From Phytohabitans rumicis (GTDB lineage Bacteria > Actinomycetota > Actinomycetes > Mycobacteriales > Micromonosporaceae), in the NCBI RefSeq assembly GCF_011764445.1, contig NZ_BLPG01000002.1, forward strand, positions 434,001 to 498,000: 64,000 nt of DNA, written 5' to 3'. The position numbers were made by a program, and so were the translations under genes. Numbering within the stretch: the stretch's first letter is position 1; every line of letters starts with the position of its first letter. Below are positions 1 through 64,000 of the stretch, piece by piece. Under the pieces are notes generated by a model that saw nothing but the letters and a program-made list of their open reading frames with translations, was not told the origin of the DNA and searched no databases.

Positions 1-30
1 GGCGCCGGCCCGGCACGGAGGGAGACGACG

Positions 31-411
31 ATGAAGCAGTACCTGCTCAGCATCTACCAACCGGACGGCGATCCGCCCGCACCCGAGATCCTCGAACCGG
101 TAATCCGGGAGGTGGCGGCCGTCAGGCAGGCGATGAAGGACGCCGGGGTGTGGGTGTTCGCCGCCGCGCTGCACCCGCCGAGCACGGCCACCGTCGTCCA
201 GGCCAAGGGCGGCGACATGCTGACCACCGACGGCCCGTACACCGAGGGCAAGGAGCACCTGGGCGGCATCACGATCATCAGGGTGCCCGACCTGGACGCC
301 GCGCTGGAGTGGGCGCGCGCGCTCGCCCGGGCGGTCCAGCTGCCCGAGGAGTACGGCGGGTTCAGCCTGCCGATCGAGGTACGCCCGTTCGAGGACGACG
401 CGGAGCACTGA
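31..411 (+). CDS. DGPF/YCII-family protein, partner of ECF42 sigma factor
   Basis: The 126-residue product has the YCII/DGPF signature: an N-terminal [13 protein letters not shown] strand and the core [13 protein letters not shown] at residues 67-79. Members are small soluble alpha/beta proteins; their biochemical role is not firmly established. In actinobacteria they are typically encoded next to ECF42 sigma factors, and here the sigma gene starts 8 bp after the stop, so the two are probably one transcript. A strong GGAGGGAG ribosome site lies 6 bp before the ATG. The family call is firm; the function is inferred only from the pairing. Confidence 0.9.
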
Positions 412-419
412 CAGCCGTC

Positions 420-1661
420 ATGCCGGCCGCCAGCACCACCGAGATCGACCGGGTGTTCCGGGCGGAGTACGGCCGCGCGGTGGCCGTCCTGGTCCGCGTC
501 TTCGGCGACATCGACATCGCCGAGGAGGCGGTCCAGGACGCGTTCACGATGGCGGTGCAGCGCTGGCCGTCCGCCGGACTGCCGCCGAGCCCGGCGGGCT
601 GGATCATCACCACGGCCCGCAACCGGGCCATCGACCGGCTCCGCCGGGACGCCTCCCGCCAGGACCGGCACGCCCAGGCCGCCCTGCTGTACGGCGCCGG
701 CGAACCGGAGCAGGAGGGTCCCGTGCGCGACGACCGGCTCCGCCTCATCTTCACCTGCTGCCACCCCGCGCTCGCCGTCAACGCCCAGGTCGCGCTCACG
801 CTGCGGCTGCTGGGCGGGCTGACGACCGCGGAGATCGCACGCGCCTTCCTGGTGCCCGAGCCGACCATGGCGCAGCGCCTCGTCCGCGCCAAGGGCAAGA
901 TCCGGGACGCGCGGATCCCGTACCGGGTGCCCCGGGACGCCGACCTGCCGGACCGGCTCCGACCCGTGCTGACCGTCGTCTATCTGATCTTCAACGAGGG
1001 CTACGCGGCCAGCTCCGGCGACCGGCTCGTGCGCGAGGACCTCTGCGCCGAGGCCATCCGGCTGGGCCGGCTGCTGGCCGACCTGATGCCCGACGAGCCG
1101 GAGGTGCTGGGGCTGCTCGCGCTCATGCTGCTGGTCGAGGCGCGCCGGCCCACCCGCACCACGCCGGACGGCGCGCTGGTCCTGCTGGCCGACCAGGACC
1201 GCGCCCGCTGGGACCGGGGCCTCATCGCCGAGGGGCAGGCCATCGTGCGCCAATGCTTGCGGCGCAACCGGCCCGGCCCGTACCAGATCCAGGCGGCCAT
1301 CAACGCCGTGCACAGCGACGCCCCGACGGCGGCGGACACCGACTGGGGCCAGATTCTCCAGCTGTACGACCAGCTCCTCGCCGTCGACCCCAGCCCGGTC
1401 GTGGCGCTGCACCGGGCGGTGGCGGTGGCCGAGGTCGACGGCCCGGCGGCGGCGCTCGACCTCGTCGACGGCCTCGACCTCGACGGATACCACGTGTTCC
1501 ACGCGGTCCGCGCCGACCTGTTGCGCCGCCTGGGCCGGGGCAGGCAAGCCGCGGAGGCGTACGAGGCGGCGATCGCCCGCACCGACAGCACCGCCGAACG
1601 CGACTTCCTGCGCCGACAAGCGGACAGTCTCAGACGAGGCCACCCATCGCGGGGTCGCTGA
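420..1661 (+). CDS. ECF42-type RNA polymerase sigma factor with C-terminal extension
   Basis: The 413-residue protein has region sigma2 at about residues 10-75 ([28 protein letters not shown]) and sigma4 at about 110-165 ([20 protein letters not shown]). These are followed by the roughly 230-residue C-terminal domain typical of ECF42 (VYLIFNEGY motif; TPR-like helices). It would direct core RNA polymerase to its own promoters. No anti-sigma gene is seen, which fits ECF42, where the C-terminal extension is thought to control activity. The ATG chosen begins [18 protein letters not shown] and places sigma2 at the N-terminus. Its last 32 bp overlap the convergent phospholipase gene. Confidence 0.92.
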
Positions 1662-3574
1662 TGCTGTCCTCGCCGTCCTCCAGGTGGCCGGCGTAGCGGT
1701 ACTCGAACGCCGCGTCGCCCTGGACGGTGACGGTGAGGTCGTACCAGCCGCGGGTGCGGGCCGGCGACCAGGTCCGGCGCTCGGTCTGCTGTGGACGCAG
1801 CGACAGCCGCACCGGCCGCGAGCCGTACCGGTCCCGCACGGTCACCTCGACGCGCTCCTGTCCTCCATTGTGGAGTTTGAGGCAGACCGCGCCGTCGTCG
1901 TACGACGGCCGGACGTCGAGCGCGGCCGGCCCGCCGGCCTTGAACCGGCGGAAGAACCCGTTCGGGCCGTGTACGGACAGGTCGTACCCGGGCGCGAGCG
2001 GCCAGGTGTCGGCCAGTCCCCAGCCGGGTTCGACGGTGTAGCACCGCGGGCCCGCGCCGGGCGTACCCCTCGCTCCTGCGCGGGAAGGCGCTGGTCGACC
2101 GGCGGGACCGGCGGCTGGTCGGGGTGCCGCACGAGGTCTTCGGGCTTGAAGTCGTCGGTGTCCGGTAGGTCCAGGCGCCGCGAGCGGTTGGGCGTCTTGA
2201 AGTCGAACGCGCTCGTCAGGTCGCCGGCGACCGCGCGCCGCCACGGGGTGATGTTCGACTCGACCAGGTCGGGCCGCCCGGCGGCGAAGCGCGCCTCCAG
2301 GAACCTGATCAGCGAGGTGTGGTCGAACAGCTGGGAGTTCACCCAGCCGCCCCGGGTCCACGGCGAGACGACGATCATCGGGACGCGGATGCCGAGGCCG
2401 TACGGGCCGGGCGCGTACTTGGCGCTGCCGGGGAAGATCTCGTTCGTGACCGGGACGGTCGACAGCCCGTGTGCGCGGGTCTGCGGCGGCGTCGGCGGCA
2501 CCATGTGGTCGAAGAAGCCGCCCTCCTCGTCGTACGTGACGAACAGGGCCATCTTGCTCCACACCTCGGGGTTGGCCGCGAGGATGTCGATGACGCGGGA
2601 GACGTACCAGGAGCCGAACGACGGCTCCCAGTTCGGGTGCTCGGTGTACGCCTCGGGGGCCGCGATCCACGACACCTGCGGCAGCCGGCCCCGCTCGACG
2701 TCCGCCCGGAAGTCGGCCAGCAGCCCGTCCGGGTCGCGGCCGAGCGCCTTGATCTGCGTGCCGGTCTTGGCCTTGTCGGCCAGCGGCGTGCCGGGCACGG
2801 CGTGCTGGTACTGGTGGAAGTACAGCAGCGAGTTGTCGCCGTAGTTGCCGATGTACGGGTCGCCGGTCCAGCCCCACGACCCGGCGGCGTCGAGGCCGTC
2901 GCCGATGTCCTGGTAGACCTTCCAGGAGATGCCGTTGCGCTCCAGCCGCTCCGGGTACGTCGACCAGTCGTACCCGGCCTCGGCGTTGTCGACGACGGGG
3001 CCGCCGCCGTTGCCGTCGTTGCCCACCCAGCCGGTCCACATGTGGTACCGGTTGGGGTCCGTCGAGCCCAGCAGCGAGCAGTGGTAGTTGTCGCACACCG
3101 TGAACGCGTCGGCGAGCGCGAACTGGTACGGCAGGTCGGCCCGCGTGTGGTACGTCATCGCCGTGACGCCCTTGTTCGGCACCCAGCGGTCGAACCGGCC
3201 GCCGTTCCACGCCGCGTGCCCGTCGGTCCAGCCGTGCGGCGGGTCCGGCAGGTAGGTCTGACCGAGGTCCGGCACGTCCGGCCGGAACGGCAGCAGCTCC
3301 CCCGCGCCGTTCGGCTGGTGCCAGACGCTCTTGCCGGACGGCAGCGTCACCGGGTGCGGGTCGCCGAACCCGCGGACGCCGCGCAGCGTACCGAAGTAGT
3401 GGTCGAACGACCGGTTCTCCCGCATCAGGAAGATGACGTGCTCCACGTCGCGGATCGACCCGGTGCGGTTGTTGGCGGGGATGGCCAGGGCCCGGCTGAG
3501 GTCCGCGGGAAGCGCCGCACCGACCGCGGGGCGCCGACCATCTTCAGAAACGTACGGCGGTTGAGCGCGTCCAT
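1630..3574 (-). CDS. Tat-exported phospholipase C (phosphoesterase family), two frameshifts
   Basis: The start [15 protein letters not shown] is a twin-arginine signal. After one missing base in the G4 run at 3528-3531 the frame continues with the phosphoesterase core: [32 protein letters not shown] and a late [12 protein letters not shown] motif. A second missing base at about 2048-2053 leads into the C-terminal DUF756-type beta domain ([13 protein letters not shown] through the end). With both bases restored the protein is about 648 residues, normal for bacterial non-hemolytic phospholipases C with an accessory C-terminal domain. It would hydrolyse phospholipids outside the cell. I treat the shifts as assembly errors, because both are single-base losses as in other genes here; a real double mutant is the alternative. 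Confidence 0.85.
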
Positions 3575-3638
3575 GGCGCGGACGCTATCGGCGGCCGGTG
3601 GACGCCACATGGCTGGCGGTGGATGGTTCTCCGAACGC

Positions 3639-5582
3639 CTACACCTCGATGTGGGAACCCATGATGACCGTCCGGTCGCGCGGCAGGCCGAAGTGCTCGG
3701 CGGCGTCCGCCGTGATGTACGACGTCGCGATGAACAGCCGCTTGCGCCACGGTGCCATCGTCGGCGCGCTCCCCCGCCGCAGCTCGATCTTCGACAGGAA
3801 GTAGGACGCCCGGTCCAGCTGTGGCCGCCCCTCGGCCGTGGCCGGATCCAGCCTCCGCAGCGCGCCGGGCACGTCCGGCGTCTCCATGTACCCGAACCGG
3901 GCGATGACGTGGGTGATCCCGTCGTCGGCGTAGCCGAGGTCGTCGACGACGATCCGCTCGTCCGGCGGGACGCGGGGCACCGGCTCGGTCTGGATCGACA
4001 AGATCAGGACGTGCTCGTGGCGTACCCCGTTGTGCTCGACGTTGGCCCGCATGGCCAGCGGCGCGGTCTCCTTGCCGCGGTTGAGGAAGACGGCCGTGCC
4101 CGGCACCCGGACCGTGGCCAGCTCGCCGGCCTGTAGCTGGTCCACGAACTCGCGCAGCGAGCCCTCGCGCCGGGCGCGCGCCGCCGTGACGATGCGGCGT
4201 CCGCGCTGCCAGGTCGTCATGACCGTGAACGCGGTCAGGCCGATCAGCAGCGGCAGCCACGCCCCGTGTACCAGCTTGGTGAGGTTGGCCGCGACGAAGA
4301 GCAGGTCCACCAGCAGCAGCACGGCGGCGCCGGCGCCGATCAGCCATACCGGCGTGCGCCACCGCGTGCGGGCGACGTAGAAGAACATCAGCGTGGTGAT
4401 GGTGATCGTCCCGGTCACCGCCATGCCGAACGCGTACGCCAGCGCCGCGCTGCTGCGGAAGGCGAAGACCAGGGTGAGCACCGAGACCATCAGTAGCCAG
4501 TTGATCCACGGGACGTAGATCTGGCCGATGGTCGACTCCGAGGTGTGGGTGACCCGCAGCCGGGGCAGGTAGCCGAGCTGGGCGGCCTGGGACGCGACCG
4601 AGTACGCCCCGGTGATCACCGCCTGGGAGGCGATCACCGTCGCCGCCGTGGCCAGCAGGACGAGCGGCAGCCGCGCCCATCCCGGCGCGAGGAGGAAGAA
4701 CGGGCTGCTGATGTGGGCCGGATCCTCGAGGATCAGCGCGCCCTGGCCGAGGTAGCTGAGCACGCACGCGGGAAACACCAGGATCAGCCAGCCCCGGGTG
4801 ATCGCCCGGCGGCCGAAGTGGCCCATGTCGGCGTACAGCGCCTCGGCGCCGGTGACCGCGAGCACGATCGCGGCCAGCGCGAAGAACGCGACGCCGAAGT
4901 GGCCGGCCAGGAAGCCCAGCGCGTACGTCGGCGACAGCGCCTTGAGGATGCCCGGGTGGTCGGCGATGCCGGCGACGCCGCAGGTGCCGATGGCCGCGAA
5001 CCAGAGGATCATGATGGGGCCGAACAGCCGGCCGACGGCCGCGGTCCCCCGCCGCTGCACCAGGAACAGCAGCACGATGATCACCGCGGTGACCGGCACG
5101 ACCAGGTCTTCTAGGGACGGCTCGACGACCTTGACGCCCTCGACCGCGGACAGCACCGAGATCGCCGGGGTGATCATGCTGTCGCCGAAGAACAGCGCGG
5201 CGCCGAAGATCCCCAGTCCGGCCAGCACCCCCGCGGCGCGCCGGCCCCGCAGCCCCGTCGACCGCCGCAGCAGCGTGATCAGTGCCATGATCCCGCCCTC
5301 GCCGTTGTTGTCGGCGCGCATCGCGAGCAGCACGTAGGTCACCGTCACGATGATCATCACCGACCAGAACACGAGCGACACCACGCCGAACACGTTCTCC
5401 GTGCTGACCGGGACGGGGTGCGGGTCGCTCGGGTTGAAGACGGTCTGGAGGGTGTAGATCGGGCTGGTCCCGATGTCGCCGAACACCACGCCGAGCGCGC
5501 CGACCACCACCGCGAGGCGCACCGTGTCGTGCGCACCCGGCGCTTGGGCGGCCGGCCCGGCCGGTTCCTGCCGATCGGTCAC
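3639..5582 (-). CDS. kup: Kup-family potassium uptake transporter
   Basis: The 647-residue protein begins, after a short charged tail, with the Kup hallmark VVVGALGVVFGDIGTSPIYT. It continues through about twelve hydrophobic helices to a soluble C-terminal domain starting near residue 470, the usual Kup/HAK layout. It imports K+ coupled to protons across the cytoplasmic membrane. I chose the GTG start because GGAGGGAG lies 8 bp upstream; an in-frame ATG 51 bp further upstream lacks a ribosome site and would add an atypical tail. No c-di-AMP riboswitch is visible in the leader. Confidence 0.93.
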   Translation of the reverse strand: MTDRQEPAGPAAQAPGAHDTVRLAVVVGALGVVFGDIGTSPIYTLQTVFNPSDPHPVPVSTENVFGVVSLVFWSVMIIVTVTYVLLAMRADNNGEGGIMALITLLRRSTGLRGRRAAGVLAGLGIFGAALFFGDSMITPAISVLSAVEGVKVVEPSLEDLVVPVTAVIIVLLFLVQRRGTAAVGRLFGPIMILWFAAIGTCGVAGIADHPGILKALSPTYALGFLAGHFGVAFFALAAIVLAVTGAEALYADMGHFGRRAITRGWLILVFPACVLSYLGQGALILEDPAHISSPFFLLAPGWARLPLVLLATAATVIASQAVITGAYSVASQAAQLGYLPRLRVTHTSESTIGQIYVPWINWLLMVSVLTLVFAFRSSAALAYAFGMAVTGTITITTLMFFYVARTRWRTPVWLIGAGAAVLLLVDLLFVAANLTKLVHGAWLPLLIGLTAFTVMTTWQRGRRIVTAARARREGSLREFVDQLQAGELATVRVPGTAVFLNRGKETAPLAMRANVEHNGVRHEHVLILSIQTEPVPRVPPDERIVVDDLGYADDGITHVIARFGYMETPDVPGALRRLDPATAEGRPQLDRASYFLSKIELRRGSAPTMAPWRKRLFIATSYITADAAEHFGLPRDRTVIMGSHIEV

Positions 5583-5681
5583 GGCGCTACTCCCTCCGAG
5601 CGGATCGCCACGGACACATGATCCATGGCGCATCCTGCCCGGACGGTACCGACCCGGCGAGCGCTCTGACCTGCGACTCGT

Positions 5682-5778
5682 CGATCAAGGATTTCCGTGT
5701 CGATCAAGGGCGAAAGGTCGTGGATCGGAGATCAAACCACGGCCGTTCGCCCTTGATCGGCGGCAAGAGGGGCCGGGC
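5682..5778 (+). repeat. 97-bp palindromic intergenic repeat, copy 1
   Basis: The element reads A (5682-5700), B (5701-5723), loop (5724-5736), B' (5737-5759), then a decayed A'. A and B both open with CGATCAAGG. B and B' pair over 23 bp with two mismatches, giving a strong hairpin. The loop is ATCGGAGATCAAA, the same subtype as copies 2 and 5. It sits between the hydrolase 3' end and the kup 5' end. Confidence 0.88.
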
Positions 5779-5797
5779 GCGGGGCCCGGCGGTGGGG

Positions 5798-8128
5798 CTA
5801 GGCGTCGTCGTCTTGGACGGTTAGTTGGCCGTAGGCGTCGCCTACCGCGGCGCCGGTGACGGCCTTGACGGCGACGACGTACGACCGGGTGTCACCGGCC
5901 TGCGTGTTGCCGGTCACCTGGATGGGGATGGCGATGGTGGTGCTGCCCGGCGGGACCGACACCACGCTCGCCGACGCGACGCCGGTCAGCGGGTCCACCA
6001 CGAACACCCGCACCTGGCCGTTGCCGCTGCCGGTGACCCGCGCCGGCACCTGGTACGTCGTGGTCCCGGAGTTGCCCTCCGCGACGGTCAGCTCGCCCAG
6101 GTCGACGCGCGGCAGGGACAGCGGCTGCGGCGCCGGCAGGCCGGGCCGCCAGCCCCAGGCGTCGATCAGCCAGATCCGGGTCCAGGTCTGGCCGGTACGC
6201 GGGATCAGCTCCAGCGTCGCGATCTGGGCCAGGTTGAGGCCGGCCGCCGTGGCGTTGGTCAGCGGCATCCGGATCTCCTGGGCCCACTCCGAGTTGGTCT
6301 GCGTCGGGTACGGCAGCGCGTCCAGGGTCGCGCTGCCGAGGACCGCCCGCCGGCCGGCCGAGTCGGTGATCGCCACGTCGAGGCCCACGCCCGTGTTGTT
6401 TCCGGCCAGGGCGACCCGCAGCGCCACCTGCTGGGCGTTCGAGATGGAGACCGGCACCGGCGGCCGGATCGTCACCGGCGTGCCCGGCGCGTCCCAGTTC
6501 ACCTGGACGGCGTACCGGCCGGCCTCCGGGCGGATCCGCTCGAACCGCGCGAAGTGCGGCGACACCGAGCTGTCACAGGTGGTCGGGCTCGAGTCCGTGG
6601 TGGCCACCTGCTCGCACAGCCGGCCGCCGGTGCCACTGACCACGGTGGACGCGTCGGGCACCACCAGGCGCGTCCGGTTGGCGCCCGCGGCGTCGCTGAG
6701 CACGACGGCCGGGTCCACCGAGGGCGCGCGCACGCCCGAGCCGTCCAGCAGCGGGCGTACCTGGTCGTTGCCGGCCACGAAGGTGGCCGCGGCCGCGGCG
6801 GCGTAGGTGGCGCCGACCTTCTGCTGCTGGTCCGGCGTCAGCCGCAGCGGCGAGACCGCCCGGCAGGTCGGGTCGTGCGGGCTCGGGTAGTCGTCGAACG
6901 ACGGTGCCGCCGAGAGTCCCGGCGTCCACTCGGTGTTGAAGTAGTTGTGGTTGGCGCCGATCACGTAGATCGCGCCGTGCAGGGCGAATCCGCGGCTCAC
7001 CGCGCGGGTCGCGTCGACGTACAGCTGCCCTTCCAGGTCGGAGATGTCCCCGTCGCAGCCGGGCAGGATCGTCATCGACGGCACGTCGGGGGCCGGGTTC
7101 TGCCCGTTGATGGTCGGGCCGATGAGCGCCAGGCCGCGGATCTGCCAGCGCACCGTCCCGGTGTACCCGTCCTGGCCGGCCGGCGGCGGGGTGAGGCTGT
7201 CGACGGCGGCGCGGCTGACGCCTTCCCCGCCCCGGGAGTGGCCGACCAGCAGGACCCGGGTCATGTCGGTCACCGGGGCCGACCGCACGATGGCCGGGGC
7301 GCTGGGACGGCCCGAGCCGGCCCAGTCGGCCCAGCGCGCCAGGTGCGTGCGGACCAGCGACGAGCGGGCCTGCGCACCGCCGTCCGCGGGTGGCAGGCCG
7401 ACGCCGTCCTGGGCGTTGATGCCGTTCGCGGAGATCGACACGGTCACGTATCCCTGCGAGGCCAGCAGCTGCTGCGCCCGCTGGTAGCCGCGGTAGCTGG
7501 GCAGCGAGGTCCAGCCGGCCGGGCACGGCCAGGCCAGCGTCGGCTCCGCGGTGCCCTGGTAGCAGGTGGCGTGCCGGCCGTGCAGGAAGAGCACGAGCGG
7601 CCGCGACCCGGACGTGCCCTGCGGGGCGATGACCAGGCCGCGCATCTCCACCGGCGCCGGGAACCCGGGCAGAGGCACGTCGGACAGGGCGTACTCGCCG
7701 GAGATGGTGGAATACGGACCGGCCACGCCCGGATCGACCGCGTTCGGCGGCAGTTGAGCCGCCGCCAGGGCCGGCTGCGCGGTGCCCGCGCGCGGCGCCG
7801 CCGCCTCGACGTCGAGGCGCCGCCCGCCCGCGTGGACCTGCAGGTCGGTCAGGCTCCGCCCGGCGACGCCGTCGACGCTCAAGTGGAAACCGCGCTGGTC
7901 CGGCTCCGCCGACGGTCGGCCCAGCAGCCGGTCACCGGCGTAGAACTCGACCATCGCGTCGCCGATCGGCACCCGCTTCGGCGCGTGCCAGCTCACTTCG
8001 TACCCTGTCGTGGTTTTGCGCAGCTCCCAGCCGGCCGGCGGATCGGGATCCGCCTGTGCGGCGCTGCCGCCGCCGATCACCAACGCGAGTGCCAACCCAG
8101 CCGTCATCGCGGCTCTGCCGACGCGCAT
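5798..8128 (-). CDS. Secreted alpha/beta hydrolase with C-terminal beta domain
   Basis: The ATG preceded by GGGGGAGG gives a clear Sec signal peptide (MRVGRAAMTAGLALALVIGG, cleavage after AQA). The mature protein has an alpha/beta-hydrolase core with LFLHGRHATC (oxyanion region), the nucleophile elbow VGHSRGGEGV and a late histidine motif (ANHNYFNTEW). The last roughly 120 residues resemble a Calx-beta or similar Ig-like extracellular domain (LGELTVAEGNSGTTTYQVP, ending TVQDDDA). At 776 residues it is likely a secreted esterase or lipase; the substrate is unknown. It appears monocistronic. Confidence 0.82.
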   Translation of the reverse strand: MRVGRAAMTAGLALALVIGGGSAAQADPDPPAGWELRKTTTGYEVSWHAPKRVPIGDAMVEFYAGDRLLGRPSAEPDQRGFHLSVDGVAGRSLTDLQVHAGGRRLDVEAAAPRAGTAQPALAAAQLPPNAVDPGVAGPYSTISGEYALSDVPLPGFPAPVEMRGLVIAPQGTSGSRPLVLFLHGRHATCYQGTAEPTLAWPCPAGWTSLPSYRGYQRAQQLLASQGYVTVSISANGINAQDGVGLPPADGGAQARSSLVRTHLARWADWAGSGRPSAPAIVRSAPVTDMTRVLLVGHSRGGEGVSRAAVDSLTPPPAGQDGYTGTVRWQIRGLALIGPTINGQNPAPDVPSMTILPGCDGDISDLEGQLYVDATRAVSRGFALHGAIYVIGANHNYFNTEWTPGLSAAPSFDDYPSPHDPTCRAVSPLRLTPDQQQKVGATYAAAAAATFVAGNDQVRPLLDGSGVRAPSVDPAVVLSDAAGANRTRLVVPDASTVVSGTGGRLCEQVATTDSSPTTCDSSVSPHFARFERIRPEAGRYAVQVNWDAPGTPVTIRPPVPVSISNAQQVALRVALAGNNTGVGLDVAITDSAGRRAVLGSATLDALPYPTQTNSEWAQEIRMPLTNATAAGLNLAQIATLELIPRTGQTWTRIWLIDAWGWRPGLPAPQPLSLPRVDLGELTVAEGNSGTTTYQVPARVTGSGNGQVRVFVVDPLTGVASASVVSVPPGSTTIAIPIQVTGNTQAGDTRSYVVAVKAVTGAAVGDAYGQLTVQDDDA

Positions 8129-8253
8129 CGACGTCCTCCCCCGTGTATTCCGTTGTGGTCGGGGCGCGCCCACCGCTTCGGGAGCGCTCCCACGCCCGCC
8201 GATTCTAGGCGCCGGCGCGCACACCGATCAATGCCGATGAGCTCAACGGACGG

Positions 8254-8350
8254 CGATCAAGGACTTTCCCGCCGATCAAGGGCAAACGGTCGTGGATCCG
8301 AGATCAAAGCACGACCGTTCGCCCTTGATCGACGCGGGAGTCCTTGATCG
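8254..8350 (+). repeat. 97-bp palindromic intergenic repeat, copy 2 (complete)
   Basis: This is a full copy with all five modules: A 8254-8272, B 8273-8295, loop 8296-8308, B' 8309-8331 and A' 8332-8350. The outer pair CGATCAAGGA/TCCTTGATCG and inner pair CGATCAAGGGC/GCCCTTGATCG are nested. The A' end is followed by further degenerate CGATCGACGCGG copies. It occupies most of the gap between the RHS 3' end and the hydrolase promoter; no gene is seen in that gap. Confidence 0.92.
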
Positions 8351-8377
8351 ACGCGGGAGGCCCGATCGACGCGGACG

Positions 8378-11300
8378 TCACAGGGTCTCGCGCCAGCGGA
8401 CGCTCTGCTTGGTCCAGTGCTCCAGCGGGGCCGCGTCGTGCCCGTCGCCGGCGTTGCCGTCCTTGTAGGTGAAGACCTTCGCCGGGTTGATGCTGCCCGA
8501 TGCCTGGGTCGAGGCGTTGGTGAGGTTGAACTCGACCACCCATCGGGCGTCCTGGTCGATGCCCACGACCTTCCAATTCAGCTCGTACGAGCCGAGGAAC
8601 GCCTGCGCCAGCGGCATCCCGAACTGACCGTAGGTCAGGACCGACGTCAGGTTGTCGATCGCGGAGCGTGCGCGCTCGCGCGGCGACTGATGCGCGTAGC
8701 GGAACGGCTGCTCGTCCTCGAAGATACAATTCTCGATCTTCGATCGGATGATTCCGCGGGCGGCGGCGACGTGGGGCAGTGCCTGGATCAGCGTCGTGAA
8801 GTAGTCGCCGTCGCGGAAATACTCGATGTCGTAGCAGGAGTAGTTCGGCCCGGGATGCGGCAGGAGCGGCATCACGGTGGCAAGACCGCAGCCTTGCGCC
8901 TCGGCCTGCACCCACTGCAATCCCAACTCGTACGGCCCGAGGTTGTTGGAACCCGGTGGGTTGCAGTACTCGGGGGTGGCGTCGGAGCAGGTGGGCGGCG
9001 CGGGGATGCCGAACTGGGCGCCGCACGGGGGCTTGCCGAGGGCGGCCACCGCCCCCAACAGGCCCCCTGCATGATCGCCCCGCCAATCCCGGCCACGGCC
9101 ACGCCGACGGCCTCTCCGATCGCCGCGCCGGCCTCGTCACCCAGGGTCGGCACCAGCTGGCCGATCAGCTCGCCCAGACCGCCGAGCACGTCCGGGAACG
9201 GCCGGGTGCCCTGCGGATCGACCATGTTTACCGGGTCGTTGTCGGCGTACGCGTACGGGCTTGTCACGTCGCCTTCGCCGAGGCGCGCCACGACCGGGTC
9301 CCGGGTACGGAACCGGCCGATCGTCGGGTCGTACGTGCGGGCGCGCAGGTAGACGATCGAGTCGAAGGCCAGTTCGCCACGGTAGCCGAAGCGCGGCGTC
9401 CAGGCATCGTCCACATTGGGCTGACCGAAGGCGTCGAAGGCCGACGCCCGCGCCCACGCCGCCGTCTGTTCCGTACGGATGGTGGAGCCGAAGGCGTCGC
9501 GGGCGAAGGTCGCCGAGCCGCCGTCCGAGTGTGCGAACAGCCGGCTGTACCCGTAGACGAAATCCGCGTCCCGTTCGCCGTTGTCGTTGCCGCCGTCGAC
9601 CTCCACGCGCTGGGTGAGGATCTGCGGCGTCGGCTCGGCCACGTTCCACCGGTACCGGAATGTGCGCCGGCGCTCGGGCCGCTGCCGCCCGAGGTCCGTC
9701 AGGACAAGGCGGGCGAGCAGGCCGTCACCGTCGTAGGTCGCGTCGACCGTGCGGGTGCGGCCGGCGTGGCCGCCGGGTCCAAAGTGGTCGATCCGGACCG
9801 GCAGGCCGAACGCGTCGTACCCGATCGTGAGCCGGCCTTCCGGCCCCACCTGCTCGACCAGCCGACCCAGCTCGTCATGTCGATAGGTCACCCGTTCGGC
9901 CCACCGTGGTCGGCGTCGTCCGCGCGGTCGCGATCCCGGTCCGTCTCCGCGGCCTGGATCTGGTCCGCCGCGTCGTAGCTGAGCCGGGTGGTGGTGCGGC
10001 GGCGGCCGATCCTGGTCCGGTTGCCCGCCGGATCGTACGCGCAACGGAGCGTGCCGTCGGGCTGGCCGGTCGCGGATATCAGCTGTCCGGCCGGGTCGTA
10101 CTCGAAGCGCTGCTCACGGCCGTGCTCGGTGACGGCGACGATCCGGCCGTCGGCGTCCCGCGCGACGACCGCGTCGACCTGCGTGCGCTGGCCGCGCCGT
10201 TCCTCGTACCGGGCCAGCAGGCCGCCCGCGTCGTACCGGTAGTGGCGGGACCAGCCGTCCGGCAGCCACTCGTGCAGCAGGCGACCGGCGGCGTCCAATG
10301 TGTACTCGACCGCGCCGGCCAGCGGGTCCCGCAGCCAGATCAGCCGGTCGTTCGGGTCGTAACGGTAGTCGACCTTCAGGCCGTTCGGGTACTGCAACGC
10401 GACCCGCCGGCCGGCGGCATCGTACGTCCACGACAGCACGGACGAGTCCGGACCCACGACCGTGAGGAGCCGCCCGGCCGGGTCGTACGCGTACCTGGTG
10501 GTGCCCGTCTGGTCGGTCATCAGCGTGCGGCGACCGAGCGCGTCGTGCTGGAACGACACCTCGGCCGCGCCCTCGGCGAACCGGCGCACGAGGTTCCCCG
10601 TGAGGTCGTACGCCATCCGCACCATGGCCCCGGTCGGATCGGTGACGGCGGTCAACCGGTCGCCGCCGGTCGGGTCGGTTCGGGAGATCACCCGGCCGGC
10701 GGTGTCATAGGCCGTACGCCAAAGGGCCCCGCTCGCGTCGATCCGCACCGTCATCCGGTCGGCGTCGTCGTACTCGTACCGGGTGGTGCCGCCGGCCGCG
10801 TCGACCACCTCCACTACGTTGCCCCGCGCGTCGTACCGCATGGACTCGGCGCCGTCCGGGCCGCCGACGCCGTTACGCCGGCCCGCGCCGTCGTAGGTGT
10901 ACGTCGTCACGATGCCGGTCGGGTCGGTCACGCTGGTCAGCCGGTCCAGGTCGTCGTAGGCGTACGTCACGACGCCGCCGGACGCGCTCGTGGCGGTGGC
11001 GAGCCGGCCCGCGCCGTCGTACCCGTAGCTCGTCGTCCCGCCCAGCTCGTCGACGCGGGCGACCAGGCGATCCTCGGCGTCGAACTCGTGGTGCCTCACC
11101 GCGCCGCTCGGGTCGGTGCTGCTCAGCAACATCCCCGACGCGGTGTACGCGTACTGCGTGACCCCACCGGTCGGATCCACCGCCGCGGCCAGCCGGCCGG
11201 CGGCGTCATAGCGGTAGCGCGTGGTCGCGCCCAGCGGAGTGATCACCGCGGCGTGCCGGCCCGTCGCGTCGTACTCGTGACGGGTCGTGTCCCCGGCCGG

Positions 11301-12539
11301 GTTGGTCACCGCCACGAGCCGCCGGCCGCTGTCGTACTCCAGCGTCGTCTTCGCACCCTCGGCGTCGATCACCTCGGTGATCAGGTCGTCCACCACGGTC
11401 AGCCGGGTGGTCGCACCGGTCGGATCGACGACCCGCGACGGCAGTCGGTTGCCGGCGTCATAGGCGTGCCGGATCACGGCTCCCGTCGGATCCGTGCGGC
11501 TCGTCACCCGGTCCTGTTCGTCATAGGAGTACGCGGTGACGCGACCCCCGTCCGTCTGGCGCAGGACGTTGCCGCGCGGGTCGTACGTCCGGGTGAGCAG
11601 CCGCCCGTCCGGCAGCTCGACCGCGGCCAACCGGCCGTCGCCGTCGAACACCTGCCGACGAGCGCGTCCACTCTGATCCACGACGGCCAGCAACCGGCCA
11701 TCGGCGTCGTGCCGGTACGTGCTCCGGGTGCCGCCGGGCGCGACCGTGACGGTCGTGACACCGTCGCCGCCGTAGTCTAAGTCCAGCGTCCGGCCCCCGA
11801 AGCTCTGCCGCGCCACCTGCCCCGAGGCGTCGTACGCGGTCACGACGGCGTCCCGCCCGCCCGGGTCGACCACCCGCTCGAGCTGACCGGCCGGCGTCGT
11901 CACGTACCGGCTCACCCCACCGTCCGCACCGGTCACCGCGGACAGCACACCGGCGTCGGTGTAGCTGTACGTGACGATGCGCCCGTCCGAAGCCTCGGCG
12001 GCGGCCAGCCGGCCCGCGGCATCGTAGGACAGCCCCAACCGGTGGCCGGTCGAGTGCGCGGCGGACACGAGGCGGCCGGCCGGGTCGTACTCCAGCGCGA
12101 GGCGGCCGCCCTGGCCGGCACGCTCGGTCACCCGCCCCGATGCCGCGACCGTCCACGTCTGTCCTGATCGGAACCGCAGCCGGAAACCGTCGCCGTCGTG
12201 GCTCAGGTCGGCGTCCAGATCGGCCGGCCGCCGGTAGCCGTCGCCGTCCGGCGCGAACGTGAGGACACGCCCGTCGTCGTCGTGGAACTGCACCGCGCCC
12301 TCCTCCTGCACGGCGAGGTGGGCACTGAGTGAAGCCGTCCACCCCACACCGAACAGGCGGCCCGTGAGGTCCCGCGAATTGTACGTGCGCCCCCACACCA
12401 GCAGCGCCACCGGAAATCGAAGGTCGGTTATCGCCTTGGTGTAGTTGCCGATCGCCGTGTTGACGCCGTCACCGGCGAAGCCGCAGCTGACATGCGCGCC
12501 GAACAATTCCACAGCCGGCCGCGCGAGCAATGATGTCAT
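8378..12539 (-). CDS. RHS/YD-repeat protein with unusual C-terminal domain, two frameshifts
   Basis: A DUF6531-type N-terminus (GDGVNTAIGNYTKAITDLRF) is followed by about 25-30 YD repeats (YDAAGRL, YDPAGNRT and similar). The chain ends in the RHS core signature YLRARTYDPTIGRFRTRDPV...YAYADNDPVNMVDPQG. Two single missing bases split it: C3 at 9900-9902 and C5 at 9063-9067. Restoring both yields about 1387 residues. After the core comes a glycine/alanine hydrophobic hinge and a roughly 230-residue cysteine-containing tail (CGAQFGIPAPPTCSD to SVRWRETL) that I do not recognise. RHS proteins form a shell that encloses a variable C-terminal toxin or effector. No signal peptide, PAAR domain or downstream immunity gene is present. 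Confidence 0.85.
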
Positions 12540-12642
12540 GAGTTTTCCCCGTGCCTCAGGCCATCAGAAAAGCGAAGGCTATCAATTGACCACAAGGTCG
12601 TTCAACGTATTGACGCTTTTACGACCCGCGCGGTTCCCGCGT

Positions 12643-12739
12643 CGATCAAGGACTTTCGCGTCGATCAAGGGCGAATGGCCGCGGAAAAGAGATCCAACCA
12701 CGGCCGTTTGCCCTTGATCGACGCGAAAGGGGCCCTGGC
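12643..12739 (+). repeat. 97-bp palindromic intergenic repeat, copy 3
   Basis: A (12643-12661), B (12662-12684), loop AAAAGAGATCCAA (12685-12697) and B' (12698-12720) are well kept. A' retains only its first half, ACGCGAAAG. It lies in the divergent promoter region between the RHS and TIR-NTPase genes, 65-100 bp from either start, so it could affect transcription of both. The rest of this 264-bp gap shows no gene. Confidence 0.9.
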
Positions 12740-12803
12740 GCGGGGAAAGGCGTGTCGCTAAGTGGACAGTGGGGTGTCGGGCGCGGGTGGTGGGCGGTAC
12801 GGC

Positions 12804-15769
12804 ATGGTGTTGTCCATGTCGCGTACCGAGCCCGTCGACGTGTTCGTCAGCTACGCGGGTCCGGATCGGCCGTGGGCCGAGTGGGTCGCCGCGCAGGTTA
12901 TCGGTGCCGGGCTGTCGGTCGAGCTGGACGTGTGGGACTGGGCCGCCGGCAGCAACGCGGTGCTGAACATGAACGACGCGCTGGCCCGGGCCGACCGGGT
13001 GGTCGCGCTGTACTCGGCGGCCTACTTCGACCGGACCCGGTTCACTGTGGACGAGTGGCCGGCCGTCATGGCGCAGCGCGCCGACGCCAACGGCCGGCGC
13101 CGGCTGGTGCCGCTGCGGGTCGAGGAGGTCGCGCCGCCGCCGATCCTCGCGCCGCTGGTGTACAAGGACCTGTTCGGACTGGACGAGCAGCGGGCGCGCG
13201 AGCAGGTGCGCACGGCCGTACTCGGTCCGGAGCGCCCGCAGGGGCCGGTCCGCTTCCCCGGCGCGTCCGACGGCGTGCGGGTGCCGGGCACGCGCCCGGC
13301 GGTGTGGAACGTGCCGCGGCGGCTGGCCGCGTTCACCGGCCGCACCGCGTTGCTGGCCGGGCTGCGGGAGCGGCTGACCGGCGGGGAGCGGGCCGTCGTG
13401 CAGGCGCTGCACGGCATGGGCGGCGTCGGCAAGACGCAGCTGGCCATCGAGTACGCCCACCTGTTCGCCGGGGACTACGAGCTGGTGTGGTGGATCGACG
13501 CCGAGCAGCCGGAACTGATCGGCGAGCAGATCAACGCGCTCGCGGTGCGGGCGGGGTGGGTGGACCCGGGAACGCCGGACGCCGCCGCCACCGCGACCGC
13601 CGTGGAGCGGTTGCGGGCGCTCTCCCGGTGGCTGGTGGTCTTCGACAACGCCGACTCGGCCGCCCATCTGGGGCCGTGGTTGCCGCCGCAGACCGGCCAC
13701 ACCGTGATCACCTCGCGGAGCGCGGCGTTCGCGGGCGTGGCGGTGCCGGTGGAGGTGGACGTGTTCACCCGCGGCGAGTCGGTGAGCCTGGTCCGGCAGT
13801 ACCTGCCGGCGCTGTCCGACCGCGAGGCCGGCCGGTTGGCCGAGGCCGTGGGCGATCTGCCGCTGGCCCTGGCGCAGGCGGTCGGGTTGATGGACGAGAC
13901 CCGGATGCCGGTGACCGACTACCTGACCGAGCTGGTGGCGCACGCCGGGGCCCTGCTGGCCGAGGGCAAGCCGTTGGGGTATCCGGCCCCGCTGGCGGCC
14001 GCGGTCGAGATGTCGGCCAGCCGCCTGGAGGTCGAGGATCCCGCCGCCGCCGACCTGCTGCGCATGTCCGCGCACCTGGCGCCCGAACCCATCCCGCTGG
14101 CCTGGTTCAGCGCGGCACCCGCCGACGCGCTGGACGAGCCGCTGGCCGCCGTCGTGTCCGCGCCGCTGGCGTTCCGCCGCAGCCTGGGCCGGCTGTCCCG
14201 GCTGGGGCTGGCCCGGGTGACCGCGGACACGATCCAGCTGCACCGGCTCACCCAGGCGGTCCTGCGCGACGGGCGCCCGGCGGCGGACCGGCAGCGGGAC
14301 CGGCAGCGGGCCGAACGCCTGCTCGCCGCGAACGCGCCCGGGGACGACGGCACCGACCCGCAAGCCTGGCCGGCCTGGTCCGCGCTGCTGCCGCACCTGC
14401 TGGCCCTCGACCCCGCCACGGTCGGCAGAGCCCTGCGCGGCACCGCCTGCGTCGCGTTGTGGTACCTGCTGATGCGCGGCGACTACCGCGTCGTGCTGCC
14501 GCTGGCGCAGTCGTGGCACCCCGAATGGCTGGAGCGGCACGGCCCCGACAACAACCACACCCTCTGGGCCGCCGGCGTGATCGCCACGGCGCACGACTTC
14601 CTCGGCCACTACGAGCAGGCCCGCGCCATCAACGCGGACCTCCTGGCGCGCCGCCGCCAGATGCTCGGCGACGACCACATCGACACCCTGTCCGCGGCCA
14701 ACAACCTGGCCAACAACCTGCACGCGCTGCGGGACTACGAGCAGGCCCGCACGCTGGACGAGGACACCCTGGCCCGCCGGCGCCGCGCCCTCGGCGAGGA
14801 CCACGCGCACACCTTGACCTCCGCCAGCAATCTCGCCAACGACATGCGGGCGCTGGGCAACGCCGAGCAGGCCCGCGCCCTGGACGAGGACACCCTGGCC
14901 CGGCGCCGCAGCGCCCTGGGCGACGACCACCCGACACGCTGTCGTCGGCCAACAACCTGGCCATCAACCTGCGCCGGCTGGGCGATGCCGAGCAGGCCCA
15001 GGCGCTGGACGAGGAGACCCTGGCCCGGCGCCGCCGCGTCCTCGGCGACGATCATCCCAGCACTCTCACGTCGGCCAACAACCTCGCCATCAACCTGCGG
15101 GCGTTGGGCGATCCCGAGCAGGCGCGCGCCCTGGACGAGGAGACCCTGGCCCGCCGCCGCCGCGTCCTCGGCGACGACCACCCCGACACCCTCTCCACGG
15201 CCAACAACCTCGCCGTCGACCTGTACCAGGTGGGTGACTACGAGGGGGCCCGCGCGCTGGACGAGGACACCCTGGCCCGCCGCCGCCGGACCCTGGGCGA
15301 CGACCACCCGCACACCCTGTCGTCGGCCAACAACCTCGCCATCAACCTGCGCCGGGTGGGCGATCCCGAGCGGGCCCGCGCGCTGGACGAGGACACCCTG
15401 GCCCGCCGCCGCCGCGTCCTCGGCGAGGACCACCCGGACACCCTGGCCTCCGCCAGCAAGCTGGCCAACGACCTGCGCCAGGTGGGCGACCACGAGGGGG
15501 CGCGGGTCCTGGACGAGGAGGCTCTGGCCGGCCGCCGCCGCAAGCTCGGCGAGGACCACCCGGACACCCTGCATTCGGCCAACAACCTCGCCGTCGACCT
15601 GTACCACCTCGGGGACCACGAGGGGGCCTGCGCCCTGGACGAGGACACCCTGGAGCGCCGGCGCCGGACCCTCGGCGAGGACCACCCGGACACCCGCACC
15701 TCCGAGAGCAACCTGGCCATCAACCGGCGGAAGCTGGGTCGCGGCGGCCCCGCGGGGGTCAGCGGTTGA
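12804..15769 (+). CDS. TIR-NB-ARC-TPR protein (STAND NTPase), one frameshift
   Basis: Domains in order: TIR-like (residues 11-135; VDVFVSYAGPDRPWAEWVA, then VVALYSAAYF), NB-ARC/STAND ATPase with Walker A GMGGVGKT at 204-211 and WLVVFDNADS as Walker B, then a helical region and from about residue 585 nine to ten 42-residue kinesin-light-chain-type TPRs (DTLSSANNLAINLRRLGD unit). One base is missing in the fourth TPR (CCCG at 14930-14933); restored length is about 988 residues. TIR-STAND-TPR proteins act as oligomerising sensors, often in phage defence or regulated cell death. I do not see an obvious catalytic Glu after the WDWAAGSN segment, so NADase activity is uncertain. Start: ATG with GGGCGG 6 bp upstream; ATG at 12816 is possible. 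It overlaps the convergent kinase by 11 bp. Confidence 0.85.
14556..15754 (+). repeat. 126-bp in-frame tandem repeats encoding TPRs
   Basis: About nine and a half copies of a 126-bp unit lie head to tail, each encoding one 42-residue TPR. The phrase CTGGACGAGGA recurs at exact 126-bp steps (for example 15131, 15257, 15383). Neighbouring units are nearly identical at DNA level, including in third positions. This indicates recent expansion or gene conversion and a risk of assembly collapse or copy-number variation. Confidence 0.9.
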
Positions 15770-17348
15770 GGCGGCGGTAGATCGGGGCCAGCCGCTTGTG
15801 CAGGTCCTGGTACACCGCGAAGATCTCGTCGTACGTGGCGTGGGCGGCCGTGCCGGGCTCGAAGACGTGGTCGTTACGCATCAGGCCGGGGATGTCGGCG
15901 TACGAGATCATGCCGGCGCCCACCGCGCCGATCCAGCCGGCGCCGCGGGCGTTGACGGCCACGGGCCGGGCGTCCCGGCGCATCTCGATGCCGAGCACGT
16001 CGGCGAAGATCTGGCACCACGAGTCCGACCGCGCGCCGCCGCCGGTGATGACCATCGAGGTGACCGGCGTGCCGAGGAACCGGTCCACGGCCTTGGCCAG
16101 CCAGCGGGTGTTCAGCGCGACCCCCTCGAATACCGCGCGCAGCAGGTCCGAGCGGCTGGTGTCGAGCGAGATGTTGAAGAAGCCGGCGCGCAGGTTGGGG
16201 TCGTCGACGGGGGCGCGCTCGCCGTACAGCCACGGGGTGTAGAGCACGCCGTTGGCGCCGGGCGGCACGGTCGGCAGGATCTTGTCGAACGCGTCGAAGA
16301 TGGAGCCCTCGTCGCGGCTGATGTGCCCGGCGCCGACCAGCGGGTCGTCCCACTCCACGACCTTGTCGCGCAGCCAGGTCAGGTTGGCGCCGGCGGTCGC
16401 CTGCAGGGCGGTCATCAGGTACCGGCCGGGCACCGCGCACGGCAGCGCCGCGATCTGGGCGCGCACGTCGGTCTTCTTGCGCGGCACGTGCGCCGCGATC
16501 CAGGACGAGGTGCCCAGGTACAGGTGCGGCTCGTTGTCGCCGACCGTGCCGGCGCCGACCGCGGCGGCGGTGTTGTCGATGGCGCCGGCCACCACCTGGA
16601 CGGACGGCGGCAGTCCCAGATGCGCGGCGGCGGACGGGGACAGCGTGCCGATCACCTCGGTGCAGGCGACGATCGGGGGCAGCTTGCCGGCGTCGATCCC
16701 GCAGTCGGCGACCAGCGCCGGCGCGTACCGGATGTCGCCGGGCCGCCGGTTGTCGGTGACCCACGAGGTGAGGATCGAGTCCACCGTGGCCACCGTGCGG
16801 CCGGTCAGCTTGAGGTTGATCCAGTCCAGCACGTTCAGGAACGTGGCGGTCCGCTCGTACACCTCGGGCATCTCGTCCCGGACGAGCAGCATGTGCGCGG
16901 CGGGGTCCTTGCCGGTCGTGGACGGCACGCCGCCGGTCAGGCGCAGCCAGCGCGCGACCCGGCGCGCCGACATGCCGCCCACCGACGGGGTCCCGCCGAA
17001 CTGCTTGCGCAGGTGCGGCGCCCCGCGCATGTCGAGCCAGGTGATGCACCGGGTCAGCGGCGCGCCGTGCGCGTCGACGGCGATGGTGCCCTCGCCCTGG
17101 GTGGAGGAGCACACGGTGGTGACGGCCCGCAGGTGGTCGGGGTGGGCCCGGCCGAGGTCGGCCACCGCCTCGCCCAGCGCGTCCCACCACGCGAGCGGGT
17201 CCTGCTCGGCGCCGCCGCCCGGCAGCACATGCAGCGGGACCGCCCGCTCGGCCCACCCGGTGACCGTGCCGTCGGCCGCGACCAGGGCGGCCTTCATACC
17301 CGAGGTGCCCAGATCGATCGCGAGGATCTGCGGTGCCGTCACTCCCAC
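15759..17348 (-). CDS. FGGY-family carbohydrate kinase
   Basis: The 529-residue protein has the two-domain FGGY fold. The N-terminal phosphate-1 motif is ILAIDLGTSGMKAALV; a WLDMRG segment and central GAIDNTAAAVGAG follow, and the C-terminal signature VITGGGARSDSWCQIFADVLG ends the catalytic region. The family phosphorylates sugars, polyols or ketoses using ATP; xylulokinase is the nearest well-known type, but the substrate is not evident. Only 4 bp separate it from the aldolase-aminotransferase gene upstream, so they are one operon. A phosphorylated ketose from this kinase is a plausible aldolase substrate. Confidence 0.9.
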   Translation of the reverse strand: MGVTAPQILAIDLGTSGMKAALVAADGTVTGWAERAVPLHVLPGGGAEQDPLAWWDALGEAVADLGRAHPDHLRAVTTVCSSTQGEGTIAVDAHGAPLTRCITWLDMRGAPHLRKQFGGTPSVGGMSARRVARWLRLTGGVPSTTGKDPAAHMLLVRDEMPEVYERTATFLNVLDWINLKLTGRTVATVDSILTSWVTDNRRPGDIRYAPALVADCGIDAGKLPPIVACTEVIGTLSPSAAAHLGLPPSVQVVAGAIDNTAAAVGAGTVGDNEPHLYLGTSSWIAAHVPRKKTDVRAQIAALPCAVPGRYLMTALQATAGANLTWLRDKVVEWDDPLVGAGHISRDEGSIFDAFDKILPTVPPGANGVLYTPWLYGERAPVDDPNLRAGFFNISLDTSRSDLLRAVFEGVALNTRWLAKAVDRFLGTPVTSMVITGGGARSDSWCQIFADVLGIEMRRDARPVAVNARGAGWIGAVGAGMISYADIPGLMRNDHVFEPGTAAHATYDEIFAVYQDLHKRLAPIYRRLNR

Positions 17349-17352
17349 CCGG

Positions 17353-19569
17353 TCAGACCCCCTCGACCTGCGCGAACACCTGGTCGAAGCGGTCCAGCGC
17401 CGCGTCGATGACCGCGTCGGTGTCGGCCATCGACGTGTACATCCGGGAGCCGGCGAGGGTGATGATGCCGTGCGCGGTGTACGCGGCGCCCATCTGCTCC
17501 ATCAGCCGCTTGCGGGCCTTGTTCTCCTTGAGGAGCTTGAGCGGGCTGCGCATGTCCAGCAGCATGACGCCGCTGCACTCCAGGTGCACGATCGACCCCT
17601 GGTTGTACGCGACGTACGGCAGGCCGTACTTGTCGATGAGGCGCCGCAGGCCGCGGGTGAGCCGGTCGCCGGCCCGGCCGGCGATGACCGGCGCGTTGGT
17701 GCGGGCCATCTCCTGGATCGCGAAGTAGCCGGCGGCGCACGAGAGCGGGTTGGCCGACAGCGTGCCGCCGACCTGGATGTGCGCGCCGCTCTTGCCGTCG
17801 AGCCCGGAGCCGAACGCGTTCATGATCTCGGCGCGGCCGCCGACCCCGCCGGCCATCGGGTAGCCGCCGGACACCGCCTTGCCGAAGACGGTCAGGTCAG
17901 GGGTGACGCCGAAGTAGCCGGCCGCGCCGCCGAGGCCCACCCGGAACCCGGTGACCACCTCGTCGAAGACCAGCATGGCGCCGAACTCGTCGCACAGCGC
18001 CCGGACCTTCGCGTTGAAGTCGCGCGGCACCGGTCGGGTGCCGGACTCGGGCCCGAGCGGCTCCACGATGACCGCCGCGGTGCCGCCGCGCAGCCTGTTC
18101 TCGATCAGCTTGCGGCGCAGTTCCCCCACGCTGTGCGGGAACGCCTCCCGGGTGCGGGCGGTGGCGCCGAACGGGATGCCCTTGGCGTTCATCCGGAACG
18201 AGCCGGGGACGCGCAGGCCGTACACCATGGTGTCGGACCAGCCGTGGTAGGCGCCGCCCACCTTGATCACCATCTTGTGGCCGGTGACCGCGCGGGCGGC
18301 GCGGACGGCCGCCATCACGGCCTCCGTCCCGGAGCCGAGCGACCGGTACATCTCCACGTGCGGCATGTACTGGTTGATAATCTCGGCGAGCTTCAGCTCG
18401 TACTCGTGGAACAGGCCGGTCACCGGGCCGGACTCCCGGATGACGGCCGCCACCTGCTCGTTCACCGGGGCGTAGTTGCTGCCGAGGATCGTCGGCCCGC
18501 CGGCCTGCAGGAAGTCGATGTACGTGTTGCCGTCGCGGTCGGTCAGGTAGGCGCCCTCGGCCCGGTCGATCGCGAGCGGGAACGGGTAGTTGAACGCCAG
18601 GTTGTGCTGCACGCCGCCGGGGATGCGCTGCTTGGCCCGGTCGGTGATCTCCTTGCTGCCCCGGCACTTGGTCTCGAAGTAGTTCAGCACGTCGAGCAGA
18701 GCGTCGTGCCGCAGCCCGCGCACCGGCTGCGCCACGAGCGCCTTCAGCCGCCGCATGGTGTCCGGCACGTCGAGGTACTCGCTGATGGCATAGCCCGGCG
18801 TTTCGCCGGGGTCGGCCTCTTCGGCCGCCACGGCGTCCGCGCTGGGCGGTGCCTCATCATCGGGTACGCGCAGAGGGGTCACCGCCTCGGTGATCTGCGC
18901 CGCGATGCGCCGCTCGTCCTTGCGCAGCTTGCTGAAGGCGATCTCCCGGATGGCGGTCGGGATGGTGTAGACCTTCCCGGTCTCGGTGGTGAGCGCCAGC
19001 AGGTAGGCGATGGACACCTTCTCCAGCAGCGCCATGTTGAACACGGCCCGGTCCGGGTCGGTGCCGAGGGCGATGATGCCGTGGTTGGCGATGATGAACG
19101 CATTGTCGCCGTTGGCGACCTTCTTCTGGACGTTCTTGGCCAGGAACCCGGTGCCGGACGGGGCGTAGTCGACGATCGCGACCCGCTTGCCGAGGAAGCG
19201 CACCTGCTCGTCGGTCAGCGCCGGGATCTCCTTGCGCAGGAAGGCCAGCGCCGACGCGTACGGCTGGTGGGTGTGCACGATCGCGTTGACGTCCGGCCGG
19301 TCGCGGTAGACGTTGGCGTGCATCCCGCACTCGATCGACGGCTTGAGCTCCACGCCGGAGCCGTCGGGCACGTGCTTGCCGGCGAAGTCGACGATGCAGA
19401 TGTCCTCCACCCGCATCTTGTCGTAGTCGTAGTTGCTCGGCGTGACCGCGTACAGCTGGTGGCCGGGGACGCGGACCGAGACGTTGCCCTCGGTGGCCTT
19501 GAGGTAGCCGCGCTCGAGCATGGTGCGGCACATGTCGACGACGTGCTGGCGGGAGGTGCGGTGCTCCAT
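17353..19569 (-). CDS. Fused class II aldolase - class III aminotransferase
   Basis: One uninterrupted 738-residue frame holds two enzymes. Residues 1-225 are a class II aldolase/adducin (FucA/AraD type) with Glu80, the HTH zinc ligands at 99-101 and His163. A charged, alanine-rich linker (about 234-260) leads to a class III PLP aminotransferase related to glutamate-1-semialdehyde aminomutase. This has the DEVVTGFR cofactor Asp536 and Lys564 in VFGKAVSGGYPMAG for the Schiff base. The aldolase would cleave a (phospho)ketose to an aldehyde and a C3 unit, and the aminotransferase could then aminate the product; this is inference. It is transcribed with the FGGY kinase and away from a PucR regulator. 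The ATG is selected because the aldolase fold starts there. Confidence 0.88.
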   Translation of the reverse strand: MEHRTSRQHVVDMCRTMLERGYLKATEGNVSVRVPGHQLYAVTPSNYDYDKMRVEDICIVDFAGKHVPDGSGVELKPSIECGMHANVYRDRPDVNAIVHTHQPYASALAFLRKEIPALTDEQVRFLGKRVAIVDYAPSGTGFLAKNVQKKVANGDNAFIIANHGIIALGTDPDRAVFNMALLEKVSIAYLLALTTETGKVYTIPTAIREIAFSKLRKDERRIAAQITEAVTPLRVPDDEAPPSADAVAAEEADPGETPGYAISEYLDVPDTMRRLKALVAQPVRGLRHDALLDVLNYFETKCRGSKEITDRAKQRIPGGVQHNLAFNYPFPLAIDRAEGAYLTDRDGNTYIDFLQAGGPTILGSNYAPVNEQVAAVIRESGPVTGLFHEYELKLAEIINQYMPHVEMYRSLGSGTEAVMAAVRAARAVTGHKMVIKVGGAYHGWSDTMVYGLRVPGSFRMNAKGIPFGATARTREAFPHSVGELRRKLIENRLRGGTAAVIVEPLGPESGTRPVPRDFNAKVRALCDEFGAMLVFDEVVTGFRVGLGGAAGYFGVTPDLTVFGKAVSGGYPMAGGVGGRAEIMNAFGSGLDGKSGAHIQVGGTLSANPLSCAAGYFAIQEMARTNAPVIAGRAGDRLTRGLRRLIDKYGLPYVAYNQGSIVHLECSGVMLLDMRSPLKLLKENKARKRLMEQMGAAYTAHGIITLAGSRMYTSMADTDAVIDAALDRFDQVFAQVEGV

Positions 19570-19663
19570 GAAAGGTATGGTCTCCGCTCTCCGGCCACAA
19601 ATCACCGTCCCCGGCACCGGAAGAACTCGCCTTCTGTTTAGCACCACGTGACAAAATTGACGA
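19570..19663. promoter_or_regulatory. Divergent promoter region, aldolase operon / pucR-type gene
   Basis: These 94 bp carry the outward promoters of the aldolase-kinase operon and the PucR-like regulator. They are noticeably more AT-rich than the flanks. A GAAG-N7-CTTC dyad lies near the centre. PucR-type activators usually bind such divergent regions, so control of the operon from here is likely; the exact operator is not resolved. Confidence 0.5.
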
Positions 19664-20815
19664 ATGACCCCCTGGCAGCGCCTCCCCACCGACCTGGCCA
19701 CCGCGATGCGCCCCCGCCTGCCGGCGACCGTGCAGGCGGTCGTCACCGCGGTCACCGAGGCGTCGCCGGTGTTCGCGACGATCGAGGACGCCAAGTTCCG
19801 GCGCGACGTGCGCACCGCCGTACAGGTGGCGCTGGAACGCTTCCTGGACCTGGTGGGCACCGACGAGCCCGCGCTGCCGCCGCGCTTCCGGGACGTGTTC
19901 GTCAGCCTGGGCGCCGCCGAGGCGCGCGAGGACCGCGGGCCGGAGGCGCTGCTGGCGTCGCTGCGGACCGCGTCCCGGCTGCTGCTGCGGATGGCCTGCG
20001 AGGCGCTCGCCCAGACCCGCCCGGTCGGCGCCGACGAGCTGATCGACCTGTCCGACGCGGTCAGCGCGTACGTCGACGAGCTGGCCGCGGCGAGCACCGA
20101 CGGCTACGCGCTGCAGGTGCGCGAGCAGGCCGGCGAGGGCGACCGGCGCCGGCGCCGGCTGGCCGAGCTGCTGCTGCGCGGCGGCGCGCCGGACAGCGTC
20201 GCCCGCTCCGCGGCACACGGGGTGGGCTGGAGGGAACTGGACACCGTCGTACCCGTGCTGTTGCCGCTGGCGCAGGCGCGCGACGCGCGGTTCCGGTACG
20301 GCGGCGAGGGCGTGGTGATGGAGCGCGGGCAGGACGCCGTGCTGCTGTTGCCGGCCGGCCCGCGCGCGACCCGGCCGGCCCTGGCGGGGGCGCTGCGCGG
20401 GCACGGCGCCGTGGTGGGGCCGGCGCTGGGGTGGGCCCAGGTGCCCGAGGCGGTACGCCTGACCGAGCTGGTCTTCGGTGGCGAGCTGGTTCTTGCCGGC
20501 CAGCCCGACCCGGTCTTCGTCGACGACCACCTGGCCGCGCTGGCGCTGCGCGGCGAGCCGGGTGCCCTGGCGGTGCTGGCCGCCCGCCGGCTGGCGCCGC
20601 TCGCGCCGCTGCGCCCGAACCAGCGCGAGATCCTGCTGGCCACCCTGCACAGCTGGCTGCGCCACTGGGGCTCGCGGGCCGAGGTGTCGGCGGAGCTGTT
20701 CGTGCACCCGCAGACGGTCAGCTACCGGCTCGGCCGGCTGCGCGAGCTGCTCGGCGCCGACCTGGACGACCCGGCCGCCCGCTTCGAGCTCCTCCTGGTC
20801 CTAACCTCGCGCTGA
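19664..20815 (+). CDS. PucR-family helix-turn-helix transcriptional regulator
   Basis: The 383-residue protein has the CdaR/PucR layout: an N-terminal all-helical region, a middle GGDEF-like fold, and a C-terminal HTH at about residues 320-375 (LHSWLRHWGSRAEVSAELFVHPQTVSYRLGR is the hallmark). These regulators sense purine, sugar-acid or amino-acid catabolites. It is transcribed divergently from the kinase-aldolase-aminotransferase operon, 94 bp apart, and is the natural candidate for its substrate-responsive control. The inducer is unknown. It ends 6 bp from the convergent cobF stop. Confidence 0.88.
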   Translation: MTPWQRLPTDLATAMRPRLPATVQAVVTAVTEASPVFATIEDAKFRRDVRTAVQVALERFLDLVGTDEPALPPRFRDVFVSLGAAEAREDRGPEALLASLRTASRLLLRMACEALAQTRPVGADELIDLSDAVSAYVDELAAASTDGYALQVREQAGEGDRRRRRLAELLLRGGAPDSVARSAAHGVGWRELDTVVPVLLPLAQARDARFRYGGEGVVMERGQDAVLLLPAGPRATRPALAGALRGHGAVVGPALGWAQVPEAVRLTELVFGGELVLAGQPDPVFVDDHLAALALRGEPGALAVLAARRLAPLAPLRPNQREILLATLHSWLRHWGSRAEVSAELFVHPQTVSYRLGRLRELLGADLDDPAARFELLLVLTSR

Positions 20816-20821
20816 GTGTGG

Positions 20822-21595
20822 TTATTGGAACGGCGGTACGGGGTGGCGGCGCAGGAGGTAGGTGTCCATGATCCAGCCCTTGCGCTGGCGCAGGTCGGCG
20901 CGGGTCTGTGCAATGTGGTCGATGACCTCGCCGAGCCTGCCCGCGACGAGGATCTCGTCCGCGGTGCCGAGGTAGGCGCCCCAGTAGATGTCGATGTCCT
21001 CGTCCCGGTACGCGGCACAGGCCAGGTCGGCGTCGAGCATGACGACAACGTCGTCCGCGTCGTCCGGCAGGCCCTGACTGATCCGGCGGCCGGTGGTGAC
21101 GTGCACCGCGCCCGCGACCCGGTTGACGGCGATCCGGTGCCGGGCGGCGAGCGCCTGGACGCTGCTGATGCCGGGGATGACCTCGTAGTCGACGGTCAGC
21201 GCGCCGCGATCGATGATCGTCTCGATGACCCGGATGGTGCCGTCGTACAGCGACGGGTCGCCCCAGACGAGGAAGCCGCCGACGCCGTGCGCGTCGAGCT
21301 CGGCGTCGATGACCTTCTCGAGGCGTTCGGCGCGTTCGTCGCGCCACCGGCGTACCGCGTCGGGGTAGTCGGCGGCGCCACGGTCGCGCACCGGGTCGGT
21401 GACGGTGACGGTCCGGTACCGGTCGTGGGTGATGAACTTCTCGCAGATGGCCTGCCTGGCCCGCGCGAGGTCGGCGGCGGCCGGTCCCTTGTCCAGGACG
21501 AAGAACACATCGACCGCATTGAGTGCGTTGACCGCCTGGACGGTGACGAAGTCGGGATCGCCGACACCGACACCGATGACCATCAGCTTGCGCAC
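20822..21595 (-). CDS. cobF: Precorrin-6A synthase (deacetylating), CobF
   Basis: The 257-residue protein is a SAM-dependent tetrapyrrole methylase. It starts MRKLMVIGVGVGDPDFVTVQ, has VWGDPSLYDGT in the centre and VIPGISSVQALAARH after it, and ends in a WIMDTYLLRRHPVPPF tail typical of CobF. CobF methylates C-1 of precorrin-5 and releases acetate in the aerobic cobalamin pathway. I prefer the GTG start because it matches the family N-terminus; an ATG 30 bp upstream is possible. No other cob genes are nearby, but the adjacent divergent genes encode B12-dependent methylmalonyl-CoA mutase. Confidence 0.9.
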   Translation of the reverse strand: MRKLMVIGVGVGDPDFVTVQAVNALNAVDVFFVLDKGPAAADLARARQAICEKFITHDRYRTVTVTDPVRDRGAADYPDAVRRWRDERAERLEKVIDAELDAHGVGGFLVWGDPSLYDGTIRVIETIIDRGALTVDYEVIPGISSVQALAARHRIAVNRVAGAVHVTTGRRISQGLPDDADDVVVMLDADLACAAYRDEDIDIYWGAYLGTADEILVAGRLGEVIDHIAQTRADLRQRKGWIMDTYLLRRHPVPPFQ

Positions 21596-21676
21596 GGACG
21601 GAATTGTCACACGACGCCCATCCACCGCCGGCGGTGGATATGGTCACACCCCGGCGGGACTCCGGCGTTACGTGCT

Positions 21677-21682
21677 TAGGAT
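21677..21682 (+). promoter_or_regulatory. -10 element of a leaderless mutA promoter
   Basis: TAGGAT matches the actinobacterial TAnnnT -10 and is followed by 6 nt and then the mutA ATG. The start site would therefore fall on or next to the A of the ATG, giving a leaderless mRNA. In agreement, no Shine-Dalgarno sequence precedes the ATG. Confidence 0.55.
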
Positions 21683-21688
21683 CCGTTC

Positions 21689-23521
21689 ATGTCCACTCGC
21701 GAGTTCCCGCTCGCCGCCGATTTCCCGGCCGCCACGGCCGAGCAGTGGCGGCGGCTGGCGCTGGGAGTGCTCCGCAAGACCGGTGCCGCCGGCGAGGACG
21801 CCGGCCCGGAGGCGGTCGACGACCGGCTGGCGACGACGAGCTACGACGGCGTCCGGTCCGCGCCCCTGTACACCCGCGCCGGCGGCCAACCGGTCGCCGG
21901 CCCGCCCGGGCTCTTCCCGTACACCCGGGGAGGGCGCGCGGCCGGCGCCGTGGTGTCCGGGTGGGACGTACGGCAGCGGCACGCCGACCCGGATCCGAAG
22001 GTCACGAACGACGCGATCCACGCCGACCTGGAGAACGGCGCGACCTCCCTGTGGCTCGTCCTCGGTGACGGCGCACTGCCGGCCGACGCGCTGCCGGAGG
22101 TCCTGGCCGGCGTCTACCTCGATCTGGCGGGCGTGGTGCTGGAGCCGGGCGACCGCGCGGTCGAGGCGACCGATGCGTGGTTCGCCGTACTGGGCGCGCA
22201 CCGGACTCCGGCGGCGGACGTCAGCGGGAGCCTGGGATTGGACCCGCTGGGCTGGCGCGCCCGCACCGGCGCCGAGCCGGACGGTGGGCTCACGACGGCC
22301 GCGTCGCTGGCCGGCCGGTGCGCCGAGGGATACCCGCGGCTGCGCGCGATCACCGTGGACGCGACGGTCTACCACGACGCCGGTGGGGCCGACGCGCAGG
22401 AGCTGGGTTGCGCCGCCGCCACCGGCGTGGCCTACCTGCGGGCCTTGGCGGGCACCGGGCTGGACGCGGCCACCGCGCTCGGCCAGCTGGAGTTCCGGTA
22501 CGCGGCCACGGCCGACCAGTTCGCCACGATCGCGAAGCTGCGCGCGGCCCGCCGGATCTGGGCCCGGGTGGCGCAGCTGTGCGGCGTACCGGAGGCGGGG
22601 GCGCAGCGGCAGCACGCGGTCACCTCGGCGGCGATGATGACCGCCCGCGACCCGTGGGTGAACATGCTGCGCACGACCCTCGCCTGTTTCGCGGCCGGGG
22701 TGGGCGGCGCCGACGCGGTGACGGTGCGGCCGTTCGACGAGCGGCTGGGCCTGCCGGACGGCTTCTCCCGGCGGATCGCCCGCAACACCCAGGCGCTGCT
22801 GCTGGAGGAGGCGCACGTGGGCCGGGTCGTCGACCCGGCCGGCGGGTCCTGGTACGTGGAGCAGCTCACCGAGCAGACGGCCCGCGCGGCGTGGGACTGG
22901 TTCACGCGGATCGAGCGGGCCGGCGGGATGGCCGCCGCCCTCGACAGCGGGCTGGTCGCCGACCGGCTCGCCGAGACCAGGCAACGACGGGCGGCCGGCA
23001 TCGCGCACCGGCGCGACCCGATCACCGGCGTCAGCGAGTTCCCGCACCTGGACGAGCGGCTCCCCGCCCGCCGGGCCCGGCGCCCGCGGCACGGCCGGGT
23101 GGGCTGCCCCGGTACCACCACGCGCAGGCGTTCGAGCGGCTGCGGGACCGCTGCGACGCGCACACCGCCGCCACCGGTACCCGGCCGACCGTGTACCTGG
23201 CGGCGCTGGGGCCGCCCGCGGTGCATACCGCGCGGGCCACGTTCGCGGCGAACCTGTTCGCCGCCGGGGCATCGCCACCGTCACCGGCGAGGGCGCCGGA
23301 TCGTTCGCCGCCAGCGGCGCGACGGTCGCCTGCCTGTGCTCCTCCGACCGGATGTACGCCGAGGCCGCCGCACCGGCCGCGGCCGAGCTCGCCGGCGCCG
23401 GTGCGCGCCGGATCTGGCTGGCCGGCCGGCCCGCCGGGTACGACGGCGTGGACGGCTACCTGTACAGCGGCTGCGACGCCGTACAGGTGCTGGAGACGGC
23501 GCTGGGCGACCTGGGGGTGCC

Positions 23522-23525
<4 letters not shown>
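21689..23525 (+). CDS. mutA: Methylmalonyl-CoA mutase small (beta) subunit, two frameshifts
   Basis: The first 460 codons read as MutA ([72 protein letters not shown]). Two single missing bases follow, one at about 23063-23090 and one in the G4 at 23266-23269. The third frame then gives the degenerate B12-type C-terminal domain ([16 protein letters not shown]...[19 protein letters not shown]). The restored length is about 612 residues, normal for MutA. The subunit pairs with MutB but does not bind cobalamin. Its TGA overlaps the mutB GTG start (GTGA), so translation is coupled. An open frame continuing into mutB is an artefact of the shifts. Confidence 0.9.
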
Positions 23526-25731
<2,206 letters not shown>

Positions 25732-25735
<4 letters not shown>

Positions 25736-26721
25736 GGAGCACGGTCGACGTCGAGGAGTACGCCGCCGGGGTCCGGTCCGGCTCACGCTCCTGGATCGGC
25801 CGCGCCATCACGCTGGTCGAGTCGACCCGCCCCGAGCACCGCGCGTTGGCCCAGCGGCTGCTGGTCGCGCTCGGCCCGGCCACGCCGGACACCCGCCGGA
25901 TCGGCATCAGCGGCGTGCCCGGCGTGGGCAAGTCCACCTTCATCGACGCGCTCGGCAGCCGGCTCACCGCCGACGGGCACCGGGTGGCGGTCCTGGCCGT
26001 CGACCCGTCGTCGACCCGGACCGGCGGCAGCATCCTGGGCGACAAGACCCGCATGACGCGCCTGGCCGTCGACCCGAACGCGTTCGTCCGCCCGTCGCCG
26101 ACCGCCGGCACCCTGGGCGGCGTGGCCGCCGCCACCCGCGAGGCGATCGTGGTCGTCGAGGCGGCCGGCTACGACATCGTGATCGTCGAGACGGTCGGCG
26201 TCGGGCAGTCCGAGACCACCGTGGCCGACATGGTCGACACGTTCCTGCTTCTCGCGCTCGCCCGCACCGGCGACCAGCTGCAAGGGATCAAGAAGGGCGT
26301 CCTGGAGATCGCCGACGTGATCGCCGTCAACAAGGCCGACGGCCCGCACGCCGCCGACGCCCGCCGGGCCGCCCGCGAGCTCGCCGGCGCCCTGCGCCTG
26401 CTGCGCGGTTCCGACCGGGGCTGGCAGCCACCGGTGCTGACCTGCAGCGCGCTGGACGGCACCGGCCTGTCCGACGTGTGGCAGCAGCTGACCGGCCACC
26501 AGAACGCCCTCGCCGCCTCGGGCGAATTGCAGCGGCGCCGCCACCGCCAGCAGGTCGGTTGGATCTGGGCGACGGTACGCCGCGACCTGATCGAACGCCT
26601 GCGGGCGCACCCGGCCGTGACGGCGTTGGCGCCCGCCGTCGAGCGGGCGGTGATCGACGGCGAGCTCACCCCGGCCGCGGCCGCCGAGCGGATACTGGCC
26701 GCCTTCACCGACGACGTGTGA
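25732..26721 (+). CDS. meaB: MeaB-type GTPase chaperone of methylmalonyl-CoA mutase
   Basis: This 329-residue G3E-family P-loop GTPase has Walker A GVPGVGKS at residues 61-68, the [19 protein letters not shown] block, [10 protein letters not shown] (switch/Walker B) and the NKAD guanine-specificity motif. MeaB/ArgK proteins gate cofactor loading and protect the mutase from inactivation. The ATG overlaps the mutB TGA by four bases, so it is translationally coupled within mutA-mutB-meaB. Its start [17 protein letters not shown] matches the family N-terminal helical arm. Confidence 0.95.
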
Positions 26722-26743
26722 CCTGGGTCGCACGACACGCCGA

Positions 26744-26790
26744 CACACCATCTGGTGTTGCCACTTTGAACGGACACCCATATATGGTGT
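26744..26790 (+). promoter_or_regulatory. nrdAB promoter overlapped by two NrdR-like boxes
   Basis: A sigma70-like promoter is visible: TTGCCA at 26758-26763, a 17-bp spacer and TATATG at 26781-26786. Two inverted repeats cover it. Box 1 is ACACC-ATCT-GGTGT (26745-26758), ending at the first base of the -35. Box 2 is ACACC-N7-GGTGT with a CATATAT centre (26774-26790), covering the -10. Their centres are about 30 bp apart, close to three helical turns, as for known tandem NrdR boxes. The half-site spacing (4 and 7) differs from the usual 16-bp box. ATP/dATP-dependent repression by NrdR is inferred. Confidence 0.75.
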
Positions 26791-26816
26791 TGCCTCCGAA
26801 AGAGGGGGACACAGTC

Positions 26817-29132
26817 ATGCAGGTGCGCAAGCGCAACGGTGACACCGAACCGGTCGACGTCAACAAGATCGTTCGGGCGGTCGAGCGGTGGGTGGACGAC
26901 CTGGACGAGGTCGATCCGCTGCGGGTGGCGACCAAGACCATCAGCGGGCTGTACGACGGGGCGACCACGGCGGAGCTGGACCGGCTCTCGATCCAGACGG
27001 CGGCGGAGCTGATCAGTGAGGAGCCGCAGTACTCGAAGCTGGCGGCCCGGCTGCTGGCCGCGTTCGTGGACAAGGAGGTCCGCGGCCAGGGCGTGGCGAG
27101 CTTCAGCCAGTCGATCCGGCACGCGCACCAGCAGGGGCTGATCGGGGACCAGACCGCGGCGTTCGTGGCGCGCAACGCGCGCAAGCTCGACGACGCCGTC
27201 GATCCGAACGGGGATCTGCGGTTCGAGTACTTCGGGCTGCGCACGGTCGCCGACCGCTACCTGCTGCGCCATCCGCAGACCCGGCTGGTGACCGAGACGC
27301 CGCAGTACTGGCTGCTGCGGGTGGCCTGCGGCCTGTCCGAGACGCCGGCCGAGGCGATCGGCTTCTACCGGCTGATGTCCAGCCTGGCCTACCTGCCCAG
27401 CTCGCCCACGCTGTTCAACTCCGGCAGCCGGCACACCCAGATGTCCTCCTGCTTCCTGGTCGACTCGCCGCGCGACGAGCTGGACTCGATCTACGAGCGC
27501 TACCACCAGGTCGCGAAGCTGTCGAAGTTCTCCGGCGGCATCGGCATCTCCTGGTCCCGGATCCGCGGCCGGGGCGCGCTGATCCGCGGCACGAACGGGA
27601 AGTCCAACGGCATCGTGCCGTTCCTCAAGACCCTCGACGCCGGCGTGGCCGCGGTCAACCAGGGCGGCCGGCGCAAGGGCGCCGCCTGCGTCTATCTCGA
27701 ACCCTGGCACCCGGACGTCGAGGAGTTCCTCGAACTGCGGGACAACACCGGCGAGGACGCCCGCCGCACGCACAACCTGAACCTGGCGAACTGGATCCCG
27801 GACGAGTTCATGCGGCGGGTCGAGGCCGACGCCGACTGGTCCCTGATCGACCCGAGCGACGCCCCGGAGCTGCCCGACCTGTACGGCGAGGCGTTCGATG
27901 AGGCGTACCGGGCGGCCGAGAAGAAGGCGGTCAAGACGGTCAAGGCCCGCGACCTGTACGGGCGGATGATGCGCACCCTGGCGCAGACCGGCAACGGGTG
28001 GATGACGTTCAAGGACCCGTCCAACCGGCTGTCCAACCAGACCGGCGCCCCCGGCAACACGATTCACCTGTCGAACCTGTGCACCGAGATCCTCGAGGTC
28101 AACTCGGACGACGAGACGGCGGTCTGCAACCTGGGCTCGATCAACCTGGGCGCGCACGTGGGCGCCGACGGCGTCGACTGGGAGAGGCTGCGGGCGACGG
28201 TGCGCACCGCGGTGGTCTTCCTGGACCGGGTCATCGACATCAACTACTACCCGTCCCCGCAGGCCGCGGCCTCGAACCCGCGGTGGCGACCGGTCGGCCT
28301 GGGGTTGATGGGCCTGCAGGACGCGTTCTTCACGCTCCGGCTGCCGTTCGACTCCGACGCCGCCCGGGAGCTGTCCACCCGGGTACAGGAGGAGATCTTC
28401 CTGACCGCGTTGGAGACCTCGGCCGGGCTCGCCGAGCGATTCGGTGCGCATCCGGCGTACCCGCAAACCCGCGCCGCCCAGGGTGACCTGCACCCGGACC
28501 TGTGGGGCGTCGAACCGTCGCAGACCGATCGGTGGGCGGCGCTGCGCTCGACGATCGCGGCGACCGGCCTGCGCAACTCCCTGGTGGTCGCGATCGCGCC
28601 GACCGCCACCATCGCCTCGATCGCCGGCTGCTACGAGTGCATCGAGCCGCAGGTGTCCAACCTGTTCAAGCGCGAGACCATGTCGGGCGAGTTCCTACAG
28701 ATCAACACCTATCTGGTACGCGAGCTGAAGGCGCGCGGGCTGTGGACGGCGCCGATCCGCGAGCAGATCAAGCGGGCCGAGGGATCCGTGCAGGGCATCG
28801 CGGACCTGCCCGCCGACGTCCGCGAACTGTTCCGCACCGCCTGGGAGCTGCCGCAGCGGGCCCTGATCGACCTGGCCGGCGCCCGCGCGCCCTACGTCGA
28901 CCAGTCGCAGTCGCTGAACCTGTTCCTGAGCGCGCCGACCATCGGCAAGCTCTCCTCGATGTACCTGTACGCCTGGAAAGCCGGACTGAAGACGACCTAT
29001 TATCTGCGGTCGCGTCCGGCGACCCGGATCCAGCAGGCCACCGTCGCCATCACACCGGTGGCGACCGTCACCGACGAGGATGCGCTGGCCTGCTCCCTGG
29101 AGAACCCCGAGAGCTGCGAGGCGTGCCAATGA
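26817..29132 (+). CDS. nrdA: Ribonucleotide reductase class I, large subunit
   Basis: The 771-residue protein opens with an ATP-cone (MQVRKRNGDTEPVDVNKIVRAVERW). The ten-stranded barrel follows: the redox cysteine in HTQMSSCFLVD, the finger-loop N-x-C-x-E in LSNLCTEIL, its partner cysteine in ETAVCNLGSINLG, and a C-terminal CEAC pair that relays electrons. It reduces ribonucleoside diphosphates with radical transfer from NrdB. The start has GAGGGGG 8-9 bp upstream, after an NrdR-type promoter. The stop overlaps the nrdB ATG by four bases. Confidence 0.96.
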   Translation: MQVRKRNGDTEPVDVNKIVRAVERWVDDLDEVDPLRVATKTISGLYDGATTAELDRLSIQTAAELISEEPQYSKLAARLLAAFVDKEVRGQGVASFSQSIRHAHQQGLIGDQTAAFVARNARKLDDAVDPNGDLRFEYFGLRTVADRYLLRHPQTRLVTETPQYWLLRVACGLSETPAEAIGFYRLMSSLAYLPSSPTLFNSGSRHTQMSSCFLVDSPRDELDSIYERYHQVAKLSKFSGGIGISWSRIRGRGALIRGTNGKSNGIVPFLKTLDAGVAAVNQGGRRKGAACVYLEPWHPDVEEFLELRDNTGEDARRTHNLNLANWIPDEFMRRVEADADWSLIDPSDAPELPDLYGEAFDEAYRAAEKKAVKTVKARDLYGRMMRTLAQTGNGWMTFKDPSNRLSNQTGAPGNTIHLSNLCTEILEVNSDDETAVCNLGSINLGAHVGADGVDWERLRATVRTAVVFLDRVIDINYYPSPQAAASNPRWRPVGLGLMGLQDAFFTLRLPFDSDAARELSTRVQEEIFLTALETSAGLAERFGAHPAYPQTRAAQGDLHPDLWGVEPSQTDRWAALRSTIAATGLRNSLVVAIAPTATIASIAGCYECIEPQVSNLFKRETMSGEFLQINTYLVRELKARGLWTAPIREQIKRAEGSVQGIADLPADVRELFRTAWELPQRALIDLAGARAPYVDQSQSLNLFLSAPTIGKLSSMYLYAWKAGLKTTYYLRSRPATRIQQATVAITPVATVTDEDALACSLENPESCEACQ

Positions 29133-30127
29133 GGTTGCTCGACCCCGGAATGGACCTGACCCTGCGGCCCATGCGGTACCCGCACTTCTTCGACCGCTTC
29201 AAGGACGCCATCAAGAACACCTGGACGGTGGAGGAGGTGGACCTGCACTCCGACCTCGCCGACCTGTCCAAGCTCTCCGCCGCGGAGAAGCATCTGGTCG
29301 GCCGCCTGGTCGCGTTCTTCGCCACCGGCGACACCATCGTCGCCAACAACCTCGTGCTCAACCTCTACCAGCACGTCAACTCGCCCGAGGGACGCCTCTA
29401 CCTGTCCCGGCAGCTGTTCGAGGAGGCGGTGCACGTCCAGTTCTACCTGAACCTGCTCGACACGTACGTGCCGGACGAGCAGGAGCGGTTCGAGGCGTTC
29501 GCCGCGGTGGAGAACATTCCCTCGATCGCCCGCAAGGCCGAGTTCTGCTTCCGGTGGATCAACTCGATCCACGAGCTGCGCGAGCTGAGGACCCGGGACG
29601 ACCGGCGGGCGTTCCTGCTCAACCTGATCTGCTTCGCCGCCTGCATCGAGGGGCTGTTCTTCTACGGCGCCTTCGCGTACGTCTACTACCTGCGCTCCCG
29701 TGGCCTGCTGCACGGCCTCGCGAGCGGCACCAACTGGGTGTTCCGCGACGAGTCCATGCATATGGCGTTCGCCTTCGACGTGGTGCACACCGTGCGTCAG
29801 GAGGAGCCCGACCTGTTCGACGCCGAGATGGCGCAGCAGGTCAAGGACATGCTCGCCGAGGCCGTCGAGTGCGAGGTGCAGTTCGCGGCCGACCTGCTCG
29901 AACAGGGCGTGTCCGGGATGTCGCTGGGCGACATGCGCGAGTACCTGCAGCACGTCGCCGACCGGCGGCTCGCCGTGCTGGGCATCGAGCCGATGTACGA
30001 CAGCAAGAACCCGTTCGCGTTCATGGAACTGCAGGACGTGCAGGAGCTGTCGAACTTCTTCGAGCGGCGGGTCTCGGCCTACCAGGTGGGGGTCAGCGGC
30101 ACGGTCAGCTTCGACGACGACTTCTGA
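29129..30127 (+). CDS. nrdB: Ribonucleotide reductase class I, small (radical) subunit
   Basis: The 332-residue ferritin-like protein keeps the diiron/radical pattern: ATGDTIVANN (Asp), FEEAVHVQFY with ExxH followed four residues later by the radical tyrosine, and FRDESMHMAF (ExxH). It generates the tyrosyl radical needed by NrdA. The C-terminus ends in acidic and aromatic residues (SGTVSFDDDF) suited to docking NrdA. It is the second gene of the nrdAB operon through an ATGA overlap. No nrdI is present, which fits class Ia rather than Ib. Confidence 0.95.
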   Translation: MRLLDPGMDLTLRPMRYPHFFDRFKDAIKNTWTVEEVDLHSDLADLSKLSAAEKHLVGRLVAFFATGDTIVANNLVLNLYQHVNSPEGRLYLSRQLFEEAVHVQFYLNLLDTYVPDEQERFEAFAAVENIPSIARKAEFCFRWINSIHELRELRTRDDRRAFLLNLICFAACIEGLFFYGAFAYVYYLRSRGLLHGLASGTNWVFRDESMHMAFAFDVVHTVRQEEPDLFDAEMAQQVKDMLAEAVECEVQFAADLLEQGVSGMSLGDMREYLQHVADRRLAVLGIEPMYDSKNPFAFMELQDVQELSNFFERRVSAYQVGVSGTVSFDDDF

Positions 30128-30134
30128 CCCGTCG

Positions 30135-31520
<1,386 letters not shown>

Positions 31521-31598
31521 GTCGACTCCTCTCCGCGGCCCGGCCAGCCGATGGTCCCAAAAACAGCGGCACCGGCGCCACGACTCGGCCGAAAAGCG

Positions 31599-31814
31599 TC
31601 AACGGGGATCGGCGGGCACCTGCCGGACCTCGATCAGGCGTAGACCGAGCCCGTGGATGCGGGACAGCAGGCCGAACAGCGCCGACTGGTCGGGCAGCGA
31701 GCCGTGCAGCACGGTCTGCGGGGGCTCCACGGTGACGGTCAGATCGCGCAGTTCGCGCAGGAGCTCGTCGGGCAGCGCCCCGGCGACCCGCACCTCGTAC
31801 GTCGCCTCGCTCAT
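31599..31814 (-). CDS. Small conserved protein (YEVRV family, copy 1)
   Basis: This is a 71-residue soluble protein of unknown function starting MSEATYEVRVAGALPDELL. The pattern YE[VI]RV..G.L at the start, a central VHG/IRG turn and a C-terminal LIEV...DPR tail recur in the product encoded at 37091-37330, so the two are paralogs. The fold looks like a small alpha/beta (ferredoxin- or ACT-like) domain, which is a guess from alternating strand and helix patterns. It lies downstream of a MalT-like regulator. Confidence 0.7.
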   Translation of the reverse strand: MSEATYEVRVAGALPDELLRELRDLTVTVEPPQTVLHGSLPDQSALFGLLSRIHGLGLRLIEVRQVPADPR

Positions 31815-31853
31815 CGGTCCAGCCTTCCCACACCGGCCCGTCCCGCACGTCAT

Positions 31854-31885
31854 CCCGGGCGGGTGACAGTACCCCGGGCGGGTGA
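31854..31885. promoter_or_regulatory. Direct repeat upstream of small YEVRV gene
   Basis: The 13-bp sequence CCCGGGCGGGTGA occurs twice (31854-31866 and 31873-31885) with a 19-bp period. It lies between the end of the LuxR-type regulator gene and the start of the 71-residue protein gene. It could be a regulator site for the latter; no -10 can be assigned with confidence. Confidence 0.4.
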
Positions 31886-31889
31886 GAAG

Positions 31890-34514
31890 TCAGATGAGCC
31901 CGAGGGCGCGGGCCCGCCGGACCGCCTCGTTGCGCCGGGACGCGGACAGCTTGCGCAGGATGCTGCGGATGTGGGTCTTGACGGTGTTGACCGAGACGTA
32001 CATCGAGGCCGCGATCTCCTCGGTCGGCAGCATCTCCGCCATCCTGCCGAGCACCTCCAGCTCCCGCTGGCTCAGCGGGTCGACGACCAGCACGCCGGAC
32101 GGGTCGGCACCGACCGACGGGCCCGCACGGTCCGGCCCGCGGCCCAGCGCCCGGTACTGCTCGGCCAGCTCGTCGTCCTCGCGCACCACCCGGCGTACCT
32201 GCGACCAGACCTGGTGCGGGGCGCGCCGCTGGCCCTGCGGGGCGGCCAGCCGCAGCGCCCGGCGCAGCGCCTCCCGTGCCCGGCCGACGTCGCCGGCGCC
32301 GGCCGCGACGCTGGCGCGCAGCAGCCAGGCGTCCACCGCGACCGGGGTCGGGACGCCCGCCGCCTCGGTGACCGGTGTGACGGCGTCATCGGCCCGCTCC
32401 GGCTGCCCCTGGGCCAGCAGCGCGGCGGCCCGCACGACGGTGGCGTCCGCGCGGCTGGGGTCGGGCAGCCCGTCCACCAGCGCCAGGGCCTCGTCCGGGT
32501 GTCCGGTCATGGCGAGCAGGCGCGCCTCGCCCAGCGCGATCTCCCGGTCCAGCCAGGCCGGGTGCGCCGGGTGGGCCGGGTCGCCGGGCTCCCCGCGTAC
32601 CTCCTGGAGGACCCGCAGCGCGCCGCGCAGCTCGCCGCGGGCCTGCAGGCGGCGCGACTTCACCACGGCGTACCCGGCGGCCGCCAGACCGTCCGGCGGG
32701 CCGTCGCCGGCGGGTTCGGCGGCGCGCAGGTGCCGCCCCGCGGCGTGCATGTCGTACCGCTCGACGGCGACCCACGCCAGGGCCACCGCCGCCGCGGCCG
32801 GCGGGTGGTCCCGCCCGTACGCCTCGGCGAGCCGGACGGCCTCGTGCGCCAACCGCTCGGCGTGGCCCAGCCGGCCCCGGTGCGCCTCGATCACGGCCAG
32901 GTGCCCCAGCGCCTCGATCCGCGGGTACTCGCACCCGGCGGCGGCCTGCGCGCCCGCCTCGGCCAGGGTGGCCACCGCGTCGTCGACCGCGCCGAGCCAG
33001 CTCTGCGCGGTCCCCCGCGCGGTGCGCACCAGCGCCCGCAGCTCCGGGTGCCGCTCCAGCCGGTCCGCCGGCACCCGGTCGAGCAGCCGCTCGGCGTCCG
33101 CCGCCGCGCGCAGCGTCCCGGTGGCGTCCCGGCGGGCCCGGGCCAGCGACATCTCGACGAGCCGGCCGGCCAGCGCGGTGGCGTCGTCGTACCCGCTGGT
33201 GGCGGCGCCCGTGCGGGCCAGGCACGCCGCGCCGCGGTCCGGGTCGCCGGCGGCGACCGCGAGGGCCGCCGCGACCAGCGCGGCCGCCGCGCCGTCGGCG
33301 TGCTCCGGCAGGTCGCGCAGCAGCGCGCCGAGGCGGCCGGCGCCGCCCTCCAGCAGCAGCCGGCCCACCGCGTGGTCCGCGACGAGCAGCGCGGCGGCGG
33401 TGTCCCAGTCACCGGCCTGGACCGCGTGGGCGACCGCGTCCGCGGTCCGGCCGTGCTCGGCCAGCCAGGCGGCCGCGCGGTAGTGCAGCTTGGGCACCTG
33501 GTCCGGCTCCTCGAACGCCAGTTGGGCGCGCAGCAGCTCGGCGAAGAGCCGGTGGTACCGGTAGGAGTGCGGCTCCTCGCCGGTACGCCGCACGAACGCG
33601 TTCCGGTGCTCCAGGTCGGCCAGGATCCGGTGCGCGTCCGGGCTCCCGGTCAGGGCCTGGGCCAGCTCCGGCGTGAAGGTGCCCAGGACGCTGGTGTGCA
33701 GCAGGAAGTCGCGCACCTGCGGGGGCTGCGCCCGCAGCACCTCGCTGGCGAAGTACTCGGCGATGGTCGCCTCTTCGCCGGTGGTGGTCTCGACGAGGCG
33801 GTCGGCGTCCCCGTGGCCCGCCAGCGCCAGCGCGAACAGGCGCAGGCCGGCGGCCCAGCCCTCGGTGTGTTCCAGCAGCGCGGCGAACGCGGGCGGGCTC
33901 AGCGTGATGCCGTGCCAGGCGAGCAGCTCGGCGGCCTCCTGGCGGGTGAAGGCGAGGTCGCCGCCGCGCACCTCGACGAGCCGGCCGGCCAGCCGGTACC
34001 GGTGCAGCGGCATGGGCGGGTCGAAGCGGCCGACCAGGACCAGCCGCAGCCGCTGGCCGGCGTGCCGGGCGACGAACTCCAGTTCGGTGGCCCAGCGCGG
34101 GTCGGTGAGGGCGGAGACGTCGTCCAGGACCAGGACGGCCGGGTCGGGCTGCTCGGCGATCTGCGCGGCCAGCCGGGTCAGGAAGGACCGGCTGGGCGCG
34201 GACGGCGGCACGGGCGGGGTGACCGCCGGCAACGACATCCCGACGGCCCGCAGCCCGGCCACGACGTATGTCCAGAACATGCCTGTTCTGGCGTCCTCGT
34301 CCTCGAGCGTCACCCAAGCGACGTGGTCGGCCGGTCCGGTCTCCCGGGCCCACTGCGCCACCAGTTGGGTCTTGCCGGTGCCGGCGGGCCCGGTCACGAC
34401 GACCACCGGCGGGGCCCGGTCCGGCGCGAGCGCCCGGATCAGCCTGGGCCGGGCCACCATGAACGGCGGCGGCTCCGGTATCGCGAACTTCGACGCCAGC
34501 AGGTCGGTCGTCAC
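31890..34514 (-). CDS. Large LuxR-family (MalT/LAL type) transcriptional regulator
   Basis: The 874-residue protein has an N-terminal STAND ATPase (Walker A GPAGTGKT at residues 42-49; LVLDDVS Walker B), a winged-helix-like section, a long helical TPR-like sensor region (about 380-780) and a C-terminal LuxR HTH (LSQRELEVLGRMAEMLPTEEIAASMYVSVNTVKTH...). LAL proteins activate transcription on ligand- and ATP-dependent oligomerisation. The GTG start gives the canonical VTTDLLASKF(A)IP opening; an ATG 36 bp upstream is possible. It is divergent from a GATase gene and upstream of a small YEVRV gene. Confidence 0.9.
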   Translation of the reverse strand: MTTDLLASKFAIPEPPPFMVARPRLIRALAPDRAPPVVVVTGPAGTGKTQLVAQWARETGPADHVAWVTLEDEDARTGMFWTYVVAGLRAVGMSLPAVTPPVPPSAPSRSFLTRLAAQIAEQPDPAVLVLDDVSALTDPRWATELEFVARHAGQRLRLVLVGRFDPPMPLHRYRLAGRLVEVRGGDLAFTRQEAAELLAWHGITLSPPAFAALLEHTEGWAAGLRLFALALAGHGDADRLVETTTGEEATIAEYFASEVLRAQPPQVRDFLLHTSVLGTFTPELAQALTGSPDAHRILADLEHRNAFVRRTGEEPHSYRYHRLFAELLRAQLAFEEPDQVPKLHYRAAAWLAEHGRTADAVAHAVQAGDWDTAAALLVADHAVGRLLLEGGAGRLGALLRDLPEHADGAAAALVAAALAVAAGDPDRGAACLARTGAATSGYDDATALAGRLVEMSLARARRDATGTLRAAADAERLLDRVPADRLERHPELRALVRTARGTAQSWLGAVDDAVATLAEAGAQAAAGCEYPRIEALGHLAVIEAHRGRLGHAERLAHEAVRLAEAYGRDHPPAAAAVALAWVAVERYDMHAAGRHLRAAEPAGDGPPDGLAAAGYAVVKSRRLQARGELRGALRVLQEVRGEPGDPAHPAHPAWLDREIALGEARLLAMTGHPDEALALVDGLPDPSRADATVVRAAALLAQGQPERADDAVTPVTEAAGVPTPVAVDAWLLRASVAAGAGDVGRAREALRRALRLAAPQGQRRAPHQVWSQVRRVVREDDELAEQYRALGRGPDRAGPSVGADPSGVLVVDPLSQRELEVLGRMAEMLPTEEIAASMYVSVNTVKTHIRSILRKLSASRRNEAVRRARALGLI

Positions 34515-34636
34515 GCGAGCAGCGTCGCCGCCGGGCCGGGCGGGGCGCATTACACACACCGGGTAGTTCGCCGTGGAGCCCGATTCACCTGCGCCGGATG
34601 ATGCGGAAGAGCCGGGCGGCGGGTGTGCTGACCCAC

Positions 34637-35473
34637 ATGTGTCGCTGGCTGGCCTACTCGGGCTCCCCCATCCTGCTCGACGATCTGCTGTACAAGCCGC
34701 AGCCCTCGCTGATCGACCAGAGCTTGCACGCGCGCCTGGGCGTCGAGACCACCAACGGCGACGGGTTCGGCGTCGGCTGGTACGGCGTGGACGCCCCGCC
34801 GGCCCCGATCCTATTCCGCGGCGTCGGCCCGGCCTGGGGCGACCTGAACCTGCGGGAGCTGGCCCGGTCGATCTCCTCGCCGCTGTTCGTGGCGCACATC
34901 CGGGCGAGCACCGGCACGCCGGTGGAGCAGACCAACTGCCACCCGTTCCGGCACGGCCGGTGGCTGTGGGCGCACAACGGCGCGATCCGGGAGTTCGCGC
35001 TGCTCAAGCGGGACCTGGTCCTGGCCGTCGACCCGAGCCTGTACCCGTCGATCGCCGGCTCCACCGACTCCGAGGTGATGTTCTACCTCGCCCTCACCTT
35101 CGGCCTGCACAACGACCCGGTCGCGGCCGTGGAACGGATGGTGGGCTTCGTGGAGTCGGTCGGGCACCGGCGCGGGGTGGCCGATCCCGTCCAGATGACG
35201 GTGGCGACCAGCGACGGCGACCGGTTGTGGGCCTTCCGGTACTCCAGCGAGCGGGACAGCCGCTCCCTGTACGTGAGCACCGAGATGTCCACCCTGCACG
35301 AGATGTACCCGGACAACGAGAACCTGCACCGGCTCTCCGACGAGACCCGGGCCGTGGTGTCCGAGCCGCTCGGCGACCTGGCCGGCGCCTGGCACCCGGT
35401 GCCCGAGTCCAGCTACGCGGTCGTCCAGAAGGGCGCGGACGCGGTCGGCGCGTTCCGGCCCAGAACGTCCTGA
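34637..35473 (+). CDS. Class II glutamine amidotransferase-like protein (YafJ/EgtC type)
   Basis: The mature product should begin with the catalytic Cys after Met removal (MCRWLAYSGSP), as in Ntn-type GATase II domains. TNGDGFGVGWYG, the SPLFVAHIRAST motif, NCHPFRHGRWLWAHNGAI and DSEVMFYLAL complete the family fingerprint. These stand-alone GATases release ammonia or act as gamma-glutamyl hydrolases (as EgtC). No egt genes are nearby, so the substrate is unknown. The ATG used places Cys2 correctly. It overlaps the convergent RDD gene by 61 bp. Confidence 0.85.
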   Translation: MCRWLAYSGSPILLDDLLYKPQPSLIDQSLHARLGVETTNGDGFGVGWYGVDAPPAPILFRGVGPAWGDLNLRELARSISSPLFVAHIRASTGTPVEQTNCHPFRHGRWLWAHNGAIREFALLKRDLVLAVDPSLYPSIAGSTDSEVMFYLALTFGLHNDPVAAVERMVGFVESVGHRRGVADPVQMTVATSDGDRLWAFRYSSERDSRSLYVSTEMSTLHEMYPDNENLHRLSDETRAVVSEPLGDLAGAWHPVPESSYAVVQKGADAVGAFRPRTS

Positions 35474-35898
35474 ACGCGTACCACGGTGGTCCGGGCGAGC
35501 TTGTCGTGCACGCCCTGGCCGCGCCGGTCGACCACCGCCCACAGGGCGCCGACCGGGAAGTACGCCAGCACGACCGCGCGGACCAGCGCCGCCAGCCAGG
35601 ACACCCGCCCGCCGTCGACGGTGACCACCCGCACGCCGAGCAGCGCCATCCCGGGCGTGCGCCCGGCGAGGGTCCAGAAGCACCAGTCGTACAGCGTCAG
35701 GACGGCCGGCAGGGCGGCCAGGGTGAGCGGCACGAGGGTCTGCGCGAAGTCGCCCGCCGTGGTGCTCACGGCGGCGCCGACCAGCACCACGACGACCACG
35801 GCCCCGCCGGTGGCGACCGTGACCAGGAGCGCGTCGAGCACGTACGCGACCGCCCGGCTGACCACCCCGGCGTACTCCCGGTGCGCCGGCGCGGTCAC
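35413..35898 (-). CDS. RDD-family membrane protein
   Basis: The 161-residue protein carries the RDD pattern: Arg/Asp in the first helix (SRAVAYVLDALLVTV) and TLAGRTPGMALLGVRVV before a second hydrophobic pair (AALVRAVVLAYFPVGALWAVVD), ending with RRGQGVHDKLARTTVV. RDD proteins are small integral membrane proteins, some implicated in Na+/H+ exchange or protein-quality roles; the function here is not assignable. Its ATG overlaps the stop of the upstream gene (ATGA). Confidence 0.85.
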   Translation of the reverse strand: MTAPAHREYAGVVSRAVAYVLDALLVTVATGGAVVVVVLVGAAVSTTAGDFAQTLVPLTLAALPAVLTLYDWCFWTLAGRTPGMALLGVRVVTVDGGRVSWLAALVRAVVLAYFPVGALWAVVDRRGQGVHDKLARTTVVRVQDVLGRNAPTASAPFWTTA

Positions 35899-36422
35899 GG
35901 GTGGTCGGGCTGGGCCGGCGCCGGTTGCAGGGTGCGCCGGAACACCCGCGCCGTCCAGCGGTCGACCGCGGCGTCACTGACCGCGGCACCGGTCCTGATG
36001 CGCCCGACGAGCTCGTCGACCATGCTCTCGCGCTGCCCCTTGATCAGCGACCGGATCCGCTCCGGTTCCGCCTCCAGCAGCGCGAGCACCTCGTCCAGCA
36101 CGGCGCCGACCAGCGGCCGCAGCACCCGGTCGACCTGCACGTCGACCACCCGGTCGACGACCGGGGAGGCGGCCACCATGGCGGCCAGCGCGTCGACCAG
36201 TTCGGCCGTGCGGCGCTGGCCCCGCGCGTACTCCACGGCACCGCGCTCGGCCGTGGTGACGAGCCGCCGCCGCGCCGCGGCCGCCAGTTCGGCGTACCGC
36301 GTCGCGGGGATCGCGGCCCGCCGCCGGGCGGCGGTGAGCAGCACGGCGGCGGCGTCCTCGGCCTCCAGCACCGCGCCGATGGCCACGTGCCGCCAGGACA
36401 GCGGCGGCCCGCCGGTCGTCAT
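35895..36422 (-). CDS. Conserved hypothetical alpha-helical protein
   Basis: This 175-residue, arginine- and alanine-rich protein is predicted to be almost entirely helical (long stretches such as AAVLLTAARRRAAIP and VDRVLRPLVGAVLDEVLALLEAEPERI). There is no signal peptide or clear membrane span. I do not recognise the family. Coupling to the RDD gene by ATGA suggests the two products act together, perhaps at the membrane. It follows the 24-codon gene by 18 bp. Confidence 0.65.
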   Translation of the reverse strand: MTTGGPPLSWRHVAIGAVLEAEDAAAVLLTAARRRAAIPATRYAELAAAARRRLVTTAERGAVEYARGQRRTAELVDALAAMVAASPVVDRVVDVQVDRVLRPLVGAVLDEVLALLEAEPERIRSLIKGQRESMVDELVGRIRTGAAVSDAAVDRWTARVFRRTLQPAPAQPDHP

Positions 36423-36440
36423 GGGGTCACCCGCGCGTGC

Positions 36441-36515
36441 CTACCGGCGGCGGCGCGACACGCGACGCGCCGTCCGGCGGCTGGTCCGCCGGGCGATCCT
36501 GCGGGATCCGAACAT
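36441..36515 (-). CDS. 24-residue arginine-rich peptide gene
   Basis: A very short frame encodes a 24-residue peptide (begins MFGSRRIARRTSRRTARRV) of which about half is arginine. It is preceded by a near-perfect GGAGG ribosome site 6 bp before the ATG, and sits 32 bp after the DUF6325 gene within a tightly packed operon. The ribosome site and spacing argue for real translation. It may bind nucleic acid or acidic protein surfaces, or be a relic of a SHOCT-type small gene often found in this context. Confidence 0.5.
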   Translation of the reverse strand: MFGSRRIARRTSRRTARRVSRRRR

Positions 36516-36547
36516 GTCTGCCTCCGATGGTGTGTTCGCCGCCAACG

Positions 36548-37090
36548 TCACCGGGCGGCGGAGATTTCCAGGTCGTGTAGTTCCTTGGCCTCTTCCGCAC
36601 TCACCAGGCCGATGGTGACCAGGTCGAGAGGGCTGATGAAGCCGTCCGCGAGCCGGAAGCCGCCGGCCCGGGCGACGGCGTCGCGCAGCGGCACCGCCCA
36701 GTTGTGCTCGATCAGCAGCAGCGCGGCGGCCGTGTCGTTCGGGATCTCGGACAGGACGTCCCAGGCGTCCTCGTCGTCGAAGACCTGCAGGCCCTGCGCG
36801 CCCATCTCGGCGCCCACCTCGGCGCCGGCCTCCATGCCTTCCTCGCCGTCGACGCCGAGCCCGATCAGCGCGCCGACCTTGCTGCCGAGCTCGACGGCCT
36901 CCTCGGTGGTCAGGTTGCTGAGGTGCTCGACCTCGAATTCGCCGTCGCCGCCCTTGTAGACCGCGAGTGCGTCGATGACCCGGATGGTGTCGCTCTGGCG
37001 CAGCCGTTCCAACTCGGCGATGATCTCGCCGTGGAAGTCCGGGTGCCGGAATCCGAGCACGATGAGCTGGACCGGTCCGATGGACATCAT
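36548..37090 (-). CDS. DUF6325-family protein
   Basis: The 180-residue protein starts MMSIGPVQLIVLGFRHPDF and has an N-terminal ferredoxin-like half (IIAELERLRQSDTIRVIDALAVYKG). A glycine/acidic segment (GKVGALIGLG...GAEVGAEMGAQG) and NDTAAALLLIEHNWAVPLRDAV follow. This pattern is shared with DUF6325 and resembles the DUF1269 protein near 60.5 kb. The function is unknown; members cluster with stress or LuxR-regulated genes. It follows the small YEVRV paralog directly (ATGATG immediately after the TGA), indicating coupling. AGGAAGGGCGG supplies the ribosome site. Confidence 0.75.
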   Translation of the reverse strand: MMSIGPVQLIVLGFRHPDFHGEIIAELERLRQSDTIRVIDALAVYKGGDGEFEVEHLSNLTTEEAVELGSKVGALIGLGVDGEEGMEAGAEVGAEMGAQGLQVFDDEDAWDVLSEIPNDTAAALLLIEHNWAVPLRDAVARAGGFRLADGFISPLDLVTIGLVSAEEAKELHDLEISAAR

Positions 37091-37330
37091 TCACCGCCCT
37101 TCCTGCGGTTGCGTTGGCGCCGTCCCGCGCGGGTCGTCGGGGCGGCTCACCTGGATGAGCTCGATGCCGAACTGGTCGAACCGCCGGAACAGGTGCCCCA
37201 GGTCGTCGGCCGAGAGCCGGCCGCGGATCGTGGTCTGGCGCGGCACGACCTCGCACCGCATGCCCGCGAAGGCGGCCCGCAGGTGCGGTCCCAGAGACCC
37301 GAAGACCCGGATCTCGTACGTCTCACCCAT
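37091..37330 (-). CDS. Small conserved protein (YEVRV family, copy 2)
   Basis: The 79-residue protein ([18 protein letters not shown]...) is a paralog of the one encoded at 31599-31814. It shares the opening YEIRV..GSL, the TTIRGRL turn, a helix around [17 protein letters not shown] and the DDPR tail. It heads a minus-strand operon that continues with DUF6325, the Arg-rich peptide, the helical protein and the RDD protein. I do not recognise a characterised homolog. Confidence 0.7.
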
Positions 37331-37399
37331 GCCGACACCCTCGCCGCCCGGCCGCGGGTCCGCTTCATCCAACCGGGGTGGTTCGGCGCCAGACCCGCC

Positions 37400-37906
37400 C
37401 TAGTGCAGCAGCATTTTGAGCACGATGAACACGACGCCGAACAGGCCGGCCACCGTCGCCGCGGCCAGCCGCTCCACGAGGGCCAGCTCGCCGTGCCGGC
37501 CCATGTCCCATCCCGCCCGCCACAGCAGCAGGGTGCTACACACCAGCGCCACGTCGATCGCCACGCCCAGGTCCGTACCCAGCAGCCGGAGCGCCACCAG
37601 GACGAGCAGCGGCAGCGCCGAGGCGGTCACGATCTCCCAGCCGGCGGTCAGCTGCCGCCGTACCTGGGACCAGGCCGGCCGCCGCCGGCCGGAGTGCAGC
37701 CGCTCGGCCATCAGCCGGGCGAAGCGCTCGGCCGACCAGTAGACCACCAGCGTGCCGAGCACCGCGCCGACGACCGCCATCGCCGTGGCCGCGTGCGAGG
37801 CGGCCATCACGGCCGCGCCGACGATGATGCCGTAGATGCCGGCGGCCGTCGCTTCCTTCGTCTTCCCGATCGGGCTCAGCAGGGCACGGCCCGCCCGTCC
37901 CGTCAC
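37400..37906 (-). CDS. Multi-span membrane protein, unknown function
   Basis: The 168-residue product has four or five hydrophobic helices (IYGIIVGAAVMAAS, AMAVVGAVLGTLVVYW, ALPLLVLVALRLLG, VALVCSTLLLW, VAGLFGVVFIVLKMLL) with an RRRPAWSQVRRQL cytoplasmic loop. The GTG start overlaps the stop of the DUF6069 gene (GTGA), so the two are translationally coupled. With it, this gene appears to be the target operon of the SARP operator just upstream of DUF6069. No specific family is recognised. Confidence 0.75.
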   Translation of the reverse strand: MTGRAGRALLSPIGKTKEATAAGIYGIIVGAAVMAASHAATAMAVVGAVLGTLVVYWSAERFARLMAERLHSGRRRPAWSQVRRQLTAGWEIVTASALPLLVLVALRLLGTDLGVAIDVALVCSTLLLWRAGWDMGRHGELALVERLAAATVAGLFGVVFIVLKMLLH

Positions 37907-38376
37907 GGATACGTCCGGGGGACCGGCCGGGTCGTCGGCGGCCGCAGGGCGGCGCGGGCGGTGCCGGCGATCAGGGTCCCGATCGCGATGCCGAGGATCA
38001 GGTTGAGGCCGGCGGTGCACACCCGCGACGCGAGGCTGGCGTCGCTCATGAACGGCGCCAGGACCCCGACCACGGTGGCGAGCGCCAGCACCCAGCCGAA
38101 GAACCGCATCGGCTTGGGCGTGAACAGCAGCAGCACGTGGACCAGCCCGGTGGCGGCCAGGCCGGCCAGGGCGGCGCCGAAGGCGTACCAGCCGGTGCTG
38201 GCGTCACCCCACGTGCCCTCCCCCTTCGGCGCGAGGACCGGCACGTCGAACAGGCCGCGGGTCAGCAGGATCCCGACGACCGCGATCAGCGCGGCGACCA
38301 GGGCGGTCGCCAGGCCGCCCGCCCACAGCCGGCCGGCGTTCACGGCGGGACGGTTCGGCGCCGTCGACTGGTACAT
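37903..38376 (-). CDS. DUF6069-like four-helix membrane protein
   Basis: The 157-residue protein has four predicted membrane helices: LWAGGLATALVAALIAVVG, AFGAALAGLAATGLVHVLL, FFGWVLALATVVGVLAPF and LNLILGIAIGTLIAGTA. The layout matches the actinobacterial DUF6069 family (function unknown). I chose the ATG 8 bp after an AGGA; an in-frame ATG three codons upstream has no room for a ribosome site. It is the first gene of a two-gene membrane-protein operon behind a predicted SARP-type operator. Confidence 0.75.
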   Translation of the reverse strand: MYQSTAPNRPAVNAGRLWAGGLATALVAALIAVVGILLTRGLFDVPVLAPKGEGTWGDASTGWYAFGAALAGLAATGLVHVLLLFTPKPMRFFGWVLALATVVGVLAPFMSDASLASRVCTAGLNLILGIAIGTLIAGTARAALRPPTTRPVPRTYP

Positions 38377-38477
38377 ACCGGTCATCCTGTCGACACTCGC
38401 CGACGCCGCTGGCCGGCGCCTCATCCGGCGCGGATGAACGGAGCCGGGGCGGGGCGGCGCCAAGGGGGGGTGGGCGC

Positions 38478-38496
38478 CACCCCGTCCACCGGGGTG
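38478..38496 (-). terminator. Possible hairpin (weak terminator or leader element)
   Basis: CACCCCG-TCCAC-CGGGGTG forms a perfect 7-bp G/C stem with a 5-nt loop. It lies about 80 nt beyond the SARP gene stop and about 100 nt before the DUF6069 start. No U tract follows, so it is either a weak factor-dependent stop or a structure in the 5' leader of the DUF6069 transcript. Confidence 0.35.
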
Positions 38497-38524
38497 ATCC
38501 TCAGGGCGGTGAGGAACACGGCGG

Positions 38525-38566
38525 ACGGTACCGGCCCGCGCTGATCCGGCGCTGAAACCGCGCTGA
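38525..38566 (-). promoter_or_regulatory. SARP operator: three TCAGCGC heptamers plus -10
   Basis: On the minus strand the heptamer TCAGCGC occurs three times (38566-38560, 38555-38549, 38544-38538) with exactly 4 bp between copies, an 11-bp period. Seven bp after the last comes TACCGT (38530-38525), a TAnnnT -10. Three direct heptamers at 11 bp with the last about 8 bp from the -10 is the known binding layout of SARP regulators such as AfsR and ActII-ORF4. The site begins 12 bp after the stop of a SARP gene and points at the DUF6069 operon. Confidence 0.75.
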
Positions 38567-38577
38567 ATCGCCGCTCC

Positions 38578-41500
38578 CTACCCCAGCAGGGCGGCGGTGT
38601 CCGCGCGTTCCGGGGCACCGATCTGCTCGAAGAGCCGGTCGGCCCGGCGCCACTGGCTCAGCGCCAGGTCGCCCTTGCCCAGGCGCTGGTACGCGTGGCC
38701 CATGGTGAGCAGGGTACGGGCGAACGCCAGCCGCTGTCCGGCCCGCCGCTGGGTGGCCACCGCCCGACGGCACTGCTCCAGGCAGCCGGCCGCGTCGTCC
38801 ACCTGCAGGCAGCCCGCGGCGAGGCGGCTGTGCGCCTGCGCGGACAGCAGCACGTACCCGGACGCACGGGCCAGCTCCAGCGCCCGCCGGGCCCGGTCGG
38901 ACGCGCCGCCGGGCTCCTTGCGCGCCACGGCCAGGTCGGCCAGGCCGAGCAGCGCCTCGATGGTGCCGCGCTGGTGGCTGGTTTGGTGGGCCAGGTCGAG
39001 GGCGGCGTCGAGGCGTTCGGCCGCCTCCTCCAGGCCGCACTGTCTGATCCGGACGGCGGCGAGGCCGGTGTGGGCGTGGATCTCCAGCCGGCTGTCGCCG
39101 AGCCGGCGGGCGATCTCGAGGGCGGCGCTGAACGCGGCGGCGGCCTCCTCGTACCGGCCGGTGTCGTGGTGGACGAGGCCGAGGATGTTCAGCGTCGACG
39201 CCTCCTCGTGCCCGGCGCCGATGCTCCGGCTGATGGCCAGCGCCCGCTCCAGCGCCTCGCGCGCCTCGACCGGACGGCCCTGCTCCCGCCGTACCACGCC
39301 GAGGTTCTCGGTCGCGACCGCCTCGCCCTGGCGGCGGCCGGTCTGGCGCAGCAGCGGCAGCGCCAGCTCGCTGAGCCGGGCCGCCCGCGACAGCTCGCCG
39401 ACCTGCTCGTACGCGGCGGCCAGGTTGGTCAGCATGACCGCCTGGCCGGTCGCGTCGCCGAGCTCCCGGTCGATGGCCAGCGACCGCTCCATCCGGTGGA
39501 TCGCGCGCCGGGTCTGGCCCAGCTCGGCGAGCGCGATCCCGCCGTTGCACAGGGCCGCCGACTCGCCCTTGCGCCACCCGGCCCGCCGCGCCAGGGTCGC
39601 CGTCATCTCGTACTGCTCGATGGCCGCCGCGTAGTCCGCGGTCCGCCAGTGCAGGAACCCCAGGCTGTGCCGCATCGCGGCCTGGCCGAGCACGTCACCG
39701 GCCCGGTGCGCGGCGGCGAGCCCGGTCTGCACGACGGACAGCCACTGCGCCGGCGACGCCTGCAGGCGCATGACGTCGCGCAGCGCGTCCGCCAGGTGCC
39801 AGACCACGCGGTCCCGGCCGGACGCCGCCGCGAACTCGACCGCCGCGGTCAGGTTCGGCCACTCCGCGGCGACCCACCGCCGGGCCTCGCCCTCGCCGGC
39901 GAAGTCCGCCACCCGCACGCCGGGCGGCAGCGGGTCGCGCGGCAGCCGCAGTCGGGACGCTCCATTGAGGACGGTGGCCGCCCGTTCGACGGAGTGCAGA
40001 TACCAGTGCAGCAGCCGGTCGGCGGCGGCGCCGTCCCGCTCGTGCGTGACTGCCAGTTCCGCCGCGTACTCCAGCAGCAGGTCGTGGCAGACCACCCGGC
40101 CCTGCGCGGTGAGCTTCACCAGGTGGAACCGGGCCAGCGCGTCCACCAGCGGCTCCGCCTCGTCCGCGGTCAGGCCGGCGAGCGTCGCCACCGCCGCCGT
40201 GGTCCACCCCGCCGGGGCCGGCACCAGACTCAGCAGCCGGAACACCAGCCGGGCCGGCGGCGCGAGCGCCTGGTACGACAGGTCGAACGCGCCCCGTACC
40301 GTGGCGGTGTCGTCGCCGTCGACCCGCAGCCCGGCCATCCGGCCGCGCGCGGCCAACTCCTCGGCGTGCCGGCGGACACCCAGGTGGGCCCGGTCGGCCA
40401 GGCGCGCCCCGGCGATGCGCAGCGCCAGCGGCAGATACCCGCACAGCTTCGCCAGCTCCACCGCGGCCTCGGGGTCCGCGCCGACCCGCTCCGGGCCGGC
40501 CGCGCGGGCCAGCACCTCCACGGCGTCCGCGGCGGCCAGAACGTCGAGCGTGAGCCGGTGCGCGCCGGTCAGCGCCACCAGCCCGCTGAGCCGGTCGCGG
40601 CTGGTCACCACGACCAGGCACCCGGGCTCGCCGGGGATCAGCGGCCGCACCTGCTCCGCGTCCGCGACGTTGTCCACGATCACCAGGACCCGCCGCCCGG
40701 CCAGCACCGACCGGTACAGCGCGGTCTGCGCCGCTACGCCCACCGGTATCCGCTCGGCGGCCACCCCGAGCGTCACCAGCACCAGCGGCAGCGCCTCGGC
40801 CGGCGACATCCGCGGTCCGGTGTGGAAGCCGCGCATGTCCACGAACAACTGTCCATCGGGGAAGTGCTCGGCGGCCCGGTGCGCCCAGTGCACGGCGAGG
40901 GTGGTCTTGCCCGCGCCCGCCGGCCCGACCACCGTCACGATGGCCGGCGCGTTCCGCTCCGCACCGGGGTGCGGCAGCAGCCCGTCGAGGAAGCCCAGCG
41001 CCTCCTGGCGACCGACGAACCCCCCGACGTCCGCCGGCAGCTGCCGGGGTACGACCGCGGCCGGCTCGGCATGCGGCGCCGCCTGCGGTCCGGAGCTGTC
41101 CGCCAGGATCTGCCGGTGCAGCCCGGTCAACGCGTCCCCCGGCTCGATGCCGAAGTGGTCGACGAGCCGCCGCCGGGTGTCCCGGAACAGCGTCAGCGCC
41201 TCCGCGGTCCGCCCGTCCCGGTGCAGGGCCGTCATCAGCAGCACGACCAGGCGCTCCCGGAACGGCTGCTCGGCGACGGCCGTGGACAGCTCGGTGACGC
41301 ATTCGTGGTTTCGCCCGCGGGCCAGCTCGCCGGCCATCAGCTGCTCGAACGCGCCGAGCCGCTCCTCCTCCAGGGCCGGGCCCATCGTGGCGGGCAGCCA
41401 GTCCGCGGCGACGTCGGTCAGGGCGGCGTCGCGCCACAGCGCGAGCGCCCCCCGCAGCCGGGTCGCGGCCCGCTCGTCGCCGCCGTCGGCGGCCTCCGCC

Positions 41501-41829
41501 ACCAGGGCTCTGAACTGGTAGAGGTCGACGTCCCGCCGGTCCACCGAGAGCAGATAGCCGGGGCCCGACGTGGCCAGCACCCCGGCCGGATACGCCTCGG
41601 CGAGCAGCCGGCGGAGCTTCGCGACGTACCCCTGGATGGCGTTGCGGGCGGACGCCGGAGCGGTGGCGCCCCACAGCGCCGTGGTGAGCCGCTCCACCGA
41701 GACGACCTTGTCGAGGTTGAGTAGCAGCATCGCCAGCAGACTCCGCTGCTGCGCCGTGACCGGACCGAGTCGCCGATCGTCCCGCCAGACACCGACGGGA
41801 CCCAGGAGGCGGAACTCCACGTCGTTCAT
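38578..41829 (-). CDS. AfsR/SARP-family transcriptional regulator
   Basis: The 1083-residue protein has an N-terminal OmpR-type winged helix (residues 1-90; LGPVTAQQRSLLAMLLLNLDKVVSVERLTTALWG) and a BTAD domain (about 95-245; DVDLYQFRALV...ERLVVLLMTALHRDGRTAEAL). An NB-ARC ATPase follows (Walker A GPAGAGKT at 302-309; VLVIVDNV), then C-terminal TPRs from about residue 680. This is the large AfsR-type architecture. SARPs bind direct heptamer repeats and recruit RNA polymerase, commonly activating specialised metabolism. A matching operator lies just beyond its 3' end. No biosynthetic cluster is adjacent in the window. Confidence 0.93.
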   Translation of the reverse strand: MNDVEFRLLGPVGVWRDDRRLGPVTAQQRSLLAMLLLNLDKVVSVERLTTALWGATAPASARNAIQGYVAKLRRLLAEAYPAGVLATSGPGYLLSVDRRDVDLYQFRALVAEAADGGDERAATRLRGALALWRDAALTDVAADWLPATMGPALEEERLGAFEQLMAGELARGRNHECVTELSTAVAEQPFRERLVVLLMTALHRDGRTAEALTLFRDTRRRLVDHFGIEPGDALTGLHRQILADSSGPQAAPHAEPAAVVPRQLPADVGGFVGRQEALGFLDGLLPHPGAERNAPAIVTVVGPAGAGKTTLAVHWAHRAAEHFPDGQLFVDMRGFHTGPRMSPAEALPLVLVTLGVAAERIPVGVAAQTALYRSVLAGRRVLVIVDNVADAEQVRPLIPGEPGCLVVVTSRDRLSGLVALTGAHRLTLDVLAAADAVEVLARAAGPERVGADPEAAVELAKLCGYLPLALRIAGARLADRAHLGVRRHAEELAARGRMAGLRVDGDDTATVRGAFDLSYQALAPPARLVFRLLSLVPAPAGWTTAAVATLAGLTADEAEPLVDALARFHLVKLTAQGRVVCHDLLLEYAAELAVTHERDGAAADRLLHWYLHSVERAATVLNGASRLRLPRDPLPPGVRVADFAGEGEARRWVAAEWPNLTAAVEFAAASGRDRVVWHLADALRDVMRLQASPAQWLSVVQTGLAAAHRAGDVLGQAAMRHSLGFLHWRTADYAAAIEQYEMTATLARRAGWRKGESAALCNGGIALAELGQTRRAIHRMERSLAIDRELGDATGQAVMLTNLAAAYEQVGELSRAARLSELALPLLRQTGRRQGEAVATENLGVVRREQGRPVEAREALERALAISRSIGAGHEEASTLNILGLVHHDTGRYEEAAAAFSAALEIARRLGDSRLEIHAHTGLAAVRIRQCGLEEAAERLDAALDLAHQTSHQRGTIEALLGLADLAVARKEPGGASDRARRALELARASGYVLLSAQAHSRLAAGCLQVDDAAGCLEQCRRAVATQRRAGQRLAFARTLLTMGHAYQRLGKGDLALSQWRRADRLFEQIGAPERADTAALLG

Positions 41830-41876
41830 CGCTCCACAGGCTAACTATGATCCACGTCGGACGGAGGGGGTGGGCC

Positions 41877-42878
41877 GTGTCCACTGCTGCGACCGCGTGT
41901 CTGTTCGGGCTGGCGTACGGCGACGCGCTGGGCAAACCGACCGAGTTCCTGACGGTCGCCGCCATCCGCGAGCGGTACGGCGACGGCGGCCCGCGCGAGT
42001 TGGTCGGCGCTCCCGCCCTGGTCACGGACGACACCCAGATGACGATCGCGGTCGGCAAGGCGTTGCTGGACGCGCCCGCGCCGACCCCGGGTGTCCTGGA
42101 GCCGTTGCTGCGCGAGCGGTTCCTGGCCTGGGCCGCCAGCCCGGACAACAACCGCGCACCGGGCATGACCTGCCTGCGCGCCTGCGCCGAACTGTCCCTG
42201 GGCGTCCCGTGGACGCGGGCCACGGTCGCCGGCTCCAAGGGCTGCGGCGCGAACATGCGGGTCGCGCCGGTCGGCCTGGTCACCGGGTACGACCTGGACA
42301 CCCTCGCCGGGGTGGCGCAACTCCAGGCGGGCCTGACCCACGGCCACCCCACCGCGCTCGCGGCCAGCGAGCTCACCGCGTACGCGATCCGGCTGCTGCG
42401 CGACGGCGCGGAACCGGCGGCGCTGCCCGCCCTCCTGCGGGCCCGCTGCCACGACCAGCGCGCCACCTACCGCGGCGAATGGCTCGACGACCTGTGGCAG
42501 CGGTCCGACGCGGCCGGCGTCACGGACCCGGCCGGGTTCATCGGCCGCGGCTGGGACGAGTGCCTCGACGCGCTGGACCGCCTCGACCTGGCCCTCGGCC
42601 TGCCCGACGACGGCGACGACGCGTGCCGGATCACCGGCGAAGGCTGGATCGCCGAGGAGGCCCTGGCCACCGCCCTACTGTGCGCCATCCGGCACGCCGA
42701 CGACCCGGTGTCCGCGCTGGCCCGCGCCGCCACCACCTCGGGCGACTCCGACTCCATCGCCTGCCTGGCCGGCGCGTTCCTCGGCGCCTGGCAGGGCATG
42801 GACGCCTGGCCCGCCCACTGGCGCCACCAAATCGAATACGCCCCCGACCTAGCCGCATTGGGCCGAGCCTGGGACTAA
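41877..42878 (+). CDS. ADP-ribosylglycohydrolase-family protein
   Basis: The 333-residue all-helical protein has the ARH/DraG motifs: FGLAYGDALGKPTEF, the dinuclear metal motif TDDTQM, NNRAPGMTC, SKGCGANMRVAPVGL and the C-terminal TSGDSDSIACLAGAFLGAW with paired metal-binding aspartates. It would remove ADP-ribose from proteins, nucleic acids or small molecules. The GTG start is chosen for the GGAGGGGG 6-7 bp upstream. It is transcribed divergently from the SARP gene. No partner ADP-ribosyltransferase gene is seen. Confidence 0.9.
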   Translation: MSTAATACLFGLAYGDALGKPTEFLTVAAIRERYGDGGPRELVGAPALVTDDTQMTIAVGKALLDAPAPTPGVLEPLLRERFLAWAASPDNNRAPGMTCLRACAELSLGVPWTRATVAGSKGCGANMRVAPVGLVTGYDLDTLAGVAQLQAGLTHGHPTALAASELTAYAIRLLRDGAEPAALPALLRARCHDQRATYRGEWLDDLWQRSDAAGVTDPAGFIGRGWDECLDALDRLDLALGLPDDGDDACRITGEGWIAEEALATALLCAIRHADDPVSALARAATTSGDSDSIACLAGAFLGAWQGMDAWPAHWRHQIEYAPDLAALGRAWD

Positions 42879-42900
42879 CCCCGCCTTTCTCGCCCCCTCT

Positions 42901-42997
42901 CCTCGCCCTTCCCCTCGTCGATCAAGGGCATATGGTCGTGCTTGGATCTCTTTTCCACGGCCGTTTGCCCTTGATCGGCGAGAAAGTCCTTGATCGG
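42901..42997 (-). repeat. 97-bp palindromic intergenic repeat, copy 4 (inverted)
   Basis: B (42920-42942), loop (42943-42955), B' (42956-42978) and A' (42979-42997) are kept; the left outer arm is decayed. The loop TTGGATCTCTTTT is the exact reverse complement of the copy 3 loop, showing that the element inserts in either orientation. It begins 22 bp after the ADP-ribosylglycohydrolase stop and could act as a terminator for it. Confidence 0.88.
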
Positions 42998-43065
42998 CGC
43001 TCGCCTCGCGGTGGCGGCGCGGCGCACGGCCGACCACACACGCTTGCGACCGGACGTCCCCTGAC

Positions 43066-43132
43066 CGCGGTGATCATGAAGTTAGCCTCCGAGAGAGCGC
43101 TCTCCCCCGATGCTAACTTCATGATCACCGCG
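43066..43132. repeat. 67-bp perfect cruciform, GTGATCATGAAGTTAGC type
   Basis: Perfect 21-bp inverted arms (43066-43086 and 43112-43132) share the core GTGATCATGAAGTTAGC. The 25-bp centre contains a second perfect 12-bp palindrome, GAGAGCGCTCTC (43093-43104). The element is unrelated in sequence to the 97-bp repeat. It is markedly AT-richer than its surroundings, suggesting a separate mobile or structural element. Confidence 0.9.
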
Positions 43133-43195
43133 TGGGCCCGCCCAACCCCGCTCGGCGCGACCCGCTCCTCGTTCCCCGCTCGCCGCCACCCCCGT

Positions 43196-43292
43196 CGATC
43201 AAGGACTTCGGCGCCGATCAAGGGCAAAGGGTCGTGGATCGGAGATCGAAGCACGGCCGTTTGCCCTTGATCGACGGGGAGAGCGGGGCAGG
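43196..43292 (+). repeat. 97-bp palindromic intergenic repeat, copy 5
   Basis: A (43196-43214), B (43215-43237), loop ATCGGAGATCGAA (43238-43250) and B' (43251-43273) are intact; the last outer arm is decayed. The loop belongs to the subtype of copies 1 and 2, whereas nearby copy 4 belongs to the other, so the pair did not arise by local duplication. Confidence 0.88.
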
Positions 43293-43394
43293 AAGGGGCG
43301 GGCGGGCGGAGGAACGGCGGAGGAATGGCGGAGGAGTCGGTGGGCGGGGGCGCACGGGGACGTGGGGATCGATTGGAGCCGATATGATTTCGGG

Positions 43395-45332
43395 ATGCTA
43401 CGGCGATCTGGGGTTTTGCGACTGTGCCTCGTGGCGGCGCTGGTGCTTCCGGCGCAGCCCGCGTCCGCCGCGCCGGGCGGAGGGCGGCCCGACCGCCGAC
43501 CTCCTGCCGCGCCGACCGGGCTGGCGGCCGCCGCCGTGACCGGCACGAGCGTGACGCTCACCTGGCACCCCGGGACCGACGACGTGGGCGTCGCCGGCTA
43601 CGACCTCTACCTGCGCGGGGCGCTGGTCCGCTCGGTCGCCGGCACCAGCACGACCGTCGCCGACCTGGTCACCGGGGTGACGTACGCCTTCACGGTGCGG
43701 GCGCGCGACGCGGCGGGCAACGTGTCCGCGGCGAGCGCCCCGGCGCTGGCGACCGCCGGCGTGGTCCGCGCGGCCGACTTCGCGGTCTTCGGGTTCAGCC
43801 AGTCCGATGTGCACGACGAGGATCCGCAGGTCTACGAGCTGGACCCGGACGTCACCATCCGGGCCATCGGGAAGTGGTCCACCAGCGGCGACGAGGCGGC
43901 CGACTACAACTTCGCCCAGATCGCGCGCTACCACGACAAGGGCATCGCGTTCATGGGCAGCGGGACGGCCAGCGTCATCTTCCCGCACGACTTCGCCACG
44001 ACGGAGATCTTCGACGACATGTCGACGCGCGACGCGGACAACAGCCCGGTGCCGCACGACGAGTTCGGGTTCCCCATCCCCGCGCGCCGGGGCAACATGT
44101 TCAACCCGAAGTACCGCCAGTACCTGCTCGGCTGGGCCAAGATCCAGATCGACGGCGGCGTGGACGGCGTCAACCTCGACGAGGTGAACGCCGGGTTCAG
44201 CGGCGGCGCGAAGTACGGCTTCAACGGCAACGAGGGGTTCGACGACTACGCCATCGCGGACTTCAACCGGTACCTGCTGGCGAAATACCCCGCGTTCACG
44301 GCGGCGGACTGGAAGTCCCGGTTCGGGATGACCGACGACAACATCGTCCGCCGCGACGTGCCGGCCGGCGACCTGGAGCGCAACTTCAACTACCGCACCT
44401 ACCTGCGGACCAACGGCTGGAACCTCAACCCGCTGGCCGGCGCCAACCCGATGGCCGCCGAGTGGGGCCGGGTGGTCGCCAACCGGATGTACGCCGACGA
44501 CATGTCCTTCACCGTCACCTACCTGCGGCGGTACTGGAAGCAGATGGTGGACGAGCTGCGGGCGTACGCGTGGCGCACCGCCCACCGGCAGATCCTGATC
44601 AGTTCCAACGGCCTGCTGCCCTATGTGGACTTCAACAGCGTCGGGATGTACCCGTGGAACCCGGACGAGCAGACGCCCGACTTCCGGGGCGCCGACTACG
44701 TGCCGGTGGTCGACGGCCACCTCAACGGCGCCAAGTCGCTGCAGGCCAACTACCGGTACCTGAAGGACAAGAGCCGCCAGATCGCGGGCGACGTGCCGGT
44801 CGCGGTGTTCATCGACTGGCCGAACGACATGATGACCAACTACCTCAACCTGCCGCTGTCCGAGAAGAAGGACTACTGGCAGATCTTCGGCGCGGAGGCG
44901 TACGCCAACGGCCTGTTCCCGTCGTTCCACCTCAAGGACACGGTCGGCAGCCCCACCGCCGAGCAGCAGGGGATGCTGGGCTTCTTCCAGACGTACAGCC
45001 AGTTCTACAAGGACCACCGGTCGTTGTTCCGCGCGAACACCCCCGCCCCCCAGGCCGTACGCGTCGGGCCGGCCAACGTCGCGGGGAGCCTGCTCGTCCA
45101 GCGCGGCACCGGCGCGCGGACACTGCACCTGGTCAACCACAACTACGCCGGGGCGATCGTCCCGCAGACCGGGTTCACAGTGGAGGTTGACGTGGCCTCC
45201 TGCCCGCGGCGGGTCACCGTGGTGTCCCCCGACTTCACCGGGTCCCGGGCGGTCGCGTTCGCCTGCCGGAACGACACGCTGTCGGTAACCGTCGACAGGC
45301 TCGACTACTACGACGTGCTCGTGCTGAGATAA
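43395..45332 (+). CDS. Secreted Fn3 plus glycosidase-like barrel protein
   Basis: A Sec signal peptide (MLRRSGVLRLCLVAALVLP...AASA) precedes a fibronectin type III domain (about residues 35-125; PTGLAAAAVTGTSVTLTW...TYAFTVRARDAAGNVSAAS). The remaining roughly 500 residues look like a TIM-barrel glycoside hydrolase: YLLGWAKIQIDGGVDGVNLDEVNAGF holds a candidate acid, ILISSNGL and PVAVFIDWPND follow, and a beta-rich end domain closes the chain. I cannot assign a CAZy family or substrate. It ends 4 bp before the cyclase gene, so the two are co-transcribed. Confidence 0.7.
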   Translation: MLRRSGVLRLCLVAALVLPAQPASAAPGGGRPDRRPPAAPTGLAAAAVTGTSVTLTWHPGTDDVGVAGYDLYLRGALVRSVAGTSTTVADLVTGVTYAFTVRARDAAGNVSAASAPALATAGVVRAADFAVFGFSQSDVHDEDPQVYELDPDVTIRAIGKWSTSGDEAADYNFAQIARYHDKGIAFMGSGTASVIFPHDFATTEIFDDMSTRDADNSPVPHDEFGFPIPARRGNMFNPKYRQYLLGWAKIQIDGGVDGVNLDEVNAGFSGGAKYGFNGNEGFDDYAIADFNRYLLAKYPAFTAADWKSRFGMTDDNIVRRDVPAGDLERNFNYRTYLRTNGWNLNPLAGANPMAAEWGRVVANRMYADDMSFTVTYLRRYWKQMVDELRAYAWRTAHRQILISSNGLLPYVDFNSVGMYPWNPDEQTPDFRGADYVPVVDGHLNGAKSLQANYRYLKDKSRQIAGDVPVAVFIDWPNDMMTNYLNLPLSEKKDYWQIFGAEAYANGLFPSFHLKDTVGSPTAEQQGMLGFFQTYSQFYKDHRSLFRANTPAPQAVRVGPANVAGSLLVQRGTGARTLHLVNHNYAGAIVPQTGFTVEVDVASCPRRVTVVSPDFTGSRAVAFACRNDTLSVTVDRLDYYDVLVLR

Positions 45333-45336
45333 CGCA

Positions 45337-46185
45337 ATGTGTACCGAGGAGTGCCTTCGGCAAAGCCAGCGCGGCGGCAGCCTGACCCGGCGGGTGGCCC
45401 TGTTCGGCGCCGCGGCGGTCGCGACGACCGCCGCCACCACGGCGCTGGACGGTCCGGCCCAGGCCAGCGCCCCCGTGGCCACCACGCTGACCGGCGGCCG
45501 GCGCGGCCTGCGTGACCTCACGTACCCGCTGACGACGACGTTCCCCGCCTTCGCACCCGGCGAGGAGGCGAGCCGCAGCACGTTCGCGACGATCGAGGAC
45601 GACGGCTACTACATGCAGCAGTGGCTCGTCCTCGAGCACTACGGCACGCACGTCGACGCACCCGGCCACTTCACCGCCGGCGGCCGCCTGTCCGACGAGA
45701 TGCACCTGTCCGAGCTCATCACCCCGGCCGTCGTCATCGACATCGCCGACCGCGCGGCCCACGAGCCCGACACCGTCGTGACCGTCGACGACCTGCGCCG
45801 GTTCGAGCGCCGCTACGACCGCATCCCCGCCGACGCCGCCGTGCTCATGTACTCCGGCTGGGGCGCCAAGGTCAACGACGCGGACGCGTACCGGGGCACC
45901 GACGCGGCCGGCACGCTGCACTTCCCCGGCTTCAGCGCGGACGCGTGCGAGTGGCTGCTGCGCCGCCGCCGGATCCGCAGCCTCGGGGTCGACACGCTCA
46001 GCATCGACCCGGGCGACTCCACCACCTTCGACACCCACCTTATCCTGACCGGCGCCGACCGGTACGGCCTGGAAAACCTCGCCAACCTCGACCGCGTCCC
46101 CCGCTACGGCGCCACCGTCGTGGTGGGGCTCATCCCGTTCCAGCAGGGCTCCGGCGGCCAGGCCCGGATCTTCGCCACCTGGTAG
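45337..46185 (+). CDS. Exported cyclase-family (kynurenine-formamidase-like) hydrolase
   Basis: The 282-residue protein has the cyclase/KynB metal motif HYGTHVDAPGHF, the supporting DLTYPLTTTFPAF opening and GVDTLSIDPGDS near the end. These metal hydrolases open amide or lactone-like rings. The N-terminus LTRRVALFGAAAVATTAATTAL has a twin-arginine-like pair and a hydrophobic stretch, indicating export, probably by Tat. It is the second gene after the Fn3-glycosidase-like gene. The substrate is unknown. Confidence 0.82.
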   Translation: MCTEECLRQSQRGGSLTRRVALFGAAAVATTAATTALDGPAQASAPVATTLTGGRRGLRDLTYPLTTTFPAFAPGEEASRSTFATIEDDGYYMQQWLVLEHYGTHVDAPGHFTAGGRLSDEMHLSELITPAVVIDIADRAAHEPDTVVTVDDLRRFERRYDRIPADAAVLMYSGWGAKVNDADAYRGTDAAGTLHFPGFSADACEWLLRRRRIRSLGVDTLSIDPGDSTTFDTHLILTGADRYGLENLANLDRVPRYGATVVVGLIPFQQGSGGQARIFATW

Positions 46186-46191
46186 CTACGG

Positions 46192-46662
46192 TCAGCTGGT
46201 AATCACCCACCACCAACCGTCACCGAGCGCCGCCGTCGCGGTCACGGTGGTCGCCGACATGACGATCGCCTGGCCGCGCTTGGCCGACGGCGCGTACGCG
46301 TAGCCGTAGCCGATCCCACTGGTGAGGCTCATCCAGCGCACCTCGCCGCGGTCGCCGGACGCGAACGCGGGGCGGTGCGTCCAGTAGTACGCCTGCGGGT
46401 AGGCCAGGTGCAGGTCGGTCCGGGCGATCCAGGTGAACCCGAGGGCCGCGATCGCGAGCAGCAGGGCCGCCGGGCGCCAGCCGCGCCGCCAGAACTCGAA
46501 CAGCAGGCTCGCCACGGCCGCGGCCAGGCCCGCCGCCCACACGCCGAGCACGACGACCAGCGCGAGCAGCCACAGGGCGATGTCCAGCGGGTAGTACAGG
46601 AACTCCACCGTGGCCGTCGCGACGAGAGCGGCCCCGACCAGCAGGACCGGCCAGCGGCTCAC
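46192..46662 (-). CDS. Small membrane protein, unknown function
   Basis: The 156-residue protein has three hydrophobic helices ([62 protein letters not shown]) followed by a soluble C-terminal part ending [10 protein letters not shown]. Its GTG start overlaps the TGA of the upstream hypothetical gene (GTGA), so the two are translationally coupled. No family is recognised. It converges on the cyclase gene with a 6-bp gap. Confidence 0.7.
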
Positions 46663-47453
46663 CGCGCCACCGGCGGGATGCGGCCGCCCTCGGTGACCAG
46701 CCACTCGCCGGTCTCCCACGGCCCGGGGCCGTGGTCCAGGCGGTAGCACAGGTCGAAGCGGATGCTGAGCCCCGGCCACGGGTGGTGCACGCGGACGACC
46801 CGGAAGACGTCGGCCAGCTCCGCGAACGTGACGCCCTCCGGCTCGGGAAACAGCCGCTCCAGCTCGGCGCGGGTCAGGTCGGTGCCCAGCGCGAACTGCC
46901 ACTCCGGCTGCGCCAGCCAGTCGTCGTGGACCAGCTCGAACCGGGGCTCGCGGCCGGCGACGAAGTCGCCGATGCCGCTGTCGAACTCCTCCGCTGTGGA
47001 CGGCAGCACGAACGGCCACTCCTCGCCGGTCGGGTAGCGGTACATGGTGGACACCGCGGCGACGGAGCCCACCAGGGCGTGCCACTGCTCCGTGGAGGTG
47101 GTGGTGGCTGGGAGGTTGACGCCGGTGTGGTCGACCCGGTCGACGTGGCCGGCGAGGCGCCGGGTCAGGTCGGCCATCTCGACTCGGGCCGGCGCGCTGG
47201 GCGTACCCGTGATGTCGCCGGACCGGCCGATGACCTGGCCGGTGTCGAGGGTGATCTCGGGCGCGGACACCGGGGCCAGCGCGAAGGTCGTCACCGGAAG
47301 GGCGCCGGGCGGACGCGCCGGGGTGAGGGTCAGGCGGTCCGCCGCCTCCCCTGGCGCGGCCACGCCGCGCAGCAGCGTGCGCAGGTCGGCGAGGAAGGCG
47401 CGCGATTCCGGCGTCTCGGGCAGGCGAAAGGTGATCTCGGTCAGGCGATCCAC
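46659..47453 (-). CDS. Conserved hypothetical protein
   Basis: This is a 264-residue soluble protein ([25 protein letters not shown]...). It contains several aromatic motifs near the C-terminus ([30 protein letters not shown]) that look like a barrel or small-molecule-binding fold, but I do not recognise a family. The GTG start is supported by a leaderless TACGGT -10 seven bases upstream. It shares a symmetrical promoter with the divergent mmcQ-like gene. Confidence 0.7.
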
Positions 47454-47460
47454 CCACCAG

Positions 47461-47477
47461 ACCGTAGGCGCTACGGT
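47461..47477. promoter_or_regulatory. Symmetrical bidirectional leaderless promoter
   Basis: ACCGTAG-GCG-CTACGGT is a perfect inverted repeat whose two ends are each a TACGGT (TAnnnT) -10 facing outward. On the plus strand, 6 nt separate it from the mmcQ-like ATG; on the minus strand, 7 nt separate it from the GTG of the hypothetical gene. Both transcripts would be leaderless and in competition for the same DNA. A repressor could also bind this palindrome. Confidence 0.6.
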
Positions 47478-47483
47478 ACGAGA

Positions 47484-47876
47484 ATGGCCACTCTGGAAGA
47501 GACGGCCCGGCTCGCGCTGGCGCTGCCCGAGGTCTCCGAAGGCGAACGGCACGGCCACCGGACCTGGTCGGTTGCCGGCAAGGGGTTCGCGTGGGAGCGA
47601 CCGTTCAGCAAGGCGGATATCCGGCGATTCGGCGACGAAGCGCCGCCGGAGGGCCCGATCCTGGCGGTCCGGGTCGAGGACCTCGGGGAGAAGGAGGCGG
47701 TGCTCGCCGCGCAACCCGCGGCGTTCTTCACGATCCCGCACTTCAACGGGTACGCGGCGGTCCTCATCCAGCTCCGCAAGGTCACCAAGGCGGCGCTGCG
47801 CGACGCGCTGGTCGACGGCTGGCTGGCCTGCGCGCCGCCGAAGCTGGCCGACGAGTTCCTCAAGGGACGCTCGTGA
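47484..47876 (+). CDS. MmcQ/YjbR-family DNA-binding-fold protein
   Basis: The 130-residue protein begins [19 protein letters not shown] and has the MmcQ/YjbR (CyaY-like) pattern: [58 protein letters not shown] and a [14 protein letters not shown] end. Family members are small, often called DNA-binding, with little proven function. The mRNA is probably leaderless. Its TGA overlaps the serpin GTG (GTGA). Confidence 0.85.
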
Positions 47877-49078
47877 CGGCGGACCTGCTGGCCAGGTACG
47901 CCGAGCGGTTCCACGCCGCCGTGGGTGGCGGGCACCACGTCGCGTCGCCGCTGGGGGCGTGGCTGCTGCTGGCGCTGTGCGCGCCGGCGGCCACGGGTGC
48001 GGCACGCGACGAGTTGGCCGAGGTCCTGGGCACGGATCCGGCGACCGCCGCCGCCACGGCGGGCGCCCTGCTCGACCACCCGCACCCGCTGGTGGCCGCG
48101 GCGAGCGCGGTCTGGCACCGCCCGGCCGCCGCTGGCGACGGGCTGGCCGGCTGGACGGCCACGCTGCCCGCCTCGACGCGGACCGGTCCGATGCCCGACC
48201 AGGCCCAGGCCGACGCCTGGGCGCGCGAGCACACCTTCGGCCTCATCGAGCGGTTTCCGCTGGCGGTGACGCCGGAGGTGGTGCTGCTCCTGGCCAGCGC
48301 GCTGGCGACGAAGGTGTCCTGGGAGGTGCCGTTCGAGGTCGCCCCGGCCGCCGCGCTGGGGCCGGGCAGCCCGTGGGCCGGCCGGCTGACCCGGGTGCTG
48401 CGCACCCCCGAGCAGGGCCACTGGACGTACGTCGCGGCGACCAAGCGGGCCGGCGACGTCATCGTGCACGTCGCGTCCGCTGACCCGGTGTGGTCCGAGT
48501 TCACCTACCTCGGGGGCCTGCACGTCGTCTCGGTCGCCGCCGCGCCGGACGTCGCGCCGGCCGACGTCCTGGCCGCCGCGTACGAGATCGCCCCGATCGC
48601 CAACGACCAACGCCGGGCGGGCCGGCGCTCCCTGTACGACCTGCCGCTCGGCGACGGCCCACTGTGGACGATCCGGGACGAGCAGCTGGTCAGCCGCGAC
48701 GCGGAGCGCTGCACGGCGGTGCTGCCCAGCTGGTCCGCCGGCGGCGAGCACGACCTGCGCGCCCCCGGCCTCGGCTTCGCCACCGCGGGCCGGGTGGTGG
48801 CGGACATGCTCGGCCTGCCCAGCCTCGGCTTTGAGGCCCGGCAGGCCGCGGTGGCCGCGTACAGCCGGTACGGGTTCGAGGCCGCCGCCGTCACCGGGTT
48901 CGCCAGCGTGACGAGCGCGCCGTCGCTGCGCGCCGTCCGGGTCGCCGAGCTGCGGTTCGGCCACCCGTACGCGGTCGTCGCCGTCGCCACCCAGCGGGAC
49001 GATGGGCCGTGGGGCGGCGTGCCGGTGTTCTCGGCGTGGGTCAGCGAGCCCGACGACGTGCCCGAATCGCCAGCGTGA
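47873..49078 (+). CDS. Bacterial serpin-family protein
   Basis: The 401-residue protein follows the serpin plan: an N-terminal helix ([41 protein letters not shown]), the [18 protein letters not shown] strand (compare NA.YFKG.W..PF) and a C-terminal [13 protein letters not shown]...GVPVFSAWV strand. The expected reactive-centre hinge is poorly conserved, so inhibitory activity is uncertain. No signal peptide is seen, suggesting an intracellular role. It is coupled to the mmcQ-like gene by GTGA. It overlaps a convergent membrane-protein gene by 38 bp. Confidence 0.72.
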
Positions 49079-49469
49079 GGGCGCGGACCAGGTAGGCGCC
49101 GCCGCCCAGGGTGAGGGCGAGGCCGACCGCGAGGGCGGCGTAGCCGGCCCAGGCCGGGCCGTCGAGGGCCGCCGAGTCGCCGCGCACCCGCAGGGTGACC
49201 GGTGCGCCGGTGGACTGCGCGTCCCGGCCGAAGTCGACCGACGCGGTGCGCTGCCGGGCCCCATCCGTCCAGGTCACCACGCAGTCATAGTGAATGCGCC
49301 GGTCGCGGCCGGTGCCCACCCAGTCGGTCGTGCACGACTGCACCGTGCCGGTCGCCGTGGGCCAGGTCCGGCTCACCGTGAGCTGGACGCCGGTGACCAG
49401 CACGATCACGCCAACGAAGACCGCGACGAAGCCCGCGGCCCGCTTGAAGAGCCGCCGCGGGTCGATCAT
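49041..49469 (-). CDS. DUF3592-like two-span membrane protein
   Basis: The 142-residue protein has a membrane helix near each end (AAGFVAVFVGVIVLVTGVQL and WAGYAALAVGLALTLGGGAYLV) around an extracytoplasmic beta domain. That domain contains two cysteines (VQSCTTDWVG, YDCVVTWTDG), probably forming a disulfide, and VDFGRDAQSTGAPVTLRV. This is the DUF3592 arrangement. The function is unknown. It overlaps the serpin gene tail to tail. Confidence 0.72.
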   Translation of the reverse strand: MIDPRRLFKRAAGFVAVFVGVIVLVTGVQLTVSRTWPTATGTVQSCTTDWVGTGRDRRIHYDCVVTWTDGARQRTASVDFGRDAQSTGAPVTLRVRGDSAALDGPAWAGYAALAVGLALTLGGGAYLVRALTLAIRARRRAR

Positions 49470-49517
49470 GGCGCTGACGTTAGGGCCCGCCGGTGGCGCT
49501 GTCGTCGGGCGTAAGGA

Positions 49518-50399
49518 TTAGCCGCGCTGGTCGGCCAGGCGGCGTTCACGGGCCGCCTGGCGGGTGGCGACCCGCGACAGGTTGCGCAGCACGGCGTCCA
49601 TGAGGCGGTCGAAGGCGCGGTCGGGCAGGACGCGGCGGGCCGCCAGGATCGGCTTGGCGCCGCGGCCCACGGCGTACCGGGTGCGCGGGCGGCGCGCGGT
49701 GGCGGCCTTGGCGACGGCGTTGGCGATCACCGATGGCGGGGACGCCTGCCCGGTCGGGTCGGCCATGAAGAACGCCGCCGCCCGCTCGGCCTGGTCGGCG
49801 TACGCGCCCTGGCCGGAGGTGGCGAGCAGGTGCTGGCCGGCGATGCCGGACCACTCGGTGGCGATCGCGCCGGGCTGGATGACGACCACGTGGATGCCGA
49901 GCGGGGCGAGTTCCATGCGCATCGAGTCGCTGAGCCCTTCGACGGCGAACTTGGTGGCGTGGTACCACCCGCCGAGCGGCTCGTAGATCTTCCCTCCGAT
50001 GGAGGAGATGTTGACGATCCGGCCGGAGCCCTGCCGGCGCATGTGCGGCAGGACGAGCTGGGTGAGCCGGGCCAGGCCGAACACGTTGACCTCGAACTGG
50101 CGGCGGGCCTCGTCCAGCGGCACGTCCTCGACCGCGCCGTACGAGCCGTAGCCGGCGTTGTTGACCAGGACGTCGACCCGCCCGGACTCGGCGACGACCT
50201 GCTCGACGAAGCCGACCATGGAGGCGTCGTCGGTCACGTCGACGCGCACCGGGCGGATGCCGACCTCGGCCAGCGGGGCCATCCGGTCCACCCGGCGGGC
50301 GGCGGCGTACACGGTGAAGCCCTGGGTCCGCAGCTTGCGGGCGGTGGCCTCGCCGATCCCCGAGGACGCGCCGGTCACGATGGCAACTTTGTCAGTCAT
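49518..50399 (-). CDS. SDR-family NAD(P)-dependent oxidoreductase
   Basis: The 293-residue classical SDR has the cofactor motif TGASSGIG, NNAGYGSYG, catalytic Ser in IVNISSIGGK, and the YHATK catalytic pair. A roughly 60-residue C-terminal extension contains basic residues. The start is the second Met, with GGGGAT 5 bp upstream. It would oxidise or reduce a hydroxyl or carbonyl group on an unknown substrate. It is divergent from a TetR regulator and its upstream DNA contains an AACTAGTT palindrome, so TetR control is likely. Confidence 0.9.
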   Translation of the reverse strand: MTDKVAIVTGASSGIGEATARKLRTQGFTVYAAARRVDRMAPLAEVGIRPVRVDVTDDASMVGFVEQVVAESGRVDVLVNNAGYGSYGAVEDVPLDEARRQFEVNVFGLARLTQLVLPHMRRQGSGRIVNISSIGGKIYEPLGGWYHATKFAVEGLSDSMRMELAPLGIHVVVIQPGAIATEWSGIAGQHLLATSGQGAYADQAERAAAFFMADPTGQASPPSVIANAVAKAATARRPRTRYAVGRGAKPILAARRVLPDRAFDRLMDAVLRNLSRVATRQAARERRLADQRG

Positions 50400-50410
50400 C
50401 AGATCCCCAT

Positions 50411-50473
50411 CCAACTAGTTGGTTACCCCAGTGTCGACACCCACCCGCCCGTTGTCAACTAAACAGTTAGAAT
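50411..50473. promoter_or_regulatory. TetR operator pair and leaderless tetR promoter
   Basis: CCAACTAGTTGG (50411-50422) is a perfect 12-bp palindrome next to the SDR start. A related AACT-AAAC-AGTT repeat (50457-50468) lies beside the regulator gene and runs into TAGAAT (50468-50473), a -10 seven nt before its ATG. The shared AACT/AGTT half-sites suggest that one regulator binds both and represses both genes. Confidence 0.6.
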
Positions 50474-50480
50474 CCGGATC

Positions 50481-51022
50481 ATGCCGCGCGACTCCACCGC
50501 CACCCGGGCCCGGATCCTCGACGCCGCGACCGCCGAGTTCGCCGCCTACGGGCTGGCCGGCGCCCGCGTCGACCGGTTGGCCGAGCGCGCCGGCGCCAAC
50601 AAGCAGCTCATCTACGCGTACTTCGGCGGCAAGGAGAAGCTCTTCGACGCGACCCTCGAACGGCACATCGAGCAGCTCCTCGACGCGGTGCCGTTCACCG
50701 CCGACGACCTCCCGGGTACGCCGCGGCGCTGTTCGACTTCGGCGTGGCCCACCCGGAGCTGGTGCGGCTGCTGCGCTGGCACACCCTCGAACGCCCCGGC
50801 GAGCTGGCCCGGCTGGAGCAGACCATGGGCTCGACCGCGCGCAAGCTGGCCGCGCTGGCGCAGGCGCAGGAGGCCGGCAAGGTGGACGCCACGCTCCCGC
50901 CGGCCGAGCTGCTGGCCGTGATCGTCAGCCTGGCGCAGGCCGTCGACGACCCGGCCCCGGCGGCCCTCGCCGTACGGCGGGAGACGGTGGCGACCACCGT
51001 ACGGCGGCTGGTCACGCCGTGA
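50481..51022 (+). CDS. TetR-family transcriptional regulator, one frameshift
   Basis: The N-terminal HTH is clear (TRARILDAATAEFAAYGLAGARVDRLAERAGANKQLIYAYFGGKEKLF is the family pattern). One base is missing in the G3 at 50714-50716, after which the frame continues GYAAALFDFGVAHPELVRLLRWHTLERPG to the natural end. The restored length is about 180 residues, typical for TetR. It is divergent from the SDR gene, with palindromic operators between them, so it is the likely autorepressor and SDR repressor. The mRNA is probably leaderless. Confidence 0.85.
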
Positions 51023-51029
51023 CGGCCGG

Positions 51030-52312
51030 CTACTTCGGCGGCTCGGCGGAGGTCCAGGCCGGCAGCGGGAGCGGCCGGTCCAGCAGGAACGACCGCAGCA
51101 GGCTCAGGTACAGCTCCGGCCGGTCGCTGGAGATCGCGTGGCCGGCACCCTTGACGTACACCAGCGTGGCCCGCGGCAGCGTGCGCTTGTAGTCGTAGGT
51201 CACGGCCCACTTCTTGTAGTCGCCCTCGGCGCGGACGACCAGCGCCGGCACGGGTACGGAGCGCAGCGCCGGCCGCGGGTCCGGCACCTGCTCGGCGTCC
51301 AGGCTGGTGTACTGGTTGACCCAGAACCCGGCCGCGTTGTCCGGGGCGTGCAGCGGCGGGGCACCCGGGTACTGGGCGGCCGGCGCGGCGGTCAGCAGGA
51401 TCTGGCGCAGCAGCTCGTCGGCCTCGGCGTCGCCGAGCAGCGCGTGCGCGGCCCGCGGGTTGATCGCCTGTAGCAGCGTGGCGGCGATGAAGCGAGGCCG
51501 GTACGCCAGCGCGTCGATCGCGTCCTCCTGCGCGGGCGTGAGGCGGTCCCAGATGTCGCCGGTGTTCCCGTCCGGGAACGCGCCCTCCCACAGCGCGCCC
51601 GGCGAGGTGAACACCACCCGGGCCACCCGGTCGGGGTGGGCGGCCAGGTAGTACGCGGCCAGGATGCCGCCCCACGACTGTCCGATGAGGACCACCTGCT
51701 CGGCGCCGATGGCCTGGCGTACGGCCTCCAGGTCGGCGACGTGCCGGGCGACCGTGTACCCGGTCACGTCCGCCAGCCGGGTGGAGCGGCCGGCGCCGAG
51801 CTGGTCGTACTCGTACACGTCGAACCCGTCGGCGGCCAGGGCCCGGCCGGTGGCGTCGATGCCGTCGCCGGGCGTGCCCGGCCCGCCGTGCAGGAAGATC
51901 ACCGGCGTCGGCCGGGGCGTGCCGCGCGCGGGCGCCTTCGTGTACGCCAGACGCGAGCCGGTGGGCAGGTCCCAGTAGCGGGTGCCGGGCGGCGCGGGCA
52001 CGGCGGTGGCGGTGGCAGCGGCTGGAAGACCGTCACGGCCGCGAGGCCCGCGGTGGCCAGCGCGAGGACGCCGGCCAGCACGCCGGCCGCGCGGAACGGG
52101 CGGCGGCCGGGGCGCAGCAGCGCGAACACCGGCCAGCCGAGCAGGAACGCGACGGCGGCCAGCGCGGCGAGGCCGGCGGCGGACAGCAGCGGGATGGTGG
52201 CGGTGGCCGCGGCGGTGCCCAGGAACGCCAGGGCGCCCGCGCCGAGGGCCAGCGGGACGGTCAGGAGCAGCAGCATGCCGCCGGCGGTGCGGCGGAGAAG
52301 GGTGCGTGGCAT
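51030..52312 (-). CDS. Membrane-anchored alpha/beta hydrolase, one frameshift
   Basis: An N-terminal membrane part of three or four helices (MLLLLTVPLALGAGALAFLG, IPLLSAAGLAALAAVAFLLGW, GVLAGVLALATAGLAAVTVF) runs through a proline linker into an alpha/beta hydrolase of the proline iminopeptidase/haloalkane dehalogenase type. The hydrolase has FLHGGPGTPGD, the nucleophile in IGQSWGGIL and a GAGHAISSD histidine. One base is missing at about 52002-52006, inside the linker; restored length is about 427 residues. Without restoration the hydrolase could still start at a GTG (52001). The substrate is unknown. Confidence 0.78.
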
Positions 52313-52423
52313 GTGGACCACGCTATGCGGACGAAACAGACTTTCCGTCCTTCCGTGGGACGGTTCTCCGGCGCCTCGGAACACCCGCGCGGCGGGCCCG
52401 CTCCCCCGCCGTACGGCGGGGTG

Positions 52424-53077
52424 TCAGCGCACGCCGGGGCGGATCAGGCCGGCCTCGTACGCGGCGATGGTGGCCTGCACGCGGTCCCGGACGCCGAGCT
52501 TGCCGAGGATGACCGCGACGTGGTCCTTGACCGTGGCCGGGCTGATCCCGAGCGCCCCGGCGACCTCCACGTTGGACAGTCCACGCGCGACCTGGCGGAG
52601 CACGTCCGTCTCCCGGGGGGTGAGCGCGGCCAGCCGTTCGGCGTCCCCCGGGCCCGGACCGGCCGCGAACCGGTCGATCAGCCGCCGCGTGACCCCCGGG
52701 TCGAGCAGCGCGTCGCCGCCCGCCACCACCCGCACCGCGTCGACCACCCGCTCCGGGTCCGCGTCCTTGAGCACGAACCCGGCGGCGCCGGCCCGCAGCG
52801 CGGCGAAGACGTACTCGTCCAGGCCGAAGGTGGTCAGCACCACCACCCGGGTGGCCGGCACCTCGGCGATGATCCGCGCGGTCGCGGTCAGCCCGTCGAG
52901 GCCCGGCATCCGGATGTCGAGCACGGCCACGTCCGGCCGCAGCGCGCGGACCTGCGCCACGGCGGCCGCGCCGTCGGCGCTCTGCCCGACCACCTCGATG
53001 TCGGGCTCGGCGGCGAGCACGGCCGCGATGCCGGCCCGCACAATGGCCTGGTCGTCGGCAACCAAGACACGGATCAT
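52424..53077 (-). CDS. NarL/FixJ-family response regulator
   Basis: The 217-residue protein has a receiver domain (VLVADDQAIVRAG; phospho-acceptor Asp in VAVLDIRMPG; VLTTF switch Thr; LKDA lysine) and a C-terminal LuxR-type HTH (LTPRETDVLRQVARGLSNVEVAGALGISPATVKDHVAVIL). It is encoded 7 bp after the sensor kinase gene and is its cognate regulator. Typical targets are nearby transport or stress genes; none can be named. Confidence 0.95.
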   Translation of the reverse strand: MIRVLVADDQAIVRAGIAAVLAAEPDIEVVGQSADGAAAVAQVRALRPDVAVLDIRMPGLDGLTATARIIAEVPATRVVVLTTFGLDEYVFAALRAGAAGFVLKDADPERVVDAVRVVAGGDALLDPGVTRRLIDRFAAGPGPGDAERLAALTPRETDVLRQVARGLSNVEVAGALGISPATVKDHVAVILGKLGVRDRVQATIAAYEAGLIRPGVR

Positions 53078-53084
53078 GCGCCCA

Positions 53085-55215
53085 TCATCCCGGCAGCCAG
53101 ACCGTGGCCGCCTCCGGTACGGACCGGGTGACCGCGCCGCCGGCCGCGTCTGCCAGCTCCCGCAGCCGCCCGCCGTCCATGCCGCCGCCCGGCCACGTCG
53201 CGGACAGCCGCACGCCGTCCGGCAGGTACGTCACCGCGAGCGCGCCCTCCTCCCGCAGCAGCGCGTCGGCCAGCCGGTAGCCGGCCACCTCCACCTCCCC
53301 GGGCAGCGCCCGCCGCTGCCCCGCGTACCGGATCGCGGCCCGGCGCCGGGCGGCCAGCACCGCGGCACCGGCCAGGGTGGGCGGCGGCTCGTCGTCGACG
53401 CCGTCCGCGCGCAACTCGGTCAGCAGCTCCCGCATCGCGGCGAGCCCGGCCCGCGCCCCGGCCAGCACCTCCGGCAGCCGCCCCGCCTCCGCCGCCGCCA
53501 CCGCGGCCGCCGCGTGCCGCCGGGCCGTGCCGCGCAGCCCGGCCGCGATCCGCGCCCGCTCGGCCCGCGCCGCCGCCGCGGCCTCCCCTCGGTCGCCGCC
53601 CGCCCCGCCGCGCGCCGGCCCCGCCGGGCCCGCGCCCACACCCCGAGCGCCCAGGCCAGCAGCGCGGGTACGGCCAGCACCGCCGAGAAGATCGCCCAGC
53701 CGGCCACGACGTCCCCGGTGATGCCGTTGATCAGGACGAAGCCGTCCACCGCGCCGATCGCGAGCGGCGCCGGCCAGCCGCGCCGCGGAAGGTGAGCCCC
53801 ACCGAGTACGCCAGCACGAGTTGCACCCACAGCGTGAAGATCAGCAGGTCGGTGCCCTCGTACGGGGTCCAGCCGGCCCGCTCGGCGCCCAGCCAGGCCA
53901 GCAGCACCGCCAGGTTGGCGAGCGTGGCGCGCATCGGGGCCACCCGCCGCCAGCGCAGCGGGGCGGCGAAGAGCACCAGCAGGAGCAGCAGCAGCGCGGT
54001 CCCCGGCGCGGGCCGCCCCAGCGGGTCGGGGTCGTTGCCGGGCAGCAGGCCGGCTCCGGCCGGCAGCGCCACGGCCAGCACGGTCAGCGCCCAGTCCAGC
54101 GCCGCCGGCCCCCGCCAGGCCGGCCGGCGCCCGGCCGCCGGCGCGTCCATCGGCAGGTCGGCCCGCACCGCCCAGCCGCCGTCGCGCGGGCCGGCCGCCA
54201 GGGTGCCGCCGGCCGCCTCGACCGCCCCGCGCAGTCCGGAAAGGCCCGCGCCGCTGCCCACGTCCGGCGCGGCCGCCGAGCCGCCACCGTCCACGACGGA
54301 CACGGTCAGGCGGTCGCCGTCCGGGGCGAGGCGGACGGCGACCGGGGCGCCGCCGGCGTACCGGGCCGTGTTGGTCAGCGCCTCCCGCACCACCCGGTAC
54401 GCGATCGCCGCCACGTCCGGCGGCACGGTCCCGGCCGGACGGGCGTACGCCACCTCGGGCCGCTCGGCCACCAGCGCGTCGATCCCGTCCAGCCCCGCCG
54501 CCTCGCCTTCCCCCGCTTCCTCGACCTCGATCAGGCGGTCCAGCTCGGCCAGCGCCAGCGTGCCGGCCCGCACCGCGTGGTCGGCCGCCTCCGCCGCCAG
54601 GTCCGGGTCGCCGAGCCGGGCCGCCGCGGCCGCCGACACCACGATCCCGGTCAGCCGGTGGGCGGCCACGTCGTGCAGCTCGGCGGCCAGCCGGCGGCGC
54701 TCCCCCGCCGCCGCGTGCCGCGCGATCGCCGCCGACCCCGCCGCGAACGCCGCCCGCGCGGCCCGATCGGCGCGCCTCCGCCGCCGCGAGCGCCCCCACA
54801 CCCACACCACCGCCGCACCGGCGACCGCCATCACCCCGTACCCGATGACCGCGCGGACCGACGTGGCACGGACGGCGACGGTCGCGCCGAGCGCGAGCAC
54901 CGTGGCCGCGGCGCCGGCGACCGCGCGACCGGCCGTGCGCGCGGCGGCGAGCCCGAAGAGCGCGACGCCCGCCGCCGCGAAGCCGACGGGCGCCCGCCAC
55001 CCCAGGCCCGCGCCGAGCGGCACGGCGGCCGCCAGGGTGGCCGCGAGCGCCAGGCCGGGCGCGGCGCGGCGGCGCACGAGCGCGCCGCACGCCACCGCCG
55101 TGCCGAGCACCACCAGCGCCACCCCCGCCGGGGACGCGGGCTCGTCCAGGAGTACGGGGACCACCGGCCACCAGGCGAACTGCAGCACCGCGAACGCGGC
55201 CGGGAGCCTCCACAC
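53085..55215 (-). CDS. Tandem sensor histidine kinase (second module degenerate), two frameshifts
   Basis: The first half is a full HisKA_3/HATPase kinase: four or five membrane helices, the H-box ERRRLAAELHDVAAHRL (His181), N-box REALTNTARYAGG and G-box GSGAGLSGLRGA. A second set of membrane helices (about residues 375-540) and a second kinase-like module follow. In that module the H-box reads ERARIAAGLRGTARRH, with the LHD replaced, and the N-box is lost. Single missing bases at about 53783-53795 and in C4 at 53585-53588 interrupt the gene; restored length is about 710 residues. The start is GTG. The degenerate half may be a sensory or dimer-stabilising pseudokinase. Confidence 0.82.
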
Positions 55216-55237
55216 ACCACCGATTGTCCGCCCCGCC

Positions 55238-55243
55238 TATCGT
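55238..55243 (+). promoter_or_regulatory. -10 element of a leaderless MDR-gene promoter
   Basis: TATCGT (TAnnnT) is followed by 6 nt and then the GTG start of the oxidoreductase gene. No ribosome site is visible, so a leaderless mRNA is expected. The region is only 34 bp wide and also serves the divergent kinase gene. Confidence 0.5.
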
Positions 55244-55249
55244 GAACGC

Positions 55250-56257
55250 GTGCGAGCGGTCATCCAGGATCGGTACGGTGCCCCGGACGCGCTGCGCGTC
55301 GACGACGTCGAAACGCCCGTGCCCCGCGACGACGAGGTGCTGGTCCAGGTGCGGGCCGCGTCGGTCCACCCGGACGTGTGGCACGTGGTGACCGGGCGCC
55401 CGGCCGCCCTCCGGCTGATGGGCTCGGGCCTGCTCCGTCCACAGTGTAGAGTCCCGGGCACCGATCTGGCCGGCGTCGTGGCCGCGGTCGGCGCGCGCGT
55501 GACCGGCTTCCGGCCCGGCGACGAGGTCTTCGGCGACAGCCTGCGCGGGTTCTCCTGGCGCAACGGCGGCGCCTACGCCGAGTACGCGGCCGCCCCGGAG
55601 GACGGGCTCGCGCACAAGCCCGCCAACGTCACGTTCGAGCAGGCGGCCGCGGTGCCGACGACCGGGTACATCGCGCTGCTCAACCTCCCGGCCGGCCGGC
55701 TGCGACCGGGCCAGCGGGTGCTCGTCAACGGGGCCGCCGGCGGGGTCGGGGCCATCGTCGTGCAGATCCTCAGATCGCACGGCGCGCACGTGACCGGCGT
55801 CGAGCACACCCGCAAGCTGGACCTGCTCCGGTCGTTGGGCGCCGACGCGGTCGTCGACTACACCACGGACGACTTCACCCGCGGCGACCAGCGGTACGAC
55901 CTGATCGTCGACATCCCCGGCAACCACCCGTACGCGGCCGTCCGGCGGGCGCTGGCCCCGGACGGCACGTATGTCCTCATCGGACACGACCACTTCGGCC
56001 AGGTGGGCCGGCGCTGGCTGGGCAGCCTGCCCCGGTTCGGCGGGCTGGCCCTGCGGTCGCTGTTCGCACCCCAGCTGCGCAAGGGCGAGCCGGCCAGCCG
56101 GCGCAAGAAGGAGGCGATGGCGGCCCTGCGCGGCTACCTCGAGTCCGGGGCGCTCACCCCGGTCATCGACCGCGCGTACCCCCTCGCCGAGGCGGGCGAG
56201 GCCATCCGCCACCTGGCCGAGGACGAACCCCTCGGCCGCGTCGTCCTGACGGTGTGA
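55250..56257 (+). CDS. MDR-superfamily NAD(P)-dependent oxidoreductase
   Basis: The 335-residue protein has a GroES-like domain (VIQDRYGAPDALRVDDVETPVP..., VPGTDLAGVVAAVGARVTGFRPGDEVFGD) and a Rossmann domain with NGAAGGVGAIVVQIL. It lacks the catalytic and structural zinc cysteine pattern, as in quinone oxidoreductases and related reductases. It would use NADPH to reduce an enone, quinone or similar compound. The mRNA is probably leaderless. Its stop abuts copy 6 of the palindromic repeat. Confidence 0.88.
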   Translation: MRAVIQDRYGAPDALRVDDVETPVPRDDEVLVQVRAASVHPDVWHVVTGRPAALRLMGSGLLRPQCRVPGTDLAGVVAAVGARVTGFRPGDEVFGDSLRGFSWRNGGAYAEYAAAPEDGLAHKPANVTFEQAAAVPTTGYIALLNLPAGRLRPGQRVLVNGAAGGVGAIVVQILRSHGAHVTGVEHTRKLDLLRSLGADAVVDYTTDDFTRGDQRYDLIVDIPGNHPYAAVRRALAPDGTYVLIGHDHFGQVGRRWLGSLPRFGGLALRSLFAPQLRKGEPASRRKKEAMAALRGYLESGALTPVIDRAYPLAEAGEAIRHLAEDEPLGRVVLTV

Positions 56258-56299
56258 CCACGGCCATATGCCCTTGATCGACGGGCAATCCCTTGATCG
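56258..56299 (+). repeat. 97-bp palindromic repeat, copy 6 (right half only)
   Basis: Only B' (56258-56280) and A' (56281-56299) are present; the first base follows directly after the TGA of the oxidoreductase gene. The left half is absent. Its ATATG variant in the arm matches that of copy 4. It may be a truncated insertion or a remnant. Confidence 0.8.
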
Positions 56300-56332
56300 G
56301 CGCGGGCCAGCTCACCGCCGCCCGCCCGGCCC

Positions 56333-56348
56333 CCTACCCAGGGGTAGG
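56333..56348. promoter_or_regulatory. CCTACCC-AG-GGGTAGG inverted repeat upstream of deacetylase
   Basis: These are perfect 7-bp arms with a 2-nt centre, 50 bp before the deacetylase ATG. A TACCC/GGGTA dyad of the same type (60893-60915) lies between the DUF1269 and second LuxR-type genes, so a common regulator is possible. Confidence 0.4.
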
Positions 56349-56397
56349 TCTGTGGGGCGATGCGCGGAACATGATCTACCACCTATCCTCGCTCCGC

Positions 56398-57239
56398 ATG
56401 GGGAAGATCGACGGGGGCTGCTGCGGCGCGCGTTGACGGTCGCGGCGGGGATTTCGGCGGGTGCGGCGCTCACCCGGATACCGGACCTGGTCACGTCGGA
56501 CCGGTTGCCGCTGGGCGGCGGCTACGCGCCGGCGGGTGTCGCCAGTGGATGGTCGCCGCGCGGCGGGCTGAACGTGCGCTGGCATGTGCCGACGGAGCAG
56601 CCGTTCGTGGCGCTGACGTTCGACGACGGCCCGGGGCCACAGTGGACGCCGATGGTGCTGGACGTGCTCGACCGGCACCGGGCGCCGGCGACGTTCTTCG
56701 TGGTCGGGGAGCGGCTGACCCGGCACGAGGACCTGATGCGGCACCGGATCGGCCGGCACGAGTTGGGCAACCACACCTGGGCGCACCGCGACCTGGGCAA
56801 GCTTGACGAGGCGGGGGTGCGCGACCAGCTGCTGCGTACCCACGTGGCCATCCGCCGGGTCGCCGGCTACCCGCCGACCCTCATGCGGCCGCCGTGGGGC
56901 CACCTGGGCGGCAGCACGCTCGTCATCGCCGACGAGTTCGAGTACGACGTGGTGATGTGGTCGCACCAGATGCGCGAGAAGCGGTACGCCCACAATCCGC
57001 CGGCGCAGGCGCGGGACATCGTCGACAACGTCCAGCCGGGCTCCATCGTGCTGGCCCACGACATCGGGGCCCGGCACCGCCTGGTCGCCCTCAACCAGCT
57101 CGACGCCATCCTCAATGGACTGCACCGGCGCGGCCTGCGCCCGGTCACCGTGTCCACGCTGATCGCCGCCGCCGCCGCGGGCCGCGCGTCGATCAAGGAC
57201 TTTCGCGCCGATCAAGGGCAAATGGCCGCGGAAAAGTGA
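56398..57239 (+). CDS. Polysaccharide deacetylase (NodB domain), one frameshift
   Basis: The NodB catalytic motifs are LTFDDGPGP (metal and base Asp), NHTWAHRDL (metal His pair) and RPPWG. After the ATG one base is missing, in G4 at 56400-56403 or G5 at 56413-56417; restoring it yields MGKIDGGLLRRALTVAAGISAG, an N-terminal membrane anchor or signal. The restored length is about 280 residues. The enzyme would de-N-acetylate cell-wall or extracellular glycans. The last 17 or so codons (from SIKDFRADQGQ) are copy 7 of the palindromic repeat, so the native C-terminus was probably overwritten. Confidence 0.85.
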
Positions 57240-57286
57240 TCAAACCACGACCGTTCGCCCTTGATCGGCGAGCGAGCCCTTGATCG
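57190..57286 (+). repeat. 97-bp palindromic repeat, copy 7 (complete, reaching into a CDS)
   Basis: All modules are present: A 57190-57208, B 57209-57231, loop AAAAGTGATCAAA 57232-57244, B' 57245-57267 and A' 57268-57286. The first 50 bp are translated as the C-terminal tail of the deacetylase, whose TGA falls inside the loop. The 3' end lies 31 bp before the amphi-Trp gene stop, so it sits between convergent genes. Confidence 0.92.
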
Positions 57287-57316
57287 ACGCGCGGCCCGCG
57301 GCGCCCGAGCGGGCCC

Positions 57317-57589
57317 CTAGCGGGCGCGGCGGCGGGCGGGGCGGGGGTTTGGCCGGGCCGTCGGGGCGGTCGACCACTTCAGTTCCAGCTCGATCTCGAT
57401 CTCGTCGCCGTCGACCTCCACCTCGAACTCGGTGTGCAGCTCGTCCGGGACGACCAGCTTCACCTCGAGCCCGGCGACCTTCACCTCGACCTCCGGGCCC
57501 TCGTCGAGCGCGCTCGCGAGCGCGGACAGCGCCTCTGCCACCTGCTTGCGGGTCAGGCTGGCCTTGCGTTCCACCTTGACGTTCGCCAC
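57317..57589 (-). CDS. Amphi-Trp domain protein
   Basis: The 90-residue protein (MANVKVERKASLTRKQVAEALSALASAL...) matches the amphi-Trp domain. It has an N-terminal helix, acidic beta strands (ELHTEFEVEVDGDEIEIELELKW) and the single characteristic Trp, then a basic proline-rich tail. The function is unknown. The GTG start is supported by AGGAGG 7 bp upstream. It lies just downstream of the diacylglycerol-kinase-like gene and is probably co-transcribed. Confidence 0.82.
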   Translation of the reverse strand: MANVKVERKASLTRKQVAEALSALASALDEGPEVEVKVAGLEVKLVVPDELHTEFEVEVDGDEIEIELELKWSTAPTARPNPRPARRRAR

Positions 57590-57603
57590 CGCGGTGCCTC
57601 CTG

Positions 57604-58869
57604 TCACACGACGTAGCGGTCGACCGAATCGCGACCGAGGGCGATCTGGGCGAGGGCCCGGGCGGCGTCCCAGGCACCGGCGGGGGCCGCGGCGGACGGG
57701 GAGGCGCCCGGATGCTGGCGCGCCACCCGTACGCGCAGCACGCCGGGCCGGACGCGGAAGCAGAGCGGCGGTTGCAGCACGGCGGCCTCGCCGTCGATGC
57801 CGGCCGGCACCGGGGCGCTGGCCTGCACGTCGAACTCCGGCGCGGACCATTCGCGCAAGGGCCGCGCCATCGCTGAGGTGCCGACCACGGTCACGCCCAA
57901 CACGCCCTCGTCGACGCGTGGCCGGGTGCCGGAGCCGATCGCGTTGCCGAGCCGGTACCGGTTGTTGGAGACCAGGATGGCCGCGCCCAGGTCGTGCTCG
58001 TGCCCGTCCGGCTCGGTCCAGCGCAGGGCGACCGGGCGTTCCGGGTCGAGCACCTCCGGCGCCGTCGCGAGCAGCGTACGGATCTTGGTGTCACGGTACT
58101 CGGCGCGCTGGACCGCTTCGGCGTACAGGCCCAGCGAGACGTTGTTGACGAACACCTCGCCGTTCACCTCGCCCAGGTCGACGCGGTGTTCGCTGCCGTC
58201 GACGAACGCGTCGAGGGCGCCCACCACGTCGTTGCGGTCGACGCCGAGGTCCAGCGCGAAGTGGTTGCGGGTGCCGGCCGGGACGCAGGCGTACGGCAGC
58301 CGGGCCTCGGCGGCGATCGACGCGACGACGGCCTGCGAGCCGTCGCCCCCGGCCATGGCGAGCGCGTCGGCGCCGCGCGAGATCGCGGCGCGTACCAGGG
58401 CCCGCAGGTCGTCCCCCGGGTGCAACTCGACCGGCTCGATGCCGCGCCGGCGGGCCTCGGCGGCGAGCCCGAAGCGCTCGGCCTTGCCGCCCCCGGACCG
58501 GGGGTTGAGGAAGAGCACCGGGTGGCGCGGCCGGTCCGCCGCCGGGCGGCGCACGTGGACCGTGAACGCCACGCGGGCCGCCGCGAGGGCGAGCGCCACC
58601 CCGGCCACGACCACGACCAGCACCGGGATCCGGCCGGTGAGCAGCAGCACGGCCGCGACGATCAGCGCCACCAGCGCGACCGCGAGCGCGACCGCCCGGC
58701 GGGCGCCGCGGCGCAGGACGCCGTACCAGCCGCTGACCACCGCGAGGACGACGCAGCCGAGCACGGCCAGCCCGCGCGGCAGCTCCTCGACCACGGCGAC
58801 CAGCGCCACGATGAGCGTGGCCGGCGCGGCCAGCAGAGCCACGATCGCCGCTACCCGCCTGCGGGCCAT
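57604..58869 (-). CDS. Diacylglycerol/lipid kinase-family protein
   Basis: Three N-terminal membrane helices (residues 5-100) are followed by a DAGK catalytic domain: LFLNPRSGGGKAERF, the nucleotide-binding AMAGGDGSQAVV (GGDGT type), VPAGTRNHFALDLG and VNNVSLGLYAEAV. It likely phosphorylates a lipid or sphingoid substrate at the membrane. At 421 residues it is longer than DgkB because of the membrane part. It follows the DUF2252 gene by 7 bp. Confidence 0.9.
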   Translation of the reverse strand: MARRRVAAIVALLAAPATLIVALVAVVEELPRGLAVLGCVVLAVVSGWYGVLRRGARRAVALAVALVALIVAAVLLLTGRIPVLVVVVAGVALALAAARVAFTVHVRRPAADRPRHPVLFLNPRSGGGKAERFGLAAEARRRGIEPVELHPGDDLRALVRAAISRGADALAMAGGDGSQAVVASIAAEARLPYACVPAGTRNHFALDLGVDRNDVVGALDAFVDGSEHRVDLGEVNGEVFVNNVSLGLYAEAVQRAEYRDTKIRTLLATAPEVLDPERPVALRWTEPDGHEHDLGAAILVSNNRYRLGNAIGSGTRPRVDEGVLGVTVVGTSAMARPLREWSAPEFDVQASAPVPAGIDGEAAVLQPPLCFRVRPGVLRVRVARQHPGASPSAAAPAGAWDAARALAQIALGRDSVDRYVV

Positions 58870-58876
58870 CGGGGCG

Positions 58877-60268
58877 TCACGCGGCTTCGGCGGTGATCCG
58901 GCCGCTGGACAGGGCCGCCCCGAACGCCTCGAAGTCGCGCTCGTTCTGGTCGGCGTACGCCTCCGCGTACTGGACCAGGGCCCGGTCGAAGGCGTCGCTG
59001 GAGCCGAGGTACGCGGCGATCTCGACCGGGTCGCCGGCGCGGGCGTGGGCGCGGGCCAGGCAGTTCCCGCACAGCTGGGCGTAGGCCCGCATGGTGTTCG
59101 CCGACATCGTGTCCGGCCGCGCGCTGCCCTTCCAGTCGCGCAGCTGCCGGACGTAGAAGTCGCGCTGGCGGTTGTCGATGCCGGTGATGCGGTCCCAGCC
59201 GAGGAAGATGTCGCTGGCGGCCTGCATCAGCCGCTGTCCGGACACGACCCGCTGCCCGTGGTTGGGGTACCCGCTGGCTCCGGCGTACGGGGCGAGCACC
59301 GACGCCGCGGCCTCCTTGGCCTGCAGGATGAGCGGGTCACCGTCGTCCCGGCCGAGCAGAAGGATCACCCAGCAGCGGGTGCCCACGCTGCCTACGCCGA
59401 CCACCTTGCGGGCCATGTCGACCACCCGGAACCGCGCGAGCAGGTCCTGCCGGTCGGCGCCGAGGCTGCGGCTGTACGTGCCGATCAGCCCGCGGAGCCG
59501 CCCTTCGAGCTGCTCGCGCCGGGCGTCCGGGAGCAGGTCACCGAGCGGGGTGATCAGTGGCGGGTCGGTGACGATGCGGCGCTCGCCGTCGACGACGTGG
59601 GTCAGCTTCGCGAACGCCTCGAGCTGGCCCCGGCCGCGCGCCGCGGCGGTGACCTTCTCGGCCTTCTTCCGGGCCGTGGTGTGCGCCGGCAGCAGGTCCT
59701 GCAGCTCGTCCGCCTCGTCGCGGGCGTACCAGATGTCGAGGGTCCGCATCGCGGCCAGCGTGGCCATCCGTTCCCGGTACGACAGGACCGACTCCCGCAC
59801 GATCGTGGCGCGGCGCTTGTCGTCGAAGCCCCGCGCGCGCCCGGCGACCGCGAAGCTGGCGGCGAGGCGCTTGACGTCCCACTCGAACGGGCCGGGCAGG
59901 GTCTCGTCGAAGTCGTTGACGTCGAAGACCAGGCGCCGTTCGGGCGAGGCGAAGAGCCCGAAGTTCAGCAGGTGGGCGTCGCCGCACAGCTGGGTGGTGA
60001 CGCCGGTGTCCGGCTCCCGGCCGAGGTCGGACGCCATGACGGCGGCGGCGCCGCGGTAGAACGCGAACGGCGACTGCGCCATCCGGCCGTGGCGGATCGG
60101 CACCAGTTCGGGTACGCGGGTGGTCGCCTGTTCCTCCAGGATGCTCACGGGGTCGGGCCGCTGGTCGCTGGGGGCGATCCGGGCGTGGGTCGACCGCGGG
60201 ACTCGGGAGCGCGCCGCCTTGCCACGGGCGGCGCGTTCACCCGCTGTAAGCAGAGCTTGCCCAGTCAT
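58877..60268 (-). CDS. DUF2252-family protein (kinase-like fold)
   Basis: The 463-residue protein has the DUF2252 core: RVPELVPIRHGRMAQSPFAFYRGAA, LCGDAHLLNFGLFASPERRLVFDVNDFDETLPGPFEWDVKRLA (protein-kinase-like HxD...D arrangement), and KVVGVGSVGTRCWVILLLGRDDGDPLILQAKEA. The fold resembles aminoglycoside or choline kinases, but no activity is proven. It begins an operon-like run with the lipid kinase and amphi-Trp genes. Confidence 0.9.
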   Translation of the reverse strand: MTGQALLTAGERAARGKAARSRVPRSTHARIAPSDQRPDPVSILEEQATTRVPELVPIRHGRMAQSPFAFYRGAAAVMASDLGREPDTGVTTQLCGDAHLLNFGLFASPERRLVFDVNDFDETLPGPFEWDVKRLAASFAVAGRARGFDDKRRATIVRESVLSYRERMATLAAMRTLDIWYARDEADELQDLLPAHTTARKKAEKVTAAARGRGQLEAFAKLTHVVDGERRIVTDPPLITPLGDLLPDARREQLEGRLRGLIGTYSRSLGADRQDLLARFRVVDMARKVVGVGSVGTRCWVILLLGRDDGDPLILQAKEAAASVLAPYAGASGYPNHGQRVVSGQRLMQAASDIFLGWDRITGIDNRQRDFYVRQLRDWKGSARPDTMSANTMRAYAQLCGNCLARAHARAGDPVEIAAYLGSSDAFDRALVQYAEAYADQNERDFEAFGAALSSGRITAEAA

Positions 60269-60298
60269 CTCAGTTGCCCTGTCCTCTCCGTGGCCCAG

Positions 60299-60808
60299 TC
60301 ACCTCGCGACGGCCATCCGGGCCTTCTCGACCGCGTCGCGCAGCTGCTGCTCGGCCTCCGAGCTGAGCGAGCTGCGGATCAGCCGGCCCTCGAACCGCTC
60401 GTGGGTCATCTTTTCCACGACCTTGTCGAGCGTGACCTGTTCGACCAGCAGGAACAGCGCGGCGGTGCCGGGCTGCAGCGCCTGGCCGACGTCCTTCATG
60501 AACTTGTCGTCCACGCCGACGTCGGTCATCTTGCCGCCGATCGCGCCGCCCGCCGCGCCGAGCGCCATGCCGAGGAAGGGCGCGAAGAACAGCAGCCCGA
60601 TCAGGCCGCCCCACAGCGCGCCACCGGCGGCGCCCATGCCGGTCAGGCTGGTGCCCTGGTGCAGCTTGACCTTGCCGTTCGGGGTGGCTTCCACGACGGC
60701 CGCGTCCTGCAGCTTGATCAGGCCCTGACGCTGCAGCTCGAGCAGCTTGTCGCGGGCGGCCTGCGCCGTGTTGAGGTCCGCGTACCCGATTGCGATCAGA
60801 TCGCTCAT
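60299..60808 (-). CDS. DUF1269-family membrane-associated protein
   Basis: The 169-residue protein starts MSDLIAIGYADLNTAQAARDKLLELQ with an N-terminal ferredoxin-like half. A glycine-rich hydrophobic hairpin follows (GMGAAGGALWGGLIGLLFFAPFLGMALGAAGGAIGG), then PGTAALFLLVEQVTLDKVVEKM. This is the DUF1269 pattern; the function is unknown. GGGGAAG gives the ribosome site. It is divergent from the second large LuxR regulator. Confidence 0.88.
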   Translation of the reverse strand: MSDLIAIGYADLNTAQAARDKLLELQRQGLIKLQDAAVVEATPNGKVKLHQGTSLTGMGAAGGALWGGLIGLLFFAPFLGMALGAAGGAIGGKMTDVGVDDKFMKDVGQALQPGTAALFLLVEQVTLDKVVEKMTHERFEGRLIRSSLSSEAEQQLRDAVEKARMAVAR

Positions 60809-60892
60809 TTCGTCTTCCCCTCAGCTTCGCCAGACTGCGCCCTGGCGCCATGGTGACCCCGAACCACAGAGTCCCGCCGGGGTCAGCTTCGG

Positions 60893-60915
60893 CCATTACC
60901 CGTCGCGGGTAGTGG
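60893..60915. promoter_or_regulatory. CCATTACCCG-TCG-CGGGTAGTGG dyad
   Basis: This is an inverted repeat with 10-bp arms, one mismatch and a 3-nt centre, midway between the divergent DUF1269 and LuxR-type genes. It is a good candidate operator, possibly autoregulatory for the LuxR-type protein. The TACCC/GGGTA core is shared with the repeat upstream of the deacetylase. Confidence 0.5.
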
Positions 60916-60979
60916 GATTCCCGCAAAAAGGGCGAACTGGACGTCCACCGCGCCTACTCTGGCCCGGGGTAAGTGCCCG

Positions 60980-63553
60980 ATGACCTGGACACCGTTGACT
61001 TCTGCCCGGCTCGCACCGCCGCCTTGCGCGGCGCCGGTGGTCGCCCGCCCACGGCTGTCCCGCCTGCTCAGCCGGTCGGCCGCCGCCGCGGTGACGCTGC
61101 TGAGCGCCGGCGCCGGCTGCGGCAAGACGCTCGCGGCGGCCGGCTGGCTCGCCGGCGGCGCGGACGGGCGCTGCGCCGCCTGGCTCACCCTCGACGAGAC
61201 CGACAACGACCCGGCCACCTTCTGGTACGACGTGCTGCTCGCGCTGCAGGTCGCGGACGCGGTCCCGGCGGGTAGCCAGCTCGGCCTGGGCGCCGTGACC
61301 CGGCCGTCGGTGCTGGTCCTGGACGACGTGCACGAGCTGCGCGAGCCGGCCGCCCTCGACGCGCTCGGCCGGCTGGTCGAGCACCGCGGGCCGGCGCTGC
61401 GGCTGGTGCTCGCCACCCGGGCCGATCCGGCGATCCGGCTGCACCGGCTGCGGGTCAGCGGCCGGCTCGCCGAGATCCGCGCCGACGCCCTCGCGTTCGA
61501 CGCGGCCGAGGCCCGGCAGCTGTTCGCGCGGCACGGGCTGCGGCTGACCACGCCGCAGCTGCGGGCGCTGCTGGAGCGTACCCAGGGCTGGGCGGTGGGC
61601 CTGCGCCTCGCGGCGATGTCGGTGGACCCGGCCGACGTCGGCGGCGGCATCGCCGGCTTCACCGGCGACCAGCCGCCGGTGGCGGACTACCTGGCCGCCG
61701 AGGTGCTCGACCGGCACCCGCCGGAGGTGCAGGAGTTCCTGCTGCGCACCAGCGTGGCGGAGCGGATCAGCGGGGCGCTCGCGGACACGCTCACGGACGG
61801 CACCCGCGGCCGCCACACCCTCGAACGGCTGGCCGGCGACGACGGCCTCGTAGTGGCGCTCGACCGCCGGCGCGAGTGGTACCGGTACCACCCCCTGCTG
61901 CGCCAGATGCTCCACCACCGGCTCAGCACCGACAACCCGCCACTCGCCGCCGAGATGGAGCGGCGGCAGGCGATCTGGTACGGCCAGCACGGCGCGCCGG
62001 TCGAGGCGGTCCGCCGGGCGTCGGTGGCCCGGGACTGGGACCTGGTGGCCCGGCTGCTGGTGGACGCCGCCCTGCCGCGGCTGCTGTCCCCGGAGGCGCC
62101 CGCCCTGGTCGCGGCCGTACAGCCGGTGGCCGAGCAGGCGCTGCGGGACCCCTCGATGGCACGCCTGATCTGCTCGGCGGCGGTGCGGTTCCACCGGCAC
62201 GAGTACGCCGCGATGGACCGGGACGTCGGCGACGCCCGCCGGCGCCTCGGCTCGGTCCCCGCCGACCTGCGGGTCTCCGCCGACGTCGCGCTCACCGTCT
62301 TCGAGGCGGCCGCCGCCCGCGCCCGGGGCCGGCCGAGCGACCTGGTCGGCGCCGGCGCGCACGCGCTGGCGCTGCTGGAGCACGCCGCCGCGCCCGACTT
62401 CGCGGCGGCCCCGGAGTACCGCGTGATCGTGCTCAACGGCCTCGGCATCGGGCACCTGTGGTGCGGGCACCGGCAGGAGGCCAACGAGTACCTGCTCGCC
62501 GCGGCCGGCGAGGCGGAACGGCTCGACTTCGAGCTGCCGTACGTCAGCGCGCTGTCCCACCTCGCCGTCGCCGACGCCGTCCACGGCGAACTGGACACGG
62601 CGGCCGAACGGGCCCGGCACGCCGTCGCCCTCGCCGAACGCCACCCACCGGCGCTGCCGGCGAACACCAGCGCCGCCTACCTGTCGCTGGCACTGGTGCA
62701 CCTGCAGCGGGCCGAGTGGCGCGACGCGGGCCGCGCGATCGCGCTGGCCGCCGCCGCCAGCGATGACGAGAGCGACCGGTCGGCGCGCCTCGCGGTGGCC
62801 GCCATCCAGATGCGCCTGCTCGTGGAGGAGGGGCACACCGGCCAGGCACTGGCGATCGGCGCCCGGCTCCGCGAGCAGATGCTGGCCGGCGACGCGTACA
62901 CCGGTCTGCTGGCCGGCTGGGTCGTCGCGGCGGAGGCGGAGGCGCTGGTCGCGGCGGGGCGGCTGCCGGCCGTGCTCGACGGCCCGGCGCCCGGCGGCCG
63001 GGCCCAGCTGTGCGTGGCCCGGGCCCGGCTCGTGGCCGGCCAGTCCGGCCAGGCCGAGACGATGGCCCGCGCGCTCGCCGGCGACCCGGCGGCCGACCTG
63101 GAGACGTCCGTGGAGGCGCGGGTGCTGCTGGCGCTGATCGCGGAGCACCGCCGGCACGACCACGCCGCCGTCGAGGCGCTCACCGAGGCGCTGGCGCTGG
63201 CCGAGCCGGAGCACGTACGGCGCCCGTTCCTGATCCTGCGGGACCGGCTCGGCGCCCTGCTGCGGCGGCAGCAACAGCTCGTCGGCGGCAGCGCCGACTT
63301 CGTCGAGGACCTGCTCGCCCACCTGGTGCCGCCGGACGGACCGGCCGGTTCGCCGCTGGCCGAGCCGCTCACCGACCGGGAGCTCATCGTCCTGCGCTAC
63401 CTGCCCACCCTGCGCAGCAACAGCGAGATCGGTGAGGACCTCTTCGTGACCGTGAACACGGTCAAGGCCCACCTCAAGAGCCTGTACCGCAAGCTCGGCG
63501 TCGCCAACCGGCGGGACGCGGTCAGGCGCGGGCGCGCACTGGGATTCCTATGA
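60980..63553 (+). CDS. Second large LuxR-family (MalT/LAL type) regulator
   Basis: The 857-residue protein has a STAND ATPase with Walker A GAGCGKT (SAGAGCGKTLAAAGW), Walker B VLVLDDVHELREP and the LVLATRADPAIRLHRLRVSGRLAEIRA segment. A long TPR-like sensor and a C-terminal LuxR HTH (LTDRELIVLRYLPTLRSNSEIGEDLFVTVNTVKAH) complete it. It is related in plan to the regulator encoded at 31890-34514. The downstream membrane-protein gene starts 16 bp after it and is probably co-transcribed. Confidence 0.92.
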   Translation: MTWTPLTSARLAPPPCAAPVVARPRLSRLLSRSAAAAVTLLSAGAGCGKTLAAAGWLAGGADGRCAAWLTLDETDNDPATFWYDVLLALQVADAVPAGSQLGLGAVTRPSVLVLDDVHELREPAALDALGRLVEHRGPALRLVLATRADPAIRLHRLRVSGRLAEIRADALAFDAAEARQLFARHGLRLTTPQLRALLERTQGWAVGLRLAAMSVDPADVGGGIAGFTGDQPPVADYLAAEVLDRHPPEVQEFLLRTSVAERISGALADTLTDGTRGRHTLERLAGDDGLVVALDRRREWYRYHPLLRQMLHHRLSTDNPPLAAEMERRQAIWYGQHGAPVEAVRRASVARDWDLVARLLVDAALPRLLSPEAPALVAAVQPVAEQALRDPSMARLICSAAVRFHRHEYAAMDRDVGDARRRLGSVPADLRVSADVALTVFEAAAARARGRPSDLVGAGAHALALLEHAAAPDFAAAPEYRVIVLNGLGIGHLWCGHRQEANEYLLAAAGEAERLDFELPYVSALSHLAVADAVHGELDTAAERARHAVALAERHPPALPANTSAAYLSLALVHLQRAEWRDAGRAIALAAAASDDESDRSARLAVAAIQMRLLVEEGHTGQALAIGARLREQMLAGDAYTGLLAGWVVAAEAEALVAAGRLPAVLDGPAPGGRAQLCVARARLVAGQSGQAETMARALAGDPAADLETSVEARVLLALIAEHRRHDHAAVEALTEALALAEPEHVRRPFLILRDRLGALLRRQQQLVGGSADFVEDLLAHLVPPDGPAGSPLAEPLTDRELIVLRYLPTLRSNSEIGEDLFVTVNTVKAHLKSLYRKLGVANRRDAVRRGRALGFL

Positions 63554-63569
63554 CGAGTGGGGGGCAGCC

Positions 63570-64000
63570 ATGACGGCACAGAACGAAGCCGCGCCGCTCA
63601 GCGGCGACGAGCGCAGCGAACTGGACCGCCTGCGGGCCGAGGTCGCCACCCTCCGCGCCGCGGGGCACCGCCCGCGCCGGCCCGGCCGCGGCCGGCGGTG
63701 GGGCCGGACCACCGCGGCGGTCCTGCTCATCGTGCTGGGCTGCGCGCTCGCGCCGGTCTCCGTCGTCTCGGTGTGGGCGAACAGCATGGTCGAGGACACC
63801 GACCGGTACGTCGACACCGTCGCGCCGCTGGCCGAGGACCCGGCCATCCAGCAAGCGGTCACCGACAACATCACCCGGGAGATCTTCAAGTACATCGACG
63901 TCAAGGGGATCACCACCCAGGCGCTGGCCGCCCTCGGTGAACGGGGCACCCTGCCCCCAACCTGGCCACCCAGTTGCAGTCGCTGGCCGGCCCGATCGCC
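63570..64000 (+). CDS. Membrane protein, truncated by the window end, one frameshift
   Basis: The visible part reads MTAQNEAAPLSGDERSELDR..., then one membrane helix (TTAAVLLIVLGCALAPVSVVSVW) and an extracytoplasmic segment, SMVEDTDRYVDTVAPLAED...NITREIFKYIDV. This is a common actinobacterial membrane-protein family of unknown function. One C is missing in the C5 at 63954-63958; the restored frame continues NLATQLQSLAGPIA to the window end. The coding sequence is partial at its 3' end. Confidence 0.7.
   Translation, partial: MTAQNEAAPLSGDERSELDRLRAEVATLRAAGHRPRRPGRGRRWGRTTAAVLLIVLGCALAPVSVVSVWANSMVEDTDRYVDTVAPLAEDPAIQQAVTDNITREIFKYIDVKGITTQALAALGERGTLPPTWPPSCSRWPARS

What the first reader, a model, noticed from the sequence alone, without database searches (positions are those of the whole stretch)
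5682..57286. 97-bp palindromic element with fixed 19-23-13-23-19 modular architecture, seven copies in 64 kb
Copies at 5682, 8254, 12643, 42901, 43196, 56258 (half) and 57190 share nested inverted modules A-B-loop-B'-A'. A and B both start CGATCAAGG, and the module lengths are identical in the two complete copies. Two loop subtypes exist (ATCSGAGATCRAA in copies 1, 2, 5; AAAAGWGATCMAA in copies 3, 4, 7), and copy 4 is inverted. All lie between genes or at gene ends. This resembles a nonautonomous mobile or REP/MITE-type element, with seven copies in one window. No transposase is in the window.
Basis: seen in the sequence. Interest (0 to 1): 0.75.

Follow-up and report, generated by a model that had tools for sequence, protein, structure and literature searches.

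The report
Repeated DNA hairpin at gene ends
Hundreds of copies of one long DNA hairpin sit mostly at the ends of genes in this bacterium, and some relatives carry hairpins with the same tip and base but different stems, which suggests a mobile element that may double as a stop signal for transcription.

Summary
In detail: six complete hairpins and one half copy in the window; 548 pattern matches in the 10.7-Mb genome (reversed control 0). The "97-bp" layout is one of two common forms: the 59-nt core and left module A are steady (A exact in 155 of 162 copies), A' only in 79 of 162; copies without A' have on average a G-rich, T-poor right flank.

A covariance model hits 35 of 121 Micromonosporaceae genomes, its three source genomes included; the pattern hits 0 of 395 other genomes in a phylum sample. 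GATC in the loop holds in 105 of 105 G000, 17 of 17 G001 and 33 of 34 G032 copies, while stems differ between genomes and covary. Copies favour converging genes (51 of 102; background 203 of 1152 pairs). A syntenic 400-kb block of a congener has none.

No target-site duplication, Y1/RAYT transposase or U-tract was found. Best reading: a REP-like, non-autonomous element spread by an unknown mobiliser and kept where its C-rich leader plus hairpin acts as a bidirectional 3'-end signal. Termination and mobiliser are inferred, not shown.

The parts
5679..5759 (+). Copy 1: A, B, loop ATCGGAGATCAAA, B'; no A'. 38 nt of G-rich sequence separate it from the stop of the gene ending at 5798 (-).
   Evidence: z -5.07
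8251..8353 (+). Copy 2: complete A-B-loop-B'-A'; beside the 3' end of the gene at 8378-9058 (-).
   Evidence: z -9.35
12640..12720 (+). Copy 3: A, B, loop AAAAGAGATCCAA, B'; no A'. Between the start of the RHS gene (-) and the likely start of the TIR/NB-ARC/TPR gene (+): a divergent place.
   Evidence: z -9.30
42919..42999 (-). Copy 4, inverted: A lies at its right on the + strand, no A'; 40 nt after the ADP-ribosylglycohydrolase gene (41847-42878, +).
   Evidence: z -7.57
43193..43273 (+). Copy 5: A, B, loop ATCGGAGATCGAA, B'; no A', G-rich right flank.
   Evidence: z -5.34
56258..56302 (+). Half copy: B' and A' only, starting directly after the stop codon of the gene 55250-56257.
57187..57289 (+). 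Copy 7: complete A-B-loop-B'-A', loop AAAAGTGATCAAA; between converging genes 56268-57239 (+, polysaccharide deacetylase, whose 3' end it overlaps) and 57317 (-).
   Evidence: (z -6.96)

Best explanation
A REP-like, non-autonomous hairpin element. SHOWN: in three genomes a hairpin of about 59 nt with a stem of about 22 bp and GATC in the loop (105 of 105, 17 of 17, 33 of 34 copies selected only for the basal motif), with 548, 242 and 34 pattern matches, against 0-8 (mostly unlike) in four congeners; similar hairpins with other stems in further genera. SHOWN: lineage-specific positions, mostly at gene 3' ends and especially between converging genes in G000. SHOWN: G-rich right flank in the element's own orientation, so on the sense strand of most nearest genes a C-rich stretch lies between stop codon and hairpin. 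INFERRED: new copies come from an unidentified factor that recognises the base and/or loop, which is why stems can be replaced wholesale in each lineage. INFERRED: when transcribed, the C-rich stretch (Rho-loading-like) plus hairpin acts as a U-less, bidirectional terminator or 3'-end barrier, so copies at gene ends survive.
For: Copy number and controls. Range. Loop. Stem covariation: in G032, whose 34 copies were picked by the base motif alone, 353 of 442 stem cells pair, shuffle mean 290, maximum 323 in 2000. In a 54-sequence alignment of three genomes the covariation score is 0.228, shuffled 0.100 (0 of 500 reach it), slid partners at most 0.058. Shuffles do not correct for relatedness. 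Context in G000: 51 of 102 copies between converging genes against 203 of 1152 pairs (p 9e-14); right end faces a gene 3' end in 76 of 102; copies less than 1 kb apart are 17 times '- then +', never '+ then -', 8 times same strand. Best hits of 17 other genomes: 11 of 15 assignable convergent, 14 of 15 nearest ends 3'. 65 of 196 convergent 3' ends with room carry a copy, 30 of 348 tandem ends. Right-flank GC skew +0.29 beside 3' ends, +0.23 beside 5' ends, control 3' regions -0.01. Positions.
Against: Within G000 the two arms vary independently at the five variable pairs (537 of 775 paired, shuffle mean 539), so pairing is not visibly maintained there. In G001 the nearest gene end is 3' in 7 and 5' in 7, and 3 of 14 assignable copies are divergent. 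There is no U-tract, and gene ends with a copy do not lack T-run terminators more than others (convergent 7 of 65 against 14 of 131; tandem 0 of 30 against 26 of 318, p 0.15). 13 of 102 G000 copies lie between divergent genes. Some model hits in other genera lack GATC in the loop (4 of 17) or GATCWAGG at the left base (7 of 17), so they may be other hairpin classes. No RNA data; no mobiliser found. G002 to G005 group together (RNase Y tree, 100% support), so loss in that clade could explain the G003 comparison, though not the G001 differences.
Confidence: 0.5

Rival explanations
1. A purely selfish element that inserts next to gene 3' ends because that is harmless, with no function for the host.
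For: Pattern matches run from 548 to 0-8 between congeners; positions are lineage-specific; T-run terminator make-up does not differ where a copy sits; arms vary independently within G000.
Against: Orientation bias (nearest neighbour: right end to a 3' end 63, left end to a 3' end 17; 17 against 0 head-to-head pairs), and convergent placement with the same flank skew in other genera with unrelated stems, more than mere safety seems to need.
Confidence: 0.27
2. A DNA-level site: the repeated CGATCAAGG motifs, about 19 bp apart, bind a chromosome-organising protein or gyrase where positive supercoils gather between converging genes, as proposed for enterobacterial BIMEs (recalled).
For: In G000 each arm obeys the same degenerate sequence independently of the other, as for a double-stranded recognition site; convergent enrichment; motif units recur in tandem beside some copies.
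Against: Stem covariation in G032 and stem replacement between genera with base and loop mostly kept fit recognition of a folded strand better; the A module is not evident in the flanks printed for other genera.
Confidence: 0.13
3. A transcribed structured RNA whose constant loop binds a protein or another RNA, with termination only a by-product.
For: GATC in the loop nearly invariant, covariation, strong folding.
Against: Nothing at the Rfam gathering score; sub-threshold hits are mostly miRNA precursors, far below their gathering scores; hundreds of copies at many different genes.
Confidence: 0.08

Closest known systems
REP / BIME / REPIN (GTAG-tagged, RAYT-associated)
   Same: High-copy extragenic palindromes, often species-specific, mostly downstream of coding regions between convergent or unidirectional ORFs (Di Nocera 2013, PMC3733652: abstract and passages seen).
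   Different: No GTAG in the consensus; one stem of about 22 bp instead of short REP hairpins; near-constant apical GATC and base; no Y1_Tnp hit in the carriers G000, G001, G032.
CGTC-tagged REPs
   Same: No dedicated transposase known; extragenic; CGTC often lies at the base here too (CGT|CGATC).
   Different: That paper gives stems of 8-9 bp, loops of 4-5 and five phyla without Actinobacteria; here the stem is about 22 bp and the base motif is paired.
MITE
   Same: Short, dispersed, no ORF of its own seen, inverted repeats, high copy number in single lineages.
   Different: No target-site duplication seen, right end not sharp, no related full-length transposon found in the stretches read.
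U-less (I-shaped) terminators and Rho-dependent 3' ends with protecting stem-loops, as discussed for Streptomyces clavuligerus (PMC8269248, passages seen)
   Same: Stable hairpin without U-tract at gene 3' ends of a GC-rich actinomycete.
   Different: Those are described as a class of individual 3' ends; this is one repeated sequence family with near-constant loop and base.

Membership tests
REPIN/RAYT REP | GTAG tag at one end | tested here: not met
   Consensus of 162 copies has no GTAG.
REPIN/RAYT REP | Y1 (RAYT) transposase gene in the genome | tested here: not met
   PF01797: 0 hits in G000-G005 and G032; 1 of 12 genomes searched (G013, two partial matches); 5 of 14 control genomes ring.
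REPIN/RAYT REP | Extragenic, biased to gene 3' ends | tested here: met
   G001 is an exception (7 against 7).
CGTC-tagged REP | 8-9 bp stem with 4-5 nt loop and unpaired CGTC tag | tested here: not met
   Stem about 22 bp.
MITE | Target-site duplication | tested here: not met
   79 copies with A', lengths 2-6 at nine offsets: no consistent duplication beyond what the CG-rich symmetrical ends give; no formal control was run.
MITE | Terminal inverted repeats shared with an autonomous transposon | tested here: inconclusive
   A/A' act as inverted ends in about half the copies; no autonomous partner seen, but only about 1.4 of 10.7 Mb was read.
MITE | Empty sites in relatives | tested here: met
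   G003 and G001 comparisons; divergence too high to read the junctions.
Intrinsic terminator | Hairpin followed by U-tract | tested here: not met
   Scan of window 42700-57600: one hit, not at an element.
U-less or Rho-dependent 3' end signal | Stable hairpin at gene 3' ends with C-rich upstream RNA | tested here: met
   not in G001 for the 3' bias.
U-less or Rho-dependent 3' end signal | RNA 3' ends at the hairpin; dependence on Rho | not testable with these tools
   No RNA data.
IS91-type (Y2) non-autonomous element | Y2 transposase in the genome | tested here: inconclusive
   PF04986: 0 of 7, but no control genome rang either.

The most novel reading that the evidence does not exclude
A family-wide class of mobile hairpins spread by an unknown, non-RAYT enzyme that reads the base and loop of a folded strand. 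Stem sequence is therefore free to be replaced in each lineage, and the hairpin with its C-rich leader works as a portable bidirectional terminator that rewrites 3' ends across whole genomes.
Probability: 0.25. Interest if true: 0.75.

Novelty: new variant of a known kind. Interest (0 to 1): 0.55.

Why it matters
In the survey I saw (PMC3733652), a mobiliser is proposed only for the RAYT-linked REPs; the CGTC class is left without one. This family is abundant in two members of a genus (548 and 242 pattern matches) and near absent in four others, keeps GATC in its loop while stems differ between genomes, and its carriers show no Y1 transposase, so it gives a handle on what copies such orphan palindromes. 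If it terminates transcription, one repeat family supplies about a third (65 of 196) of the convergent gene ends with room in the stretches read here, one of which was chosen for density.

Tried and rejected
Target-site duplications: none seen. Extension of the palindrome into site-specific flanks: mean score 7.96 against 7.65 for swapped partners, within the range of 20 swaps. RAYT/Y1: no hit. IS91-type Y2: inconclusive. Gene between the half copy at 56258 and copy 7: a polysaccharide deacetylase. Isolated or bracketing half sites in 1.44 Mb: 47 motif hits outside complete copies, which by eye are mostly coding sequence or degenerate elements. Copies stand in for T-run terminators: not supported. 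Arms covary within G000: not supported. Plasmid and phage collections: no match for copy 7. Rfam: none at gathering score. Literature: the listings showed no paper on this family by title or abstract start; passages of PMC5217627 and PMC2267715 did not mention it; the library lacks most subscription papers. Not possible: empty sites within one species (one genome per species held).

Rows dropped before counts: of 105 complete cores in the 1.44 Mb, one search left out one that my loop rule could not orient (window copy 7) and two without a called gene on both sides, leaving 102; stretch L174 was left out as it lies inside another block; one search needed 150-nt flanks and an orientable loop (162 copies); one search used 54 hairpins, all 59 nt, so 14 of 34 G032 copies were not in it; one search had 4 of 15 G032, 2 of 17 other and 2 of 16 G001 copies without a called gene on both sides.
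Full report
WHAT IS THERE. A pattern for the two inverted arm bases matches 548 times there; read backwards it matches nowhere. The strict arm pattern gives 530 and 520 hits, control 0. Copies are unevenly spread: among the places listed for contig 1 none lies between 0.918 and 1.759 Mb (the list stops near 2.7 Mb), and sampled stretches at 1.0, 1.25 and 1.5 Mb hold none.

ANATOMY. I collected 162 distinct oriented copies with 150-nt flanks. They were selected for exact CGATCAAGG/CCTTGATCG bases 59 nt apart and for an orientable loop, so those parts are constant by construction. The left end is sharp: information rises from 0.35 to 1.6 bits at CGYCGATCAAGG. Module A is at exact spacing in 155 of 162. 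The right end is not sharp: after RCGGGAAG, 79 of 162 have A' at exact spacing; the 81 without A' have on average a G-rich, T-poor flank (G about 0.5, C about 0.25, T 0.03 rising to 0.10 over 64 nt). This skew is not a general trait of gene ends: it is +0.29 where the right neighbour presents a 3' end, +0.23 where it presents a 5' end, and -0.01 in 282 control 3' regions without a copy. So the '97-bp' unit is one of two common forms. The loop tip is the firmest part not fixed by selection: GATC is present in 105 of 105 complete cores in 1.44 Mb of G000, 17 of 17 in G001 and 33 of 34 in G032.

WHERE IT SITS. My gene calls come from a simple GC-by-codon-position caller, not an annotation; one of the two 400-kb blocks was chosen for density. 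Of 102 copies with called genes on both sides, 51 lie between converging genes, 38 tandem and 13 divergent, against 203, 758 and 191 gene pairs (p 9e-14). The right end faces a gene 3' end in 76 of 102, median distance 71 nt. As nearest neighbour, the right end has a 3' end in 63, the left end has a 3' end in 17, and 5' ends account for 22. Copies less than 1 kb apart are '- then +' 17 times, '+ then -' never, same strand 8 times, so their A ends face each other. 65 of 196 convergent 3' ends with at least 60 nt of room carry a copy, against 30 of 348 tandem ends.

RELATIVES. Congeners have 242 (G001), 8, 1, 1 and 0 pattern matches; by eye those of G004 and G002 have other interiors. An even sample of 300 family genomes gives any match in 43, but more than ten only in G000, G001 and G032. 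A phylum sample of 396 has a match only in G000 itself. G032 is a Micromonosporaceae metagenome assembly (JAHRHA01). G001 arms read GCACGYG where G000 has GGYCGYG, on both sides. A covariance model from 20 G000, 14 G001 and 20 G032 hairpins matches 35 of 121 family genomes, these three included. An 80-kb stretch of G076 held one copy. Of the best hits of 17 other genomes (those for which a locus was returned), 13 have GATC in the loop and 10 have GATCWAGG at the left base, 15 are 56-59 nt long, and stems differ; the others may be different hairpin classes. These were found with a structure model, so their pairing is partly by selection. That does not apply to G032's 34 pattern-selected copies, where 353 of 442 stem cells pair, shuffled mean 290, maximum 323 of 2000, though shuffling ignores relatedness. 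In the three-genome alignment the covariation score is 0.228 against 0.100 shuffled and at most 0.058 with slid partners. For the 17 other genomes, 11 of 15 assignable are convergent and 14 of 15 nearest ends are 3'; for 15 of the 34 G032 copies, 6 of 11 assignable are convergent and 10 of 11 nearest ends are 3'. Both groups show C-rich left (skew -0.26, -0.24) and G-rich right flanks (+0.35, +0.22). G001 differs: left +0.02, right +0.33, nearest ends 7 and 7.

MOBILITY. A 400-kb block of G003 is largely collinear with G000, aligned blocks mostly 80-90% identical; G000 has 46 copies there and G003 none. For 36 of the 46 copies, in 25 intervals, collinear flanks were found; the G003 interval is shorter in 18 and longer in 7. 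The model finds there only weak, different palindromes (at most 25.3 bits). Against G001, two G000 copies lie in an interval of about 990 nt that is 75 nt in G001, and a G001 copy has no G000 counterpart; one 3-kb unaligned interval holds a copy in each genome at opposite ends; I saw no shared site. Downstream of the RNase Y gene G000 has a copy, and by eye G001 to G005 have none in the 400 nt printed. The unrooted RNase Y tree joins G002 to G005 (100% support) apart from G000 and G001. No target-site duplication was seen. G000 to G005 and G032 give no Y1_Tnp hit, with working controls; the Y2_Tnp result is inconclusive. No transposase appears among 40 window proteins.

HOW IT MAY WORK. On the sense strand of the nearest gene the order is usually: stop codon, C-rich stretch, hairpin. 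That is the look of a Rho-type terminator with a protecting stem-loop, and where the left flank is C-rich too, of a bidirectional one. In Streptomyces clavuligerus, 3'-end mapping found stem-loop ends without U-tracts, read by its authors as I-shaped or Rho-dependent (PMC8269248, passages). No U-tract terminator was found at the elements in the scanned part of the window. This is inference: no RNA data were available, and copies do not coincide with a lack of T-run terminators.

RESULTS AGAINST. Within G000 the arms vary independently at the five variable pairs: 537 of 775 paired, shuffled 539; on the other strand 604, shuffled 601. Each arm instead follows much the same degenerate sequence, GGGCRWAYGGYCGYG. 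This fits recent spread from several master copies or a double-stranded recognition site, and weakens a claim of ongoing selection on pairing in this species.

VERDICT. Real, abundant and REP-like, with related hairpins in other Micromonosporaceae, but not a member of the tagged REP classes as tested. I file it as a new variant of a known kind, extragenic palindromic repeats, with an unknown mobiliser.

Noticed in passing
Core positions 12, 13, 15, 18, 21 of the 59-nt hairpin in G000: Four of the five clearly variable stem positions fall on every third base (12, 15, 18, 21), mostly transitions; by hand count of 14 positions the chance is about 0.005. No coding sense found.
   Followed up: partly
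Other Micromonosporaceae (for example L082, L083, G202, G272, G252) and G004: Other short palindromes share the CGATCAAGG base with different lengths (46, 56-57, 71 nt) and interiors, so several related hairpin classes may coexist in the family.
   Followed up: no
L118:6290-6338, L121:7017-7072, L121:12286-12342 (G003): TGATCAGGGACT... palindromes in the congener that lacks the element; two of the three have near-identical flanks, so a longer repeat.
   Followed up: no
L030; G000 C1 8120684-8121137: Three copies in tandem about 175 nt apart with similar flanks: local tandem duplication as one way to gain copies.
   Followed up: no
window 12762-15769: TIR - NB-ARC - TPR gene, perhaps a STAND-type immune protein. 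Its 126-bp repeats have one 125-bp step (14894 to 15019), and TPR matches lie in two reading frames: an apparent frame change inside the repeats.
   Followed up: no
window 9888-12539: RHS/YD-repeat protein of 883 aa on the minus strand next to copy 3.
   Followed up: no
window 17353-20097: Apparent fusion of a class II aldolase domain and a class III aminotransferase (914 aa).
   Followed up: no
window 47873-49078: Weak serpin match in a 401-aa ORF (E 1.8e-6, just above the family cut-off).
   Followed up: no
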